From contig JABFRQ010000005.1 of NCBI GenBank assembly GCA_013141075.1, positions 434,001 to 498,000 of the forward strand: 64,000 bases of DNA, in the 5' to 3' direction. Shown piece by piece: positions 1-64,000 of the stretch. The notes beneath the pieces were generated by a model. That model was not told the DNA's origin. It searched no databases and worked only from the letters and a program-made list of their open reading frames with translations. Made by a program: the position numbers and the translations under genes. This DNA is from Methylotenera sp. (GTDB lineage Bacteria > Pseudomonadota > Gammaproteobacteria > Burkholderiales > Methylophilaceae). Position 1 is the first letter of the stretch. Every line of letters begins with the position of its first letter.

Positions 1-1
1 G

Positions 2-367
2 CGGCTAGTGCCAATGGGTGAAGAAGCTGTAGATTGGATTTCGCGTTATTTAAAAGAATCGCGCCCCAAAATTTTGCAAAAGCGCTTATGCGATGCGCTG
101 TTTGTGACCAATCGCGGTGAAGCCATGACGCGCCAAGCCTTTTGGTATTTGATTAAGCGATACGCCTTGCTGGCAGGCATTAACAAACACATGAGCCCAC
201 ACGTGTTGCGCCACGCTTTTGCCACGCATTTGTTGAATCACGGCGCAGATTTACGCGTGGTGCAAATGTTGCTTGGCCATGCAGATATTTCTACCACGCA
301 GATTTACACGCATGTAGCGCGAGAGCGTTTGAAGCAATTGCATAGCGTGCATCATCCGCGCGGGTGA
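2..367 (+). CDS. xerD: Tyrosine recombinase XerD, 3' part
   Basis: C-terminal catalytic part of the chromosome-dimer resolution recombinase that acts with XerC at dif. The reading frame is already open at the window edge (R-L-V-P-M-G-E-E-A...), so the start codon lies upstream. The HVLRHAF box, the LLGHAD box and the nucleophile tyrosine in QIYTHV are all visible, and the tail [10 protein letters not shown] is the characteristic XerD ending. It is not the island integrase: it is unrelated in sequence to the one at 9.1-10.1 kb and lies 8.6 kb from the tRNA target. Identity as XerD rather than XerC rests on the [20 protein letters not shown] stretch and the tail. Confidence 0.9.
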
Positions 368-816
368 TATTCATTGTAAAAGCACTGCCCTGCGAGCCGC
401 ATGGATACTGCCTCGCAGAGCATATGTTTTAACAATGAATGCGCGCGTACGTGAGGGATATATTATTTGCCATCTTCAACGCCGTCATTCTCGTGTAAAC
501 GGGAATCCATTTTGACTTGTCATTCCGACGAAGGTCGGAATCTAGTGACTTTTGACGCTATTGTGGAAAAGCCGTGAAACTTGAATCATGTCGGGGGTAG
601 CCCGACAGCTAGTCACTTTCTTTTAACTGCCAAAAAGAAAGTAACCAAAGAAACTGGCACCCCAACCCCACGGCCTAACGGCTCCCCTGCGCTACTCAAC
701 ATAAAGGCAGCAATCGGAAACTCGCCAATAAAATCACTTGGCTCAAACAGCCGCTTGCTGAAAACTTCCTTTATGTCTGCGTTGCTCGGCGTGGTGCAAG
801 GGTCGATAGGTAGGTA
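368..816. other. Gene-poor gap with dispersed-repeat-like sequence
   Basis: About 450 bases between xerD and the EEP gene. It holds a short dyad around 522-545 (CATTCCGACGAAGGTCGGAAT) of the REP-like kind common between proteobacterial genes, and a stretch at 610-665 of the type CTTTCTTTTAACTGCC...AAAGAAAGTAACCAAAG, which I recognise as a frequent intergenic repeat in betaproteobacteria. A 79-codon frame here is low-complexity and has no recognisable protein character, so I do not call it. No promoter is convincing. Confidence 0.4.
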
Positions 817-1515
817 TTAAGTAATATCAAAAATTATTGGCATGTGGTCACTCAATTTGAGCCACTCAGCGGGATTGCCTATTTCTAACTGTGCTGATGC
901 CAAAAGATTTTTTGATGTAAAAGCATAGTCAATATGATATGGCTTTTCAATTTTACGATGCATGTAAAATGTCGCTGAGCTTTCTTTACCTTGTGCCTCT
1001 TGCTTAAGGTGATGATAAATGCTGTGAATGTCTAATTTTTCTAAATCTGAAACTACATCTGAATGATTCCACCATCTGTCCCATTTGTCCCAGCAGGCAT
1101 TGCTATTAAAGTCGCCGCAAACTACAGCTTGAGATAAAGGTAATTTTGATTGATGAACTTGCAGATATTTCCACAATTGCCCAATATATTGAAATGTAGG
1201 AGAGTTGGCTTGTTTAGTCCATACGGCTAAAACCGTTAAATTACCATTTACTAGAAATGGAATGAAAGACTCCAGACCTTGTGTTTCCCAATCAAGCAAT
1301 GTTAGAGATATAGCATCTTTAGCAAATACACCAAGACCTGAGTTCTTATTGGTACCTAGCCATAAATAATTGGATGCCCAGCTTATGTAAGTCATGTCTT
1401 TGCTACGCGCAGGGTCTTCGCACTCTTGAATAATTAAAATATCAGCATCAATATGCCGTATAGATTCAAACTTTCTGCGAAATGCTCCATTGCAATTCCA
1501 AGTTACAATTTTCAT
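817..1515 (-). CDS. Endonuclease/exonuclease/phosphatase (EEP) family protein
   Basis: 232-residue single-domain protein of the EEP (exonuclease III/DNase I-like) fold. The N-terminus MKIVTWNCNG carries the conserved Asn, IIQECED supplies the metal-binding Glu, VVCGDFNSNACW is the D-x-N motif, and the C-terminal SDHMPIIFDI has the catalytic Asp-His pair. There is no signal peptide, so it is cytoplasmic. The start overlaps the folB stop by 4 bases (ATGA), implying translational coupling with folB. Members cleave phosphodiester bonds in DNA, RNA, nucleotides or lipids; the substrate cannot be told from sequence. Confidence 0.8.
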   Translation of the reverse strand: MKIVTWNCNGAFRRKFESIRHIDADILIIQECEDPARSKDMTYISWASNYLWLGTNKNSGLGVFAKDAISLTLLDWETQGLESFIPFLVNGNLTVLAVWTKQANSPTFQYIGQLWKYLQVHQSKLPLSQAVVCGDFNSNACWDKWDRWWNHSDVVSDLEKLDIHSIYHHLKQEAQGKESSATFYMHRKIEKPYHIDYAFTSKNLLASAQLEIGNPAEWLKLSDHMPIIFDIT

Positions 1516-1874
1516 GCTATTTCATTTCTAGCGCGTTCAATCACCACCCCCAACGCCTTCAACCCCGCCAATACATTAGGTTTCGCCACTTTCACCTTCA
1601 CGCTTAAAGCCCCAAATTCTTTCAAAATCAATTGGCAAATATGTTCAGCTAAAGCTTCTACTAATTGAAAGCTATTTTCAGTTAAGGTTTCGCGTATGCG
1701 ATTAACGACTGCCCCGTAGTCTATGGTGTCGGCAATGGCGTCGCTTTTGCAGGCGTTTGTTAGGTCGTAGCCAATTTCAATGTCTAAAATAATGGTTTGC
1801 GGCATCATGCGTTCCCATTCGGGCACGCCGAGTTTGGTTTGCACTTTAACTTGTTCTAAAAATATGATGTCCAT
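1512..1874 (-). CDS. folB: Dihydroneopterin aldolase FolB
   Basis: Converts 7,8-dihydroneopterin to 6-hydroxymethyl-dihydropterin plus glycolaldehyde in folate synthesis. 120 residues, the usual family length. Family features are the N-terminal LEQVKVQTKLGVPEWER (conserved Glu of GVxxWER), the IDYGAVVNRI segment, the LVEALAEHI segment with the pterin-binding Glu, and VKVAKPNVLAGLKALGVVIER near the end. It is the first gene of a two-gene minus-strand operon with the EEP gene (4-base overlap) and is divergent from plsY, an arrangement common in beta- and gammaproteobacteria. Confidence 0.92.
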   Translation of the reverse strand: MDIIFLEQVKVQTKLGVPEWERMMPQTIILDIEIGYDLTNACKSDAIADTIDYGAVVNRIRETLTENSFQLVEALAEHICQLILKEFGALSVKVKVAKPNVLAGLKALGVVIERARNEIA

Positions 1875-2019
1875 TGATTTTATTCTCTATCAATATTCCC
1901 GTGGAATCGGGAATCCAGTAATATTTTCAATATTAAACTACAATTGCAATTTGTGTGATTAAAATGGGCTGTGTATTCACAAGCTCGCCCGCGCGAGAAT
2001 AACGGTAAAGAGAGATTTT

Positions 2020-2640
2020 ATGAATGAATTAGGTTTTGTGCCTGTAACTTTAGTCCCCATTATTTGGATTGTTGCCGCGTATTTATTGGGTTCTGTGGCA
2101 TTTGGCATTATCGTGAGCAAGTTGTTTGGCTTGCCAGATCCGCGCACGGTGGGCAGCGGCAACCCAGGGGCAACTAATGTGTTGCGTAGCGGTAAAAAGT
2201 CTGCCGCCATTTTAACCTTGCTGGGCGATGCGCTTAAAGGCTGGTTGCCCGTGTGGTTGGCTTTGCAGTCAGATATGTTGATGTGGGTGGTGGCATCCGT
2301 TGCTTTGGCGGTGTTTTTTGGGCATTTATTCCCTATTTTTTATAAATTTAAAGGCGGTAAAGGCGTAGCCACAGCGCTGGGCGTGATGTTGGCGTTATCG
2401 CCTATGTTGGCCTTGGCGGCGGCTGTTACTTGGGCGGTGGTGTTTGCCATTTCGCGTTATTCATCGCTTGCGGCCATTGTGGCGGCGGCTTTGGCGCCCG
2501 TGTATGCCTGGGTTTTACTCTCAGCGTATAAAGATTATTTTTTAGCAGTGTTGGTGATGGCGGTGTTGTTGATTTGGCGCCATAGAACGAATATTCAAAA
2601 ATTGCTGGCGGGCACTGAAGCGGGGTTTGGTAAAAAATAA
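2020..2640 (+). CDS. plsY: Glycerol-3-phosphate acyltransferase PlsY
   Basis: Integral inner-membrane enzyme that transfers the acyl group from acyl-phosphate to glycerol-3-phosphate, giving lysophosphatidate for phospholipid synthesis. 206 residues with about five hydrophobic helices. The three PlsY signature loops are present: [19 protein letters not shown]...[12 protein letters not shown], the [18 protein letters not shown] motif, and the C-terminal [14 protein letters not shown]. It is preceded by AAGAGAGA about 8 bases before the ATG. It lies next to folB and convergent with tsaD, a neighbourhood seen in many proteobacteria. Confidence 0.95.
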
Positions 2641-2711
2641 TGTCATGCTGAACTCGTTTCAGCATCTTGTCGTTAAAAAACTAGATTGCGGAACAAGCCC
2701 GCAATGACAGT

Positions 2712-3746
2712 TTAAGGCGCTTGCAACTCCGCTAAATCCCACCTTGGGCGCACGCTAAAGCTGTGCTTGGTGTTGATATTGGTGTTGCCATTTTCTTGCA
2801 TTGCTTTTAAGCGCATTGCGCCTGCAAAGGCAATCATCGCACCGTTATCGGTGCAAAACTCTAAGCGCGGATAGCTCACTTTGCATAGTTTACGTTTAGT
2901 CGCCGCATTTAATTTTTCGCGCAATTTTGAATTTGCACCCACGCCGCCAGAAACCACTAAACTATCTAAGCCTGTTTCACGCAAAGCGCTCATGCATTTT
3001 AGCGTTAAAATTTCAGTCACGGCTTCTTGAAACTCCCACGCGATATCGGCGCGGGTTGCTTCGTCCATTGGCTGGTGTTTATTCACCAAAGTAAGCACAG
3101 CAGTTTTTAATCCGCTGAAGCTGAAGTTTAAATCTTTGCTGTTTAACATCGGTCTAGGTAATGTGAAGTGCGCTTTACCCTGCTCTGCAAGCCGCGCCAA
3201 TGCTGGGCCGCCAGGGTAACCTAAACCGAGCAATTTGGCGGTTTTATCAAAGGCTTCGCCAGCCGCATCGTCCAGCGTATCGCCTAATAATGCATATTTA
3301 CCAATTCCATCAACCCGCATCAATTGGCTGTGGCCGCCCGAAACCAGCAGCGCGACAAACGGAAAAGCTGGCGGATTATCTTCTAACAAAGGCGCGAGCA
3401 AATGCCCTTCAAGATGATGCACATTGATGGTGGGTACTTGCAAAGCAAACGCGAGCGATTCGGCAAAGCTTGTGCCCACTAGCAGCGCGCCAGACAAGCC
3501 AGGTCCTTGCGTATAGGCAATGCCGTCGATATCTTGCAGCGTTTTATTGGCATTTTTAAGCGCTAATGCAGTGAGCGGCAACACGCGACGAATATGGTCG
3601 CGCGAGGCTAGTTCAGGCACTACACCGCCATATTCTGCGTGCATTTCAACTTGTGAATGCAAAGTATGCGCCAGCAAACCGCGCTCGGTGTCGTATAATG
3701 CGATGCCCGTTTCGTCGCAGGACGATTCAACGCCAAGAATAAGCAT
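2712..3746 (-). CDS. tsaD: tRNA N6-threonylcarbamoyladenosine synthase subunit TsaD
   Basis: Transfers the threonylcarbamoyl group to A37 of ANN-decoding tRNAs together with TsaB/TsaE. 344 residues, normal length. [16 protein letters not shown] is the ASKHA nucleotide-binding start; [11 protein letters not shown] carries the metal-binding His pair; [30 protein letters not shown] and [13 protein letters not shown] are diagnostic, and [13 protein letters not shown] supplies the late metal-binding Asp. It is divergently oriented from rpsU, the common tsaD/rpsU-dnaG-rpoD arrangement. Confidence 0.97.
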
Positions 3747-3939
3747 TTTTTGAATTCTTACAAGATAGAAAAGCTGAATTATATTGAATTGTTAGGCATT
3801 TCGCCCATAAATGCATAAAAGTAATTGAATAAAAACAATTAAGCGATTAAAATAGTCGGCTTTTCTCAGTTTCTAAAACCTTGCGCTTTAGAAACATGGG
3901 TATAAACTTACAATATTGTTGCTAAATAAGAGAGATTGA

Positions 3940-4152
3940 ATGTCTAGTATTCGCGTAAAAGAAAATGAGCCGTTTGACGTTGCACTTCGCCGTTTTAAAC
4001 GCTTAATTGAAAAAACAGGTTTGTTGAATGATCTTCGCGCTCGCGAATTTTATGAAAAACCAACTTGGGAACGTAAACGTAAAGCGGCTGCTGCGGTTAA
4101 ACGCCAGTATCGCCGTTTAATGAAACAAACGCTTCCAGCTAAACTTTACTAG
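3940..4152 (+). CDS. rpsU: Small ribosomal subunit protein bS21
   Basis: 70-residue basic protein of the 30S subunit that helps mRNA engagement. [21 protein letters not shown] and the Arg/Lys-rich [20 protein letters not shown] tail are typical. GAGAG precedes the ATG by about 6 bases. It is the first gene of the rpsU - (DUF3144) - yqeY - dnaG - rpoD cluster, with the start about 190 bases from tsaD's divergent start. That 190-base gap should contain both promoters; I see AT-rich sequence but no strong consensus. Confidence 0.97.
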
Positions 4153-4164
4153 TATTTAGCAATC

Positions 4165-4473
4165 ATGGCAGATTCAACTAACGCACAAGCAAAGCCAGAC
4201 GATGCATTTTGGCGCGCGGCTGATACGTTCATTGGCAGCGCCAATGAACAAGCTACAACGGTTGATCGCACGGTAGTAAGCGCTGGTTTTTTATATGCTT
4301 CTGCACGGTTTAATTCATTTGTAATTGCATCGCAATGTGGCAATAAAGAAGCTTTTGAAGCTGAAAAAGCCGCCGCAATTGATTATTTTGTGAGCCAATA
4401 CAAACTAGCGTTAACTGAAAATATTGCTGATTATCAAGCGAACTTTGATAAATACATCAACAATAACGCTTAA
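4165..4473 (+). CDS. DUF3144-like small cytoplasmic protein
   Basis: 102 residues, acidic to neutral, no membrane segment. The core AFWRAADTFIGSANEQ...VSAGFLYASARFNSFVIAS...AIDYFVSQYKLALTENIADYQANFDKYI matches my memory of the DUF3144 family (function unknown). It is inserted 12 bases after rpsU and 12 bases before yqeY, so it is surely cotranscribed with them. Nothing suggests a catalytic site. The presence of this gene inside the rpsU-yqeY pair is a lineage feature, not a sign of transfer, because codon use matches its neighbours. Confidence 0.7.
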   Translation: MADSTNAQAKPDDAFWRAADTFIGSANEQATTVDRTVVSAGFLYASARFNSFVIASQCGNKEAFEAEKAAAIDYFVSQYKLALTENIADYQANFDKYINNNA

Positions 4474-4485
4474 GGTTTAACGTTC

Positions 4486-4929
4486 ATGAGCCTTAAGCAC
4501 CAAATCACCGAAGATATGAAAACCGCAATGCGCGCTAAAGATAGCGCGCGTTTAGGGGCAATTCGTTTATTGCTCGCTGCCATTAAGCAGCGCGAAGTGG
4601 ATGAGCGTATTGAGCTCACAGATACTGATGTGCTGACAGCGATTGAAAAAATGCTCAAACAACGCCGTGATTCAATTGCCGCGTATGAATCTGCAAATCG
4701 ACATGATTTAGCTGATATTGAAAAATATGAAGTGAGCGTGCTGCAAACTTATTTGCCACAACAACTCACAGATGCTGAAGTAACCGAAATTTTAGAGCAA
4801 GTGGTGGTTGAAACAGGTGCTACAGGTATTAAAGACATGAGCAAAGTGATGGCTGCAATTAAGCCGCTAGTAGCTGGCAAGGCTGATATGGGTAAAATTT
4901 CAGGTTTAATTAAAGCGCGTTTAGCTTAA
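4486..4929 (+). CDS. yqeY: GatB/YqeY domain protein
   Basis: 147 residues of the YqeY family, related to the tail domain of the GatB amidotransferase subunit, which contacts tRNA. Signature pieces are LKHQITEDMKTAMRAKDSARLGAIRLLLAAIKQREVDER, MLKQRRDSIAAYESANRHDLADIEKYEVSVLQTYLPQQL, and the C-terminal KDMSKVMAAIKPLVAGKADMGKISGLIKARL. Many betaproteobacteria have it between rpsU and dnaG. Its exact cellular role is not established. It is followed by an intrinsic terminator. Confidence 0.93.
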   Translation: MSLKHQITEDMKTAMRAKDSARLGAIRLLLAAIKQREVDERIELTDTDVLTAIEKMLKQRRDSIAAYESANRHDLADIEKYEVSVLQTYLPQQLTDAEVTEILEQVVVETGATGIKDMSKVMAAIKPLVAGKADMGKISGLIKARLA

Positions 4930-4972
4930 TTTAATCAAAAATTTACGTTGTAAAAATTAGTTGTAAATATTT

Positions 4973-4996
4973 AAGGAGCGATAAGCTCCTTTTTTG
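4973..4996 (+). terminator. Intrinsic terminator after yqeY
   Basis: Stem AAGGAGC / GCTCCTT with a GATAA loop, followed by an unbroken run of T. It separates rpsU-DUF3144-yqeY from dnaG and would let the ribosomal-protein part be transcribed more than the primase. Confidence 0.85.
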
Positions 4997-5072
4997 TTCT
5001 TTAGACTTAATGCTAAATTAAGCTAAAATTATCAATAAATCTACAATGAAATCTATAGAGCGCAGATAAATT

Positions 5073-6842
5073 TTGATTCCAGAAAGCTTTATTCAAGAGT
5101 TGCTCAACCGCGTTGATATTGTTGATGTCATCGACAAAAGCACGCCCTTAAAAAAAGCAGGCGCTAATTATTCTGCTTGCTGTCCGTTTCATAATGAAAA
5201 ATCCCCTAGTTTTACCGTAAGCCCGACCAAACAATTTTACCATTGCTTTGGTTGCGGGGCGCATGGCACCGCTGTGGGGTTTTTAATGGAGTATCAAGGG
5301 TTAAGTTTTGTTGAGGCTATTAACGATCTAGCGCGCACGGTGGGCATGGTTGTTCCCCAAGAAACTCGCGACCCTGATAAACCAGCGCCAAAAGTTGTGG
5401 TGGGCTTGCAAGAAGCCTTGCAACAGGCCGCCAGTTACTACAAAGTGGAGTTAAAAAAATCTGAACGCGCAATTGAATATTTAAAAGGGCGCGGCTTAAG
5501 CGGGCAAGTGGCTGCTAAGTTTCAGGTGGGTTATGCGCCTGCGGGCTGGCAAAATTTGCAAAATGTTTTCCCGCAGTATGAAAATGAAGTGCTGAATATT
5601 GCAGGCTTGGTGGTTACAAACGAGCAAGGCAAGCGTTACGACCGCTTTCGTGACCGAATTATGTTTCCCATCCACGACCAAAAAGGCCAAGTAATAGGCT
5701 TTGGCGGGCGCGTGATTAACCCTGAAGATACGCCAAAATATTACAATTCACCCGAAACGCCGTTGTTTCAAAAAGGCCACGAGTTGTATGGCTTATTTTT
5801 GGCACGCCGCGCGATTCGCGATGCTGGGCGTGTTCTGGTGGTTGAAGGCTATATGGATGTCGTCGCCCTTGCGCAATATGGCATTGATTATGCCGTGGCC
5901 GCACTTGGCACCGCGACTACGCCGTTTCATATTACCAAGCTCATGCGCCAAACTGATGAAATTGTATTTTGTTTTGATGGTGATAATGCAGGCCGAACGG
6001 CGGCTTGGCGTGCAGCCATGAATGCTTTACCTGCACTGAATGACGGCTTAAAGCTGAGTTTTTTATTCTTACCAAAAGAACACGACCCAGATTCTTATGT
6101 GCGCGAATTTGGTAAAGAAAAATTTGAAGCGGAAATTAAAGTGGCAATGCCGTTGTCACAGTATATTCTGAAGCATTTGAGCGAAGATAACGCGCTGCAG
6201 AGCCAAGAAGATAAAGTACGCTTTTTGAATGAAGCAGAACCGATTATGCAGCAAATTGTTGCACCGCGAAGTGCCATGTATTTGCGAAAAAAAGTGGCTG
6301 AATTAGCGCAATTGTCGATTGAGGAAATGCAAAGTTTATTAAAGCTGCCTAATTTAAACAAAGCACCAGCGCAGGCCAGACCTAAGCTGACGCGCACGAC
6401 AATATCATTACAGAAACGCTTTTGCTTAACGCTGTTAATGCAACCATCGCTGGCGAGCGCGGCAGATTTAGCTTTAGTCAGTAATATGGCAGCCTCAAGT
6501 AGTGCGAGCGAGGATATATTATTGCAACAGACTATTGAAACTTGTCTTAGCCACCCTCATTCTAAGCCAGTGGTGATTATGCGTGAGCTTGAGCGCAAAG
6601 TAGATGCAAACATCATGCGCGAGTTGGAGCGTGAGCTTAATCTGTTAGATGAAACGCTAGATTTAGCACAAGAGTTAGCTGGGGCAAGGCAGCAATTAGC
6701 ACAAGTGTACACGCAGAAAACAGGGAATACATTGTTGGCGGAAGTTAGTGAAAAGCCTTTAAGTGCGCTAACAGAAAATGAGCGAGATATGCTTAGGTCG
6801 CTAGGGTTGAAAAGTTCAGCAAGTAAAGCCAAGGTTTCTTAG
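5073..6842 (+). CDS. dnaG: DNA primase DnaG
   Basis: Synthesises RNA primers at the replication fork. 589 residues. Residues ~36-66 form the CHC2 zinc ribbon (CCPFHNEKSPSF...FYHCFGCGAHG); ~250-330 the TOPRIM catalytic domain (VLVVEGYMDVVALAQYG with the catalytic Glu, CFDGDNAGRTAAWRA with the DxD-type acidic pair); the divergent C-terminus is the DnaB-binding domain. The start is a TTG: an in-frame TAA at 5067-5069 lies two codons upstream, so only ATT or TTG can open the frame, and family alignment begins at this point. A weak start fits low primase levels. Confidence 0.95.
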   Translation: MIPESFIQELLNRVDIVDVIDKSTPLKKAGANYSACCPFHNEKSPSFTVSPTKQFYHCFGCGAHGTAVGFLMEYQGLSFVEAINDLARTVGMVVPQETRDPDKPAPKVVVGLQEALQQAASYYKVELKKSERAIEYLKGRGLSGQVAAKFQVGYAPAGWQNLQNVFPQYENEVLNIAGLVVTNEQGKRYDRFRDRIMFPIHDQKGQVIGFGGRVINPEDTPKYYNSPETPLFQKGHELYGLFLARRAIRDAGRVLVVEGYMDVVALAQYGIDYAVAALGTATTPFHITKLMRQTDEIVFCFDGDNAGRTAAWRAAMNALPALNDGLKLSFLFLPKEHDPDSYVREFGKEKFEAEIKVAMPLSQYILKHLSEDNALQSQEDKVRFLNEAEPIMQQIVAPRSAMYLRKKVAELAQLSIEEMQSLLKLPNLNKAPAQARPKLTRTTISLQKRFCLTLLMQPSLASAADLALVSNMAASSSASEDILLQQTIETCLSHPHSKPVVIMRELERKVDANIMRELERELNLLDETLDLAQELAGARQQLAQVYTQKTGNTLLAEVSEKPLSALTENERDMLRSLGLKSSASKAKVS

Positions 6843-6876
6843 CGCTAAGTCTTCTTTCAAGCTAGGTTTTTGGGAT

Positions 6877-6904
6877 TCAAAATAGGGCCAAATTCTGCTA
6901 TAAT
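6877..6904 (+). promoter_or_regulatory. Candidate rpoD promoter
   Basis: A perfect -10 hexamer TATAAT at 6899-6904 lies about 90 bases before the rpoD start, with a weak -35 (TTCAAA, 6877-6882) 16 bases upstream. This would give rpoD its own sigma-70 promoter inside the macromolecular-synthesis cluster. Confidence 0.55.
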
Positions 6905-6991
6905 AGAGGGTTACGGAAAATACATTCATGTTGTTCGCATATAAGCTTGCTTGTAGTGTTAACAATGTGTGCATAAAATTAGAGGTGTGTC

Positions 6992-8932
6992 ATGGCAAGA
7001 CCAAAAAAGAGCGATCAGGTATCAGACAAAAAGAAAATGGAGGTTATCAGCCCTGAGCAGCTAGAAGCGAATGCTGATGAGCGCCGCTCACGCCTGAAAA
7101 CGCTGATTGTATTGGGTAAAGAGCGTGGCTACTTAACCTATGCCGAAATTAACGACCATCTACCAGATGACGTGCAAAACTCTGAGCAGATAGACGGCAT
7201 TATCGGCATGATTAACGACATGGGCATTCAGGTGTATGAAGAAGCGCCTGATGCTGAAGTGTTATTAATGTCCGATGCACCAGCAGCAGTTACCGATGAA
7301 GATGCTGTAGAAGAAGCCGAGCAAGCGCTTGCAACTGTAGATTCCGACTTCGGCCGCACCACTGACCCTGTGCGTATGTATATGCGCGAAATGGGCACGG
7401 TTGATTTATTAACGCGTGAAAGCGAAATTGAAATTGCCCGCCGCATTGAAGATGGCCTAAAACACATGGTGCAAGCCATTGCCGCCTGCCCAACCACAAT
7501 TGGCGCGTTGCTAGATTTAGTTACCAAAGTAGAAAATGATGAGTTAAGCGTTGATGATTTAGTAGATGGCATGATTGATTCTGACGTTGGCGCAGTAGCG
7601 GCTGAGGCCATTGTAGCCGCAGAAGACGATGCTGAAGATGAGGAAATAGATGTAGATGATGGTGAAGATGAAGATGGCGCAAAGGCCGCTGCCATTTCAG
7701 CTGAAGCTTTAGCTAAATTAAAAGAAGAGGTGCTAAGTCGTTTTGTGCCAATTCGCGCTGCGAATAAAAAAATGGCTGAAATTTTGCCAGTAAAAGGCTC
7801 GCAAGATGCTGAATATCAAGCATTATTATCAGAAATTTTAGTGGGCCTTACTGCCTTTAGGTTTTCACCAAAACAAGTAGAAGGTCTGTGTGATCAAGTG
7901 CGTGATTTGGTAGAAACCGTGCGCGGCCATGAGCGTAAAGTGTTAGATTTCTGCGTAGAAAAATCTGGTATGCCACGTCCACATTTCATTAAGTCGTTTC
8001 CTGGTAATGAATGTAACCAAAACTGGCTGGCTGAAGAGCTCAAAGCAGACAAGCCTTATGTGGAAAAACTAACGCGCTACAACCACTCAGTGTTAGATCA
8101 ACAACAACGTTTGATTGATTTAGAAAAAAGCGTTGGCATTCCGATTAAAGAGCTTAAAGAAATCAATAAGCAAATGACCACGGGCGAGGCGCGTGCGCGT
8201 CGTGCTAAGCGCGAAATGATTGAAGCGAACTTACGTTTGGTGATTTCTATCGCTAAAAAATACACCAATCGCGGCTTGCAATTCTTAGATTTAATTCAAG
8301 AAGGTAATATCGGCTTGATGAAGGCTGTGGATAAATTTGAATATCGTCGCGGTTTCAAATTTTCAACCTATGCTACATGGTGGATTCGCCAAGCGATTAC
8401 ACGTTCAATTGCCGACCAAGCGCGTACGATTCGTATTCCTGTGCATATGATTGAAACGATTAACAAAATGAATCGTATCAGCCGCCAAATTTTGCAAGAA
8501 ACTGGAGTTGAGCCAGACCCAGCAACCTTGGCCGAAAAAATGGAAATGCCTGAAGATAAGATTCGTAAAATCTTAAAAATCAGCAAAGAACCCATTTCAA
8601 TGGAAACGCCGATTGGCGATGATGAAGATTCACATTTAGGTGACTTTATTGAAGATGGCCAAACGCTAGCGCCGATTGATGCGGCAATATACGCCAGTTT
8701 GCGCGATGCCACGAGCGAAGTGCTAGAGTCTCTCACTCCGCGCGAAGCAAAAGTACTGCGTATGCGTTTTGGTATTGAAATGAATACCGACCATACACTA
8801 GAAGAAGTGGGAAAACAGTTTGACGTAACGCGTGAGCGTATTCGTCAAATTGAAGCTAAAGCGCTACGCAAATTGCGCCACCCAACACGCTCAGAAAGAT
8901 TGCGTAGCTTTTTAGAAACTGGGCAAGATTAA
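6992..8932 (+). CDS. rpoD: Primary sigma factor RpoD (sigma-70)
   Basis: 646-residue housekeeping sigma factor directing RNA polymerase to -35/-10 promoters. Region 1.1 is N-terminal; region 1.2 is [19 protein letters not shown] (~residue 127); an acidic insert ([20 protein letters not shown], ~210-230) sits in the non-essential region; region 2 is [27 protein letters not shown]...[30 protein letters not shown]; region 4 is [15 protein letters not shown]...[36 protein letters not shown] precedes the ATG by about 6 bases. It is followed directly by the tRNA gene. Confidence 0.98.
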
Positions 8933-8950
8933 AAGTACGAGATAAGTTTC

Positions 8951-9030
<80 letters not shown>

Positions 9031-9036
9031 TAAATC

Positions 9037-9064
9037 AAGGGGTTAGCTTAATTGCTAACCCCTT
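9037..9064. terminator. Terminator shared by the tRNA and the integrase gene
   Basis: Stem AAGGGGTTAGC / GCTAACCCCTT with loop TTAATT, T-rich on the + side and A-rich on the other, so usable in both directions between the tRNA and the convergent integrase gene. A diverged copy follows attR at 58959. Confidence 0.8.
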
Positions 9065-9089
9065 ATTTATTTAAAAGTACGACGGAAGT

Positions 9090-10097
9090 TCAACCGAGAT
9101 TTAAACGAGCTAATGGATTAAGCTGTAACGTTTCTTGAAGATGCTCTGGTGATAGGTGTGCATACCGCATAGTCATAGCTAAGCTGTGGTGACCTAGAAT
9201 TTTCTGAAGTGCAATTATATTTCCGCCGTTCATCATGAAATGGCTGGCAAATGTGTGTCTTAAAATATGTGTTAACTGGCCGACTGAAAGTTTAAGTTTT
9301 GTCTGTTCGATAGCTTCTCTAAATGCAGAGTATGCACTTATGAATAATCTTTCACCAATGCCATTTTTTTCATGGTGTGCTATGAGTTCTTTTTCAAGTT
9401 CTTCAGAGATGGGTACTGACCTAGCTTTACTGGATTTTGTTTGTACAAATTGAATCATACCGCCGCGTACTTGAGAAATTCGTAAACCTTCAGCTTCACC
9501 CCATCGGCCACCTGTAGATAGGCACACTTTACTTATTAAAGTCACGTGAATATTTTTAGATATTGATAGACGATTTAGTAATACAAGCACTTGTTGAAGT
9601 GTTAAAAATGATAACTCTTGTTCTTGAATTTTGAACGCTCTTAGCTTAACTAGTGGATTTTCTTTTTTCCAATGGCCTAGCCTTATTGTTTCGTTAAAAA
9701 CAGCTCTAAGATAGGCTTGCTCTCGATTCATGGTGTTTGGCTTAATACCATCATCGATTCTTTTCATTCTATAAGTTGCAAATTGATCTGGCGTAAACTT
9801 TTCAGCTCTTGGGTTCCCCATAGCTTCACACATTGCAAGTAAGATTCGTTTTCTTCCTAAGCCATCTTTAAGTTCTGCCCCATGGTGCTGATACCAAAGC
9901 TCAACTAAATCAGACACTAATCGAGCATCCTTTTTAGGAGGTGACCATTCTGGTGATTCTTGCACCTTTGCTTGAATGAATCGTTCCCATGCTATTGCTT
10001 CCGCTTTAGTCGCATGAGTTTTTTTAATACGCTTTCCTGTTCTTCCCCCAGGTTGAATATCTACTTGCCAACCTGTTTTTACTTGTTTAATTGTCAT
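9090..10097 (-). CDS. int: Island tyrosine integrase
   Basis: 335-residue phage-type integrase (P2/XerC-like catalytic fold). The N-terminus (KTGWQVDIQPGGRTGKRIKKTHATKAEAIAWERF) is an arm-binding-like domain; the middle is SAM-like; the catalytic domain holds Arg in CLSTGGRWGEAEGLR, Lys in TKSSKARSVPI, HILRHTF, LGHHS and the nucleophile Tyr in MTMRYAHLSPEHLQET. It should recombine the 49-bp tRNA cores to insert and excise the ~50 kb island. The 3' end is duplicated as a diverged stub at 59001-59078. All catalytic residues are present, so it appears functional. Confidence 0.93.
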   Translation of the reverse strand: MTIKQVKTGWQVDIQPGGRTGKRIKKTHATKAEAIAWERFIQAKVQESPEWSPPKKDARLVSDLVELWYQHHGAELKDGLGRKRILLAMCEAMGNPRAEKFTPDQFATYRMKRIDDGIKPNTMNREQAYLRAVFNETIRLGHWKKENPLVKLRAFKIQEQELSFLTLQQVLVLLNRLSISKNIHVTLISKVCLSTGGRWGEAEGLRISQVRGGMIQFVQTKSSKARSVPISEELEKELIAHHEKNGIGERLFISAYSAFREAIEQTKLKLSVGQLTHILRHTFASHFMMNGGNIIALQKILGHHSLAMTMRYAHLSPEHLQETLQLNPLARLNLG

Positions 10098-10166
10098 TGT
10101 TCTAATTTGTTAATTTGGAGGTGTTAACACTCCGTTATATATTGCTTATGGTTGGACTGCCCTAAG

Positions 10167-10937
10167 TTAATTGGAGTCAGGTTTAAATGGGTTTCTTTGA
10201 GAGCTTCCAGCATGGCCTCGAACAACCCATTCTGTATACTCAGGCCTGAACTCACTTACAATAGCTAACATAGCCAACGTAGGTTCCTCTGTTCTTTGAA
10301 TTACATTTTCCCATTTATCTGCGCTAATTTTTCCAGCAGATCGCTTTGCTAAATAGTCGAATAGTTGCTGACCATCTAATGCAACCCAGTCGTTTATTAC
10401 CCATGTTAAGCGGTCAGCAGCAGTAAGTTTGCTTAGGTCTGGTATTGGTGAACCAGAGGGGTAGTCTGCTGTAATCAGTTCATGATTACCAGTTAGAACC
10501 CAGTTTTGAGTATCAGGAAATTTATTGCACCAAAATTTGAGTAAATCTTCTGAAACACTTTGTTTTTCGTAATAAAAGCTTTTCCATTTATTTGCCTTAA
10601 TACCACTGATTGATTCAAGCTTTGTAAATCGCCCTCTGGCCTGAAATCTCATTGATATGAACTCTCTAAGTCTCGAAGAAACAACTTTGTCACCAGAGTA
10701 AATTGCAAAATCAGATTTTTCTGAAACAGGAAACTCGTAATCCTGATATGTGGTTTCCCAGAACTGTATTAATTCTTGTGTGGCAACTTGTTTTCTGTAC
10801 AAAAAATTTTGCCACTTACTTGCGCTAATCCCACTTAGTGTTTCAAGTTCTTTAAATCGCCCTCTAGCATGGAATCTTTTATTTACTAATTCCCTCAGCT
10901 TTTCGCTAATTTCTTCATTGATCAAAAAAAGTTTCAT
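10167..10937 (-). CDS. Protein of three internal repeats, putative DNA-binding regulator
   Basis: 256 residues, not recognised. It contains two clear tandem modules (RFHARGRFKELETLSGISASKWQ... at ~20-70 and RFQARGRFTKLESISGIKANKWK... at ~92-145) and a third degenerate one (LAKRSAGKISADKWENVIQR... at ~190-240). Each ends in a helix containing W and F/Y, and each looks like a small helix-turn-helix (LSGISASKWQNFLYRK). The gene is divergent from the excisionase-like gene at 11025 across an 87-base gap holding a perfect 7-bp inverted repeat. I infer a DNA-binding switch controlling integration or replication genes. No enzyme motif is visible. Confidence 0.5.
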   Translation of the reverse strand: MKLFLINEEISEKLRELVNKRFHARGRFKELETLSGISASKWQNFLYRKQVATQELIQFWETTYQDYEFPVSEKSDFAIYSGDKVVSSRLREFISMRFQARGRFTKLESISGIKANKWKSFYYEKQSVSEDLLKFWCNKFPDTQNWVLTGNHELITADYPSGSPIPDLSKLTAADRLTWVINDWVALDGQQLFDYLAKRSAGKISADKWENVIQRTEEPTLAMLAIVSEFRPEYTEWVVRGHAGSSQRNPFKPDSN

Positions 10938-10978
10938 ATTTTGCCTAGTAACTACTTGTAAAGTTAGCTAACAATATC

Positions 10979-10996
10979 GTATAGTGTGAACTATAC
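10979..10996. promoter_or_regulatory. Inverted-repeat operator candidate
   Basis: Perfect dyad GTATAGT-GTGA-ACTATAC in the intergenic region between two divergent genes (starts at 10937 and 11025). Its position suits an operator for the repeat-protein gene product or for the excisionase-like protein. The binding protein is unknown. Confidence 0.55.
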
Positions 10997-11024
10997 TATT
11001 TATTGTTACATATTGAACATTATA

Positions 11025-11240
11025 ATGAATGATACAACAAAAGACGTTATCCCTTTGTTATCTAACATAATGCCTCCTTTCGTATCACGTGAGCGCTTTG
11101 CAGAGTTAACAGGGGTTCCAAAGGGTGTAGTAGTTGGATTTATTAACAGAGGATATTTGCCTACTATTTCGATAGGAAAGTATAGCTTTGTGAATCTTGA
11201 ATTAATTCGCAAACGTTGCCTTGAAGACGAATTCAAGTAA
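11025..11240 (+). CDS. Excisionase/AlpA-like small DNA-binding protein
   Basis: 71 residues from ATG 11025; a longer in-frame GTG start at 10986 would run through the operator dyad and is less likely. The segment FVSRERFAELTGVPKGVVVGFINRGYLPTISIGKYSFVNLELIRKRCL is a winged-helix of the MerR/AlpA/excisionase type (helix - turn - helix followed by a GKYSFV wing). Such proteins set the direction of tyrosine integrases or activate int. It is followed 22 bases later by the trfA-like gene, so it could also be a replication copy-number regulator. Confidence 0.6.
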   Translation: MNDTTKDVIPLLSNIMPPFVSRERFAELTGVPKGVVVGFINRGYLPTISIGKYSFVNLELIRKRCLEDEFK

Positions 11241-11262
11241 GTGCAAACGAGTGTTTTGAGCT

Positions 11263-12165
11263 TTGAAAAACGTAAATCTTTTGCTAAGTGCTAAAGGGGA
11301 AAATGATGGTGAATATCATCTTCACCCATTTCCTAATATAGCCAAAAAAGCGTTTGAAGCTAAAGCTAGAAAATCTGAAGTAAAGAAATTAGCACTTACA
11401 AGCCCCAAAGAAATAGCGATAAGGCAACTCCCATTATGGGCTGAAGCCCTACGATGTTTACCAAACGAAATAGCCCATTCCGCGCTATTTAATGCAAAAA
11501 ATCGCAAACAGCCGAGAGTCTATTTAAAGCAGTCAGAAATTGCAGTAATAGGTGACGGAAAAATCACCTATACAGGCGAAGAGTTACGTCAGGACGATGA
11601 GACTGTGTGGCTACAGCTTATTCACCTAGCAAAAGAACGCCCACTAGGTAACACGGTAGATTTTACGCCATACGCCTTATGTAGTGCAGTTGGCTGGTCA
11701 ATTGACGGCAGGAGCTATAAGCGCTTGCGCCAGTGCTTGGATAGGATGCAAGCAACGTCATTATCTATTTATTCATCACGCTTAAAAGAAGGCGTGAGTC
11801 TTTCAATGATTCCAATGTTCAAGTGGTGTGACGAAGCTGGTAAGGCACTAACCAAATATCAAGTCAAGATCGCTCCTGAGCTTGTAACTCTGTTTGGTGA
11901 AGTTCATTACACAAGGCTTGAATGGTCTCAACGTCTAGCATTACCCGACGGCATTGCAACATGGCTACATAGTTACTACGCCAGTCACAATAAACCATTC
12001 CCAGTAAAAATAGGCACCTTGAAAATTGGGGCAGGCATTACGACTGAATGTGTTGCAGCCTTGCGTCAATTAATTGAAAAAGCTTTAGCGCGATTGGTAG
12101 CGGTTGGATTTTTGGAGTCATGGGAAATTGTAGGTGAATTGGTGCATGTGAAAAGGAGAGTTTAG
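11263..12165 (+). CDS. trfA: TrfA-family plasmid replication initiator
   Basis: 300 residues. The central and C-terminal body (LPLWAEALRCLPNEIAHSALFNAKNRKQPR, TYTGEELRQDDETVWLQLIHLAKE, VGWSIDGRSYKRLRQCLDRMQATSLSIYSSRL, HYTRLEWSQRLALPDGIATWLHSYYASH, GFLESWEIVGELVHVKRR) is that of TrfA, the iteron-binding winged-helix initiator of IncP-type plasmids. The start appears to be TTG. Four iterons and a DnaA box follow the gene, so the replication unit looks complete. It shows that the left end of this island descends from a plasmid or can replicate after excision. Confidence 0.85.
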   Translation: MKNVNLLLSAKGENDGEYHLHPFPNIAKKAFEAKARKSEVKKLALTSPKEIAIRQLPLWAEALRCLPNEIAHSALFNAKNRKQPRVYLKQSEIAVIGDGKITYTGEELRQDDETVWLQLIHLAKERPLGNTVDFTPYALCSAVGWSIDGRSYKRLRQCLDRMQATSLSIYSSRLKEGVSLSMIPMFKWCDEAGKALTKYQVKIAPELVTLFGEVHYTRLEWSQRLALPDGIATWLHSYYASHNKPFPVKIGTLKIGAGITTECVAALRQLIEKALARLVAVGFLESWEIVGELVHVKRRV

Positions 12166-12418
12166 GGAAATTTTAAGTGACTGTAAATATTGTGTTTAGA
12201 ACTAGAAGTTTTGCCACTAGGTATTGTGTTTAGAACTAGGGTCTATTGTGTTTAGAAATAGAAATTATTGTGTTTAGAACTATTTAAAAAACTAAACAAA
12301 CGTATATGTAGCAAGGGTTACAGAGGATTAAAAATGTCAGCTAACCGTTTTTAACCTTTATATAACCTATTAGGGTGTGGATAACTATGAATGTAAACAA
12401 TAAAAAAGGAGCAAGAAA
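12166..12418 (+). other. oriV-like region: four iterons and a DnaA box
   Basis: Four direct copies of TATTGTGTTTAGAACTAG start at 12188, 12222, 12244 and 12266 (copies 3 and 4 have one change each). The last three are exactly 22 bases apart, two helical turns, and the first is 34 bases ahead. A consensus DnaA box TGTGGATAA lies at 12376-12384, with AT-rich sequence between. Placement right after a TrfA-type initiator gene makes this the vegetative origin candidate. Confidence 0.85.
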
Positions 12419-13114
12419 ATGAAGGTAGCAGTTATTAACTTTTCGGGGAATGTTGGCAAGTCAACAATTGCCCGTCACTTATTGGCTTCACGTATGAGCA
12501 ATGCACCAGTAATACCTGTGGAGTCTATCAATTCAGACGGTACACAAGATGAAACAATCAAAGGCAAGCAATTTGGTGAACTGCAAGAAGCACTAATACT
12601 GATGGATGATGCTGTGGTTGATGTAGGAGCATCTAACGTCGAGGACTTTGTAAATCTCATGAAGCAATACAAAGGCAGTCATGAAGATTTTGATTATTTC
12701 GTCGTACCTACAGTGCCAAAAAGTAAACAAATGCGAGACACGATCAGTACGATTGACGCGCTTTCAGACATTGGCATTCCAGCAAAAAAAATACGTATGA
12801 TTTTTAACATGGTAGAGCTGGATGAAACACCTGAGCGTGAGTTTTCAGGGTTGTTTGAGTATCACAATGCAGAAAAGAAATTCACGTTGCGAACTGATGC
12901 AGTAATTCATGTGAATGATATTTATGCCAAGGTGAACGGATCGGAGAAAAGCATTATAGACATTCTCAAGGATAAGACTGACTACAGAGAAAAAATCAAA
13001 ACTGCTGAAAGCTCTAATGACAAGTTGCAGTATGCACAAATGGTTGGGATTAAACGTTTAGCAGCAGGTGTAACTGAAGAACTAGACGCAGTCTTTTCAA
13101 CGCTGTTTAAGTGA
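12419..13114 (+). CDS. stbB: StbB-like ParA-family P-loop ATPase
   Basis: 231 residues. It opens with VAVINFSGNVGKSTIARHLL, a deviant Walker A (GNVGKST), followed by a switch region LMDDAVVDVGASN (Walker A'-like D-V-G-A) and YFVVPTVPK, the layout of small ParA/MinD ATPases of plasmids. My best match is StbB of broad-host plasmids, which sets plasmid positioning and conjugation. Next to it lies a coiled-coil/TM protein in the StbC position. GGAG lies 10 bases before the ATG. The assignment to StbB rather than another ParA type is moderate. Confidence 0.6.
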   Translation: MKVAVINFSGNVGKSTIARHLLASRMSNAPVIPVESINSDGTQDETIKGKQFGELQEALILMDDAVVDVGASNVEDFVNLMKQYKGSHEDFDYFVVPTVPKSKQMRDTISTIDALSDIGIPAKKIRMIFNMVELDETPEREFSGLFEYHNAEKKFTLRTDAVIHVNDIYAKVNGSEKSIIDILKDKTDYREKIKTAESSNDKLQYAQMVGIKRLAAGVTEELDAVFSTLFK

Positions 13115-13128
13115 TATTAGGGTAAATC

Positions 13129-13599
13129 ATGGCCTTAGAGACTACAACACGTGACGCGCTCTTAGCTGAAATATTGGGCGATATTGGCCGATTGCATGAT
13201 TCAGTTAACTCACTTACAAACATGCTGCCAACACAAGCTGAATTAGTTGAAACAAAAATCACAGGGCTAATTGGACTTTTGCAAGTCGGAGTTGATTTGT
13301 ATGAAAAGCAAATAAAAGAGCACACAAATACTAATGCGGCCAAAGTTCGTATGCAAATGGAAAGTGATGTACTAAGTGCAATCGTAAAGTTTGAAAAAAC
13401 AACGAATGACAGTGTTCAGGCTGCACTGAAGGAAATTGAAATTACAGCCAAGCAAACAATAAAAAACGAAGTTTCTAGGCCTACCCAAAAGGCGCTTGAA
13501 ACATTACATCAAGGCTTTGGGAAAACTCTGGTTTATTGTTTAGCCTCAAGTTTTGTTGGTAGCTTAATGGCGGTAGCAATAATACACATTACAAATTGA
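13129..13599 (+). CDS. StbC/TraM-like coiled-coil membrane protein
   Basis: 156 residues: an N-terminal helical part with DALLAEILGDIGRLHDSVNSL, a long predicted coiled coil (Ala/Glu/Lys-rich, ~60-130) and one C-terminal membrane helix (TLVYCLASSFVGSLMAVAIIHI). It starts 14 bases after the ParA-like gene, the position of StbC in stb operons; IncP TraM has the same build. It probably anchors the ATPase or the transfer apparatus at the inner membrane. No specific family is certain. Confidence 0.5.
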   Translation: MALETTTRDALLAEILGDIGRLHDSVNSLTNMLPTQAELVETKITGLIGLLQVGVDLYEKQIKEHTNTNAAKVRMQMESDVLSAIVKFEKTTNDSVQAALKEIEITAKQTIKNEVSRPTQKALETLHQGFGKTLVYCLASSFVGSLMAVAIIHITN

Positions 13600-13628
13600 A
13601 GTGTCAGAAAATCAAGAGAAGGGAATAT

Positions 13629-13868
13629 ATGAAAACGTTAACGCTAGATGGATTCGCTAAAAAAACTACCCAATTGGCGACATCGGTAACACGCAAGTTT
13701 GATGAGAAAGAAAAAAATCCATCAAGTAGCTTTATTGCAAATGCGCTATTGCTGCCAATGATAATGCAAACATTCAGATTAAGTGCGGCTTGTGTTTTGA
13801 TATTACTAGGAATTGCCCTTACAACAGTTACGGCCGTTTATACAAATTTAAAGGAACTAAAAAAATGA
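13629..13868 (+). CDS. Small single-pass membrane protein
   Basis: 79 residues from ATG 13629 (preceded by GAGAAGGG). A basic N-terminal half (KTTQLATSVTRKFDEKEKNP) is followed by one hydrophobic helix (FRLSAACVLILLGIALTTVTAVYT). It overlaps the following lipoprotein gene by 4 bases, so the two are translationally coupled. Not recognised; by position in a mating-pair-formation remnant it may belong to the transfer genes. Confidence 0.5.
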   Translation: MKTLTLDGFAKKTTQLATSVTRKFDEKEKNPSSSFIANALLLPMIMQTFRLSAACVLILLGIALTTVTAVYTNLKELKK

Positions 13869-14059
13869 AAAAAAATACTATGTTAATTGCATTAGGTGTC
13901 GTGCTAACCGTTTTCTTAATGGGGTGCGATAAAGAAAGTGAACTTGAAAAAACCATGAGAGAGGGCGCGGAAACAAGTAAACAAATGGCTGGGACAAATC
14001 GCCCTATTCCAGTTCCAAACCTTGAGCCTGACAACCCACAACCTAAAAGAAAGGAATAA
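13865..14059 (+). CDS. Small lipoprotein, entry-exclusion or VirB7-like
   Basis: 64 residues with a lipoprotein signal peptide and lipobox (LGVVLTVFLMGC, Cys ~20), then a short charged domain. The C-terminus contains MAGTNRPIPVPN, nearly the same as the C-terminus of the VirB5-like protein encoded 1.8 kb downstream (MAGTNRPIPAVN). In pKM101-type systems the entry-exclusion lipoprotein gene lies beside virB5/virB6, so Eex is one reading; a VirB7-type core lipoprotein is the other. It abuts the virB6-like gene. Confidence 0.55.
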   Translation: MKKNTMLIALGVVLTVFLMGCDKESELEKTMREGAETSKQMAGTNRPIPVPNLEPDNPQPKRKE

Positions 14060-15108
14060 TGATGGCCGCCTCACAGGTTTTTCAAAACCTTTTCGATTAT
14101 TCGGACGGGGTTGTAACCAAATACATAACGGACGTTGCAGCATCTACCGCTAGCTCGTTTCACGGCTTCGCCCAATCCCTACTTCTCATTTACATGGCGT
14201 TATGGGGGTGGTCGATGATAAGAGGCCTAATCCAAGAGCCTGTAATGGATGGTGCGATTAGAATGATAAAAATATCCATCATTTTTGCCCTTGCAACAAG
14301 CTCTGCGCTCTACGCTCAATATGTTTCTGATTTTTTTTATAACTGGCCAACTGAATTAGCCAGCCAGTTACAAGGCGTACCTGCAACCACCTCTGCACAA
14401 ATGCTAGATCAAATGCTGGATAAAGGCACAACGTTAGCAGGTTCAGCGTGGGAGAAGGCAAGTATAGCTAATCTAGGTGCATATATTCTTGCAGCCATTG
14501 TCTACGTGCTGACATGGGTTACGACTGGAATATCAGGGGTGATTATCATCATGGCAAAACTAACTCTTGCAATAACGTTAGCCCTTGGTCCGTTGTTCAT
14601 ATTGGGTTTGATGTTTGAGCCATCTAAACGTTGGTTTGATTCTTGGCTTGGAGCTGCGGTTACGGAAGGATTAGCTATGGTGATGACTATATTAGCTGCA
14701 ACTATGGGCTTCAAATTAATGAACGCTGCCTACGATGCAACAATGGCAGACGCTGCTTCAAATAGCGGTATCGCTACGATGTCTGCGATTAGTGGCCTTG
14801 TGATTTATGGTATGGCTTCGTTATTTGTTATTCAACGTATGCCAAGTCTAGCTGGGAGTATAGGCGGTTCATTCTCTAGCGGTTCTGAAAATCCCGTAGG
14901 CTGGGCTTATAACAAGCTCAAAGGGGCGGCCAGCGGTTCAGCAACAATGGGCAAAGCCACTTATAAGGGCGGAAAAGCCGCCTATAAAGGCATTAGTCGT
15001 GCTGCTGGCAAGTTTGGTAAAGGCTCTGGTGGCGGGAGTGTAAAAGGTTCAAGCTCTCCAAAACCAGCCGCTATCTACCGAAAAATCACAACAAGACGCA
15101 ATAAGTAA
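14059..15108 (+). CDS. virB6: VirB6/TrbL-like type IV secretion inner-membrane protein
   Basis: 349-residue polytopic protein with about six hydrophobic segments, including LLLIYMALWGWSMIRGL, IIFALATSSALYA, LGAYILAAIVYVLTWVTTGISGVIIIMAKLTLAITLALGPLFILGLMFEPSKRWFDSWLGAAVTEGLAMVM, the central VirB6 signature, and ISGLVIYGMASLFVI. The tail is Gly/Ser/Lys-rich (GSATMGKATYKGGKAAYKG). VirB6 lines the T4SS inner-membrane channel. Only VirB5 and VirB6 of the ~11 usual subunits are in the window, so this is a remnant or a helper-dependent set. Confidence 0.82.
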   Translation: MMAASQVFQNLFDYSDGVVTKYITDVAASTASSFHGFAQSLLLIYMALWGWSMIRGLIQEPVMDGAIRMIKISIIFALATSSALYAQYVSDFFYNWPTELASQLQGVPATTSAQMLDQMLDKGTTLAGSAWEKASIANLGAYILAAIVYVLTWVTTGISGVIIIMAKLTLAITLALGPLFILGLMFEPSKRWFDSWLGAAVTEGLAMVMTILAATMGFKLMNAAYDATMADAASNSGIATMSAISGLVIYGMASLFVIQRMPSLAGSIGGSFSSGSENPVGWAYNKLKGAASGSATMGKATYKGGKAAYKGISRAAGKFGKGSGGGSVKGSSSPKPAAIYRKITTRRNK

Positions 15109-15135
15109 TCTGTCTAACTTAAAGGGGATAAATCC

Positions 15136-15852
15136 ATGAAATCATCAAAAAAAATCTTAGCTGCTATAGCTCTTTGCTTCAGCCTTTCAAGTCCTGCTTT
15201 TGCTGGCGGCATTCCAGTGATCGACGTTTCTAGCTTGGCGCAACAAATTCAACAAGTTGCAGCTTGGGCGCAACAATATCAACAAATGACACAGCAAATT
15301 CAACAGTTGCAACAACAAATAGCAAGCACTACAGGCTCACGCGGTTTTTCTTCAGCGTTGAATAGCCCAGCATTCCAACAAGCTAGACGTATGCTGCCTC
15401 AAGATGCTCAAGCGCTACTTGATTTAGCTGTTAATGGTTCTTACGGAAATCTAGCCAATTCGATTAGTAGTATTAAGCAAAATACTACAACGCTAAATAG
15501 AGGTAATTTTAGTGACCAATTAGGCTCCGATATGTGGGAAGCCGATTTAAACCGCGCAGCTAGTAATAAAGCTTTAAGTATGGAGGCCTACAATTCCGCT
15601 CAACAAAGACTAAGCAACCTTGAAAGCTTAATGTCACAAATCAGCACTACCGATGACCCTAAAGCTATTGGTGAGCTGCAAGCACGTATAGCAACCGAAC
15701 AGGGGCTTATTCAAAATGAACAAGCGAAAATTCAAGCTATGTCTATGTTGGTTGCCGCAGAGAAACAAATTAGCGAAACACAAGCGCGTGATATTTCAGT
15801 CCGCATGGCTGGGACAAACCGCCCTATACCTGCTGTGAACATCACACCATAA
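15136..15852 (+). CDS. virB5: VirB5-like minor pilin of a type IV secretion system
   Basis: 238 residues. It has a signal peptide (KILAAIALCFSLSSPAFAG), then the typical GIPVIDVSSLAQQIQQVAAWAQQYQQMTQQIQQLQQQI start of VirB5/TrbJ proteins, and a long helical body. GGGG precedes the ATG by about 10 bases. VirB5 sits at the pilus tip and contacts the recipient. It ends in the MAGTNRPIP motif shared with the lipoprotein encoded at 13865-14059. The order VirB6 then VirB5 is the reverse of the usual order. Confidence 0.78.
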   Translation: MKSSKKILAAIALCFSLSSPAFAGGIPVIDVSSLAQQIQQVAAWAQQYQQMTQQIQQLQQQIASTTGSRGFSSALNSPAFQQARRMLPQDAQALLDLAVNGSYGNLANSISSIKQNTTTLNRGNFSDQLGSDMWEADLNRAASNKALSMEAYNSAQQRLSNLESLMSQISTTDDPKAIGELQARIATEQGLIQNEQAKIQAMSMLVAAEKQISETQARDISVRMAGTNRPIPAVNITP

Positions 15853-16605
15853 AAACTTAATTAATTCCTAGTAACTAACATCAATTTCTACATAAGGCTG
15901 GCCGTCTTTTATGTCTGAAGGCATAGGGAATGGCTGGCCTCGGAGGCGAAAGTATGTCTACTTCATTACATAACGTAACATAACGATGGTAACGTAACAT
16001 AACAACTCTACTTAATTCATCTATCAAAATCTTAGAACATTCAACCAACAGATTTAAAAATAACTGATATTTGCAAATTTAACTAACCCCCTTTTTTTAT
16101 TGTAGAAAATACAATCTTTGCATACTAAATACTTTAATCGCAGGGGGCTGGCAATTTGGTTGAGGCGTAGCCGCAAGTTTTTTTGTGCGGCTAGGGTGAT
16201 TTACCAAATCAACGGCCTTTAGGCTGTTAGCCCTGCACGTACACAATGGTGAATTTCTAATTTAAGGGGTTCGTTACTCATCCTTCTTTAATCGTTTTAG
16301 AAGGGGGTTCGTGGATTCAGGGCAGTATTTATCTGCGTTTTTTTCTCGTTTTTGTTTAGCGCTTAATCCAGTAGTGTCATTTTCAAATTCAGTGACTCTG
16401 TTATCTTCAGGCGATATTGTAGGTGAAGTAATTTTAATACTCTTAATATATAGGCACGACAGATATGTTTACAAAACTCTACGAGTTTTCTAAAATATCC
16501 CGTGCCAAAGGGTAGCCCCTTTGAAACCCAGACAGCCTTCAGTCTGTCAGCTTGCCCTTTAGGGCAATTAAAAACGATGCTACTAACGTAGTGAAAGGCA
16601 AAGAA
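15853..16605 (+). other. Long intergenic region, candidate oriT
   Basis: 750 bases without a credible gene, directly before mobC and the relaxase. It contains (a) two direct copies of TAACGTAACATAAC at 15971 and 15990; (b) a nested dyad at 16154-16209, outer arms ATTTGGT/ACCAAAT and inner arms TAGCCGCA/TGCGGCTA around a T-rich loop; (c) small hairpins CAGAC...GTCTG at ~16530-16548 and TTGCCC-TTTA-GGGCAA at 16552-16567. Position and dyads suit a transfer origin, with nic near one of them. I cannot point to a nick sequence. A 60-codon frame at 16311-16493 has no protein character. Confidence 0.5.
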
Positions 16606-16968
16606 ATGGCAAGACCAAGAAAGCATCCTGAAGGGTTAAATCGCACTGTTAGCTTTAAGCTATCAGAAGTCGATTATTTGAATTACACGACTAAAGTTAA
16701 AGCTTCAGGTTTGCCAAATTCCGACTTTTTTCGTGAGGTGGTTTTAACCAATAAAACGCAGATCACGGCCAAGCCACAAAAATCTGAAGATAGAAAGCGC
16801 CTAGTGTTTTTGTTTGATAAAACCAGCAACAACCTAAATCAATTGGCGCATCGAGCAAATGCTGATTATTTAGCAGGAAGATTAAGCGAAGCTGTTTATG
16901 AGCAGCTTTTGTTAGAGCTTGAAAATATAGGCCGTTATTTGGAAGCGACTTTACCAAATGTTAATTAG
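16606..16968 (+). CDS. mobC: MobC-like relaxosome accessory protein
   Basis: 120 residues from ATG 16606 (AAAGGCAAAG upstream); a longer frame from 16552 would read through a hairpin. The N-terminal ribbon-helix-helix (RTVSFKLSEVDYLNYTTKVKASGLPNSDFFREVV) binds oriT, and the C-terminal half (LNQLAHRANADYLAGRLSEAVYEQLLLELENI) is the MobC/MobS domain that helps the relaxase melt the origin. It overlaps the relaxase gene by 11 bases. Confidence 0.85.
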   Translation: MARPRKHPEGLNRTVSFKLSEVDYLNYTTKVKASGLPNSDFFREVVLTNKTQITAKPQKSEDRKRLVFLFDKTSNNLNQLAHRANADYLAGRLSEAVYEQLLLELENIGRYLEATLPNVN

Positions 16969-19588
16969 GATTAGTGGCGGCACTGGCGGCATTAAAGAAT
17001 ACTTGGAGAGCGGCCAAAAGCAAGGCCGTGAATTGTCACGTGACGAGCTGGACACAAGAATAATACTAGACGGGAATTTAACGGCTACTAATGAGTTAAT
17101 TCAACTTATGGATACTGAAGGTGAGCGTTATTTGCATATCACTCTAGCCTTTAAAGAAGACCATATTAAACAATCAATGCTTGATGATGTGGTGAATGAG
17201 TTTAAACAGTTCGCGTTCGCTGCATACGAGCCTGATGAGTACAATTTTTATGCAGAAGCGCATATCCCAAAAATCGCAAGTTATACGAATAGCAAAACAG
17301 GTGAATTGGTAGAGCGTAAACCACATATTCATATTGTCATACCTAAAACCAACAAAGTTAGCGGAAACACTTTAAATCCGTTTGGTATGGTTGATATGAC
17401 GGGCATAGAGCAGCCAAATAAAGCGTTTATTAACGCCTTTCAAGAGCACATAAATAACAAGTTTGGGTTATCTAGCCCCAAAGACAACCCGCGATTTAAT
17501 TTTACAGGCGATTCAGAAATGATTAGCCGCTATGCAGGTGATTTATTTGAGGGAGGCAATAAGGATATAAAAGCCAAAATTTTTGAAGAAATCTTAGCAA
17601 GAAAAATTAGCTGGTACGAAGATTTTAAGACCTTGCTTTCAGAGTTTGGCGAAACACGTACACGCAACCAGGGAAGAGAAAACGAATATCAAAATATTAA
17701 AGTACCAGGCGCAGAGAAAGGTATCAATTTAGATGGTAGTAAATCAGGCCATTTTATGTTTTCTCGTAAGTTTATAGAAATGTCAGAAAGTGAAAAAAAT
17801 GCACTTTTGACAAGTAATTTAACTATCAAGTACGAACAAGTTGGTGCAGCTAGAAGCACACCTGAAGAGCAGCAAGCGATTTTAAAAGAGTGGTACGAAG
17901 TACGCGCCAAGGAAATCAAATACATCAATAGCGGCAATCAGAAGGCATATAAAAACTACCGCGAATCTACCTATGAAGAGCGTGTAAATATTCTCACTGG
18001 GTATGAGCAGCGTTTTAATCAAAAATTTAGAAAGGAAATATCAGATGACAGAAAACCAAGGGGCATCACTACAGGCTACAGCTACAAACAAGCCGATGGA
18101 ATCATTAAGCCAAAGCAAGACAACCAGCAGCTTAACGCTAACGAGCTTGGCAAGCTCAAGGCGGCCAAAAGACCCAACCGTATGCGAAGTTTGTCCAGCA
18201 GCCTTATGGATGGCAACGCCCAGCAAACTAAAGTGCTATTGCCGAATAATGAACGATTGGAGCTGGACGGACGAAGAGCCGAACGTACTAACGCATTGCG
18301 ACGGGTTAGCAGTAGCCGAAGGCTAACCAAAACAACTGACGCATTGCCTAATCAGTTATTACGCAATTTAGAAGAGCAGAAACAAGCCCGTGAAGCTGAA
18401 GCAACGCACGATACGGCCAAGATTATAAATAACTTAGAAGCAAACAGATTATTGGCTGATTTGTCATTGTCGCATGGTGTAATTACGAGCAAATACGAGG
18501 TTACAAAAAATAAAGCTGGTGTTGATCGGATTAAGAGCGGTAATCGAAATTTAAGTGTTTCTGACTTTCTCACCAAGGAGCTGCAAATGCCTTGGGCTGA
18601 AGCTGAAAAAATATTAAAGGCTTCTTATCAAAAACAGATCGACAACACACAGACAATCACCAAGCAAGCACCACAGCGCAGCCTTTGGGAAGCTTACCGT
18701 GAAGGGCAGCCAGCACAGGCCAAATTAAAATCTAGCGAATGGAACGCACAACGAGAAAGTGAAAAATTACGAAGGGCTGATATTCGTAACGACTACCAAC
18801 TGAAGCGTAAAGAAATACAAGGTGACCGAAGTACACCAACTAAAGAGCGTAAAGCTGCGCTATCTATTGCTAGAATGGAGCGAGCTACTAAAGACATGGC
18901 ATTGCGTCAGGCGATAGCTGAAGAGCGTCAGAAGTTGAAAGAAAAGCATAATAAGCCGCATCAAGAACGTTACTGCAGTTTTTTAACTGAACTGGCTAAT
19001 CAAGGCGACGAAAAAGCCCTTGCTGAATTGCGTAGGCAGCGCACAAGTCACCCTGCCCCTGCCTCACAGAATGCTATAGAAGGCTCGAACAATAAAGAGG
19101 GTGAGGGCGAGTTAAACACAATTCAATTCGTGCGTACTATGGCCTATTCTGTTGATATTGCAGGTAACGTTACTTACTACGCAGATAAGTCAAAAAAACT
19201 CGCTTTACTCGTCGATTCTGGCAAGTCCATTGATGTGATTGAAACTAAAAACAGTCAGGCTGTTGAAGCTGGGTTGCGTATGGCCGTGCAGAAGTTTGGT
19301 AATAATCTAAAAATTGAAGGCAATAAAGAGTTTAAGCATCAAGTAATTGATGTGGTTTTGAAGGCTGGGCTTCAGGTGACGTTTGAAGATAAGGCAATGA
19401 ATGCCGAATTAAACAGACGCAGAGCAGACCGTGAAGAGCAGCAAGCTCGTGGTAAAGCTTTCATTGAATCGCAAAGACAGCCTACTACCCAGCCCCCAGC
19501 GGCAGCGCAACCTACTAAAATCAAAGAGCAGGAAAGTGAACGGCCGCAGGTAGTGAAAAAACAGAAAAACCGTGATGCAGAGCGTTAA
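16958..19588 (+). CDS. Relaxase (MOB-type) with C-terminal LPD7-like domain
   Basis: 876 residues. The N-terminal relaxase domain includes the KEYLESG start (candidate catalytic Tyr), LHITLAFKEDH and the metal-binding HIHIVIPK box (~residue 127). After a long charged helical linker rich in Lys, Gln and Glu, a C-terminal domain (VRTMAYSVDIAGNVTYYADKSKKLALLVDSGKSIDV...AVEAGLRMAVQKFG...VIDVVLKAGLQVTFEDKAMN) matches the LPD7 module found in mobilization relaxases. It nicks oriT and leads DNA transfer. The frame is intact, so the island could be mobilized by a helper T4SS. Confidence 0.83.
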   Translation: MLIRISGGTGGIKEYLESGQKQGRELSRDELDTRIILDGNLTATNELIQLMDTEGERYLHITLAFKEDHIKQSMLDDVVNEFKQFAFAAYEPDEYNFYAEAHIPKIASYTNSKTGELVERKPHIHIVIPKTNKVSGNTLNPFGMVDMTGIEQPNKAFINAFQEHINNKFGLSSPKDNPRFNFTGDSEMISRYAGDLFEGGNKDIKAKIFEEILARKISWYEDFKTLLSEFGETRTRNQGRENEYQNIKVPGAEKGINLDGSKSGHFMFSRKFIEMSESEKNALLTSNLTIKYEQVGAARSTPEEQQAILKEWYEVRAKEIKYINSGNQKAYKNYRESTYEERVNILTGYEQRFNQKFRKEISDDRKPRGITTGYSYKQADGIIKPKQDNQQLNANELGKLKAAKRPNRMRSLSSSLMDGNAQQTKVLLPNNERLELDGRRAERTNALRRVSSSRRLTKTTDALPNQLLRNLEEQKQAREAEATHDTAKIINNLEANRLLADLSLSHGVITSKYEVTKNKAGVDRIKSGNRNLSVSDFLTKELQMPWAEAEKILKASYQKQIDNTQTITKQAPQRSLWEAYREGQPAQAKLKSSEWNAQRESEKLRRADIRNDYQLKRKEIQGDRSTPTKERKAALSIARMERATKDMALRQAIAEERQKLKEKHNKPHQERYCSFLTELANQGDEKALAELRRQRTSHPAPASQNAIEGSNNKEGEGELNTIQFVRTMAYSVDIAGNVTYYADKSKKLALLVDSGKSIDVIETKNSQAVEAGLRMAVQKFGNNLKIEGNKEFKHQVIDVVLKAGLQVTFEDKAMNAELNRRRADREEQQARGKAFIESQRQPTTQPPAAAQPTKIKEQESERPQVVKKQKNRDAER

Positions 19589-19625
19589 TTAGCTACGCAT
19601 AAGAACTCCCGCCAATAGCTTTTTG

Positions 19626-19674
19626 TCGGTAGGTATAGGTGACGGGTCAGGGTTTTTTCGGTAGGTATAGGTGA
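19626..19674 (+). repeat. Paired 17-bp motif, left cargo boundary
   Basis: Two exact copies of TCGGTAGGTATAGGTGA start at 19626 and 19658, 32 bases apart. The 38-base span 19637-19674 recurs, slightly changed, at 44520-44558, and a degenerate pair lies at 52472-52511, all in the same orientation. tnpA homology stops exactly here, so the repeat marks a rearrangement junction. Confidence 0.75.
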
Positions 19675-22296
19675 ACGCGTCTGCGCAACTCAACACTTTG
19701 TAACCAGTCCAGAATAAACAGCGTGCGTTCTATGCGGCCTAGTTCACGTAGAGCTATAGCTAGGCCGTTCTGACGTGGATAACTGCCTAGTTTGCGTATC
19801 ATCAGTGAGGCAGTTACCGTCCCCTGCTTAATTGAAGCGGCCAGCCGTAAAATCTCATCCCAATGCGTACGAATGTGCTTGATATTTAGGGTACCACCGA
19901 TCATGGTATCCAGTGCTGGATAATCCTGTTTATTTTTTAGGATATACAGTTTGGTGTCTTTCAGATCGCGAATGCGCGGCGCAAAACGGAAGCCCAACAA
20001 ATGCATTAAACCAAATACATGATCGGTAAAACCTGCCGTGTCAGTATAATGCTCTTCAACTCGCAAATCAGATTCATGATATAGCAACCCATCAAGCACA
20101 TAGGTTGAATCGCGTACACCCACATTGACCAACTTGGTACTGAACGGCGCATACTGGTCAGAAATGTGAGTGTAAAATAATCTGCCAGGTTCACTGCCAT
20201 ATTTTGGGTTGATATGACCGCTACTTTCGGCTTTACTGCCTGCTCGGAAGCGCTGTCCATCTGACGATGATGTTGTGCCATCACCCCAGTTAGCGGCAAA
20301 AGACTGTCCAAACTGCGCATTGACTATATCTGCCAGCCCAGTCGAATAGGTTTCATCACGAATGTGCCATGCTTGGAGCCATGACAGTTTTGCGTAAGTC
20401 GTTGGGACTAGATTCAGCCATTTTGGTTAAGCCTAGGTTAATCGCATCGGCAAGTATGGCTGACAGTAATAACGTCCTATCTTTGACAGGCTCACCACCC
20501 TTTAAGTGCACGAAATGTCGTGTGAAGCCAGTCCAGTCATCAACGTCCATTAAAAGTTCGGTAATTTTGACGCGCGGCAATAGCATGCCTGTTTGGTCAA
20601 TAAGGAATTGTGCTGCTTCTGGTACAGCGGCATCCAGTGGTGTGATCTTCAATCCAGAGTCTGTGAATATTGCATCAGGCAGTTCATTGGCCAGAGCCAG
20701 CCTGTTGACTGTAGCCAGCTGTTGTTCTAATAGGGTTAGCCGATCATGCAGATATTGGTCACAGTCTGGATTGATAGCAATTGGTAATTCCTTTGCCTGT
20801 TTGAGCTCACTGAATTTATCCATAGGTAACAGATATTCATCAAAGTCTTTAAACTGGCGGGAGCCTTCTACCCATATGTCGCCTGAACGAAGTGCATTTT
20901 TCAGTTCCGATAACACGCAAATTTCGTAGTAACGACGGTCGAGACCATCATCCGTCAGCACAAGTGGTTTCCAGCGTGTTTTGATAAAATCTGTTGGTGC
21001 ATTTTCTGGTACTTTACGTGCGCTATCGGCATTCATGCCACGCAACACCTCAATAGCATCTAATACGATCTTTGCTGCTGGTGCCGCACGTAACTTGAGT
21101 ACCCCTAAAAACTCTGGCGTATAGCGGCGCAACATATTAAATTGTTCGCCAACCAAGTGTAGATGATCAAACGATTCCGGCTGTGCGAGTTGCTCGGCTT
21201 CGGTGACACTCTGCGTGAAATCATCCCAAGGAATGACGGCTTCAATGGCAGCATAGGGATCGCTGCCAGATTGCTTCGCCTTAACCAAGGCAAGGCCGAT
21301 TTTTGAATATAGCCTTACTTTATCGTTGATGACCTTGCCTTGTTTTTGGAATTGTTGCTGATGTTTGTTTTTGGCTGTGCTAAATAGCTTAACCAGAATG
21401 CGATCATGTAAATCAACCAATTCATCCGTGACTGTTGCCATTCCCTCTAAGGCCAGCGCGACCAACGTGGCATAACGTCGCTGCATCTCAAACTTGCTCA
21501 GGTCTTGTGGTGTCATTTGTCCACCTTCGCGTGCTAACTTCAGCAAGCGGTTTTGGTGAATATAGCGACCAATCCCTTCAGGTAAATCCAACTTTTGGAA
21601 TGCTTTTAATCGTTCGATATGTTCAAGCATATGCCGCGAATTTGGTTTCAGTGGTGACTGGCGTAACCAGATCAGCCAAGTGGTATTGTTATTTGGTTTG
21701 CGCTTCAGCAAATCATCTAGCCTACAACGATGTTGCTCAGTCAGCGGTTCAATTAATGTACGATAAATGCGCCTATTAGCATGTGTAATGGCTTCTGCAC
21801 AGGCTCTATCAATCACAGTAAGTGATGGTAACATAACCTGCCGATAGCGTAGCGTTTCCAACGCATGCGTTGCGAGTACCAGCCCCTTGTCGGTCTGCAT
21901 GGCAAGATCAATCAAATTGTGCAACAGAAAACGAAAATCAGACAGGCTAAATGGGGATAGCTTGAGGTAGGCGCGCAACTCCTGAAGATGTTCTCGCCGC
22001 GTTTCATCGCGCGCTCCATATTTATCCCACTCGCTTGCGTCAGTTTTGATTTGGCTGGCAGCCCATTGTATTAATGGTTTGGTGGCTGCCATGTCATTGG
22101 ATAGACCATATCCCGGATAACGCAACAGACAAAGTTGTACGGCAAAACCAAGTCTATTAGCATCACCTCGTCGTTGCCTAATCAGTGACAAATCAGGCTC
22201 ATTAAAAGTGTAGTAGCGAATTAAATCATCCTGATTTTCTGGAATCACTAGTAAGCTATCACGCTCTGAAACGGAAAGTATGGAACGACGAGACAT
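19647..22296 (-). pseudogene. tnpA: Tn3-family transposase tnpA, frameshifted and 3'-truncated
   Basis: Codons 1 to ~630 (22296 down to about 20410) encode a normal Tn3-family N-terminus (DUF4158-type start ...[32 protein letters not shown]) and the region [20 protein letters not shown] with the first catalytic Asp. Just after AESSP the frame slips by one base; the next frame continues [35 protein letters not shown]...[10 protein letters not shown] (second Asp)...[16 protein letters not shown] (Glu). The protein ends [12 protein letters not shown], whereas family members continue RRRVHAGLNKGE for about 60 more residues, so the 3' end was lost at the repeat junction. Not functional as it stands. 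Confidence 0.9.
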
Positions 22297-22355
22297 ATTC
22301 AGCTACCCACTCTATGGTTATAGTTTAAATTGAAGTGTCATTTACAATTCTCGTT

Positions 22356-23492
22356 TCACTCCCAGCTTAATGCACCACCTGTTTGATACTCAGTGACACG
22401 TGTTTCAAAGAAGTTTTTCTCTTTCTTTAAATCCATCATTTCGCTCATCCAAGGGAACGGGTTATTTGCACCTGGGTACAACACATCTAAACCAATTTGC
22501 TGGCAACGACGGTTGGCAATAAAGCGCAAATACTCCTTAAACATCGTCGCATTTAAACCCAGCACACCGCGCGGCATGGTGGCTTCAGCATATTGGTATT
22601 CCAACTCTACGCCGTGCTGCATGAGTGCTTTGAGTTCATCTCTGAATTCTACTGTCCATAAATGCGGGTTTTCTAGTTTGATGGTGTTAATCACATCAAT
22701 CCCAAAATTGCAGTGCATGGATTCATCGCGAAGAATATATTGATACTGCTCGGCCGCACCCGGCATTTTGTTTTGGCGGCCTAGGGCTAAAATCTGCACA
22801 AAACCGACATAGAAAAACAAACCTTCCATAATGCAAGCAAATACGATGAGCGAGCGTAACAATTGCTGGTCAGCTTCTGGTGTGCCTGTTTTAAAGGTGG
22901 GATCAGTCAGCGTATTGATGAATGGAATTAAAAAATCATCCTTGGCTTTAATGCTCGGCACTTCTTGGTAAGCGTTAAATATTTCGCTTTCATCTAACCC
23001 CAAACTTTCTACGATATATTGATAAGCATGGGTATGAATCGCCTCTTCAAAACCTTGGCGTAGCAAGTATTGACGACATTCAGGCGCGGTAATATGGCGA
23101 TATGTGCCAAGCACGATATTGTTCGCCGCGAGTGAATCAGCGGTGGTAAAAAAACCTAAATTACGTTTTATGATTAAGCGCTCATCGTCAGTGAGTGCGG
23201 TGCTGTCTTTCCACTGTGCAATATCACGGCTCATGGAGACTTCTTGCGGCATCCAATGATTAGCACATCCTGCTAGGTACTTATCCCACGCCCAATGATA
23301 CTTAAAAGGCACGAGCTGATTCACATCGGTTTGACCGTTTATCATGCGTTTATCGGAAGCGTTTACGCGGCCTGAATGTGATGGCTGATTGGCGGCAGTC
23401 GGTTTGGTAGGTGCTTCTGTCACTACCTTTAAGTTGGGACGTGATTCTGATTTATTTGGCGTAACGACAATATCATCTTCAAATGAAAGCAT
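22356..23492 (-). CDS. nrdB: Class Ia ribonucleotide reductase small subunit NrdB
   Basis: 378 residues; houses the diiron/tyrosyl radical cofactor. Metal ligands are visible in [16 protein letters not shown] (E..H) and ECMEGLFFY-like [14 protein letters not shown] plus [17 protein letters not shown] (E..H). The C-terminal tail [16 protein letters not shown] is the peptide that docks on NrdA. It follows nrdA after 34 bases and shares its B12-controlled transcript. The enzyme needs oxygen and iron but no adenosylcobalamin, in contrast to class II NrdJ. Downstream, only 59 bases separate it from the decayed tnpA. Confidence 0.96.
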
Positions 23493-23526
23493 ATTTTTTT
23501 CCTTAATTTTTTTGATTAATTTTTAG

Positions 23527-26364
23527 TTACTGGCAAGATTCGCACTCTGGGTTATCAATGGAACACATTTTTGGTGCTGGCTCTGATACATGCGCTGAAA
23601 CCGCATTGAGTTCACCGCCTGTGCCTGTCGATTTCTCAGCCGCTGTTGCACCTAATGAACGTAAGTAATAGGTGGTTTTTAAACCGCGCTGCCAAGCGAG
23701 CATGTAAGTATCGTTAAGCTTCTTGCCTGAAGGCACGGCAAAGTACAAGTTAAGCGATTGCGCCTGATCTATCCATTTTTGGCGGCGTGCAGCCGCTTCA
23801 ATTAACCAAGTCGGGTCAACATCAAACGCAGTGGCGTATAGTTGCTTCAAATCATCTGGTACACGTTCAATTTTTTGTAGAGAGCCATCGTAGTATTTCA
23901 AATCAGATACCATTACTGCATCCCATAGTTCACGGGTTTTTAAATCATTAACTAGTTGCTCATTCACAATGGTAAATTCGCCTGATAGGTTGGATTTCAC
24001 ATATAGGTTTTGGTATTCAGGTTCAATACTGGCGGAAACGCCGACGATGTTAGAGATGGTTGCAGTGGGGGCAATGGCTACGCAGTTAGAGTTACGCATA
24101 CCCACAGTTTGAATACGCTTGCGCAAGACTTCCCAATCAAGCGTTTTGCTTCTATTGACCTCTACATTGCCGCCACGCTCGCTCAGTAATAAATCTAGTG
24201 TATCGAGTGGCAAAATACCTTGATCCCACAAGCTACCTTTAAAGCTTGAATACGCGCCGCGCTCTTCTGCCAATACTGTCGAAGCGTAATAGGCGTTGTA
24301 GCACACCATTTCCATCGCACGGTCGGCAAATTCCACCGCTTCCATGCTGGCGTATGGAATGCGCATGGCATGTAAGCAATTTTGAAAGCCCATAATGCCC
24401 ATGCCGACAGGTCTGTGGCGAGTATTCGCATTGCGTGCTTTACCTACTGGGTAAAAGTTAATGTCCACCACGTTATCGAGCATACGCATGCCCACTTTGA
24501 TGGTGACTTGCAGTTTCTTGTTATCTAAAGCTAACTTCCCATCTACTTTAGTTAAATGTTGCAATAGATTTACTGAACCTAAATTACACACCGCAATTTC
24601 AGTGTCTGAAGTATTCAGTGTAATTTCCGTACATAGGTTTGAGCTATGCACCACGCCCACATGTTGCTGGGGTGAGCGGATATTGCATGGGTCTTTAAAA
24701 GTAATCCACGGATGACCAGTTTCAAACAGCATCGAAAGCATCTTGCGCCACATTTGCAATGCAGGAATTTTCTTAAACAACTTGATTTCACCGCTGTCTG
24801 CACGGCGTTCATATTCCACGTAGGCCGTTTCAAACGCTTTGCCGTATTTATCGTGCAAATCGGGCACATCTGATGGGGAAAATAATGTCCAGTCGCCATT
24901 CTCAGTCACGCGACGCATAAATAAATCTGGAATCCAATGTGCAGTATTCATGTCATGCGTGCGACGGCGATCATCACCCGTGTTTTTGCGTAGATCTAAA
25001 AATTCTTCAACGTCTAAATGCCAAGTTTCTAAATAACCGCACACTGCGCCTTTACGCTTGCCACCTTGGTTTACAGCCACAGCCGTATCGTTCACCACTT
25101 TCAAAAATGGAATCACACCTTGGCTTTTACCATTCGTGCCTTTGATGCGTGCACCTAATGAACGCACGGGCGTCCAATCATTGCCCAAGCCACCTGCATA
25201 TTTTTGCAACAGTGCATTTTCTTTAATGCCTTGATAGATGCTGTCCAAATCATCGTCCACGGTGGTTAAGTAACAGCTTGATAACTGCGAATGTAGCGTG
25301 CCCGCATTAAAAAGCGTGGGCGTTGAACTCATAAAATCAAACGTACTTAACACGTTGTAAAACTCGATGGCACGGGCTTCGCGGTCAATTTCATTCATCG
25401 CTAAACCCATGGCCACGCGCATAAAAAAGATTTGCGGTAACTCTATACGTCGTTCTTCAATATGTAAAAAGTAGCGGTCATACAGCGTTTGAATGCCTAA
25501 ATAACCGAATTGGAAATCGCGCTCCTTTTTAAGACTAGCTGCTAATTTAGTTAAATCAAACTGCGCTAAACGGGAATCTAACAAGCCTGCATCAATGCCA
25601 ATTTTGATGTAACGCGGAAAATATTCTGTGTAATGCGCATCCATCTCGACATGGCTCACGCGCTCACCTAGTACTTCTGCACGTACCAAATCTAACTGCA
25701 AACGGGCTGTGACATAATTGTAGGCAGGCTCAGTTTCAATCAGGCTACGGGCGGACAAAATCAACGCTTTGTACACCTCTGTAAATGGAATGCCATCATA
25801 CAAATCTCGCACGGCTTGCTCAACCACTAGGTTTGGATTCACTTCGTTACCCAAGTTTAGGCAGGCTTCACCGACCATATCACTGAGCTGCTTAATATCG
25901 AGCGGAGTCAACTTTCCATCAATATTTACATTAAGCACATGACTAGGTTCTGAGGTTGGGTGACTGGCTTTTTCAGCGGCCCGTTCGGCATTACGCTTTT
26001 CACGGTAAAGCACATAAGCACGCGCCACATCGTGATTGCCATTGCGCATGAGTGCCAACTCTACTTGGTCTTGAATATCTTCAATATGAATGGCACCACC
26101 AGCAGGCAATCGGCGCATCAAGGCGTTATTTACCAATTGACTTAAAATCGCCACTTGATCGCGCACCCGTTGCGAAGCCGCACTTTGATTGCCTTCAACT
26201 GCTAGAAAAGCTTTGGTAATAGCCACTGAAATTTTATCTAGGTGATATGCAACCACCGCGCCATTGCGTCGGATAACTTGTAGTGTAGGTGTTGATAGTG
26301 CTGACTCAGCACTTATTGAATCGGTATTAGATGACCTAATACTTGATGAAGTTACATCATCCAT
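23527..26364 (-). CDS. nrdA: Class Ia ribonucleotide reductase large subunit NrdA
   Basis: 945 residues reducing ribonucleoside diphosphates to deoxy forms. An N-terminal ATP cone (VIRRNGAVVAYHLDKISVAITKAFLAVEG) gives allosteric control. The catalytic barrel has SSCYLTT (active-site Cys), NLCTEI (N-x-C-x-E), AVCNLGSVNL and MRNSNCVAIAPTATISNIVG. The C-terminus ends CSIDNPECESCQ with redox-shuttle cysteines. A ~400-base leader on the minus strand contains a cobalamin riboswitch, an intrinsic terminator and about 155 bases of further leader before the ATG. Presence on a mobile island is unusual for an essential enzyme. Confidence 0.96.
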   Translation of the reverse strand: MDDVTSSSIRSSNTDSISAESALSTPTLQVIRRNGAVVAYHLDKISVAITKAFLAVEGNQSAASQRVRDQVAILSQLVNNALMRRLPAGGAIHIEDIQDQVELALMRNGNHDVARAYVLYREKRNAERAAEKASHPTSEPSHVLNVNIDGKLTPLDIKQLSDMVGEACLNLGNEVNPNLVVEQAVRDLYDGIPFTEVYKALILSARSLIETEPAYNYVTARLQLDLVRAEVLGERVSHVEMDAHYTEYFPRYIKIGIDAGLLDSRLAQFDLTKLAASLKKERDFQFGYLGIQTLYDRYFLHIEERRIELPQIFFMRVAMGLAMNEIDREARAIEFYNVLSTFDFMSSTPTLFNAGTLHSQLSSCYLTTVDDDLDSIYQGIKENALLQKYAGGLGNDWTPVRSLGARIKGTNGKSQGVIPFLKVVNDTAVAVNQGGKRKGAVCGYLETWHLDVEEFLDLRKNTGDDRRRTHDMNTAHWIPDLFMRRVTENGDWTLFSPSDVPDLHDKYGKAFETAYVEYERRADSGEIKLFKKIPALQMWRKMLSMLFETGHPWITFKDPCNIRSPQQHVGVVHSSNLCTEITLNTSDTEIAVCNLGSVNLLQHLTKVDGKLALDNKKLQVTIKVGMRMLDNVVDINFYPVGKARNANTRHRPVGMGIMGFQNCLHAMRIPYASMEAVEFADRAMEMVCYNAYYASTVLAEERGAYSSFKGSLWDQGILPLDTLDLLLSERGGNVEVNRSKTLDWEVLRKRIQTVGMRNSNCVAIAPTATISNIVGVSASIEPEYQNLYVKSNLSGEFTIVNEQLVNDLKTRELWDAVMVSDLKYYDGSLQKIERVPDDLKQLYATAFDVDPTWLIEAAARRQKWIDQAQSLNLYFAVPSGKKLNDTYMLAWQRGLKTTYYLRSLGATAAEKSTGTGGELNAVSAHVSEPAPKMCSIDNPECESCQ

Positions 26365-26520
26365 TTTAAAGCTCCCTTTATTTAAAGGGCAGGACTCTTT
26401 TTATTGGAAGATAGCTGTCATAAAAATATGAAAACTATTGCCTAACAAAAACCAGCATGGCGAAGCTGTACACTAGGTACATACTCCATCTGCCGAGGAC
26501 ACCCCGCCTCAAACGTTATA

Positions 26521-26554
26521 AAAATACTTTCACCCATCTAAAAAATAGGTGAAA
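26521..26554 (-). terminator. Intrinsic terminator, riboswitch expression platform
   Basis: On the minus strand, arms TTTCACC and GGGTGAAA form a hairpin followed by a T-rich GTATTTTTAT, only 5 bases after the riboswitch P1 closes. The simplest reading is that cobalamin binding favours this terminator and stops nrdAB transcription. Confidence 0.7.
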
Positions 26555-26558
26555 CATG

Positions 26559-26767
26559 TCTACGGCAGGTCTCCTGGCTTTCAGGTCATCATTATTTGTT
26601 GGCCTTCCCAAATTTCGTTACATCAAATTCAGTGGCAAATCCATTTAAACAAATAACTCGCTGATTACAGTTGCGGGGGCAGCTTCGGCATTGCGACTTT
26701 AACGATAAAAGTCACGCACCGTATTCCCTTTTATCTCAATCTTTGATTAAAGATTGAGAACCGTAGA
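26559..26767 (-). promoter_or_regulatory. Cobalamin (B12) riboswitch upstream of nrdAB
   Basis: Minus-strand aptamer with the perfect B12-box AGCCAGGAGACCTGCC (26564-26579), the upstream GCCACTG and GGGAAGGC elements, the CCCGCAACTGT segment, and a closing P1 helix in which TCTACGG (start) pairs with CCGTAGA (end). The predicted transcription start falls at its first base. It is 195 bases ahead of the nrdA start and 98 bases past the metE stop, so it controls nrdAB and not metE. B12 control of class I RNR is established in Streptomyces coelicolor. Confidence 0.95.
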
Positions 26768-26772
26768 TACGC

Positions 26773-26857
26773 ACTATAACGCAATATGGCTGGGTAATTC
26801 AATAGAAAAACACAATATATAGCTAAATATTGAAAATAAATAACTATATATGCTTTG
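26773..26857 (-). promoter_or_regulatory. nrdA promoter with two NrdR-like boxes
   Basis: Minus-strand -10 TATAGT (26778-26773) and -35 TTGAAT (26802-26797) with 18-base spacing place the start at the riboswitch edge. Just upstream are TAGCTATATATTGTGT (26825-26810), which matches the 3' 13 bases of the NrdR consensus (core CTATATATTG), and a weaker box around 26857-26842 (GCATATATAG). They lie 32 bases, about three turns, apart, the normal NrdR box spacing. NrdR represses RNR genes when dNTP/ATP is ample. No nrdR gene is in the window. Confidence 0.65.
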
Positions 26858-26864
26858 TCGTGTT

Positions 26865-29168
26865 TTACTCTTGCGGTATTGAAGTTAATTGATTTCTCAG
26901 ACTCTTTGCCACTGTGACCATATTTTCAAGTGCTTGCTTTGTTTCATCCCAACCACGGGTTTTTAGGCCACAATCAGGGTTAATCCAAAGTCGCTCAACA
27001 GGGATGACCTCTATTGCACGTCTGACCAGTTTTTCCATAGCCTCAACCGTTGGCACACGTGGTGAGTGAATATCATAAACACCAGGGCCAATTTCATTTG
27101 GGTATGAGAATTCGCCAAAAGCATCTAACAACTCCATCGCTGAACGTGAGGTTTCAATGGTAATCACGTCCGCATCCATGGCGGCAATGGCTGGCAAAAT
27201 ATCGTTAAACTCCGCATAGCACATATGCGTGTGAATCTGCGTGTCATCATGCGCCACGCTGGCGCTCAGTTTGAATGCACGTACCGCCCAAGCCAGATAT
27301 TGTATCCAAGCAGTCTTTTGCAATGGCAAACCTTCACGCAGTGCTGGTTCATCAATTTGAATAATGGCAATACCAGCTTTTTGCAAATCATCCACTTCAT
27401 CGCGTATGGCTAATGCCAATTGCAATGCCGTAGCTTCACGAGATTGATCATCACGCACAAACGACCATTGCAACATGGTGATCGGACCTGTCAGCATGCC
27501 TTTCACAGGTTTGTTAGAAAGGGATTGTGCAAATTGTGCTGTGGCTACCGTCATCGGTTGAGGTCTATAAACATCACCATAAATGACGGGTGGTTTAACG
27601 CACCGTGAACCATAACTCTGCACCCAGCCATTTTCGGTAAATGCATAGCCTGCTAATTGCTCTCCAAAGAACTCCACCATGTCATTGCGCTCGGCCTCGC
27701 CATGCACAAGCACATCTAGACCTAATATTTCTTGTTCACGAATCGCATACTCAATATGCGACTCCATATCAGCATCATACTTTTGTTGACTAATAGCACC
27801 TTTTTTTAATGCGGCACGGCTCGCGCGAATATCAGGTGTTTGCGGGAAAGAACCTATGGTTGTGGTTGGCAATAGCGGTAAATTTAAACGTGCTTTTTGT
27901 GCAATTTGACGCACTGGAAATGGACTGCGCCTATTTTCATTCACTGTGTTTAATAGGGCAATTCGAGCCTTAACACTGGCTGAATGAACTCGACCAGAAT
28001 TGTTGCGTGAAACAAGCACAGCCCGTGAAATCGCTAACTCATCTGCTACCGACTCAATACCATGATTCAATGCGTTAGTAATCACGCTAAGCTCAGTTAA
28101 CTTCTCATCAGCAAAGGCTAACCAAGACTTAATTTCAGCATCCAGTTTAACTTCATGTGCCAAAGTGACAGGCGTATGTAGTAGTGAGCAGCTAGGCGCC
28201 ACCCACAAACGTTCACCTAACCTTTGCACCCAAGGCGCTAATAATGCTAGCGTTTTGTCTAAATCATTGCGCCAAATGTTACGACCATCAATCACTCCTG
28301 CGGATAACACCCAATGGCTAGGAATGGCATTGATCCACGGCCCCAATTGTTCTGGCGCACGCACTAAGTCAATATGAATGCCATCTACAGGCAAGCGCGT
28401 TATGAAAGCCTGGTAACGCGAAACGTTAGCAAAGTAAGTCGTGAGCAATAGTTTCGGGCGCGATGTTCTAAACCAGGCATAAGCGCGCTCAAAAGCTTTT
28501 AACCAAACATCGTCTAAGTCCAATGCAAAAATAGGCTCATCAATTTGTAGCCATTCGATTTTTCTAGCGTGAAGCTCTTGTAGCAAATACGCATACTGCT
28601 GAACCAAGCTATCCAATAAATCTAGCTTGTTAATGTCACGTGCTTTACTCAAATATAAAAAGCTCACAGGCCCTAGTAATACTGGTTTCACATTCGAACT
28701 TAACTTTTGTGCTTCATCTAGCTGCGTCAGATAATCATGTGCGTTAATCGAGAACTGCGTATCGGCATTGAGTTCAGGTACGATGTAGTGATAGTTAGTG
28801 TCTAGCCACTTAGTCATTTCCATCGCAGGTTGCTCAATATTGCCGCGTGCAAGTGCAAAGTAAGCGTTTTCTGGGGATATATTTTTTGCACCGAAAGGTG
28901 TTTTGCCAAAACGCTTGGGTGATGCGCCAAACAACACAGTGTGATCCAATACGTGGTCGTATAAAGAAAAATCGTTACTGGTAACAAAGCTCAGGCCAGC
29001 CGCCTGTTGCTTTTTCCAATGCTCAGCACGTAAGGTTTGTGCTGTTTTCTGTAAAAAATCGGGCGACGATTCACCGCGCCAAAAAGATTCTAGTGCAAAT
29101 TTTAGCTCGCGTTTTTCGCCCACGCGCGGGTAGCCTAAAATGTGGGCTTTTATTGGTTGTTGTGCCAT
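26865..29168 (-). CDS. metE: Cobalamin-independent methionine synthase MetE
   Basis: 767 residues; transfers the methyl group from 5-methyl-tetrahydropteroyl-polyglutamate to homocysteine using zinc, without B12. N-terminal half starts AHILGYPRVGEKRELKFALESFW; C-terminal barrel has LPLLPTTTIGSFPQT, the zinc ligands in HTHMCYAEFND (His, Cys) and NPDCGLKTRGW (Cys), and VLVHGEAERNDMVEFFGE. Full length and intact. Divergent from metR with a MetR palindrome between. It adds to nrdAB as a second B12-sparing enzyme; unlike nrdAB it has no riboswitch of its own. Confidence 0.97.
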   Translation of the reverse strand: MAQQPIKAHILGYPRVGEKRELKFALESFWRGESSPDFLQKTAQTLRAEHWKKQQAAGLSFVTSNDFSLYDHVLDHTVLFGASPKRFGKTPFGAKNISPENAYFALARGNIEQPAMEMTKWLDTNYHYIVPELNADTQFSINAHDYLTQLDEAQKLSSNVKPVLLGPVSFLYLSKARDINKLDLLDSLVQQYAYLLQELHARKIEWLQIDEPIFALDLDDVWLKAFERAYAWFRTSRPKLLLTTYFANVSRYQAFITRLPVDGIHIDLVRAPEQLGPWINAIPSHWVLSAGVIDGRNIWRNDLDKTLALLAPWVQRLGERLWVAPSCSLLHTPVTLAHEVKLDAEIKSWLAFADEKLTELSVITNALNHGIESVADELAISRAVLVSRNNSGRVHSASVKARIALLNTVNENRRSPFPVRQIAQKARLNLPLLPTTTIGSFPQTPDIRASRAALKKGAISQQKYDADMESHIEYAIREQEILGLDVLVHGEAERNDMVEFFGEQLAGYAFTENGWVQSYGSRCVKPPVIYGDVYRPQPMTVATAQFAQSLSNKPVKGMLTGPITMLQWSFVRDDQSREATALQLALAIRDEVDDLQKAGIAIIQIDEPALREGLPLQKTAWIQYLAWAVRAFKLSASVAHDDTQIHTHMCYAEFNDILPAIAAMDADVITIETSRSAMELLDAFGEFSYPNEIGPGVYDIHSPRVPTVEAMEKLVRRAIEVIPVERLWINPDCGLKTRGWDETKQALENMVTVAKSLRNQLTSIPQE

Positions 29169-29239
29169 TTTCTATTCTCATCTCAAAGTAAGGCGTGCAT
29201 TTTGTGACGATAAAATAATTTAATAAAGCGAAAGTTTTT

Positions 29240-29268
29240 GTGATAAATTTGAATTAAATTCATATCAC
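29240..29268. promoter_or_regulatory. MetR operator between metE and metR
   Basis: A TGAA-N5-TTCA site (29250-29262), the established MetR recognition form, embedded in a longer palindrome whose outer arms are GTGATA and TATCAC. It lies between the metE and metR starts, so it can serve activation of metE and autoregulation of metR, with homocysteine as co-inducer. Confidence 0.85.
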
Positions 29269-29288
29269 ATTACAAAGCTGAATAATCC

Positions 29289-30200
29289 ATGATTGAAATA
29301 CGCCATCTAAAATCACTCAAAGCCATTGCTGAAACAGGCAAGTTAGGCTTAGCTGCCGAACGTGTCTTTCTAACGCAATCAGCACTGTCTCACCAAATAC
29401 GTGCATTAGAAACGCACTATGAAATAACGCTATTTAAGCGCAATGCACAGGGCTTGCGCTTTACCCCAGCAGGGCAACGACTGCTAGATTTGGCTAATGA
29501 GTTATTACCACTCATTGAAAAATCTGAGCGCGACTTAATTCGTTTGAAAAGTGATCAATCAGGTGAGCTTAGAATTGTTTTAGAGTGCCACACCTGTTTT
29601 GACTGGCTAACGCCTGTGATGGATGCCTTTCGGCGTGCTTGGCCAGAGGTTGAAATTGATTTAGTGGCAGGTTTCCATAGCGACCCTTGGCATCTATTAA
29701 ATGAAGGCAAGGCGGATTTAGTGATCGGCGGCTTACCTGAAAAAATACGTGACTTACAATATCAACCATTATTCAAATTTGAAATAATGGCCGTTTTGCC
29801 ACCAGATCACAGCAAGCGCAATAAAGCACGGTTTTTAGCGGAAGATTTTAGTGATGAAACGTTGATTACTTATCCCGTTCCTGAAGAGCGCATCGACATC
29901 ATTCGTAATGTGCTAAAGCCAGCCAACATTGTGTTTGAAAGACGCGCGGCAGAACTCACAGTTGCCATTATGCAACTCGTTGCCAGCCGTCGTGGTGTCG
30001 CCGCGCTACCCAGTTGGGGCATTCAAAGCTATGTAGATCATGAATATGTGATTGTGAAACCAATCGGCACAAAGGGATTATGGTCTGAATTGTACGCGAC
30101 AGGTACGCAAGACATGATGACAAAACCCTATGCACAAGATTTATTACGAATTATTAAAGAGGTCTGCGCGAATAGTTTAGCTGGGATTAAATTGCTTTAA
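29289..30200 (+). CDS. metR: LysR-type activator MetR
   Basis: 303 residues. N-terminal winged HTH IEIRHLKSLKAIAETGKLGLAAERVFLTQSALSHQIRALE; substrate domain with LRIVLECHTCFDWLTPVMDAFR and IDLVAGFHSDPWHLLNEGKADLVIGGLP, typical of the homocysteine-sensing MetR. Divergent from metE, its expected target. The last ~64 bases of the coding sequence have a diverged relic copy at 43562-43625, beyond the TonB receptor gene. Confidence 0.95.
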   Translation: MIEIRHLKSLKAIAETGKLGLAAERVFLTQSALSHQIRALETHYEITLFKRNAQGLRFTPAGQRLLDLANELLPLIEKSERDLIRLKSDQSGELRIVLECHTCFDWLTPVMDAFRRAWPEVEIDLVAGFHSDPWHLLNEGKADLVIGGLPEKIRDLQYQPLFKFEIMAVLPPDHSKRNKARFLAEDFSDETLITYPVPEERIDIIRNVLKPANIVFERRAAELTVAIMQLVASRRGVAALPSWGIQSYVDHEYVIVKPIGTKGLWSELYATGTQDMMTKPYAQDLLRIIKEVCANSLAGIKLL

Positions 30201-30269
30201 TATTGTTGAAAATGTATTCACTAAATAATGTAATATTTTCATTTGCTTAACTAGTTCGGAACTTTTAGT

Positions 30270-31895
30270 ATGACCAATACCTACGACGCAGTCATTATTG
30301 GTGGCGGCCACAATGGTTTAGCCTGCGCAGCCTATTTAGGGCGTGCTGGCTATCGCGTCAAAGTACTGGAGGCGAGAAGTGTCATTGGTGGTGCTGCAGT
30401 CACCGAGGAATTTCATCCTGGCTTTCGTAACTCAAGCTGTTCTTACGGGGTGAGTATGCTACATCCGCAAATTCAGCGTGACCTTGAATTGGCGCGACAT
30501 GGCCTTAAAATCGTTCGTTTGAAACAAGACATCACAGTGCCAACCGAAGACGGACGTTATTTAACCATCGGTGAAAACCATGATGAAATGGTCGCGCAAC
30601 TAAATAATCTAGCGGCTGGCGATGGTGAAGCTTATGTGGAGTTTGAAGCGCTTTTAACTGAAGTGACAGATGTATTGCGCGGTATTGCCTTACAAACGCC
30701 GCCAAACCTAGCTGGAGGTTGGAAATCACTACTTGATTTAGCCAGACAAGGCGCCTCAACAAGGCACTTGAGCCGCGCAGCAAAAAGCTTCTTTGCTGAA
30801 CTAATGACCAGTAGTGTGGGACATTTACTCGATAAATGGTTTAAGGGCGACGCCATTAAAGGCGAGTTTGGCTACCACGGTAGTGTGGGCAACTTTCAAT
30901 CGCCTTATACACCAGGCACAGCATATGTGTTGCTCCATCATGTGTTTGGGGAAGCAACGGGTGTAAAGGGCGCATGGGGACATGCTATTGGCGGCATGGG
31001 AGCTATTTCAGAGGCGATTGCCCGCGATGCAGTTGAGCATGGTGCCAGCATAGAAACGGATGCGCGCGTGGCCGAAGTTATTTCCAAAGATAAGAGCGCT
31101 TGTGGCGAGGTGTTAACTGATGGTCGTCGCATCATGGCCAAAACAGTCATTTCTAACGCGCATCCACGTATTTTATTTGATCAATTAATTGACCCTGCAT
31201 TACTTCCCGCACCATTTAAGCGAGAAATTGCGGGTTATCGTTCCGGATCTGGCACACTCAGAATGAATGTCGCGCTATCAGAATTGCCCAATTTCACTTG
31301 TTTACCTGGCAAAAATTTACAGTTGCACCATCAAGGCAGTATTTCAATTTGTCCTTCATTAAGTTATTTGCAAAAAGCCTATGATCAGGCTTATAGCGAG
31401 GGTTACGCACAACGTCCAGCCATCGAAATGTGGATTTCGTCCACGCTAGACAGCACCTTGGCACCCGAAGGTAAGCATGTGGCAAGTCTGTTCTGCCAAC
31501 ATTTCAACCCCAATCTGCCAAATGAAAAGTCATGGGATGATGAAAGGGAAGTGGCCGCAGACAGAGTGATTGCGACCATGACAGAATTTGCGCCTAATTT
31601 TCGCAATGCAATTCTTGGTCAGCGCATACTTTCGCCTTTGGATTTGGAACGGGAATTTAATCTGGTGGGCGGTGATATTTTTCACGGCTCGTTACACCTT
31701 GATCAGATGTATTCAATGCGTCCAGTGGCGGGTTATTCGGATTACCGTACGCCAATCTCAGGATTGTATATGTGTGGCTCTGGTACGCACACTGGTGGAG
31801 GCGTGTCAGGTATTCCAGGTCGCAATGCAGCGCGCGAGATAATCAACGATTTTAAATCTCGCAAACTATCAGGCATGCTTGGTCTAGGTAGGTAG
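30270..31895 (+). CDS. CrtI/PYROXD2-like FAD-dependent oxidoreductase
   Basis: 541 residues. The N-terminus YDAVIIGGGHNGLACAAYLGRAGYRVKVLEARSVIGGAAVTEE is a Rossmann dinucleotide (FAD) motif with the phytoene-desaturase-like continuation. The C-terminus (GGDIFHGSLHLDQMYSMRPVAGYSDYRTPISGLYMCGSGTHTGGGVSGIPGRNAAREI) is the second FAD-binding motif of the family. No carotenoid genes are nearby, and the architecture is closer to the general NAD(P)/FAD oxidoreductase (PYROXD2/COG1233) branch than to true CrtI. Substrate unknown. It follows metR after 69 bases in the same direction. Confidence 0.8.
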   Translation: MTNTYDAVIIGGGHNGLACAAYLGRAGYRVKVLEARSVIGGAAVTEEFHPGFRNSSCSYGVSMLHPQIQRDLELARHGLKIVRLKQDITVPTEDGRYLTIGENHDEMVAQLNNLAAGDGEAYVEFEALLTEVTDVLRGIALQTPPNLAGGWKSLLDLARQGASTRHLSRAAKSFFAELMTSSVGHLLDKWFKGDAIKGEFGYHGSVGNFQSPYTPGTAYVLLHHVFGEATGVKGAWGHAIGGMGAISEAIARDAVEHGASIETDARVAEVISKDKSACGEVLTDGRRIMAKTVISNAHPRILFDQLIDPALLPAPFKREIAGYRSGSGTLRMNVALSELPNFTCLPGKNLQLHHQGSISICPSLSYLQKAYDQAYSEGYAQRPAIEMWISSTLDSTLAPEGKHVASLFCQHFNPNLPNEKSWDDEREVAADRVIATMTEFAPNFRNAILGQRILSPLDLEREFNLVGGDIFHGSLHLDQMYSMRPVAGYSDYRTPISGLYMCGSGTHTGGGVSGIPGRNAAREIINDFKSRKLSGMLGLGR

Positions 31896-31977
31896 TGGTG
31901 TAATCTGACGGTTGACACTACTGTTGATGCTACTACTTATCATATGTAAATTAGTATGTTAGCAAATCGGAATTTGT

Positions 31978-32529
31978 TTACATTGGAGGCTTAGCTAATT
32001 TTCTTTGCAAGGTTCTTCGATGCATATTAAGGACACGTGCAGTCGCAGAAATGTTTCCTTTTTGCTCTTGTAAAATGCGCTGGATATGTTCCCATTCCAT
32101 ACGGTCAACTGAGAGAGGGTTAGTAGAAACCGCAACCTCAGTATTGCCCGATTGCTTTTCGAAGGCACGTACAATCTCATCAGCATCTACAGGTTTAGCT
32201 AGATAATGCGTTGCACCTAATTTAATGGCCTCCACAGCTGTAGCGACGCTTGCATAACCTGTTAGCATGACAATGCGTGTACCTGCGTTAAGGCTTGCCA
32301 ATTGTCTAACCAAAACTAAGCCAGAGTTACCAGACATTTTTAAATCTATTACCGCCAATTCTGGTGGATTGTTTTTAGCAAGTTCAAAAGCACTTTCTGC
32401 ACTATTAGCCAATGAAACCAAGAACCCACGTTTACGCATGGCTGGTGCAAGGGCATTTAGAAAATCTTTGTCGTCATCAACCAATAACAAGCTAGGTTTT
32501 TCATCGCAGTTATTTTCAACTGTATTCAT
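31978..32529 (-). CDS. regA: RegA/PrrA/ActR-type redox response regulator
   Basis: About 183 residues from the likely start at 32529 (MNTVENNCDEKP); an ATG at 32538 is also possible, and a longer frame to 32589 lacks support. Receiver domain: LLVDDDKDFLNAL with acidic pocket, VIDLKMSGNSGLVLV with the phospho-Asp, MLTGYAS, and Lys in YLAKPVDADE. The C-terminal Fis-type HTH GNISATARVLNMHRRTLQRKLAKPP is the RegA family hallmark. Its usual sensor kinase RegB/PrrB is not in the window. Downstream of TonB2 and about 110 bases away in the same direction. Confidence 0.88.
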   Translation of the reverse strand: MNTVENNCDEKPSLLLVDDDKDFLNALAPAMRKRGFLVSLANSAESAFELAKNNPPELAVIDLKMSGNSGLVLVRQLASLNAGTRIVMLTGYASVATAVEAIKLGATHYLAKPVDADEIVRAFEKQSGNTEVAVSTNPLSVDRMEWEHIQRILQEQKGNISATARVLNMHRRTLQRKLAKPPM

Positions 32530-32641
32530 AGTACTCATTTGGAAATTCGCAAATTTTTTAAGTAGCAAATAGATAATATAGGTAGACACTTCTTGCGTTC
32601 CGCCAGCACCAGCGAAACACCCATAGTCCCCTAAAACATAT

Positions 32642-34741
32642 CTACCACCGACCCTCTAATGTAACCATTAAACTGCGATACCCGTTTTCTTCAGTATTAA
32701 GTTTCCAATCATTAACACCTGAAGTAAAAGTATTTTGATTGCGAGTGTCCGCTGCCAGCAGATTTTGACCTGCCACGCGCAAATTATATTTTGGGTTAAT
32801 TTTATAGAGCCAAAAAGCGTCTATCAGCGCGCGAGATTCATTGTAGGCATGTTGTTCATTGGGAATGTTAGTATTGCTGCGCCCAGAAAGCTGCAATGAA
32901 ACACCATAACTAGATTGCAATTTAGGCAGGCTTTGATCTAAACCCATTGAAAAAATATAGCGCGGCGTATCACGCGCCATGCGCTGTATGCCAAGTCGCA
33001 CATCATCAACTTCAGCACGTGGTAAAGTGAGGTGCGATTTTATAGTAGCGCCTGTCCAGCCAAAATTATCCATGCGCACTTTACCGTCTAGCTCAACACC
33101 GTAATGCAAAGCATCGCCTTCGTTATAGGGTCTGTCCACCCAGCGCACGCCTTCTTGCTGCACGCGACGCTCTGTAAAGTTGCTAGTTGAACGCACATAA
33201 ACATTTACACCGATCACGCCTGCCTTTTCTGGCAAATAATGCTCGGCGACTGCTTCAAAATTCACGCTACGTTCAGGTTTTAAATCTGGATTTCCGCGTT
33301 TATCAGCTTCTGTAGGTGTGTTGACTACAATACTACGTACCGTGGCATTGCTAATTTCATTTAATTTTGGCATTTTCATGCCAGCACCTAACGATGTGCG
33401 CATGACCCATTGTTCAGTAGGTTGCCAGCGTACTGCAATAGATGGCAATAATGCAGCTTGGCGTTGTGAAACCGTATCAGCCTCTAAGCGCATATTTTCA
33501 AAGCGCAAACCTGTAGTGAGCGTTACTTTATCTTCTGGCGTCCAATCATCTTGTATCCAAAGAATTTCATCGCGAGAAGAAGCTGAATAGTCACCTTGCT
33601 GTGCAAATCCACCTTGGTACACTTGCGCATCGTCGCGCATGACTTTAACGTACTCTGCGCCAACTGAAACCAAATGCTCACCAAATGGTTTGTCTAGACG
33701 CATTGCCGAATTAAACTCTCTATCATGACTGTTGGTCGTTTCGTTATTGGTGGTCAGCACACCAAACGCATCGCGCGAGTTGCGAACCAAATCAGAAGTT
33801 CGGCGGCCATCAGTAAACGCCGTGCGCGCAGTCAATTTGGTGTCTGCAAAGTGCTTTTCGCCCTCTACACGTAAACGTAGCGTTCTGCTAAAACCATCTT
33901 CAGAAGTATCTCTATCACCGTTGTAAGTTAATGTTGGGCTTGTAGCTGGGTTAGCCGCACTTAACATGGTGGTGCTCTTGCGATCTACTGGGCCAAAAAA
34001 AATCATCGGCGATAATGTCAAGCTATCTTGACCTGATTTCCAAGTCAGCTTAGGTGAAAATGCATGATGACCTAATTTAGTTTTGCCGTTTGTTTGCTCT
34101 TGCTCCCACAAGGTAGGGTCACCAGCTACAGAATCTTGTTTATTTAAGCGATTTTCAAAAGGAGAATTATTAAAAATTAAGCTTATAGGTAAAGACCAGC
34201 CAAAATTACCAGCGCCGCCATTTTCAGTCCAAGATAATAGCTCACCCACTTGGTCACCACGCAAGCCCAGCCCTGCTCTAACCTCAGTGGAGCGCTTAGG
34301 AATCGCCTTTTTCATCACCAAATTCACGGTAATGGCAGAGGCTCCGCCATACTCAGCCGACGAACCGCGCAAGATTTCTACACGCTCAAGTTCGCCTGAA
34401 GGCAAGCGCCCCATTGCCCCCATCACCACTTGTGATGATTGACGTTCACCATCAATGAGAATCTGTACAGAATCGCGAGACATGCCACGCGCTCTTTGAC
34501 TATCGCCTTTTATTTCAACTCCAGGAAGCTTACCCAACACATCACCTACCGTCATTACGCTCATGTTATCAATCTCTTTACGATCAATAATCACTTTTTG
34601 CGTGGCAGCATCACGGCGCATTGATAAATCATTGCGCTCACCCGTTACGGTAATTGTATCGAGTTTAATGGCTGTTTCTTCAGCGTTCACCAAAGTGACT
34701 GTTGAAACAAATAAACATACACCTAACAAATATTTCATCAA
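32642..34741 (-). CDS. TonB-dependent outer-membrane receptor 2
   Basis: 699 residues. Signal peptide MMKYLLGVCLFVSTVTLVNAEE; TonB box region IKLDTITVTGERN; plug domain (MTVGDVLGKLPGVEIKGDSQRARGMSRDSVQILIDGERQSSQ...LERVEILRGSSAEYGG); beta-barrel ending in a C-terminal aromatic, MVTLEGRW. The ligand cannot be told from sequence, but the start lies 14 bases from the CobN-like gene stop, which favours a metal-tetrapyrrole or metal complex as the cargo. Same operon as cobN-like, DUF2149 and ExbB-like genes. Confidence 0.9.
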   Translation of the reverse strand: MMKYLLGVCLFVSTVTLVNAEETAIKLDTITVTGERNDLSMRRDAATQKVIIDRKEIDNMSVMTVGDVLGKLPGVEIKGDSQRARGMSRDSVQILIDGERQSSQVVMGAMGRLPSGELERVEILRGSSAEYGGASAITVNLVMKKAIPKRSTEVRAGLGLRGDQVGELLSWTENGGAGNFGWSLPISLIFNNSPFENRLNKQDSVAGDPTLWEQEQTNGKTKLGHHAFSPKLTWKSGQDSLTLSPMIFFGPVDRKSTTMLSAANPATSPTLTYNGDRDTSEDGFSRTLRLRVEGEKHFADTKLTARTAFTDGRRTSDLVRNSRDAFGVLTTNNETTNSHDREFNSAMRLDKPFGEHLVSVGAEYVKVMRDDAQVYQGGFAQQGDYSASSRDEILWIQDDWTPEDKVTLTTGLRFENMRLEADTVSQRQAALLPSIAVRWQPTEQWVMRTSLGAGMKMPKLNEISNATVRSIVVNTPTEADKRGNPDLKPERSVNFEAVAEHYLPEKAGVIGVNVYVRSTSNFTERRVQQEGVRWVDRPYNEGDALHYGVELDGKVRMDNFGWTGATIKSHLTLPRAEVDDVRLGIQRMARDTPRYIFSMGLDQSLPKLQSSYGVSLQLSGRSNTNIPNEQHAYNESRALIDAFWLYKINPKYNLRVAGQNLLAADTRNQNTFTSGVNDWKLNTEENGYRSLMVTLEGRW

Positions 34742-34755
34742 TTACCCTTAAATTT

Positions 34756-37700
34756 TTAGCTTTGTTTCCGCCGTACAAAAATACCAGCCCCTAACAGCCC
34801 AGCAAATGTAAGCCATAACCAAGCAGGTGCGGCAGCCAGCAACTGCTGGCTTAAGTTATTTTTTTGCTCTTTCATTTCATAACCATCCACTTGCTGTACT
34901 TTATCCAATGGCTCAGGCTCGGCTTTTTTAGGCTTGTTCGCTTGCATATTTTGAGGTTTAACCGCTGCCTTGCTTGGCTGTGATTGAGCTTTAACTTGAC
35001 TTGCCGCGTTCATCTGCTTAGCAGTTTGTCCGATTTTAGCTTGGTTGCTGCTGGTTTGATTGTTCACCTGTACTTGTGTTGATTGCATACCAACAAGTGG
35101 TGCTGGAAATTTTACAGCAGCCTCACCTATTTTTCTATCTTGATCTTGAGCAAGTTTAGTAATGGCAGCACTAGAGCAAGTGTCAATATCGCACGCCACA
35201 CCTGCTTCGGCAATCACTTCCATATTGGCTTTTTCTAAAGCAGCTTTGGTGGTCACATCTGCCTTCCAATAGCCTTTGTTAATCGCGGTTAACATACGGT
35301 CTATCATACCTTGGTAAGCCAGCATGTTTTTTGAATCACGAAACTTTTGTTTAATATCTAAGCCATTTCTATCTGCCACATAGGTTTCATACATTTCTTG
35401 CCATTTGGCATCGCCCACTGCCTCTGGGGTAGTGACTTGCCAGCCCCATAAATTTTCAGTCACCATGCCAACAAATCTTGCCCCTGCATAGCCTTCTTTC
35501 ATCATAGATTTAATCCATTCAGGGTTTAGGTAACGCGTGCGCATTTCTGTGCCGATAAATTTTTCTAATGTTTCGTGTTTAGGGTTTTTAGGATTAGAGA
35601 AATTCGCCACCAGCACTTCCGCGTTAGTGCCATTCACCGAGCGTAACGCAATCGCCGAACCGCCTAAATACTGGTAAAAATCATCGTTATCCAGTGCCGC
35701 ATAGGTATTCGTTGAGCGGCTATGAATAGTCGCCTTTACGTCAGTTAAAGCAAGTTTAAATAAATCCACCCCTAGCGAGGCAGGTATTTCCTTACCCGCA
35801 ATCGGCTGTCCATCTTTGCCACTCACATCTAGGCCGCCCCAAAAACCTTGCCCATAAGGATTACCCATGCGATTCAAATACACATCGGCGATTTCTTTTT
35901 CCTCTTTCCAAGTGTTAGACATAGGAATAACTTTATTCAGATTTGTACCATACACCCCCGTAGGGGTGGAAAATACCCGCACCCCAGCTAATCGCCCAGC
36001 TTGTTCTTCAGGCACACCTTTGGCAATTAAAGCAGCACGGGTTTTTTGATAATTGACGGGAATCGGGTTATCTGCTTCTTTGCCTGAGCGCGCCACGGTG
36101 GCCGCATTATCGAGCAGTAGCATCACTGGCCCGAATTGGTCGCGATACATGCCAGAAGGCGTGATTACAACATCGACACGCGGTCGACCCAACTCTTCAC
36201 GGCTAATTAACTCTGCGCCTTTCACCATGCCGCGCTCATCCCAAACAGGCTTAACGCCCATTAAATTCATGATCTCCGCTTCTAACATGCCTTCGTGACG
36301 ATAACTTTCCACGCCCCATAACGTAAAGGTCAGCTTGTCTGGATACTTGCCATGACGTTTGAAATAATCTTCCACCACACCTTTTGCCTGCTTTGCCCCT
36401 GCGGCGTAGGTAGCGGGTGTTGGTAAGCGCGTCGGGTCAAAACCAAACAGGTTGCGTCCTGTCGGCAAGGCATCAGGATTACGAATAGGATCATTACCAC
36501 CACTTGCTGCAATATAACCACCATTGAGTCCGTTGATCAGCGCGTCTAATTCAGCATCGCCACTTCGCGCCAAGCGCGACATGTAATCTGCCTTTTTTGT
36601 AGCACGCTGCTCAGGGGATAGGGTGGTTTCAATACTGAGCATCGCTTCTGCTGTTGTGTCTTGTGCATGTTCGTTGGGCGAAACACCAAAGGTATGTAAA
36701 CCGTATGGGGCATTTGCCTCACCCACTTCTTTGAGGTGGTCTTCAATGTCATTCACTTGCTCGTTGGTGGTAATTTCAGTAAAACCTAAATCTTTCGCCA
36801 CACCCAGTTTGTTGGCAGAGATTGACAAATCGCTCAGTATCGCAGCGGCAGCAGTCGGCCCTTTTTCTGCGGCAACGCGATAATCACTAATCAAGCCCAT
36901 GAGTTTGACCAACTCCATATTTAACACGGCTTTATCAAGCGGCGGCGTGAGGTAGCTGATGAGTGCTGCCATGCCACGACGTTTGGCTTGAATACCCTCA
37001 CCAATGTTGTCAACAATATAGGGGTAAAGTTGTGGCACGCTGCCAACAAAAACCTCACCTGGATCATCCGCCAAGAAGCCAACTTCACGTCCACCATGCC
37101 ATTCATGCGTACCGTGCGTACCCACATGCACCATGGCGTGCGCCTTGTACTCATGTTGCAACCACAGGTAATATGCCATGTATTGATGATGTGGCGGCAT
37201 GTGTACGTCGTGATATAGCTTACTGGCCTCAATACTGCCGATTTTATCTGGTTGCGCACTCAATAATACATTGCCCAATTTTACGGTAGGAAATACAAAA
37301 TAAGCTTTACCCTTAGCATTTTTCCATAACATTGCCTTGGCCTGTTCAGGCTCTCCCCAATAGCTATTCATTGAAGTCCGCAAATTTTCAGGTAACTTAG
37401 CAAACAATTTTTTATAATCATCGACCGCATACAAAGTGGCATGACCACCGCGCACCATGGCTTCTAACGCGCCAGGTGCATGGCCATTCACATTGATGCC
37501 ATTGTTTTGTACCAAGTTAAACAAGGTGTTTTCATCTTTTGCAGTCAGTCCTGTGTTGTAGCCTTCCGCCTTCATGCGCTGCAATATCGTCCATAACGAC
37601 TTTGGCAACACGTTTAAATAAGAAGCCCCTACATTTTCTTTGCCAGGTGGGTAGTTGTAGTAAATCAACGCCACGCGCTTGTTCTTATTTGCCACGCGCT

Positions 37701-38832
37701 GAAGGTCTATATATTGGCTGATGCGATCTGCCGCACGTTCTATCCGTTCTGGCATAGGAGTGTCGGTGTCGTAATCGACATCCAAATCAGCATCATGATG
37801 ACGTTCTTTGGCTGCAACTACGGTTGGTGCAATCGCGCCACCCAACTCTGTACTACCAACTTGCCAAGAGCGCTCCATAATGTCTAAGCCGATTGGCGAT
37901 GCTTCAAATTGAGTACGACTATGCGACATCAGTGTGATTAAATTGATAAATGGCACATTCAAACGTTGCAACAAGGGTACAGTGGTTTTTGGGTTCATAT
38001 CAAATTTGCCAGCCAGCATCAACACGCCTGCAACCCGCGATTTACCATTTTCATCCAACAACAACTTTTCAACTTCCAAGTCTGTTTTAATGCCGTAGGT
38101 CAATAATGGATTAAAGCCTCGCTCATCCAACGCTTTCGCCAAGGCAATCGGCGTTTCAGATTTGCCTGATAGTGCATTATTGCGATACATCAAAATACCT
38201 ACCCAGGCTCGACCAGGCTTACACACCGCACAATCTTTTTGATAACCTGCAAAGTCATCGTAAGTACGGTTGTTATACGGGTTGTAATATGCAAGCTCTG
38301 GCAGTTTATTGGGCAGGTCAATCAATTGTAATTTTAACTGCGTTGCTACTGCGGCACGCACCATATTAGCCATGTTGACTGCACCGCCTGCTTCTTTATA
38401 CGCGGTGAGTTCTGGCTTTTTGCTCAAGCCAAAACTGGGGAAATCCGCATCCCACACATTGCCCACAATATAAGCGCTACCACCTGCTTTTGTCGCTTGT
38501 TTGATATCTTCACCCGCCAAATCAATAAAGCGGCGACCCACGCTGGTAGAGATGAAAATATGTTGCGATTGTTTGAGAAAAGTCGTGTCCGCACGAGCTC
38601 TATCTGGCGCTGCCTGTGAAGGAAAATCAAGCATAGACCACACTTTGATTTGCACCTCTCGCATTGCTGGGTCTGCTTTGAGCAAATGCGCCGCATCTAC
38701 GGCTGTGGCTGTATCATTGCCGCCCATCATTAAGCTTACCTTAATTGGCGCGGCGAGCGCAGTAAAAGAAAGCATCAATATACTTGCTAGGCAAGCGCGC
38801 AATAACGCCAATATATGGTTATTGCGGCACAT
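34756..38832 (-). CDS. Periplasmic membrane-anchored CobN/HmuS-like chelatase-family protein
   Basis: 1358 residues from ATG 38832 (an upstream frame to 38865 is possible but puts 11 residues before the signal peptide). Signal peptide [20 protein letters not shown]; CobN/BchH-type body with [20 protein letters not shown] (~residue 567; cytoplasmic CobN usually has GTLEW), [30 protein letters not shown] and [36 protein letters not shown]. Then a low-complexity Gln/Lys/Pro linker and a C-terminal membrane helix with RRKQS after it. So the enzyme faces the periplasm, unlike cobaltochelatase CobN. No cobS/cobT partner is here. Closest relative in my knowledge is HmuS of Bacteroidetes hmu loci, implicated in haem metal removal. 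Confidence 0.85.
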   Translation of the reverse strand: [1358 protein letters not shown]

Positions 38833-39154
38833 AAACCACTCTGCCATCTGCCAGTTGGTAGGCAATGCCTAATTTCTGACCTTCGCCAGATAACTTTTTG
38901 TCGGTCACTTTAGTCACTTTAATTTCTTTACCTTTGCGTGTGATAATTTCAACTTGCCCATCAGCGCCTTTTTTGGTCATGGTGACTTCTGCATTGGGGT
39001 CAAGCAAATCCATCATGTTATAAGCCATAAACAAGGCCAACATCATGGATACAATAAAAACGATGCTGGCATCAAATAAATTAGCGACACCAGCAATGGG
39101 GTCTTCTAAAGCTTCTTCAGCTTCAAATCGGCGGTGGCGGCGTAAATAGCGCAT
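38819..39154 (-). CDS. DUF2149 membrane protein
   Basis: 111 residues. The motif RRFEAEEALEDPIAGVANLFDASIVFIVSMMLALFMAYNMMDLL combines a conserved DP-x-AGVANLFD stretch and a single membrane helix, followed by a small periplasmic domain (VEIITRKGKEIKVTKVTDKKLSGEG...GIAYQLADGRVVYVP). Layout resembles ExbD/TolR. It lies one base from the ExbB-like gene stop and overlaps the CobN-like start by 14 bases, so the three are translationally coupled. DUF2149 is repeatedly found next to CobN-like and ExbB-like genes. Confidence 0.8.
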   Translation of the reverse strand: MRYLRRHRRFEAEEALEDPIAGVANLFDASIVFIVSMMLALFMAYNMMDLLDPNAEVTMTKKGADGQVEIITRKGKEIKVTKVTDKKLSGEGQKLGIAYQLADGRVVYVPQ

Positions 39155-39155
39155 A

Positions 39156-39728
39156 TTAGCTTTCTTGCTCCAATTTGCCTGTACGTACGACCATTTCGGT
39201 TAAAAACTCCATTTCACGCACATCGGCACGCACCCACTTTTCACGCTTGAGCGCAATCAAATACGCCACAACACCACAGCCCAAGCCAGCCACTGTTGCC
39301 GTAAATGCGGTAACCATGCTGCCTGCCATTTTTGGAATATTACCTTCAGCCAATGCTGCTAAAGAAATACCCATTGGTATGAGCGTACCCATCAAACCCA
39401 GTGCGGGACCAACCTTGATGACAAAGCGAATACGGTCTAGTTTTTTTGCCATCTCCAACTCAGTTTTTTGTAGCAGTCGCTCAAGTCTAGCGTCTAAATG
39501 TTCTACATTTTGCGCTAATTTACTGGCGACGTTTTTTCGATAAACGCGCAAATCAGGCGCACCATGACGATTTCTATCCCACGCATCACGCAACATGATG
39601 CCTAATGACAATGTCACATAAAGGGTGAGTAAAGTACAACCGCCAATAACGGGCAAATACAGTGAACTCGCCACATGATACAAAAACTGTTCAATGGCGT
39701 GTATCAGTGGCAACAAGTTGAATTCCAT
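39156..39728 (-). CDS. MotA/TolQ/ExbB-family proton channel protein
   Basis: 190 residues, three membrane helices. The C-terminal pair FVIKVGPALGLMGTLIPMGISLAALAEGNIPKMAGSMVTAFTATVAGLGCGVVAYLIAL is the ExbB/TolQ signature. First gene of the ExbB-like - DUF2149 - CobN-like - TonB2 operon, downstream of a terminator. With DUF2149 in the ExbD position it probably forms a proton-motive-force-driven complex that energises the CobN-like protein or the receptor. Confidence 0.88.
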   Translation of the reverse strand: MEFNLLPLIHAIEQFLYHVASSLYLPVIGGCTLLTLYVTLSLGIMLRDAWDRNRHGAPDLRVYRKNVASKLAQNVEHLDARLERLLQKTELEMAKKLDRIRFVIKVGPALGLMGTLIPMGISLAALAEGNIPKMAGSMVTAFTATVAGLGCGVVAYLIALKREKWVRADVREMEFLTEMVVRTGKLEQES

Positions 39729-39765
39729 ATATTTCCTAAAATAAAAAAACTAATCCAAGATTACA

Positions 39766-39812
39766 AAAAAGCACTTTATTCAAGCTTAAGCTGAACGAAG
39801 TGCTTTTTCTAG
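39766..39812 (-). terminator. Terminator between the PepSY and ExbB-like genes
   Basis: Arms AAAAGCACTT and AAGTGCTTTT enclose an AGCTTAAGCT-containing loop with T/A tracts on both sides. It suggests that TonB1-PepSY and ExbB-DUF2149-CobN-TonB2 are separate transcripts, or that readthrough is limited. Confidence 0.65.
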
Positions 39813-39823
39813 AAGTGTGTGAT

Positions 39824-41065
39824 TTACGTTCTACTTCGCAACAATGGTTTTAGTCGCCCCAATAGTGCTAAAACACCAATCGTTTCTGGCTTGGTACTGG
39901 CTATTTCTTTTGGATTTGCCGCTTCACGCGCCCTGAGTTTTTTTAAATAAATAATAAAACCCGTTACGCAGATAATGGTAATGACGATACCGCTTAACAA
40001 AATAATAATCTGTCCAACTATGCCAAATACGCGGCCTGAGTGAAGTGGCAACTGCCACGCATTAAAAGTATCGCCTGCGGTTTCTAGGTTGCGGTCATGC
40101 ACATGTAGCAAATCACCCGTAATGGCATTGACATAAACTTTAGTCATACCCACTTCTTTGGTTAAATCGTTTTCACCCTTGAGCGATACAATAAATTTGC
40201 GTGTATCTGGTAAAAAGCTAATCGATCCAACCGTTAAATCAGGCCTGGTTTGTTGTGCTAATTTGATTGCTTCATCCCATGAAGCTGTTTTATCTATCCA
40301 ATTGGCTTTAGGGTCAACGTGACAAGCACATTCTGTTTTAGTGACAGGTGAGAACTTATTCACCACCCATTTAAATTGGTCGTTCAGGTTTAGATATACG
40401 CTAGATAATGACAAAGCAAGTAACACGGGCAAAATCCACATACTGCCTGAACGGTGCATGTCAAAATTTAATTTGTAGCCGCCTGTACGCCAACGAAATT
40501 GGAATGACTTTCTCCAATTCTTTAAATTAGGGAAAGAAATATACACAGCACCAAAGTGATCCAATAACCACAACAAGGCTGCAATACCAATCACCCATTT
40601 ACCAAAAGCACCCGCATACCAGGTGTAATGCAGCTTAACTATCATGGGGATAATATGACGCTTATCTACACCAAACACGCCATTCTCACGCGAGCCTAGC
40701 ACCTTGCCTGAATAGGGGTTCACAAATACGGTATGGTATTTACCCTCACTGTCAAAAATGCTTTTATCTTCAGCATTTTTGGTAGCAGGCGTGCGTAAGT
40801 AAAACTCCATAGAGCGGTCTGCTGATTCATTATTGGTGCGCACAAACGTGACGCGCTTACCAGGATATACCTCTTCAGCAATAGGCACTAGCTGATCCAT
40901 CGCCATTTTTTGCTCACCTGGCTGAATATAAAACCAGTCATCATTTAAAGTGTGGTCTAGCTCTTTATCAAACGCAATAATGACGCCTGTGATTGCCGCA
41001 ACAGCAATAAACAACAAGACTGCCAAACCAACCCAACGATGTAGAAATACAATAGCTTTGCGCAT
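39824..41065 (-). CDS. PepSY-associated transmembrane protein
   Basis: 413 residues from ATG 41065, preceded by GAGGGT; the in-frame TTG two codons upstream is less likely. Helices at RWVGLAVLLFIAVAAITGVII, VIGIAALLWLLDHFGAVYISF, MWILPVLLALSLSSVYLNL and IVGQIIILLSGIVITIICVTGFIIYLKK. HR near the N-terminus and other His (KLHYTWYAG, MHRSGSMW) are of the type that could hold haem in the PepSY_TM/FpvG-like family, known for reduction of iron complexes during siderophore uptake. Follows TonB1 by 25 bases. Confidence 0.85.
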   Translation of the reverse strand: MRKAIVFLHRWVGLAVLLFIAVAAITGVIIAFDKELDHTLNDDWFYIQPGEQKMAMDQLVPIAEEVYPGKRVTFVRTNNESADRSMEFYLRTPATKNAEDKSIFDSEGKYHTVFVNPYSGKVLGSRENGVFGVDKRHIIPMIVKLHYTWYAGAFGKWVIGIAALLWLLDHFGAVYISFPNLKNWRKSFQFRWRTGGYKLNFDMHRSGSMWILPVLLALSLSSVYLNLNDQFKWVVNKFSPVTKTECACHVDPKANWIDKTASWDEAIKLAQQTRPDLTVGSISFLPDTRKFIVSLKGENDLTKEVGMTKVYVNAITGDLLHVHDRNLETAGDTFNAWQLPLHSGRVFGIVGQIIILLSGIVITIICVTGFIIYLKKLRAREAANPKEIASTKPETIGVLALLGRLKPLLRSRT

Positions 41066-41090
41066 AGTCAACCCTCTTTAACTAATTTAA

Positions 41091-43394
41091 TTAAAACGCG
41101 GCAGACACTGACACTGACGCACTACGCCCTGGCATTAAATAATACTCATAATATTCTTTATCAAACACATTACTCACAGCAAGGCTTGCTTTATATTGTT
41201 TGTTAATTTGATAGCCTATTTTTAAATCAGTGAGCCAATATTTGCTATAACCCCCAAACACATCTTTTTCAATATCCGTATTTAAGTTATCTGCTGAACC
41301 CCAAATTTCACCTGTATAGCGGGAAGAAATAATGCCTGTCCAATCGCCTTTTTTGAGCTCAAAACCAATGCTTGCCATATCCTTGGGGACGTTTGACAGT
41401 CGTTTACCAACCATTCCAGCATTCGCCCCGCCATCACTCGTGATTTTTGCATTCGTATGCGAATAGCTGGCATTCACGCTTAACCAATCAGACACTGGCA
41501 TGTCGCCGCTTAATTCAAAGCCACGGATTCTCGCACCTGCTACATTATCCTGTTGCCCATGATAATCAATTTTGTTTGTTGTGCCAGCGAGCGTGTACTG
41601 TGCTACTTTAGTCACTTTTTGATAAATCATATCCCGCATGGTTGTGTCATAATAAGCAGCCTTTAAGCTCCCTCCATGACCAATAGCCATGTCTGCTGAA
41701 ACATCCCATGACCTTGATTTTTCAGGTTCTAAGTTAGGATTTGACAGAATAAGCTTACCGTTAGGAGCTGCGGCACCTGAGAATGTTGGATTCGTGTATA
41801 GCTCATAATTATTAGGAGCGCGGAACCCTGTGCCTATAGAGCTTTTAAGTGTTAATTGGTCATTAAACTGATAAACCGCCGATAGCTTTGGATTAAAAGC
41901 ATTTTCTGTGCGCTCTGGGTTCACACTGTTTAATGCAGGATTTGCAAAATCTAAAGATTTACCGTGTGATTGCCATACATCGTAGCGCCCACCTGCATAA
42001 ACTAGCCACTTATCTGCGATAGAAATTTGATCTTGTAAAAATAATGAAGTCGTTGTGCTGACACCTTCACTACTTGTATTGACCTTGATGTCACTCCCAA
42101 TATCTTGCCAATTAGCCAAAGCAATTTTTTTATTATTCAACGTCGCACGATCATAAGCCAAACCTGTAACCATTAGTTGATTATCACCTAGCGGAAAGGT
42201 CAATTCTGCTGAAGTTTCTGTTCTACTGCTTGGCGAACTAGTTAATGTACCTGGCCCTGCATTCCACGTTGCTGTGCTTGAGGCACCCGATGACCACCGA
42301 TCAAAATCAGTTTTTGAAACCTTGACTTTAAGTTTGGAATCATTAAACACTGCTGTATCGATACCTGCAAAATACCTCCATGACTCTTGCCCGCCAGGAT
42401 TTGAACCAAAAAATGCCGACTCTTTTAAGGTGGCATTTTTGCCATTTACATTTAAATTCACATTGGTATTATTGGCAGGTAGCACAATGGGTTGACCTGT
42501 TGCTTGGTTGATTAAATAGAGATGATATGGTCGAGTAATGTTTTTATCATCCGTATAAGAAATTCCAGCATTTAATTGGGTTGTCGGCGAAACATCATAA
42601 AATAACTTTAAGTTCGCATTCGTGGCTCTTGATGCGTTGTCGCCTTTATCGCCGATGATATTTGTCTTAACGCCTTGCGGCGTTAAGGTAGGTCGAATGC
42701 CAGAAACACCTATAGAGCTAGGTAATAAAGCAGCCGTAGGGTTTGCAAGTGTCACAAATTCATAGGGATAACCATCTCTATCATCATGAGCAACATTAAG
42801 CACAACGCCAAGGCCATTCTCAAATTTATCGCGATAACCCGCTTCTATTTTTGTACGCGATAAATCTGAGAAGCCTTCAGTAATTTTGGCGGTAAACTCT
42901 CGCTTGGTTGGTTTTTTAGTGATTATACTCACTACGCCACCTAAGGCTGCACTACCATATAAGGCCGAACCAACCCCAGGAATCACCTCGATACGCTCAA
43001 TGTCATTCATTGAAACTGAAGACCAATTTATTTGCCCTGAATAAGCATCTGTTAGCGATTGACCATCCACCAAGAGTAAATTTCGGTTAATCCCCATACC
43101 ACGAAAACTGATTTGCATGGTGTTGCCTGCTCTTCCGCCATCAACAGCTCCTCCCCGCAAATACAAACTAGGAACTTTCGCAGTAAGGGCATCACCAATG
43201 ACGTTATTATTGCCATTCTCAAGTTGTTTTGAACTTACAACTGTCACGTTAGCTGGTGCATCTTTAATGCGTTGCTCAATTTTACTTGCACTAACCACCA
43301 CGGAATCTAGTTCAATCGCATTTTCTTCTGCATACACGGTTTGGCTCAATGCCAGCGAAATTGCACTTAAAGCAAAAATTGAATTCCCCTTCAT
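41091..43394 (-). CDS. TonB-dependent outer-membrane receptor 1 (BtuB/haem/siderophore-like)
   Basis: 767 residues from ATG 43394 (GGGGTAGG about 5 bases upstream). Signal peptide NSIFALSAISLALSQTVYAEE; TonB box ELDSVVVSASKIEQ; plug SFRGMGINRNLLLVDGQSLTDAYSG...IERIEVIPGVGSALYGSAALGGVVSIITKKP; barrel with C-terminal KEYYEYYLMPGRSASVSVSAAF. The plug is of the BtuB/CirA/haem receptor group. No cobalamin riboswitch lies upstream. With the PepSY gene it probably takes up a metal chelate, perhaps a haem- or corrinoid-type ligand. Confidence 0.9.
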   Translation of the reverse strand: MKGNSIFALSAISLALSQTVYAEENAIELDSVVVSASKIEQRIKDAPANVTVVSSKQLENGNNNVIGDALTAKVPSLYLRGGAVDGGRAGNTMQISFRGMGINRNLLLVDGQSLTDAYSGQINWSSVSMNDIERIEVIPGVGSALYGSAALGGVVSIITKKPTKREFTAKITEGFSDLSRTKIEAGYRDKFENGLGVVLNVAHDDRDGYPYEFVTLANPTAALLPSSIGVSGIRPTLTPQGVKTNIIGDKGDNASRATNANLKLFYDVSPTTQLNAGISYTDDKNITRPYHLYLINQATGQPIVLPANNTNVNLNVNGKNATLKESAFFGSNPGGQESWRYFAGIDTAVFNDSKLKVKVSKTDFDRWSSGASSTATWNAGPGTLTSSPSSRTETSAELTFPLGDNQLMVTGLAYDRATLNNKKIALANWQDIGSDIKVNTSSEGVSTTTSLFLQDQISIADKWLVYAGGRYDVWQSHGKSLDFANPALNSVNPERTENAFNPKLSAVYQFNDQLTLKSSIGTGFRAPNNYELYTNPTFSGAAAPNGKLILSNPNLEPEKSRSWDVSADMAIGHGGSLKAAYYDTTMRDMIYQKVTKVAQYTLAGTTNKIDYHGQQDNVAGARIRGFELSGDMPVSDWLSVNASYSHTNAKITSDGGANAGMVGKRLSNVPKDMASIGFELKKGDWTGIISSRYTGEIWGSADNLNTDIEKDVFGGYSKYWLTDLKIGYQINKQYKASLAVSNVFDKEYYEYYLMPGRSASVSVSAAF

Positions 43395-43561
43395 TTTCCT
43401 ACCCCAATAAATAGTTATAAGTTTCAACACGCTACTATATTGGAAAATAACCATATTTGGAATGTGGCAAATTGTCGCACTTAATTGTTTTTATTGAATA
43501 TTTATGTTTTTTGTAAAACTTAAGTGACCCTATAAATACTTCTAAAAGCATTGTTATGGGT

Positions 43562-43625
43562 GCAAGATTTATTACGAATAATTAAAGAAGCCTGCGCGAA
43601 TAGTTTGACTGGTATTAAATTGCTT
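43562..43625 (+). pseudogene. Relic of the metR 3' end
   Basis: The 64 bases from CAAGATTTATTACG to TTAAATTGCTTT match the last codons of metR at 30133-30197 with roughly 85-90% identity, including the terminal ...REASLTGIKLL-like coding. It is not identical, so it comes from another metR allele rather than a recent copy. It lies 0.17 kb upstream of TonB1 and just before tnpR. Confidence 0.8.
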
Positions 43626-43653
43626 TGACTTGTTGGTTAGGTGTTTTATGAAG

Positions 43654-43740
43654 ATTGCGCAAACGTTCATTTGCGCAATTAAAATTCGCTTCACATAAAA
43701 CAAGGGCTTGCGCATTGCGTAAATGTATTGCAAAATACAA
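43654..43740 (+). promoter_or_regulatory. res-like resolvase site
   Basis: A 10-bp dyad ATTGCGCAAA-CGTTCA-TTTGCGCAAT at 43654-43679, followed by related elements (TTGCGCATTGCG, 43703 on; TTGCAAAATACAA, 43729 on) directly before tnpR. Arrangement as crossover plus accessory subsites suits a serine-resolvase res site and tnpR autoregulation. Confidence 0.6.
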
Positions 43741-43766
43741 TCAAATGGCAACAGGAATTCGCAACG

Positions 43767-44321
43767 ATGCGCATCGGTTATGCACGTGTTTCTACGCAGG
43801 AACAAGACAATCAATTACAAATCACAGCACTCAAGGAAAATGGGTGCGAATTGATATTTCAGGAGAAGGCTTCTGGTGGTCGCTGGGATCGGCCAGAACT
43901 TCATCGATTGCTAGGACAATTACGCAAAGGTGATGTCGTTGCAGTTTGGAAATTAGATCGACTATCACGATCACTGAAAGACTTGCTACTCACGCTGGAA
44001 AAGATCGAAGAAGCGGGAGCGGACTTTCAAAGTCTGACCGAAGCGATAGATACATCTACACCAGCTGGTCGAATGATGATGCAAATCGTTGGTTCGTTTG
44101 CAGAATTTGAGCGCGCCATGCTACGTGAGCGAACTAAAAATGGGCTCGAGGCTGCACGACAAGAAGGCAGAATTGGTGGGCGCCGTCCAAAACTAACTCA
44201 GCAACAACAGAAAGAAATTATCACGTTCGTAACGTCTGGCCAAAAAACAGGTGCTGATGCTGCTAGGTTATTTCAGGTGCATCCGTCAACGGTTGTGCGC
44301 TTGTTAGCAAAAAACCGATAA
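43767..44321 (+). CDS. tnpR: Serine resolvase TnpR (Tn3-family)
   Basis: 184 residues starting MRIGYARVSTQEQDNQLQI, with the nucleophile Ser in ARVST, catalytic Arg residues in KLDRLSRSLKDLL and AEFERAMLRERTKNGLEAAR, and a C-terminal Hin-type HTH (GADAARLFQVHPSTVVRLL). An in-frame ATG at 43728 exists, but the family alignment starts at 43767. It resolves cointegrates of Tn3-type transposons. Its own tnpA partner would be the broken gene 21.5 kb away at 19.6-22.3 kb; nothing proves that they belonged to one element. Confidence 0.92.
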   Translation: MRIGYARVSTQEQDNQLQITALKENGCELIFQEKASGGRWDRPELHRLLGQLRKGDVVAVWKLDRLSRSLKDLLLTLEKIEEAGADFQSLTEAIDTSTPAGRMMMQIVGSFAEFERAMLRERTKNGLEAARQEGRIGGRRPKLTQQQQKEIITFVTSGQKTGADAARLFQVHPSTVVRLLAKNR

Positions 44322-44777
44322 AGTGTAATGAATTTAGCTTAGCGTACAATTTTTTCCGTTTTCTGCGTTCGCCCCTAATAATGTATTTTTAAGAGCGTGG
44401 CAGACAGAGTTAACGATAGTTTTGTAGATACGCTACCGCGCTTCGCTTGCTTCCTTAATTTTTCATGTTGATAAACTACAATCAACACGAAAAATTCAAG
44501 GCGAATATTCAGGTTAAATAGGTGACGGGTCAGGCAATTTTTCGGTAGGTATAGGTGACGGCATTATTTAATTTAGCGGAGGCGAAAAAAAACGTATAAG
44601 AATTCCCGCCAATTCGTCTCGCGTCACTGTTTACGTACGATAATGAGTGTGAAGGTAGTGAGCTCATCCAGTGCTAATAATCAAGAGCCGTGTAAGTGTT
44701 GTTAGCAAATGAGGGCTTTATCCACTAGTCTGAATTAACGGCGCTTATCTTTGCGTTTATTTACGAGTATCCATTTT
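44322..44777. other. Intergenic region with large hairpin and repeat pair
   Basis: 456 bases without a gene. A 16-bp dyad with one mismatch, AATTTTTCATGTTGAT / ATCAACACGAAAAATT around an 8-base loop, spans 44457-44496 and may terminate tnpR. A degenerate 17-bp motif (44509-44525) and an exact copy TCGGTAGGTATAGGTGA (44542-44558) follow, 33 bases apart. The text around 44591 (CGTATAAGAATTCCCGCCAA) also matches 19601-19620 with 2 changes, so the homology between the two boundaries extends beyond the motif pair. Confidence 0.7.
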
Positions 44778-45956
44778 TCAGGCTAAACTTTCTTGTTCGA
44801 CAGTAAACTTGGTATTTTCAATAGACTCGGCTATTGAAGTCCAGCCCGCAGCTTTTGCAAAATAAACCATCTTGTTTACTGTAGTTATACTTGCAGGGCG
44901 CCTATGCTCCAAAGGTACATTCTCTGGATGCATTTGCCAAGGTTTAATAATGTGGCCAGCATTTTTAGCTACAGTGGCCAGTACTGACGCAATTCTAAAT
45001 CCACCCTCATCAATATCTCCCCAGTGATAAACAGGAATGTCTGTTGGCAGATTTTTTAATATCCTTGCATACATATCTTTCCACGGCGGATTCGGCATGC
45101 CTGCAGTGTATATCAGCAGAACGTTCTCATTACAGAGACGGTGCGCTTCGCTATGGAATGTCGTTTGATTTTCAATGGTCATCACCATCGTTGGGTTGCT
45201 ACCCAAGCGAATTACGGTTGATGCGGGGAATCCTGTATAAGGAGCATCAAGAAGTCCTGTGGTACGTTCCCGTTCAACAATGACTTTACCAGCCATCCTG
45301 ACAGGATGCTCTTCTCTAAATAAACCGATTTCCTCCCATACTTCAGAGGGAGGTCTACTATCAGCATCTAAACTTCCTGATAGTAAGACATCAAGTGGCG
45401 CGGCTAGTTTTTTGATTCGCTTTGTATCTTTGAATAGTTTGCCACTCGCCTCATTGATCGGTAGAGATACCACACCAGAGGCAATGTTATCTCGGGAAAA
45501 ATCAATCACTCGGATTGCGTCAGCCCAGTCTTGAGCATCTGTCACTAAAAACGTCCTTACAGGCCGTAGTTGCTTCCAGCGAATTAGCACATCGGAAATG
45601 ACGGGAAATCTTGATTCAAATTGGCTTAATAGGCTGACTGCCTTGCTTAGCTTATCCTCTTCAAGTTCTTTGCCAAGAAATTTAGCAAGTGCTGATTTAT
45701 TGACAAGCTCCACTCTGTTAATAAAACCTTCTTCAGCACCACGGCTCCCGTAAGTAAAAGTAATTGCACCTTGAGCACGAGCACTGCACATGTATGTTTC
45801 AAAAGCTTCTTTTGCTTGTAGCGAATTACATTTTTCTTGATATTCAGCCATATTGGACTTTGTAAGCACGGGCAAATTCTTGCGCCTACCCACATCAGCT
45901 TTTTCTGCATCTTTCAACAACTTATCAAGCAGTGACCGCGCTAAATTCTCCATCAA
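44778..45956 (-). CDS. jetD: Wadjet nuclease subunit JetD
   Basis: 392 residues. N-terminal DUF3322-like part (FPVISDVLIRWKQLRPVRTFLVTDAQDWADAIRVIDF) and C-terminal DUF2220/TOPRIM part: VMTIENQTTFHSEA (catalytic Glu), NVLLIYTAGMPNPPWKDMYARIL, VYHWGDIDEGGFRIASVL (DxDxGG). In Wadjet, JetD is the topoisomerase-VI-like nuclease that cuts circular plasmid DNA looped by JetABC. Overlaps jetC by 4 bases; last gene of the operon. All acidic residues are in place. Confidence 0.88.
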   Translation of the reverse strand: MMENLARSLLDKLLKDAEKADVGRRKNLPVLTKSNMAEYQEKCNSLQAKEAFETYMCSARAQGAITFTYGSRGAEEGFINRVELVNKSALAKFLGKELEEDKLSKAVSLLSQFESRFPVISDVLIRWKQLRPVRTFLVTDAQDWADAIRVIDFSRDNIASGVVSLPINEASGKLFKDTKRIKKLAAPLDVLLSGSLDADSRPPSEVWEEIGLFREEHPVRMAGKVIVERERTTGLLDAPYTGFPASTVIRLGSNPTMVMTIENQTTFHSEAHRLCNENVLLIYTAGMPNPPWKDMYARILKNLPTDIPVYHWGDIDEGGFRIASVLATVAKNAGHIIKPWQMHPENVPLEHRRPASITTVNKMVYFAKAAGWTSIAESIENTKFTVEQESLA

Positions 45957-48900
45957 GCAACCACCTCTATCCCAGAGTGGTTCCTAGCATTTCTAATTGC
46001 CACCAGTTCTTCCTCAATGAGGTCTTCATTAAATTCCGCCAAGTCGCCTCTAAACAATTCTCGTGTTTTTTCTGTCACGTCATGTGGTTGCATATCCATT
46101 GAGCTGTTATCGACATCTCGCAGGATGTCATAGTACCGATGAAGGAAAGCTGTGAGCGTGCCAAGATTTTCCCCAGGACTAGCCATAAATACCTGAAGTC
46201 CTAATTGTTCCAAATAACGCATGGTCGCTACAGTATTAGCGGGATCCATTTTATTGAAAGCCTCGTCAAGTAACATGAGTCGTATACCTCCAGAATTTCC
46301 ATTATCCAAACGATAGGCTGAAGCCAGTGCTGCTCCTGCAATCACGTATAGTGGAGCGCGGTGTTCACCACCAGAACCTGTGCCGAGTCGTTTGCTTAGA
46401 CTTCCAACGATATTGGATGTTTTAGTTATCGAATCCTCACGAAGAATCACAATATCGAATTCAAAAAACTCTCTGTAATCATCCAATGGATTAAGCTCTC
46501 CAGCGCTTGGAGCTATTTTGTCATCAAGTAATTGGCGGAACTCTTCTGGCATTTCACCTGGGCCACCTAATAAATCGTCATTAGGGCCAAACGCAGCAAC
46601 ATCTTTAATAAACTTCAATAGGCCTTTAAGTTGTGGGCGCACGGTTCTTGTAAAGCGGTAGCGCTCACCGTTTGAAAATACGGGACATGTACTAAGCACT
46701 TGGTTCAATCTATCCATTGATTTATCTAAATGGTCGAGATTGTTGCTAAGTGCAATAGCAACGTCAGTTCTAAACGTGTCCTGTGACGCTCTATATGCGG
46801 CCTCCATCTGCTCAGCATAGTTAGTTAGCTCTGTTTCTGTGAGCTGTTTGAGCATACCTTCAATCCAGATGTGTTCTTTACGCCAATCATTGTCTGGGTT
46901 AACAATACCTTGCTCACGGTATCTTTCTTTAAATGACCCTAAATATTTATTGCCATTGCCACTAAATTTCTCACTGTCTTTGTAGGATGAATTCATCTGC
47001 TCAATGCAGGACGTCTTCATTGATGTGAAATCGTCTTCAAACTTATTAAGTAAAATATCCCATTGTTTTGAAGCAAAGTCGCGGTCATGTTCGCTATTTG
47101 ACTCAGACTCAATTACAGCTATCTGTGCAGCTTCCCATCGACTTCTGGCTTCAGATTCTCCCTTTTCGCACTGTTTCAAAATTTCAATAGCACCGCCTAT
47201 CTGTCTGTCTAAATCAGCCGCTATGGGTGCTATTGTTTTTATATCTTCTGTGAATTCACCCAATAATTTATTTAAGCGGACATACTCAGCATCCGCCGAC
47301 TGTTCCAGTGTTCCTTGTAAGCTTGAAACCCTGCTTCTTGCGCTGTGCATCTGCTCACAAGCTTCTAAAATATAATTTAACGCTGTATCATCAGTCATCC
47401 TGCGTAAGTTAGTCATCAAACCATCAATCTTTATGATTTGAGCTTCTAGTTTTTCACTGGCACTTTTAAGATCGGCAATTTCTTTTGCTAACTTAGCTTT
47501 TTGGATATCATCCCCGCCACCTATTTTAAGATTACCCAATAAGACTGGTCTAATACGGTCATATTCCCCAGACTGAATGATCATGCCATCCTGCGTCAAT
47601 GTACGTTTACCTCCCAATGCTTCTGCATCGGTTGTGGCGCGCATCATATCTCCGAACCGGCGTCTTAGATAAGCAACGGCCGCTTCATTTTCACCAGTAA
47701 TCAACTCGGCTATTGACCCTTGCAAGGCTTCCATAGCTTGTTGTTTGCTAGATGCTACTATCTTTGCTCCATAAATTGCACGTGGCCCAGTAAGACCCCT
47801 ATACACACTAAATGCCTTTGCCTCATGCTCTTTATCTACCAATAACGCCTCAACATTGCGACCCAGATAAGCTTCAATCACAGGCTGCCATTCAGCATCA
47901 GTGATATTTACCAAGTCGCAAACGGGTATTGCGTGAATTCCATTGTCTTTTAACTCGGCTAGTAAACGTTCAGTGTCTTGGCTCAATCTTGCTCGTCCTG
48001 ATTTGACACGGAGCATTGCAGCCTCATTTAACTTTAGCTCATCTTCTATTCGAGCTTTATGACTCGCTACACTTCGTCCCTCAACAAATAATTCCTGTAC
48101 AGCCGTCGCAGCATCTTTAATGGTTGGTTTTAATAGGGTAGATAACTGCACTTTGCTCAACTGCAGATAATTTGGTAATGCAGCTTCAATGGTCTTAGCA
48201 TCACCTAGTAGCATTGATGCACACTTACTTAAATACTCTGATTTAGACGCTTCATTCAATGTATTACGGATTAGGTTCAAGCTGGAAAGGACTTCTTGTG
48301 CTTTTTTATTTTCGTCTGATTGATATTTATTAATATCACTACTAATACCCTCATTGTCCTTATGCGCGGCATGGCTCATCACCAAGCCACGGTGAAGCTC
48401 TAGCTGAGCTTCAGCTTGTTTAAGTTTTGTATCCTCAGAACTGAAATCAGCCTTCAGCTTTTTTAAATTTTCATCTGCTTCTAACATAGAATCATGGGCG
48501 TTACTCAGTAAGCTGCCAGCCTCTTCACGCAAAGCATGATTGGATAACCCATTCCACGTAATTGCACGTTTATAGGCGTGTGTAGCCTTGGCAAACTCTG
48601 TTTCAACCTCTTTTGCATCAGCAATCTTGGCTTCCACCTCCTTTACCTTTTGGTTTAGTCTGCGAAAAGACTCGGTAATTTCTTTAAATTTGTTGATGTT
48701 TGTAGGTCTAGCCTCAAGTACGTCATTTCGCACGATTTTATCGACAGGTTTATCGAAGCGCATGCGCAATCCAAACCTAAACGCACTCTTGAACGATTCA
48801 AATGAAGGTGTACCATTTGTACCTCTTAACTTTAGAAGGGCATCTTTCATGTACCGCTCAGTGTCAGTAAAGAGTGGATCCTCTCCAGTCATTTTTGAAC

Positions 48901-49381
48901 GTTCAATTAACTGGCTACGGAAGGTTTCCCAAGGCCTAGGATGTTCATGATTATCTATAACCTCTAAATGGTCTTGCATCGACAATTCAACACCGCGCAA
49001 GATATAACGACCTCTTACCTCGATAGTGTCATTGTCAATAGAGGCGTATATACAAACACCCATAGTGATAGGTTCTTTTGTATCGTAATCACGCCATGTC
49101 AGTGTGATATAGGTTGTAGCATTGTCACGCACACGTTTTGTCTCATCATGCATGCCTAAACAGTATGAGCGGATGTTTCTGGTTGATGCCCGTTCATCTG
49201 CTTGGGCATTTAAGCTAATTAAATTAGCGTTCGCACCAAACATTGCAATCTGTACCGCATCAATCACAGAGCTTTTCCCGCTGGCATTGGGGCCAAACAC
49301 ACCTGTTATTTCTTGCAGCCTGATTTCTTGTTTATCAAACAAGAAGAATTGCACAAGTTTTACGCTTTCTAAATACTTCAT
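45953..49381 (-). CDS. jetC: Wadjet SMC-like ATPase JetC
   Basis: 1142 residues, MukB/SbcC-type. Walker A at ~30-40 (FGPNASGKSSVIDAVQIAMFG), two long coiled coils (about 230-420 and 640-860), a hinge-like middle (IPVCDLVNITDAEWQPVIEAYLGRNVEALLVD...ARAIYGAKIV-type), and at the C-terminus the ABC signature GTGSGGEHRAPLYVIAGAALA and Walker B IRLMLLDEAFNKMDPANT. It is the DNA-loop-extruding motor of Wadjet. Its start overlaps the jetB stop by 4 bases. Confidence 0.92.
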   Translation of the reverse strand: MKYLESVKLVQFFLFDKQEIRLQEITGVFGPNASGKSSVIDAVQIAMFGANANLISLNAQADERASTRNIRSYCLGMHDETKRVRDNATTYITLTWRDYDTKEPITMGVCIYASIDNDTIEVRGRYILRGVELSMQDHLEVIDNHEHPRPWETFRSQLIERSKMTGEDPLFTDTERYMKDALLKLRGTNGTPSFESFKSAFRFGLRMRFDKPVDKIVRNDVLEARPTNINKFKEITESFRRLNQKVKEVEAKIADAKEVETEFAKATHAYKRAITWNGLSNHALREEAGSLLSNAHDSMLEADENLKKLKADFSSEDTKLKQAEAQLELHRGLVMSHAAHKDNEGISSDINKYQSDENKKAQEVLSSLNLIRNTLNEASKSEYLSKCASMLLGDAKTIEAALPNYLQLSKVQLSTLLKPTIKDAATAVQELFVEGRSVASHKARIEDELKLNEAAMLRVKSGRARLSQDTERLLAELKDNGIHAIPVCDLVNITDAEWQPVIEAYLGRNVEALLVDKEHEAKAFSVYRGLTGPRAIYGAKIVASSKQQAMEALQGSIAELITGENEAAVAYLRRRFGDMMRATTDAEALGGKRTLTQDGMIIQSGEYDRIRPVLLGNLKIGGGDDIQKAKLAKEIADLKSASEKLEAQIIKIDGLMTNLRRMTDDTALNYILEACEQMHSARSRVSSLQGTLEQSADAEYVRLNKLLGEFTEDIKTIAPIAADLDRQIGGAIEILKQCEKGESEARSRWEAAQIAVIESESNSEHDRDFASKQWDILLNKFEDDFTSMKTSCIEQMNSSYKDSEKFSGNGNKYLGSFKERYREQGIVNPDNDWRKEHIWIEGMLKQLTETELTNYAEQMEAAYRASQDTFRTDVAIALSNNLDHLDKSMDRLNQVLSTCPVFSNGERYRFTRTVRPQLKGLLKFIKDVAAFGPNDDLLGGPGEMPEEFRQLLDDKIAPSAGELNPLDDYREFFEFDIVILREDSITKTSNIVGSLSKRLGTGSGGEHRAPLYVIAGAALASAYRLDNGNSGGIRLMLLDEAFNKMDPANTVATMRYLEQLGLQVFMASPGENLGTLTAFLHRYYDILRDVDNSSMDMQPHDVTEKTRELFRGDLAEFNEDLIEEELVAIRNARNHSGIEVVA

Positions 49382-50040
49382 ACTTGCACCTCAACTACTT
49401 CTGTTTCGTTACTTGTGTTGTCCTTAATGGACTTTGATTGTGCCCACTGTCCAAGTCTTAGTAGTGCACTTTCACCAAGAACTTCGGCAATCGCAGGTCG
49501 AATTACAATATACATCTGCGGTTCAGCATCAGTTTCTCCGCCAAAGTCATCTAAACACTCTTCGTCTGCTGGTTTGACGATACCCCATCTTTTAAACTGC
49601 TTTATTACACTGTCAAACTCGCCTTTTGAAGGTAGTTCACGACCTGTAGTTAATCTGTATTTTTCTTCTAATTCAACTAAGTCGCATAGTACTTCGCCGT
49701 TATCATTTACTTGACCAACCCTTGCAGATTCGTCATAGACATTACGAAGTACAAGCGCTATGAGTGTCTGCGATACTGTTGCCATATTGCTTTTGGGATG
49801 TTTTGGTTTCGCATAAACATATCTAAGCAATGTATTAACTTCAACCGTGATGCCTAATGGCTCTAGGGCGCGTTCAAAGTCCTTGGTATAGCGATCAATA
49901 AGCCAATAAGCCACGCGGCTGAATTTGTCTGCATGGTAAAGGACTTGTTCTGTAACTAATCGATAAGCTGCAGCCTCGAATTCTTCTGCAGTATTCGATC
50001 CGTCCGTACGTGATGCTGCGATTTCCCAATAATTGCTCAT
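49378..50040 (-). CDS. jetB: Wadjet subunit JetB (DUF4194)
   Basis: 220 residues, soluble and acidic, MukE-like kleisin partner in the Wadjet complex. YWLIDRYTKDFERALEPLGITVEVNTLLRYVYAKP...VSQTLIALVLRNVYDESARV...FDSVIKQFKRWGIVKP is the winged-helix DUF4194 pattern. 10 bases after jetA, 4-base overlap with jetC. Confidence 0.85.
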   Translation of the reverse strand: MSNYWEIAASRTDGSNTAEEFEAAAYRLVTEQVLYHADKFSRVAYWLIDRYTKDFERALEPLGITVEVNTLLRYVYAKPKHPKSNMATVSQTLIALVLRNVYDESARVGQVNDNGEVLCDLVELEEKYRLTTGRELPSKGEFDSVIKQFKRWGIVKPADEECLDDFGGETDAEPQMYIVIRPAIAEVLGESALLRLGQWAQSKSIKDNTSNETEVVEVQV

Positions 50041-50050
50041 ATCAATGCCC

Positions 50051-51514
50051 CTATTTATTTATTGCTTTACGTGTTTGTAGACTGAATGGCACTGATGAAA
50101 TGAATTCATTGGCAATTTCTGGCTCATTCGACATGCTGACTCGAAAACCTCGCGTCATTGTTAGTGCATCTAAACGCATTTTTTTACTTTTAGAACGCAT
50201 CTTAAGGCTCAAAATAGAAAGTGTTTGATACATGCGCACGTCTGAAACACTTTTGAGATCTAAGTCGTTGCTTGTAATAAGTTCTTTGGTGCTTAATTGC
50301 TTCATGGCGTATTCTGACAAGCCTAATGATGTCACTGTGCGATTATTTCTAGCTCGGACTGCAACATTGTGTCTGGCTTGCTGCTCATCAGAAACAACGA
50401 CTTTCCTCAACATTGAAGGTGCGGCACGCTCTGTTATCGTTCTTGGCTCTGCCAGTCTGTCTTCGCTCATCATTTCATTTGAAGCAAACGGATCGGACAT
50501 CTCTGGAATACCATTTTCTAGTATTGTTTCGATTGCATGCCTTACCATGACATCGGTTTGTCGTATTGAACGAAGACGGTAATCTAAAAAGGCAAGCGCC
50601 CGTTTGTTGGCTCGTCTGATTTCATCATCAAGGCGGTCAAGGTACTCATCAATTCTTTGCAGTTCTGATAAACGATTTAAATCTCTTTCAAATAAACGCT
50701 CTGCTTTTACTGAGTCGCCTGGGCTGCGCTTATTTTCATACCAAGTGATTAATCTATTGCGATGCGCTTCGTCATCTCGGATGGTTTCTATTGTTGCTAA
50801 AATCTGAGCTCGTTTTGACAGGGGATGCTCGCTTGTACGTAATTCACGATAATCACCAATAAAAACACTCTCAATATAGTTACTAAAGAATTTCTGTACA
50901 TATTGTGAGGTGATGGTGTTCTGATTGAGCGATTCCATCAGATCTCGTATGTTAGTACCTGTGTTACGAACATGCTCCAGTAGATTTCGTGCTTGCTCAG
51001 CAGCTTCCGCAAGTGAGTCTCCTGCCCCAGTACCTTCTATGACTAATTGAAGGTTAATGTTGATAGAGCGGATTTTTCCAGAAACGAACACTGGGCCAGT
51101 TTCTGCGAATGAAATAAGCTGTGTCAGGAACTGACTGACAGCAGGCTGCATCGTGACTCTTTTATCAAATCTAGGTTGCTCTATGCGAAACCAGCCACAT
51201 TCATGAAATCGATTGAAAATGGCGTATGCACGTATTTCAATTGATGTGCCTTCTGCAACGTCTACATCTTCGCGATCCCAAGCGTCTTGCAGTTCTATTG
51301 CATCTATGATGTCTTGAACAATAGTTTTTTGAGGAAATCCTTTACTAGGAGGTATAGGGGCATCTGGTCCAAAGCGCTTATCGTGTAATCGGCATAGTAA
51401 TGCCCAATACCGATGTCGATTTGCTGACGCCAATGGTGCAAACAAGCGGTCTGGCAACCTGCTAAATAGCAATGAAGCTCCGAATGGTGAGTTATTTAAT
51501 TCGGGAATAGCCAT
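50051..51514 (-). CDS. jetA: Wadjet kleisin subunit JetA
   Basis: 487 residues. Position and length (MukF/kleisin) fit JetA. The start NSPFGASLLFSRLPDRLFAPLASANRHRYWALLCRLHDKRF resembles the JetA family described for type II/III Wadjet rather than DUF3375 of type I, which begins differently; I hold this type call loosely. Middle part is helical (AEAAEQARNLLEHVRNTGTNIRDLMESLNQ...). Starts inside the stop region of the WYL gene (19-base overlap). Confidence 0.8.
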   Translation of the reverse strand: MAIPELNNSPFGASLLFSRLPDRLFAPLASANRHRYWALLCRLHDKRFGPDAPIPPSKGFPQKTIVQDIIDAIELQDAWDREDVDVAEGTSIEIRAYAIFNRFHECGWFRIEQPRFDKRVTMQPAVSQFLTQLISFAETGPVFVSGKIRSININLQLVIEGTGAGDSLAEAAEQARNLLEHVRNTGTNIRDLMESLNQNTITSQYVQKFFSNYIESVFIGDYRELRTSEHPLSKRAQILATIETIRDDEAHRNRLITWYENKRSPGDSVKAERLFERDLNRLSELQRIDEYLDRLDDEIRRANKRALAFLDYRLRSIRQTDVMVRHAIETILENGIPEMSDPFASNEMMSEDRLAEPRTITERAAPSMLRKVVVSDEQQARHNVAVRARNNRTVTSLGLSEYAMKQLSTKELITSNDLDLKSVSDVRMYQTLSILSLKMRSKSKKMRLDALTMTRGFRVSMSNEPEIANEFISSVPFSLQTRKAINK

Positions 51515-52335
51515 TGGCTTATTTCCTCTAAGTTTTGAACAGCTAGTTGATATTCAGGAGGCCGCTGCGTTTTAACATCGATGGCAGCACGCACATCTTG
51601 AATAAAGTAATTTATTAGCGGTGCTCGACAAGTGGTCACGCGCGCCGCAGTATCTTGAAAGTATTCAAATCGGATAAGGGACTCTTGATCTGGACTCAAG
51701 TCAGGATGTGCAATTAACCTAATTTTCACCTCCGTCATCCAATCTTTATCATGTTTCATTAAAGACTCGGATGGTTTATCTAGAAGCTTTACATCGGATA
51801 TACGGCCTAGATTGTAATCACGAAACTGTTTATTCAACTCACAATATGCTCTTACATGCCAACGTCGCCCTGCACGAATTATGCTGTGTGGCGAAATAAT
51901 GCGTATATGGGGTTTTGGATCTTTCATTGAGCGATAAGTAATTTCTACTGCACGTGCTAATCGTGAAGCACTAGATAAAATCGCAAAAGTATTAGGATTG
52001 GGTGTAGTTATGTCAGGGAAGGCAGCAACTACTACATGCTGATTATCGGAGTTTGTAGACGATGGCAAGCCAACAAGGGACAAATACTGCGCAAGCGACC
52101 CAGAGTGTTCTTCCTGTGTGTCGCGATAAAATTCTGGGCTTGCATTAAAGCTACGTGTGATGCTGTTCCAAAGAGTCCAGTGAGGCCTGAATTCCCTGAA
52201 CTCCCTAATCCATTGGCTTGCTCTTATTGAGCTGAGCCCCATTAGATACCTTAAACGAGCATTACCAACTTGTCCCTCCCATCTAAGCAGTAGCTCCAAC
52301 TGACGTAGTCTTTGAGGATCAGGTTTTTTTGACAT
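51496..52335 (-). CDS. WYL-domain transcriptional regulator of the defence operon (BrxR/CapW-like)
   Basis: 279 residues. N-terminal winged HTH (RQLELLLRWEGQVGNARLRYLMGLSSIRASQWIREF), central WYL domain (PHIRIISPHSIIRAGRRWHVRAYCELNKQFRDYNLGRISDVKLL), C-terminal WCX-like domain. BrxR/CapW proteins of this layout repress the defence genes in front of which they lie and sense damage ligands through WYL. It heads the jet operon, overlapping jetA by 19 bases. Two exact 15-bp direct repeats lie 31-62 bases upstream of its start. Confidence 0.85.
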   Translation of the reverse strand: MSKKPDPQRLRQLELLLRWEGQVGNARLRYLMGLSSIRASQWIREFREFRPHWTLWNSITRSFNASPEFYRDTQEEHSGSLAQYLSLVGLPSSTNSDNQHVVVAAFPDITTPNPNTFAILSSASRLARAVEITYRSMKDPKPHIRIISPHSIIRAGRRWHVRAYCELNKQFRDYNLGRISDVKLLDKPSESLMKHDKDWMTEVKIRLIAHPDLSPDQESLIRFEYFQDTAARVTTCRAPLINYFIQDVRAAIDVKTQRPPEYQLAVQNLEEISQWLFPN

Positions 52336-52365
52336 TCTACATTCTATCTTATTAATAATTATATG

Positions 52366-52397
52366 TTATGATAAATTATACATTATGATAAATTATA
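52366..52397 (-). promoter_or_regulatory. Operator candidate for the WYL regulator
   Basis: TTATGATAAATTATA occurs twice without mismatch (52366-52380 and 52383-52397), 17 bases apart. Read on the minus strand each copy contains TATAAT, so regulator binding would overlap the -10/-35 area of the jet operon promoter. Confidence 0.65.
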
Positions 52398-52471
52398 TTC
52401 AATATTTTTTGTTGAATTTCCGTAGATTATTCAATGCAAAAAATTAATTGAAAGTGTTTTAAGTTATTTTT

Positions 52472-52511
52472 TCGGATTAAGTAGATGACACTTATCGGTA
52501 GGAATAGGTGG
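52472..52511 (+). repeat. Third, degenerate copy of the module-boundary motif
   Basis: TCGGTAGGAATAGGTGG at 52495-52511 differs from the 17-bp motif at two positions; a weaker copy is at 52472. Same orientation as those at 19.6 and 44.5 kb. The jet operon thus lies between two copies. Confidence 0.55.
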
Positions 52512-52638
52512 CGGGTTGCCTATAAAGCCGTTACAAACACCCATATTTTTGAATAGCAGCTTTGTGACGTGGTGAAATCGTAATGCAACTATCTTAGTAA
52601 TAACCTGTTTCAGTTATTTTGTAACATTTATTTGTACG

Positions 52639-52657
52639 GTAACATTTTTTATGTTAC
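52639..52657. promoter_or_regulatory. Inverted-repeat operator before the AbiE-like pair
   Basis: Perfect GTAACAT-TTTTT-ATGTTAC dyad 28 bases before the AbiEi-like start, with a further GTAACAT at 52621-52627 and GTTAC at ~52671. AbiEi antitoxins are known to autorepress through inverted repeats at their promoter. Confidence 0.7.
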
Positions 52658-52684
52658 TGTTAATTTTTTCGTTACTAAATTGAT

Positions 52685-53674
52685 ATGATTGAATTAAATT
52701 CAGTAGAGAAGTATATACAAAAGACGCTTGGAGTCATGGTTGAGGTGTTTCCAACCAATACTCCACTTGCTGTTCCAGTATTTATTAATCAGCTCTATAA
52801 GTTTTATAGAGTAACTATTCACGACAAACGTTACTTGATGATGGTAATCGACTCAGCCGAGGTAACTCCTCCACTAATAAAAAAGCATTTAGATATTGTA
52901 GAGAATGAAGCAAACCTAAATGCCTTTATAGTTTTAGAGAAAATTGACTCAAATTTTCGCGATAAATTGGTGAACCAACACATCCCTTTTGTTGTGCCAG
53001 GAAACCAAATGTACTTACCGTTCATAGGCGTTGATTTCAGGGAGCGATTTGGGTCATTGGTTGGGTATGAAAGAAAATCCGAGAAACTAAGTGTGGCCGC
53101 GCAACTGACAGCTTTATATTTTCTGCATTCTGATAGCGATGTATACCGCCAAGCAGACATAGCTTTAAAAATAAACTACACCAAAATGTCAGCATCTAGG
53201 GCGGTTGATGAACTCTATGAGCATGGCTTGATAAAAATTCTTAAAGAGGGAAAGGAGAATTTAATAACGCTTAACGATAACAGGTATGTTTTTTGGGAGT
53301 CACTAAAAAAAGTGATGAGAAGTCCTGTGAAGCACAGATATTCAATTGAATCGTTCAGAATAGATTACAAAAAGTTTACTACTGCAGGTCTGTCAGCACT
53401 CGAAAGATTGACCGACATCACCGCGCCAATCAATCCAACTATAGCAATGACAATCAAAGAGTGGGGTAGGCTCTATGATGCAGGTGTGGCGATAGTTAAG
53501 CATGGTGATGTGGACGTGGAAGTGTGGGCATACGATCCAGACTTATTTTCTCGTGAAGGGTTAGTAAACAAATACTCGCTTTATTTAAGCTTAATGAGTA
53601 ACCCTGACGAGCGAATAGAAATGGCGCTGGATCAACTGTTAGAAGGAGATAATTTTGGTACATGGCCTAGATAA
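52685..53674 (+). CDS. abiEi: AbiEi-like antitoxin/regulator
   Basis: 329 residues with MarR-type winged helix in the middle (AAQLTALYFLHSDSDVYRQADIALKINYTKMSASRAVDELYEHGLIKILKEGKENLITL), an N-terminal domain of unknown type and a C-terminal domain typical of AbiEi-related proteins (YDAGVAIVKHGDVDVEVWAYDPDLF). Upstream of an NTase gene with 20 bases overlap, the build of the type IV AbiE toxin-antitoxin system. An inverted-repeat operator precedes it. Other MarR/NTase pairs exist, so AbiE is the closest named type rather than a sure match. Confidence 0.7.
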   Translation: MIELNSVEKYIQKTLGVMVEVFPTNTPLAVPVFINQLYKFYRVTIHDKRYLMMVIDSAEVTPPLIKKHLDIVENEANLNAFIVLEKIDSNFRDKLVNQHIPFVVPGNQMYLPFIGVDFRERFGSLVGYERKSEKLSVAAQLTALYFLHSDSDVYRQADIALKINYTKMSASRAVDELYEHGLIKILKEGKENLITLNDNRYVFWESLKKVMRSPVKHRYSIESFRIDYKKFTTAGLSALERLTDITAPINPTIAMTIKEWGRLYDAGVAIVKHGDVDVEVWAYDPDLFSREGLVNKYSLYLSLMSNPDERIEMALDQLLEGDNFGTWPR

Positions 53675-54410
53675 ATTCAGAGTGTTCTTTGCTGAATATA
53701 CAGATAAGTACGTCATTATTGGCGGGACAGCTTGTTCCATTGCCATGCAGACTGTCGGTGCTGACTTCAGGGCAACAAAAGATATCGACATCGTGTTGAC
53801 AGTTGAGGCGCTCAGCACCGAGTTTTATAAAGTCTTTTGGACATTTATCAGAGCAGGGGAGTACTCAACCTTTAATAAGTCTTCAGATAAAGACAAATTT
53901 TATCGATTTCATAGTCCGAAAAATCCAGAGTTTCCATTCATGATTGAGCTTTTCGCTCCAGACCTAGAGGGGCATTTTGATGGCGACACTTTCCCAGTTA
54001 AATGGGAGGAAATCGAGAGTGAAGATACAGCCAGTTTGTCGGCAATTCTATTGGACACAGACTATTATGAATTTATTAAATCAGGTAGGCGAGATGTTGA
54101 TGGAGTGACTATTATCGGGGCTGAACACATCATCCCGCTAAAAGGCAAAGCATGGATGGATCATGTAAGACGAGAGACAAGTGGAGAAAAAGTTGATTCC
54201 AAGCTTATAAAAAAACATAAGAACGATATTATTCGACTTTATAGCATTCTTACTCTTGGCCAGACAGTAGTGTTGCCTGAAAGCATTAAGGCCGATGTTC
54301 TAATATGGCTTAATATGCTTTCTCAGGATGAGCTTCAACCAAAAACATTCAACATTAACAAGTCTCTTCAAGAAGTAGTGGCAGATATAACTGCTATTTT
54401 TATTAATTAA
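53655..54410 (+). CDS. abiEii: AbiEii-like nucleotidyltransferase toxin
   Basis: 251 residues. The TTG start at 53655 is preceded by AAGGAGATAAT with ideal spacing. NTase core: KYVIIGGTACSIAMQTVGADFRATKDIDIVLTV gives GG-T and DxD; IELFAPD supplies the third Asp; VTIIGAEHIIPLKGKAWMDH is the usual late Lys segment. Such enzymes in AbiE/MenT-type systems inactivate tRNA or other targets by nucleotidyl transfer when phage disturbs the antitoxin. Target here unknown. Confidence 0.75.
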   Translation: MVHGLDKFRVFFAEYTDKYVIIGGTACSIAMQTVGADFRATKDIDIVLTVEALSTEFYKVFWTFIRAGEYSTFNKSSDKDKFYRFHSPKNPEFPFMIELFAPDLEGHFDGDTFPVKWEEIESEDTASLSAILLDTDYYEFIKSGRRDVDGVTIIGAEHIIPLKGKAWMDHVRRETSGEKVDSKLIKKHKNDIIRLYSILTLGQTVVLPESIKADVLIWLNMLSQDELQPKTFNINKSLQEVVADITAIFIN

Positions 54411-54430
54411 TTTTTTTAAAGGAAACTTTC

Positions 54431-54706
54431 ATGAATATTGCAAATATGAAGCTAGAGCGTGAAGATCTGTATAGTTTTTGTGACCTTCTTCCTGAGCCCG
54501 TTATGGCTCGTCCAGTAGTAATTGCTGGGAGAGAGCGTGGCTTAACATTAGCTCTTGAGTATCAGGGGCAACGAGTAGAGTTAACTGAAGGCGGTAAACC
54601 CTTGAAGTTTACGACAGTAGATGCAGTTATGTTTGAATTGGATGGCACACCTAATCTCGATACTAATAATATTAGGTTCGACATGGATAATTACTGGAAG
54701 AACTAA
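54431..54706 (+). CDS. Small protein of unknown function
   Basis: 91 residues, acidic, no membrane or signal segment: SFCDLLPEPVMARPVVIAGRERGLTLALEYQGQRVELTEGGKPLKFTTVDAVMFELDG. Ribosome site AAAGGAAAC about 6 bases ahead. Starts 20 bases after the AbiEii-like gene, so probably same transcript. I do not recognise a family. The beta-rich, VDA...L pattern is like small plasmid-borne proteins found with conjugation genes, but nothing functional can be said. Confidence 0.6.
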   Translation: MNIANMKLEREDLYSFCDLLPEPVMARPVVIAGRERGLTLALEYQGQRVELTEGGKPLKFTTVDAVMFELDGTPNLDTNNIRFDMDNYWKN

Positions 54707-54825
54707 CTTAAGGTGGCCGCGTTTGTATAATCCATACAGCGCAATCTTGTGGTCACGGCAGTATTATTTACTGCATTACAGGCAGATGAGCTAACGTAAA
54801 AAATAATCAATAATAAGGATCGCAA

Positions 54826-56781
54826 ATGCAAATTAGCAAAATACAAATAAAAAACTTTCGCTTACTACAAGATGCGACCTTGGACGTGAAAAAAGGGCTA
54901 TCGCTTTTGATCGGAAAAAACAATAGTGGAAAAACCTCACTGATAGTTGCTTTCCAAAAATTTTTCCAAGATAGTAAATTTACTTTAGATGACTTCCCTT
55001 TATGCCAACGTCAAAAAATTCTTAATATTACTGAAGCAACTAAAGATAGCGATTTAGCAATCCAAATGATTGTTGAAATTAAGTATGACGAAGTAGATGA
55101 TCTAAGTTATTTATCAGAATTTATACTGGATTTAGATCCATTAATAAAAACTGTAAACCTTCTGTTTGAGTGTGGGGTTGATAAACCAAGGCTTTTAAAA
55201 AGTGTTTCAGGAAAAGCTGATCCAGACAAGGAAAGATACATTTCAAAACATATTACTGAATACACAAGAAACAAATTATATGTTTTTCAAAATGAATCTG
55301 ATCTAGATTGGGTTGATAGAAGTAATCTAGTTGAAAAAAGTTTAAATGCCCTTAAAGATGTTATAAATTTACAAATAATTCACGCAAAACGAAATGTTTC
55401 TAGTTCTGAGGAGTCTGCTAGAGATAAGCAAGCTTTGTCGTATTTGACAACTAAATTCTATAACGATAACGAAAAGTCTTCAGAAGGTTTGTTTTCACCG
55501 ATCAATCAAAAAATGATTGATATGGATATTGAGTTAGATACACAGTATGCGAATGTATTTGATGGTTTTTTAAAAAATGCCAAAGATTTTTTGAATTTAA
55601 AAAATCTCAAAGTTATATCTAACCTTAAATCTCAGGAACTGATTTCACACTCGTCTCAAGTTGTATATGGAGGAGACGGACATGTATTACCTGAGCATCT
55701 AAATGGTCTAGGCTTTATGAATATTCTATATTTGCTCTTAGATATAGAGATAAAAAAATACAACATTGAGAATGAAAATAAGTCGATTAACCTATTGTTC
55801 ATTGAAGAGCCTGAGGCACACACCCACCCACAAATGCAATATGTCTTTGCTCGAGAAATTAAAAAAATTAAAGAGACTATTAATTTACAAACGTTAATTA
55901 CAACGCATTCTTCCCATATAGTTTCTCAGTGTAATTTTGAAGATGTTAGGTATTTAACAGAAGTAAATGGTGCAAATGTCAAAATAAAAAATTTTCATGA
56001 CGAATTGAAAGTTGCTTACACAGACTCAGACCATTTTAAATTTTTAGTTCAATATTTAACCCTTGAGTCTTCAGAATTATTTTTTGCAGACAAAATAATT
56101 TTTATTGAAGGAACAACAGAAAAGATTTTACTTCCCTATTTTATTAGCCTATTTGATAAAGCACTTCCTGAAGGCTCAATTAGATTGTCATCACAGAATA
56201 TCTCAATGATTGAAGTGGGGGCTAATGCTAGAGTATTTGCACCATTTCTTGAGTTTCTTGGGATTAAAACATTAATAATTACAGACATTGATACAACAAA
56301 AAAAATTACAGAAATAAAAGATGGTGAAACAACAATTATATATCCAGCACATCCAGTTAGTGATTCAGATCACACTAGTAATTACACCCTTAAACACTTT
56401 TATTCAGCTCCTGAAATAAGCAAACCAGAATTTTCAGGTTGGTTTAATCAGTTAAAGAGTAATGAATTGTTTAAGGAAGGTGAGAACATAAAAGTTGCCT
56501 ATCAAATTGAAGATCAAGGCTATCACGCAAGAAGTTTTGAAGATGCATTCTTGCATATAAATAGGGAAAAAATAAAGCTGATCGCTGATAAATTGGAAGG
56601 TTTACAGAACGTAAAACTCTTAAACGATGATACTTTGGATACTTATCAATTAAATTCAAAAATACTAAAAAACAAGTCTGCTTTTGCTTCTTCTTTGTTG
56701 TATCAAGCTTTGACGAGGGATGACATCGAGTTTGATATGCCTCTGTATATTCAGGAGGCTTTGGCATGGCTACAGAAATGA
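54826..56781 (+). CDS. gajA: Gabija-like OLD-family ATPase-nuclease GajA
   Basis: 651 residues. N-terminal SMC-like ATPase: ISKIQIKNFRLLQDATLDVKKGLSLLIGKNNSGKTSL (Walker A), LLFIEEPEAHTHPQMQ (Walker B), LITTHSSHIVSQCNF. C-terminal TOPRIM: KIIFIEGTTEKILLPYFI (catalytic Glu), IEVGANARVFAPFLEFLGIKTLIITDIDTTKK (DxD). Overlaps the UvrD-like gene by 16 bases, the Gabija arrangement. The complex nicks phage DNA when NTPs are depleted. Lone OLD nucleases exist, but the coupled helicase makes Gabija most likely. Codon use is markedly AT-rich. Confidence 0.85.
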   Translation: MQISKIQIKNFRLLQDATLDVKKGLSLLIGKNNSGKTSLIVAFQKFFQDSKFTLDDFPLCQRQKILNITEATKDSDLAIQMIVEIKYDEVDDLSYLSEFILDLDPLIKTVNLLFECGVDKPRLLKSVSGKADPDKERYISKHITEYTRNKLYVFQNESDLDWVDRSNLVEKSLNALKDVINLQIIHAKRNVSSSEESARDKQALSYLTTKFYNDNEKSSEGLFSPINQKMIDMDIELDTQYANVFDGFLKNAKDFLNLKNLKVISNLKSQELISHSSQVVYGGDGHVLPEHLNGLGFMNILYLLLDIEIKKYNIENENKSINLLFIEEPEAHTHPQMQYVFAREIKKIKETINLQTLITTHSSHIVSQCNFEDVRYLTEVNGANVKIKNFHDELKVAYTDSDHFKFLVQYLTLESSELFFADKIIFIEGTTEKILLPYFISLFDKALPEGSIRLSSQNISMIEVGANARVFAPFLEFLGIKTLIITDIDTTKKITEIKDGETTIIYPAHPVSDSDHTSNYTLKHFYSAPEISKPEFSGWFNQLKSNELFKEGENIKVAYQIEDQGYHARSFEDAFLHINREKIKLIADKLEGLQNVKLLNDDTLDTYQLNSKILKNKSAFASSLLYQALTRDDIEFDMPLYIQEALAWLQK

Positions 56782-58769
56782 TGGCATTAGATAAAATAAA
56801 GGATTGCTTATCAAATGGTCATGACTTTGTGCTACAAGGGGGAGCAGGTTGTGGTAAAACCGAAACATTGAAACAGTTGATTGATTACATATCAACAGAA
56901 TATCCTTATAAAAAAATTGCTTGTATTACCCACACAAACAAGGCCGCAGATGAGATTAGCTCTAGAGTTGAGGGGGGGCATGTCGTTAGCACTATCCACT
57001 CTTTTTTAAATGGTTTAATCAAAGATTATAAAAAAAACATTCATCAGGTTATCTATGAGCTTTTCAAAGTTAACTCTATGGTGAGGCTTGAGCTAGAGGC
57101 TTATGCCGATGAAAAAGAGCAGAGGACTAAAGAGCACGATAAATATAAAAAGGTATATGAAAAATATTCGGCTAGATATTACATAGTTTTTGGTAACCGA
57201 ACAGAAAAAGTTGAAGGTAAAAAACTTTATGACACTAATCCAGTGGAATTTAATCGAATACTTAATGAGAAAATCTTAGAAATTAACAATAAAATCAAAT
57301 TAGAAATAGAACAAAAAGGATTTAAGTCGATTGAATACAATGAGACTCGCTTTAATGACTTTAAGAAACTCACTTTTGGGCATGATGGCTTATTAGATAT
57401 TGCTGCACTACTTTTTGATGAGTTCAAGCTTTTAGGGAAAATTCTGAATGACAAGTTTGATTATATTTTTATTGATGAGTATCAGGACACACATGAAAAA
57501 ATTGTAGATATATTTTTAACAAAATTACCATTGCATAATAAGCCTGTTATTGGACTTTTTGGGGATTCTATGCAATCCATCTATGGAGATGGCATAGGCA
57601 ATGTTAATCATTTTGTTGGAAATGGAGTACTAAAAAGAATTGATAAAGAGGATAACTTTAGATGTTCCCCCCAAGTAATTAAATTCATAAATACTCTTCG
57701 AAATGATGGTTTGAATCAAGCCCTAGCGTTAAAAACTATGGAGTCAGCAGATACAAGGGAAGGAACAGTTGAGTTTAACTATTCAATCCATGACAATAAA
57801 CCTAATGCGTGGAGCTCAGATGTAGAAAAAGAAGCATATACAAGCGCACTTAATACATTAATTGAGCTGTCTGCTTTTGAAGGTGAAGCGAAAATACTGT
57901 TGTTGAGTAATAAAGCGGTTGCTGTAAAAGCTGGTTTTCCTAATTTATACAAAGTTTTTTCTGATAGGTATTTAGAGCCAAAAGAAGAGTTTACAAAAAT
58001 ATTAACAAGACTTCAGCTGCTAGACTTATTTGAAATATGCAATGCTTACGAAGCTAAAAACTACAACTTCGTTCTTTCAAAACTAAAAAAATCTGGGCTC
58101 TCAATTAAGACGCTAGCTGATAAAGAAAATATTAGCGCTAGCCTTCAGTCTATTATAAGTTCCAATAAAGGTGCAGTGGATACAGTTGAGAATGCATTTG
58201 CATTGAAGCTGTTGAAGAGGTCAGAAACATTTTCGGAATATAAAAATAGAGCTGAAAAATATCTAGAACTAATAAATTCTGATGGCGAGTATTTGGTGTT
58301 TGAAGCAGACTATCTGAATGATGGTCACACACTGCCGAAAATGCAGAAAAAGAAACCAGAGATTGATGAGGATACTTTTAGAGACCAAGAGCGCAATCTG
58401 AAGCAAAAGCAATTTTTCGAAGCCCTTTTTTCAGATAAAGTTACCTTTTTAGAAGTCCTAAACTATTTTAAATATGAAGATGAGCAAACGCCTTATATAA
58501 CAATGCATAAGACTAAAGGTACTGGAATCGATAATGTACTGGTGGTTCTTGATGAGTATTTTTGGAATGAATACGATTTTTGTGCAGCTTTTAATCAAAA
58601 TGAAGAAAATCTTTTAAAAAAAGAAAAAAACTTACAATTGATTTACGTGGCATGCTCAAGAGCTAAATTTAATCTAAGATGTGTAAGATTAGTATCCTCT
58701 GATGAGGAGGCTATATTTGCAAAAGCTTTTGAGCATCATCACTTTAAAAAGGTAAATATAGAAAATTAA
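56766..58769 (+). CDS. gajB: Gabija-like UvrD/PcrA-type helicase GajB
   Basis: 667 residues, SF1A: HDFVLQGGAGCGKTETLKQLI (Walker A/motif I), ACITHTNKAADEI (Ia), DYIFIDEYQDTHEKI (II, DEYQD), VIGLFGDSMQSIY (III), ITMHKTKGTGIDNVLVVLDEY (V), LIYVACSRAKFNLRCV (VI). Longer than the ~500-residue reference GajB. The additional length lies in a charged coiled-coil-like insert (about 100-190) between Ia and II. Start lies within the gajA end, AGGAGG 7 bases before. Confidence 0.82.
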   Translation: MATEMMALDKIKDCLSNGHDFVLQGGAGCGKTETLKQLIDYISTEYPYKKIACITHTNKAADEISSRVEGGHVVSTIHSFLNGLIKDYKKNIHQVIYELFKVNSMVRLELEAYADEKEQRTKEHDKYKKVYEKYSARYYIVFGNRTEKVEGKKLYDTNPVEFNRILNEKILEINNKIKLEIEQKGFKSIEYNETRFNDFKKLTFGHDGLLDIAALLFDEFKLLGKILNDKFDYIFIDEYQDTHEKIVDIFLTKLPLHNKPVIGLFGDSMQSIYGDGIGNVNHFVGNGVLKRIDKEDNFRCSPQVIKFINTLRNDGLNQALALKTMESADTREGTVEFNYSIHDNKPNAWSSDVEKEAYTSALNTLIELSAFEGEAKILLLSNKAVAVKAGFPNLYKVFSDRYLEPKEEFTKILTRLQLLDLFEICNAYEAKNYNFVLSKLKKSGLSIKTLADKENISASLQSIISSNKGAVDTVENAFALKLLKRSETFSEYKNRAEKYLELINSDGEYLVFEADYLNDGHTLPKMQKKKPEIDEDTFRDQERNLKQKQFFEALFSDKVTFLEVLNYFKYEDEQTPYITMHKTKGTGIDNVLVVLDEYFWNEYDFCAAFNQNEENLLKKEKNLQLIYVACSRAKFNLRCVRLVSSDEEAIFAKAFEHHHFKKVNIEN

Positions 58770-58903
58770 AAAATTTGAGGTAGCAATAATATAGTTCAAC
58801 AAAAGTTCAACGGCATAGTTGCGCAACGATTGTTTATAGTAATGTGATGAAACATAACTCATTGTATAATGACGTATTGGTTCTCATAGTGACGCAACAA
58901 TAA

Positions 58904-58952
58904 GGACTCATAATCCGTTGGTGCTGTGTTCGACTCACAGGGGGGCCACCAT
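58904..58952 (+). repeat. attR core, right direct repeat of the genomic island
   Basis: Exact repeat of the tRNA 3' half (8982-9030). No 5' half of the tRNA precedes, so it is not a functional tRNA. It is followed by a diverged terminator and a stub of an integrase gene. Confidence 0.93.
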
Positions 58953-58958
58953 AAAATC

Positions 58959-58992
58959 AATGGGTTAGCGTAACAGCTAACCCATTTTTTTA
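58959..58992. terminator. Terminator beside attR
   Basis: AATGGGTTAGC / GCTAACCCATT hairpin with a T run, a diverged copy of the terminator at 9037-9064. Confidence 0.75.
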
Positions 58993-59000
58993 TTAAAAGT

Positions 59001-59078
59001 TCAACCGAGATTTAATCTAGCCAACGGATTTAGTTGGCGCGTTTCTTGAAGATGCTCAGGTGATAGATGTGCGTAAAG
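59001..59078 (-). pseudogene. Stub of a second integrase gene
   Basis: Encodes LYAHLSPEHLQETRQLNPLARLNLG-stop, nearly the same as the last 26 residues of the intact integrase (RYAHLSPEHLQETLQLNPLARLNLG), beginning at the nucleophile Tyr. DNA differs at many third positions, so it belonged to a separate, related island that lies or lay to the right. Confidence 0.88.
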
Positions 59079-59221
59079 CTGCCGTGCAGAATGGGCTTTA
59101 TAGAACTCAGGCTGGATTCAAAAAAGAGGATCAAAGGTTGACTTCAATAAAAAACCTAACCCCGCTGCGCGGAAAAATTGGATGGGTTGACATACTACCA
59201 GTTTCCATGTAAATTTACTTA

Positions 59222-60217
59222 ATGACGAGAGACATGGAAATACAAGACCTGCCAGAAGATGCTATTCGGCAGTATATAGACTCAAGGCAAAGCTTTACCG
59301 CTTACGATCGGGCTAAAGTACGTGCGCTCGCTTATCGCGGTGGCATGGTGTGGAAGACAGTAAAAGGTCGTGACTACCTTGTAAGAACCACCACAAAGTC
59401 GGCTCAAACAAGCCTTGGTGTTCGATCGGAAGCCACTGAAGCCATCTATCTAAAATTTACCGAAGGTAAAGCTGCCACAACAGAATCTGCACGAGGCTTA
59501 AAAGTCACTTTAGAGCGCCACCAGCGCCTTAATCGCGCTTTAAGGATAGGCAGGACACCCAACATCATAATCGACGTTCTGGCGGCCTTGGAGTCGGCTG
59601 GCATGACCGATTATTTCACTGTCGTTGGCACAAATGCACTATACGCCTATGAAACTGCCGCAAGCGCGCGCATTGAAGAAGGTTTACTTGCCACACGTGA
59701 TTTTGATTTGCTTTGGGATAACCGTAAGAAATTAAGCTTATTCTTGCAAGAAGGCCCTTTGATTGATGGAATGATTGGGTTGCTCAAAAAAATTGACCGT
59801 TCTTTTGTTATTCGTGAAGACCAAAAATATACAGCAATAAACAAAAACGGTTATGAAGTGGACTTCATCAGGCGCAATAGTGATGTTAATCCAGCTAGAT
59901 TTAGTGCGCTGGATGATGATTTTTGGGTGGTGAAAGCACGCAATGCAGATTGGTTGCTAAGTGCGCCTAAGTTCAAAGAAATGGTGGTTGGCGTGAACGG
60001 CCAGATGGCTTACATGAACACCGTTGACCCGCGCGCCTTTGCGCTATTCAAGCTTTGGATGGCAGAACAAAATGATCGCGAATACGGTAAACGACTTCGT
60101 GATGCTGCCCAGGCTAAAGCGGTGGTCAGCTTGATTAACGAGCGTTTGCCGCAATTTAGCTTTGATGAGATTAAGATTTTTCCAGCGAGTTTGGTTGAGA
60201 AAGTTGAGGCTCTTTAG
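59222..60217 (+). CDS. GSU2403-type nucleotidyltransferase-fold protein
   Basis: 331 residues. MTDYFTVVGTNALYAYETAASARIEEGLLATRDFDLLWDNR holds a GTNALYAYE-like variant of the NTase G-[ST] motif and DFDLLWD as DxD; VDFIRRN is a possible third acidic site. I connect it to the NTP_transf_8 (GSU2403) family of unknown substrate. An alternative start at codon 5 (ATG 59234) has the sequence MEIQDLP. It lies next to an integrase stub and outside the att-bounded island, so it is probably residual cargo of the older island, perhaps of a toxin type. Confidence 0.65.
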   Translation: MTRDMEIQDLPEDAIRQYIDSRQSFTAYDRAKVRALAYRGGMVWKTVKGRDYLVRTTTKSAQTSLGVRSEATEAIYLKFTEGKAATTESARGLKVTLERHQRLNRALRIGRTPNIIIDVLAALESAGMTDYFTVVGTNALYAYETAASARIEEGLLATRDFDLLWDNRKKLSLFLQEGPLIDGMIGLLKKIDRSFVIREDQKYTAINKNGYEVDFIRRNSDVNPARFSALDDDFWVVKARNADWLLSAPKFKEMVVGVNGQMAYMNTVDPRAFALFKLWMAEQNDREYGKRLRDAAQAKAVVSLINERLPQFSFDEIKIFPASLVEKVEAL

Positions 60218-60691
60218 AATTAGGAATTTTAATTACGTTACTGTAACAATATTAAGCAAAACGGCTTATTAACTCATCACAAACTGTCTCAATCAGACCA
60301 TTGTAATTTTTAGCCATCAATGCTGGCAGCAATGCGACCAGCATTGAATTGCTAATTTCTTTTATGTTGCCATCCCCTAAATTTTTCATTGCAAAAGACC
60401 TTGCCCGTGCTTGGCGTGATTTTGCGCTCATAGCTTCCAAGCTTAATGGTCGACTTGGAAGCCGCGCAGCCGAAGCAAACAAACAACGAGAACCCATTTT
60501 TCAACCTTCAAGCGTACGCCTCATGGAACCCCCTAACAAGTTAATAACGTATCATCAACTTGCCCTTCCACAAAATCGGGGCTAGCGCATTTTTAGACTA
60601 GTGTAAAACTAAAACGCCCAGTCAGGAATTATTCCCGTGAGAAAGTTACCTCTATCCTATAGTATATGCAATCTAAAAAAGATTACGCTTA
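60218..60691. other. Gap without a confident gene
   Basis: About 470 bases. Two opposing frames (60252-60497 minus, 81 codons; 60349-60585 plus, 78 codons) overlap each other, lack recognisable families and clear ribosome sites; neither is called. At 60625-60636 a dyad GGAATTATTCCC lies 56 bases before the sensor-kinase start; similar sites occur at 63697 and 63836. Confidence 0.4.
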
Positions 60692-62050
60692 ATGAGCCTA
60701 CAACTTAAACTTAATTTGGTGATTACCTGCTTGCTACTTGCGTTGTTAAGTGCAAGCACTTTTTTTATTGTTGAAAATGCAAGAGAAGATGTACGTGCCG
60801 AAGTTAACTCAACTGCAAATCTTGCATTGCATTTATTAGATGCAGAAATATTGCACTACTCATCAGATTTCGGCTGGATAAATAGTGGTGATGGTTATTC
60901 GATTTTTAGGTTACAAAGTTTAAATAATATCAGGCATCTAAAAATAGATTTTTACGATATTCACGGCAAGTTACGTGAAACTAACCGTAAAAACTCACAG
61001 AAAATAGAAACCAATGTACCACCTGCATGGTTCACCAAGATTATGGGGCTGTCTAATCTTGATATGCAAAAACAATCAAGAAATATCATTTTAAATGGGC
61101 GTTATGTGGGGGAGTTGATTGTAACGCCTGACCCAAGTTATGAAATCGCCGAAGTTTGGGATGATACGATTGGACTCCTTGGCATGGTGGTACTGTTTTT
61201 TGTGTTAATCAATATGCTGGTTTATTTTTTGGTGAAATACACCTTTAGCCCAGTGGATAAAATTAAATACGCTTTAACTCAAATTGAATTAGGAAACTTT
61301 AACAGCAGGTTACCCAACTTTAAGCAGATTGAGCTGCATGAAATTGGCCAGAAATTTAACTTTATGGCTGAGACTTTGCAAAGCACCACGCAAAATAATC
61401 ACAGGCTTACTCAGCAGATTATTCGCTTGCAGGAAGATGAACGTAAACACTTGGCGCGCGATATTCATGATGAAATCGGTCAATATTTAACGGCTATCAA
61501 TGTTGATGCTAGCGCGATACTTAATGGAAAAAAACTGTCTTCTGCTAAAGAAAGTGCGCTTGCCATTAGCCAAATCACCCGTCAAATGATGGACGTGGTA
61601 CGCCATATTTTGCAGCGTTTAAGACCTCGAGCCTTAGACGAGTTGGGGCTTGGTTTGGCTTTAAGTGAGCTTACCCATCATTGGCGTCAGCGTTACAGAA
61701 GTGTTAGCTTAGTACAAAGCATTGCAAGCGATTTGGGTGAGGTAGACGAAGCGGTGTCAATTACCATTTATCGAGTAGCGCAGGAATGTTTGACCAATAT
61801 TGCTAAACACGCCAATGCTAATCGCGTGACCGTTAGCGTGAAACAAGATGAGCAGTCAATAACTTTGTTTATTGAAGATAACGGCGTGGGATTTGACCCA
61901 ACTATTCCTGCGCGGGGCTTTGGTCTAGCGGGTATGAAAGAACGTGTTCAAGGGTTAATGGGCGAAATGAAGGTTGAATCATCATTAAATCAAGGGGCTA
62001 AAATGACAGTGGTATTACCTAAACAAGTGATGATAGAGAGTGTTATTTGA
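60692..62050 (+). CDS. NarX/UhpB-type sensor histidine kinase
   Basis: 452 residues. Membrane helices at ~5-25 (LNLVITCLLLALLSASTFFIV) and ~163-187 (TIGLLGMVVLFFVLINMLVYFLVKY) enclose a ~135-residue periplasmic sensor. HAMP linker (~187-240), HisKA_3 with RLQEDERKHLARDIHDEIGQYLTAIN (phospho-His ~258), then HATPase_c: ECLTNIAKHANANRVTVSV (N box), IEDNGVGFDP (G1), GFGLAGMKERVQGL (G2). Signal unknown. Overlaps the regulator reading frame; both form one two-component operon. Confidence 0.92.
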   Translation: MSLQLKLNLVITCLLLALLSASTFFIVENAREDVRAEVNSTANLALHLLDAEILHYSSDFGWINSGDGYSIFRLQSLNNIRHLKIDFYDIHGKLRETNRKNSQKIETNVPPAWFTKIMGLSNLDMQKQSRNIILNGRYVGELIVTPDPSYEIAEVWDDTIGLLGMVVLFFVLINMLVYFLVKYTFSPVDKIKYALTQIELGNFNSRLPNFKQIELHEIGQKFNFMAETLQSTTQNNHRLTQQIIRLQEDERKHLARDIHDEIGQYLTAINVDASAILNGKKLSSAKESALAISQITRQMMDVVRHILQRLRPRALDELGLGLALSELTHHWRQRYRSVSLVQSIASDLGEVDEAVSITIYRVAQECLTNIAKHANANRVTVSVKQDEQSITLFIEDNGVGFDPTIPARGFGLAGMKERVQGLMGEMKVESSLNQGAKMTVVLPKQVMIESVI

Positions 62051-62052
62051 AA

Positions 62053-62688
62053 ATGAGCATAAAACTGTTACTGGTTGATGATCACGCTGTTGTTAGATCA
62101 GGCTTGCGGCGACTATTAGAACTGAATAACCGTATAGGCATTATTATTGAAGCAGATTCTGGTGAGCAAGCCTACCAGTACTATGGAGAGCACAAGCCTG
62201 ACATTGTTGTGATGGATATTTCCATGCCTGGCATGGGAGGTTTAGAGGCATCAAGGCGTATTATTAAACGCTACCCATCAGCAAAAATTATCATTTTTTC
62301 TATGCATGAAACAGCCTCTTTTGCGGCCCAAGCACTTAAATCTGGTGTTAAAGGATATGTTGCCAAAAATGGCCCAGCAGAAGACTTAGCGCGCGCGGTG
62401 ATAGAGGTTGCCAATGGAAAAACCTACTTGAGCGCTGAAGTCGCGCAAAAAATCGCATTAGAAACACTATCAGGTCAAGGCGACCCTATACATTTACTTT
62501 CTGGAAGAGAGTTTGAGGTATTTAGATTGTTAGCAGGAGGTAAAACTGTAGAAGACGTTGCCGAGATGCTTAAAATCAGTCAAAAAACTGTAGCGAATTA
62601 CTATACCAGTATTAAGCAAAAATTAGGGGTAACAAGCCCAATTGATATGGTGCGTTTTGCTATGCGCCATGGGTTAGTAGATGGTTAG
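62053..62688 (+). CDS. NarL/FixJ-family response regulator
   Basis: 211 residues from ATG 62053; a TTG at 62047 overlapping the kinase stop is an alternative. Receiver domain IKLLLVDDHAVVRSGLRRLLE, IVVMDISMPGMGGLEA (phospho-Asp ~54), KSGVKGYVAKNG (Lys). C-terminal LuxR-type HTH LLSGREFEVFRLLAGGKTVEDVAEMLKISQKTVANYYTSIKQKLGV. Cognate of the preceding kinase. GGAATTWWTCCC palindromes around the operon are possible target sites. Confidence 0.93.
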   Translation: MSIKLLLVDDHAVVRSGLRRLLELNNRIGIIIEADSGEQAYQYYGEHKPDIVVMDISMPGMGGLEASRRIIKRYPSAKIIIFSMHETASFAAQALKSGVKGYVAKNGPAEDLARAVIEVANGKTYLSAEVAQKIALETLSGQGDPIHLLSGREFEVFRLLAGGKTVEDVAEMLKISQKTVANYYTSIKQKLGVTSPIDMVRFAMRHGLVDG

Positions 62689-62737
62689 TTTTAAGACAAT
62701 CTTATGTTAAGTTAAAACGGTTTTTACAAGGAAGTAT

Positions 62738-63562
62738 ATGAAAAGAAAATTATTAAACAGTATGTTAGTTGCATTGATGGCGTTTGCTTCTTGTGAGAGC
62801 ATTGCTGGTTTTGAAGAAGGTAAAGCCGCATTTATGGCGCGAGATTTCACAACTGCACTGAAAGAGTTCAAGCCTTTGGCAGATAAAGGCGATAAGCAGT
62901 CACAACACATCATGGGCATGATGTACGACGAAGGCCAAGGTGTAAAACAAGATTACGCTGCAGCGGCGGAGTGGTATAAAAAAGCAGCTTCGCAAGGCAA
63001 TCAGGATTCGCAGTACAACTTAGGCGTGATGTATGCGCAGGCGCAAGGTGTAAAGCAAGATGATGTGGAATCATTCAAGTGGTTCGAAAAAGCTGCTAAG
63101 CAAGGGCATATATTGTCTCAATTTGCACTTGGTCGGCTCTATACGGTTGGGCGTGGCACGAAGCCAGATGGAAAATTAGCTTGTGATTGGTATCGTAAGG
63201 CAGCAGAGCAAAATCACTATAAGGCGCAACTGGCGTTAGGTAAAAATTATTTAGATGGAAACGGTATTAAAAAAGATGTAGTGCTGGCAGAAAGTTGGAT
63301 TCGTAAATCTGCTGAGCAAGGTCACCACAAAGCGGAATATGAATTAGGCATGCTATACCGCGATGGCATCGCAGTGAAAAAAGATGCGAAAGAAGCTTAT
63401 ATGTGGTTTGAGCTTGCAGGCAAGCAAAACCATGAAGGTGCTAAACTAGCAGCAGACACGCTGGCTAAAACCATGAAGGCAGAAGATATTGCCGCGGCTA
63501 AATTAGCCGCGAGCAACTGGCATGCAAAGTTGCCTGCTGATGCTAAACCAGTCGCGCATTAG
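62738..63562 (+). CDS. Sel1-repeat (TPR-like) secreted protein
   Basis: 274 residues. Signal-peptide-like start (LLNSMLVALMAFASCESIAGFEEG); a lipobox-like Cys is not well placed, so probably periplasmic. About five Sel1 repeats of 36 residues each with A..W..KAA.QG...Q..LG..Y..G.GV..D pattern, from ~50 to ~255. Such solenoids mediate protein contacts. 50 bases after the response regulator, and ended by a strong terminator, so maybe part of the same transcript. Partner unknown. Confidence 0.88.
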   Translation: MKRKLLNSMLVALMAFASCESIAGFEEGKAAFMARDFTTALKEFKPLADKGDKQSQHIMGMMYDEGQGVKQDYAAAAEWYKKAASQGNQDSQYNLGVMYAQAQGVKQDDVESFKWFEKAAKQGHILSQFALGRLYTVGRGTKPDGKLACDWYRKAAEQNHYKAQLALGKNYLDGNGIKKDVVLAESWIRKSAEQGHHKAEYELGMLYRDGIAVKKDAKEAYMWFELAGKQNHEGAKLAADTLAKTMKAEDIAAAKLAASNWHAKLPADAKPVAH

Positions 63563-63576
63563 GTATGTGAAAAAAT

Positions 63577-63606
63577 AGCCACGCAAATTGCTTTGCGTGG
63601 CTTTGA
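63577..63606 (+). terminator. Intrinsic terminator after the Sel1 gene
   Basis: AGCCACGCAAA / TTTGCGTGGCT stem, TTGC loop, short T tract. Strong 11-bp stem. Confidence 0.85.
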
Positions 63607-63957
63607 ACTTATTGCTAGTTAACTTTGGAGATTAACTAGGTGTAATTTTAGCCGCTCATAGTTGGGCTGATAAGGGAACGATTCACCAAATTGCTAGGAA
63701 TTTATCCCAAGCTTGTTGTTAGTTAAAAAGCAACATCAATTAAATCTGCTTTAAGTCACAGCAAAAGCGAGCCTTGGACCATTGAAAATAGTTAAGCTGG
63801 ACTACTCCGTGTAGCCAATATCCCAGTACAAATCGGGAATTTATCCCTAAATTAAAATCTGTCTTTAGCGTGTAATAGAGCCACTTAATAAATCTAGCCA
63901 CGTATTTATTTTTTTTAATACGGTTAAACATTGGGCTAAAAAATTTCAGGGGCTGCT
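63607..63957. other. Leader region with two GGAATTTATCCC sites
   Basis: 350 bases; no gene is supported (a 63-codon frame on the minus strand looks random). GGAATTTATCCC is present at 63697-63708 and 63836-63847, 139 bases apart, upstream of the next gene. Possible response-regulator sites. Confidence 0.4.
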
Positions 63958-64000
63958 ATGTCGGAAATCATGCTTGAAGATTGGCGCAATCGCGCTTTAA
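63958..64000 (+). CDS. Start of an unidentified gene, cut by the window end
   Basis: Open frame ATG TCG GAA ATC ... (MSEIMLEDWRNRAL), preceded by CAGGGG 5 bases ahead. 14 codons are too few to name it. Confidence 0.5.
   Translation, partial: MSEIMLEDWRNRAL

Follow-up and report, generated by a model that had tools for sequence, protein, structure and literature searches.

A Tn3-family transposon of Methylotenera-type bacteria with B12-independent methionine synthase and ribonucleotide reductase genes as probable passengers

The Locus and Its Features

The window, that is, the whole 64,000-nucleotide stretch analysed, belongs to a Methylotenera-like genome which holds two copies of a Tn3-family transposon, one in the window and one on contig C2. 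The window copy consists of the following features.

19672..22296, reverse: damaged tnpA of the Tn3-family transposon (Pfam DUF4158 and DDE_Tnp_Tn3; 95.3% to the intact C2 tnpA, 989 aa)
22356..23492, reverse: nrdB, B12-independent ribonucleotide reductase (RNR) beta subunit (PF00268; NF005550, 684 bits, cut-off 309)
23527..26364, reverse: nrdA, alpha subunit with ATP-cone (PF02867, PF00317, PF03477; NF005544, 1683 bits, cut-off 965)
26547..26780, reverse: cobalamin riboswitch in the nrdA leader (RF00174, 120.7 bits, E 1e-29)
26865..29168, reverse: metE, cobalamin-independent methionine synthase (PF01717 and PF08267)
29289..30200, forward: metR-like LysR regulator, divergent from metE (PF00126 and PF03466)
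30135..30208, forward: metR 3′ end, left of the two copies flanking the insert (87.8% to 43563-43635; 93.2% to C2)
30209..43562, no strand: 13.35-kb insert of eight genes between metR and tnpR, absent from compact transposon copies
43563..43635, forward: another metR 3′ end, adjoining tnpR and differing in sequence from the left one (identity 95.9% with G126, 93.2% with C2 and 87.8% with the left end)
43767..44321 (ORF listed from 43728), forward: tnpR, serine resolvase of 184 aa, intact frame (PF00239; 99.5% aa to the C2 copy)
44338..44375, reverse: 38-bp terminal inverted repeat (IR) of GGGG...TAAG type at the tnpR end (1 substitution relative to the C2 tnpR-end IR)

The window matches of nrdA, nrdB and metE all lie above the Pfam cut-offs, and the riboswitch-led nrdAB and the metE/metR pair described in a first-pass annotation of this DNA are present. 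The name metR is given to the LysR-type gene at 29289-30200 because of its position beside metE. The same annotation regarded tnpA and tnpR as remnants. This is true of tnpA, whose frame is broken between ORFs 20356-22296 and 19647-20132; its match to the C2 copy stops at 19672, so that it lacks roughly 114 of its 989 codons at the 3′ end, together with the IR on that side. It is not true of tnpR, which is intact and followed by the only IR of the window copy.

The block lies, as annotated, inside a tRNA island, with an integrase at 9090-10097, integration at a tRNA-Met gene, and an exact repeat of the last 45 nt of this gene at 58907-58951. A 41-bp repeat is found at both ends of the block as first delimited (19635-19674 and 44518-44558, 92.7% identical), and its exact 18-mer occurs in 3 of 203 loci, all three overlapping the window. 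Composition is uninformative as to foreign origin, as the G+C content of the block (0.40-0.48) resembles that of the first 9 kb of the window (0.43-0.47).

Other Copies of the Transposon

Contig C2 of the same genome carries a compact, complete-looking Tn3-family transposon of 11.65 kb, in the order 38-bp IR, tnpR, metR, metE, B12 riboswitch, nrdA, nrdB, tnpA, and IR. The two IRs, at 5524-5561 and 17138-17175 of locus L006, show 2 differences, and in a profile search the 989-aa TnpA scores 1240 bits with NF033527 (cut-off 500). The present flanks of the transposon (AAATA and TACTT) show no 5-bp target duplication, and a simple insertion does not account for them. The window and C2 copies are 91.75% identical across 10.5 kb. 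Codon changes in the cargo are mostly synonymous (for nrdA, 262 synonymous and 34 other, as raw counts), which is what selection on the cargo would be expected to leave.

A third copy occurs in G136, another metagenome-assembled genome (MAG) of the genus with ~4% contamination. It is split over two contigs, one with IR-tnpR-metR-metE′ and the other with nrdA′-nrdB-tnpA-IR, and the middle of the element is not covered. Here, metR directly adjoins tnpR with no insert between them. The 5-bp sequence AATCG is duplicated beside both outer ends, across the two contigs, and the joined flanks form a single 258-codon, umuC-like frame. A duplication inside such a frame is evidence that the element probably transposed with its cargo. 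Over the parts compared, window metE (90.6 vs 89.5%) and nrdB (93.6 vs 92.6%) are slightly nearer to G136 than to C2, whereas tnpA, metR, and nrdA are nearest to C2. The window's transposon sequence left of the insert is thus not nearest to C2 throughout, and the origin of the insert junction is less certain than a simple scenario of two lineages would suggest.

In G126, tnpR is followed by the final 73 bp of metR, at which point the contig stops; no match to the metE or nrdA of the element was found in this genome, whose contigs end at the tnpR/metR piece. Two ends of the element in G126 have differing flanks (TTATT and TTATA); a third piece lies on C28. As judged from these assemblies, three copies of the transposon are known, two in the window genome and one in G136.

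On sequence grounds, Methylotenera-type bacteria are likely to harbour a Tn3-family transposon that carries a B12-independence kit as passenger genes. This reading follows from the matched 38-bp IRs, the full-length TnpA with TnpR, the three copies, the one target duplication, and the single clade formed by the transposon nrdA/NrdA sequences (support 96/92).

The 13.35-kb Insert

The genes of the insert are as follows.

30270-31895, forward: CrtI-like, CrtI/CrtO-superfamily oxidoreductase (below NCBIfam cut-offs)
31978-32589, reverse: RegA-like, ActR/PrrA/RegA-like regulator (197 bits, cut-off 250)
32642-34741, reverse: TonB receptor
34756-38865, reverse: CobN-type chelatase
38819-39154, reverse: DUF2149 protein
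39156-39728, reverse: ExbB (MotA/ExbB)
39824-41071, reverse: PepSY (PepSY_TM) protein
41091-43454, reverse: second TonB receptor

All the genes named for this region in the first-pass annotation are found, the CrtI-like and RegA-like ones below cut-off. Its view of the 25-kb block as one module does not hold, as 30209-43562 interrupts a transposon that is compact in C2 and in which metR directly follows tnpR in G136. For the same reason, the cluster was rejected as transposon cargo. The idea of a transferable cassette is retained for the B12-free substitutes of NrdJ and MetH, carried on a Tn3-family element with IRs, intact tnpA and tnpR in C2 and the G136 duplication, and given up for the CrtI, RegA, TonB, and CobN genes, which probably lie outside the element. 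Mobile B12 independence is therefore supported by the sequence comparison, and a joint tetrapyrrole cassette is not.

It could be argued that the element is a single 25-kb transposon, in which the metal-tetrapyrrole set travels jointly with the B12 kit and from which the compact copies arose by deletion. All the window genes do lie between tnpA and tnpR with its IR; a second RegA-TonB-CobN copy (98.3%) lies ~460 bp outside the C2 transposon; and the G126 piece, with its metR stub at a contig end and no metE or nrdA match, could fit as well. However, this second cluster copy is beyond the IR, with a broken CobN frame and at a contig end, and one IR is missing from the window element. Moreover, the metR 3′ sequences to the left and right of the insert are 12% apart, each tending towards a different copy, a weak indication over 74 bases. 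Together with the compact C2 and G136 arrangements, these observations make the single large transposon unlikely.

The insert itself is probably a metal-tetrapyrrole uptake cluster, with haem as the probable ligand. The better-scoring of its TonB receptors has a haem receptor model as best match, both receptors being below cut-off. A role in B12 biosynthesis was rejected on the basis of this receptor and of the distribution of the corrin-ring enzyme CbiC described below. The best solved relative of the chelatase is HmuS of Bacteroidota (431 bits). Compared with the available text on HmuS (PMC12583661), the window chelatase aligns H584 with the catalytic His-538, a residue that this text gives as conserved in the whole chelatase superfamily, and the insert, like the hmu operon, has TonB receptor, ExbB, and DUF2149 neighbours. 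Nevertheless, two defining features are absent, and the reading as a true HmuS operon was rejected: the methionine-rich domain IV insertion has no room in the alignment (2 Met in 80 residues), and the cavity His-1209 is Asp. The same text describes the complete hmu operon as six genes; the insert contains TonB receptors, CobN-type, ExbB, and DUF2149 genes, and a general family scan of its eight proteins gave no match to a hemophore family. In other family genomes, no DNA match to the CobN gene above ~120 bases was found, whereas any match to the insert occurs in 82 of 187, mostly in the RegA-like stretch, RegA-like genes being widespread in the family.

Proposed Riboswitch Control and Host B12 Physiology

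Two cobalamin riboswitches were detected in the host genome (G000), both inside the transposon copies, upstream of nrdA and on its strand, with scores of 120.7 and 117.5 bits (RF00174 gathering threshold 31.5 bits). The RF00174 search found no riboswitch belonging to the window metE. By the window riboswitch there is a weak terminator-like site at 26554-26528 (1 found, 0.6 expected).

The first-pass annotation had suggested looking for B12-dependent enzymes and cobalamin biosynthesis in the host. Both NrdJ (TIGR02504, 567 bits, cut-off 400) and MetH are present, MetH being found in 172 of the 187 family genomes. The corrin-gene survey of these genomes was of CbiC, which has no match in the host and occurs in 3 of the 187, one of them a weak match with stops. 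The other carrier, G136, has a strong match (238 bits); it may be able to produce corrinoids, in which case the kit would matter less to it. The portion of PMC6794327 consulted attributes complete B12 synthesis or salvage to sediment Methylophilaceae, and this statement fits poorly with the near-absence of CbiC. Salvage could reconcile the two.

The behaviour of cobalamin riboswitches and of MetR in the scheme proposed here is established for these families. When adenosylcobalamin is plentiful, the riboswitch would hold nrdAB off, and the host would run NrdJ and MetH. Under scarcity, nrdAB would be switched on, and the build-up of homocysteine would raise metE through MetR; with both on, DNA precursors and methionine would be made without B12. 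The window copy, with its decayed tnpA end, would have come to lie in the tRNA-integrated island and been joined to the 13.35-kb cluster, possibly through a recombination event in which a second copy of the element took part.

Alternatively, the kit may answer oxygen or dNTP demand and not B12 scarcity, with class I NrdAB serving fully oxic growth and metE as a passenger. Class I RNR needs oxygen and NrdJ does not; a redox-type RegA-like gene lies nearby, and the other carrier, G136, may itself make corrinoids. It has also been stated, in the part of PMC6461909 consulted, that B12-independent RNRs function in a limited oxygen range. Against this stand the high-scoring cobalamin riboswitch at nrdA in both host copies, the company of metE, a second B12 bypass, in the three copies seen, and the Methylocella plasmid described below, which carries one riboswitch for nrdA and another for metE. 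An oxygen-driven role is accordingly thought quite improbable, and B12 scarcity is kept as the presumed condition in which the kit serves.

Distribution in the Family

Most of the element is held by only 2 of the 187 family genomes, both draft assemblies. Among 80 TnpA loci, the best segments reach 97% in two Methylotenera contigs, the next ones ranging from 85% down to 75%; the metE/nrdAB cargo is present in one of the 80 (a G136 contig), a number of loci being cut by contig ends. Had the gene order recurred in nearly all relatives without Tn3 parts, the first-pass annotation would have considered it core genome. In fact, metE lies near nrdAB without transposon parts in at least 20 of the 187 genomes, which is not nearly all, and these sets occupy four different places in the four genomes inspected. 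In several of the relatives (for example, G116, G115, and G070), metE and nrdAB are separated by a cobalamin riboswitch. An ordinary chromosomal metR-metE-nrdAB operon beside which Tn3 parts landed by chance, although such transposon-free sets speak for it, is very unlikely given the varying positions in relatives, the C2 IRs bracketing exactly this gene set, the G136 counterpart, likewise bounded by IRs and lying with its target duplication inside the umuC-like frame, and the single clade of the transposon copies.

Comparison with Known Systems

Sets of metE and nrdAB are also borne by plasmids, namely, Acaryochloris marina pREC2, Methylocella tundrae plasmid 3, and Azospira sp. I09 pAZI09. 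In these, metE and nrdA are ~1-9 kb apart and accompanied by cobalamin riboswitches. The hosts are mutually unrelated (a cyanobacterium, an alphaproteobacterium, and another betaproteobacterium), and the sets are distant from that of the transposon (NrdA 64-70%, MetE 52-59% aa). The plasmids are large; two are typed as conjugative and the Methylocella one as non-mobilizable. The Azospira set additionally contains genes for B12 uptake and for an anaerobic RNR, and it adjoins an integrase and a Tn3 transposase. DNA matches of the element to plasmids comprise 30 records, the best 20 of which all match tnpA, at ~71%.

It is conceivable, at somewhat less than even chance, that release from B12 dependence is itself mobile: a kit of metE and nrdAB with riboswitch control would have been assembled on transposons and plasmids more than once and would move among B12-reliant bacteria, its own sensor silencing the RNR half when the vitamin is available. 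If so, one event would give a B12-dependent cell both common B12 bypasses and hence conditional independence, and the riboswitch sensor would shut one of them off in the presence of B12. A transposon-borne kit could also explain patchy metE/nrdAB distributions, and a Tn3 element would be seen to carry bypass genes of core metabolism. Among the matches listed in a search of open-licence literature (titles and abstract starts), no description of a transposon with metE and nrdAB was found.

The element shares with Tn3-family transposons the 989-aa TnpA, the 38-bp GGGG...TAAG IRs, the serine resolvase and, in G136, the 5-bp target duplication. Relatives on plasmids are annotated as "TnAs1 family", and the element presumably resembles the Tn21 group. 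It differs in its cargo, a bypass of housekeeping enzymes with a riboswitch. The logic of a B12-free isozyme governed by B12 is known elsewhere. In Streptomyces, the class I RNR nrdABS is under B12-riboswitch control beside NrdJ. Riboswitch control of metE is likewise mentioned in the part of PMC11260477 consulted. Unlike in these systems, nrdAB and metE are here joint transposon cargo, and the riboswitch is present at nrdAB only.

A compact transposon and its split copy

A search of the host genome (2.48 Mb in 11 contigs, 90.4% complete and 0.02% contaminated) for large subunits of ribonucleotide reductase (RNR) returned three places: nrdA in the window, which is bases 434001-498000 of contig C1 (716,975 bases), a further nrdA, located on contig C2, and nrdJ on C1. 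The C2 stretch around nrdA (L006) has two matches in the window, 19672-30208 (91.75% over 10.5 kb) and 43562-44377 (91.05%), which adjoin each other in L006. The stretch is bounded by 38-bp terminal inverted repeats (IRs, GGGG...TAAG) with 2 differences between them:

L006 5524-5561: first IR of the C2 transposon
L006 17138-17175: second IR of the C2 transposon

Between the IRs lie tnpR (184 aa), metR, metE, a cobalamin riboswitch (117.5 bits), nrdA, nrdB, and tnpA (989 aa). Judged from this layout, the stretch, 11.65 kb long, is a compact transposon of the Tn3 family. The first-pass annotation had read 25 kb of the window (19626-44558) as one mobile cassette for B12 independence and tetrapyrrole handling; its B12 logic holds, but against the compact C2 transposon the unit was drawn too wide. 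In the window copy, 13,354 bases (30209-43562) separate metR from tnpR. There, tnpR and its IR are intact, whereas tnpA has a frame break and its end has lost approximately the last 114 codons together with the IR.

Transposition in related genomes

When the C2 element was compared with 187 Methylophilaceae genomes, most of it was found only in the host and in G136. The G136 copy consists of two contig-end pieces, IR-tnpR-metR-metE' (89%) and nrdA'-nrdB-tnpA-IR (90%). The bases outside its IRs, ...CCAATCG on one side and AATCGCAAGC... on the other, hold a 5-bp direct duplication, read across two contigs. Such a duplication is a hallmark of Tn3 elements. When the flanks are joined with one duplication copy kept, a 258-codon open frame spans the junction; by inspection, its sequence reads like UmuC. 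The outer flanks of the C2 copy (AAATA/TACTT) carry no 5-bp duplication, and the 5-mers flanking two end pieces in another relative, G126, are also unequal (TTATT/TTATA). These unequal 5-mers count against simple insertion there.

In G126 and G127, only tnpA or tnpR pieces are present (92-93%). At a contig end of G126 (its contig C1:1-823, L040), the tnpR end of a related transposon reaches the last 73 bp of metR. Neither metE nor nrdA of the element has a match in the G126 genome, whose element is possibly a version with other cargo.

Origin of the cargo and selection on it

NrdA-type matches above 600 bits occur in 34 of the 187 family genomes. Outside the transposon, the pairing of metE with nrdA is common among relatives. 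By a hand count among the matches listed, with the host and G136 left out, at least 20 of the 187 genomes have hits for both genes separated by no more than ~4 kb, and transposon parts are missing there. The flanks of four such operons (G116, G115, G148, and G141) share no gene except for one weak match between two of them (38% over 185 residues); therefore, as far as flanking genes tell, the operon is at four different places. No IR-like sequence at up to 11 substitutions was found in 11 scanned loci from 9 genomes. In a midpoint-rooted NrdA tree of 33 rows (32 of the 34 genomes, the host twice; G178 and G179 contribute no locus), the three transposon rows form one clade (96/92) nested inside the chromosomal ones, and therefore the transposon probably acquired its operon from a relative in a single capture and spread afterwards.

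Comparison of the two host copies gave synonymous/other codon changes of 262/34 in nrdA, 182/40 in metE, 67/7 in nrdB, and 39/7 in metR. The cargo frames are open in both copies, and the window tnpA is decayed. The codon changes and open frames are consistent with selection acting on the cargo genes.

B12 dependence and the logic of the cargo

The B12-dependent methionine synthase MetH is encoded in 172 of the 187 genomes, including the host, and in 118 of the 119 better ones; on this gene content, it is the core methionine synthase of the family. The host also encodes a class II NrdJ on C1 (738 aa; TIGR02504, 567 bits against a cut-off of 400). Among the matches listed for the family, NrdJ-type enzymes make up most of the remaining RNR rows, and two genera have a third type, which scores near 450 bits.

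The corrin-ring enzyme CbiC was matched in three of the 187 genomes, one match being weak and containing stops; none was found in the 90% complete host genome. One of the only two clear matches (238 bits) belongs to G136, the second transposon carrier (C203:2626-3216). An earlier study describes pelagic Methylophilaceae as lacking B12 synthesis and sediment isolates as having synthesis or salvage (PMC6794327).

Only two cobalamin riboswitches were detected in the host genome (90% complete), each before a transposon nrdA. Riboswitches of this kind shut off their genes upon binding cobalamin, and metE is activated by MetR together with homocysteine. Given this behavior, the cargo would be largely silent in the presence of B12 and active in its absence.

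The 13.35-kb insert

The insert encodes a CrtI/CrtO-superfamily enzyme, a RegA-like regulator, two TonB receptors, and CobN-type, DUF2149, ExbB, and PepSY proteins. The best solved relative of its chelatase is HmuS (431 bits), followed by CobN (382), and the catalytic histidine is kept (H584, corresponding to HmuS His-538). The HmuS family is described with a methionine-rich insertion and His-1209 (PMC12583661); unlike HmuS, the insert protein has neither. It reads as a periplasmic metal-tetrapyrrole chelatase, with haem as its most likely substrate.

CobN-type genes occur in 19 of the 187 genomes, and in G128 a related set shares a 20-kb stretch with a RegA-like gene. At the DNA level, the window CobN gene has no match longer than ~120 bases in other family genomes. 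A second RegA-TonB-CobN copy in the host (L137, C2 536000-542553; 98.3%) starts ~460 bp outside the C2 transposon; its CobN frame is broken, and the contig ends inside the cluster.

On each side of the insert lies a version of the metR 3' end (its last 73-74 bp), and the two differ by 12%. In the window, the transposon part to the right is closer to G126 (93.8%) than to C2 (90.8%). In the left part, tnpA, metR, and nrdA are closest to C2, and metE and nrdB slightly closer to G136. Two transposon copies may have met at the insert site.

The tRNA-Met island

The block has the following neighbors on one side:

Window 8951-9029: tRNA-Met gene
Window 9090-10097: integrase, following tRNA-Met

The last 45 nt of tRNA-Met are repeated exactly at 58907-58951 (att repeat), within a broader repeat (8982-9078 and 58904-59000, 91% alike). 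From this integrase and tRNA-end repeat, the block is placed inside an integrated element of ~50 kb (8951-59000). Genes for replication and transfer on the island are of plasmid type (TrfA, TrbL, a PF07996 protein, and MobC), and it also encodes a ParA-like protein and a relaxase-like protein with an LPD7 domain. Two defence systems lie near each other at 44778-58769: Gabija (GajAB) and Wadjet (JetABCD by type I models), the latter accompanied by a WYL regulator. An HTH protein and a nucleotidyltransferase-like protein (52685-54410) read as a candidate AbiE-like toxin-antitoxin pair, for which PADLOC gave no match. A REP-like 41-bp direct repeat (92.7%) lies at both ends of the 25-kb block (19635-19674 and 44518-44558); its exact core is absent from the examined loci outside the window.

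Comparison with known systems

By the features tested, the element is a Tn3-family transposon; among the titles and abstract openings listed by literature searches, no description of metE and nrdAB as transposon cargo was found. Among 72,556 plasmid records (E ≤1e-100), NrdA was matched on 178 and MetE on 114; large plasmids are over-represented. Among the matches listed (60 rows each), the two lie close together in four records from three species:

Acaryochloris marina pREC2, 75391-94180 (L230): metE adjoins nrdAB, with a cobalamin riboswitch
Methylocella tundrae (two records; stretch of one plasmid, 10429-29209, L231): metE adjoins nrdAB, with one cobalamin riboswitch before nrdA and one before metE
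Azospira sp. I09 pAZI09, conjugative, 40795-69527 (L229): a block in which metE, genes for adenosyltransferase and for proteins like those of B12 uptake, RNRs of both aerobic and anaerobic type, and two cobalamin riboswitches are followed by an integrase and a Tn3 transposase

The three stretches examined, from three of the four records, hold 1, 2, and 2 cobalamin riboswitches. NrdA plasmids of Legionella adelaidensis, Phyllobacterium, and Aureimonas have no annotated metE within 6 kb, and two of these three have the riboswitch. The recurrence of metE beside nrdAB on plasmids suggests that their pairing is a repeated solution.
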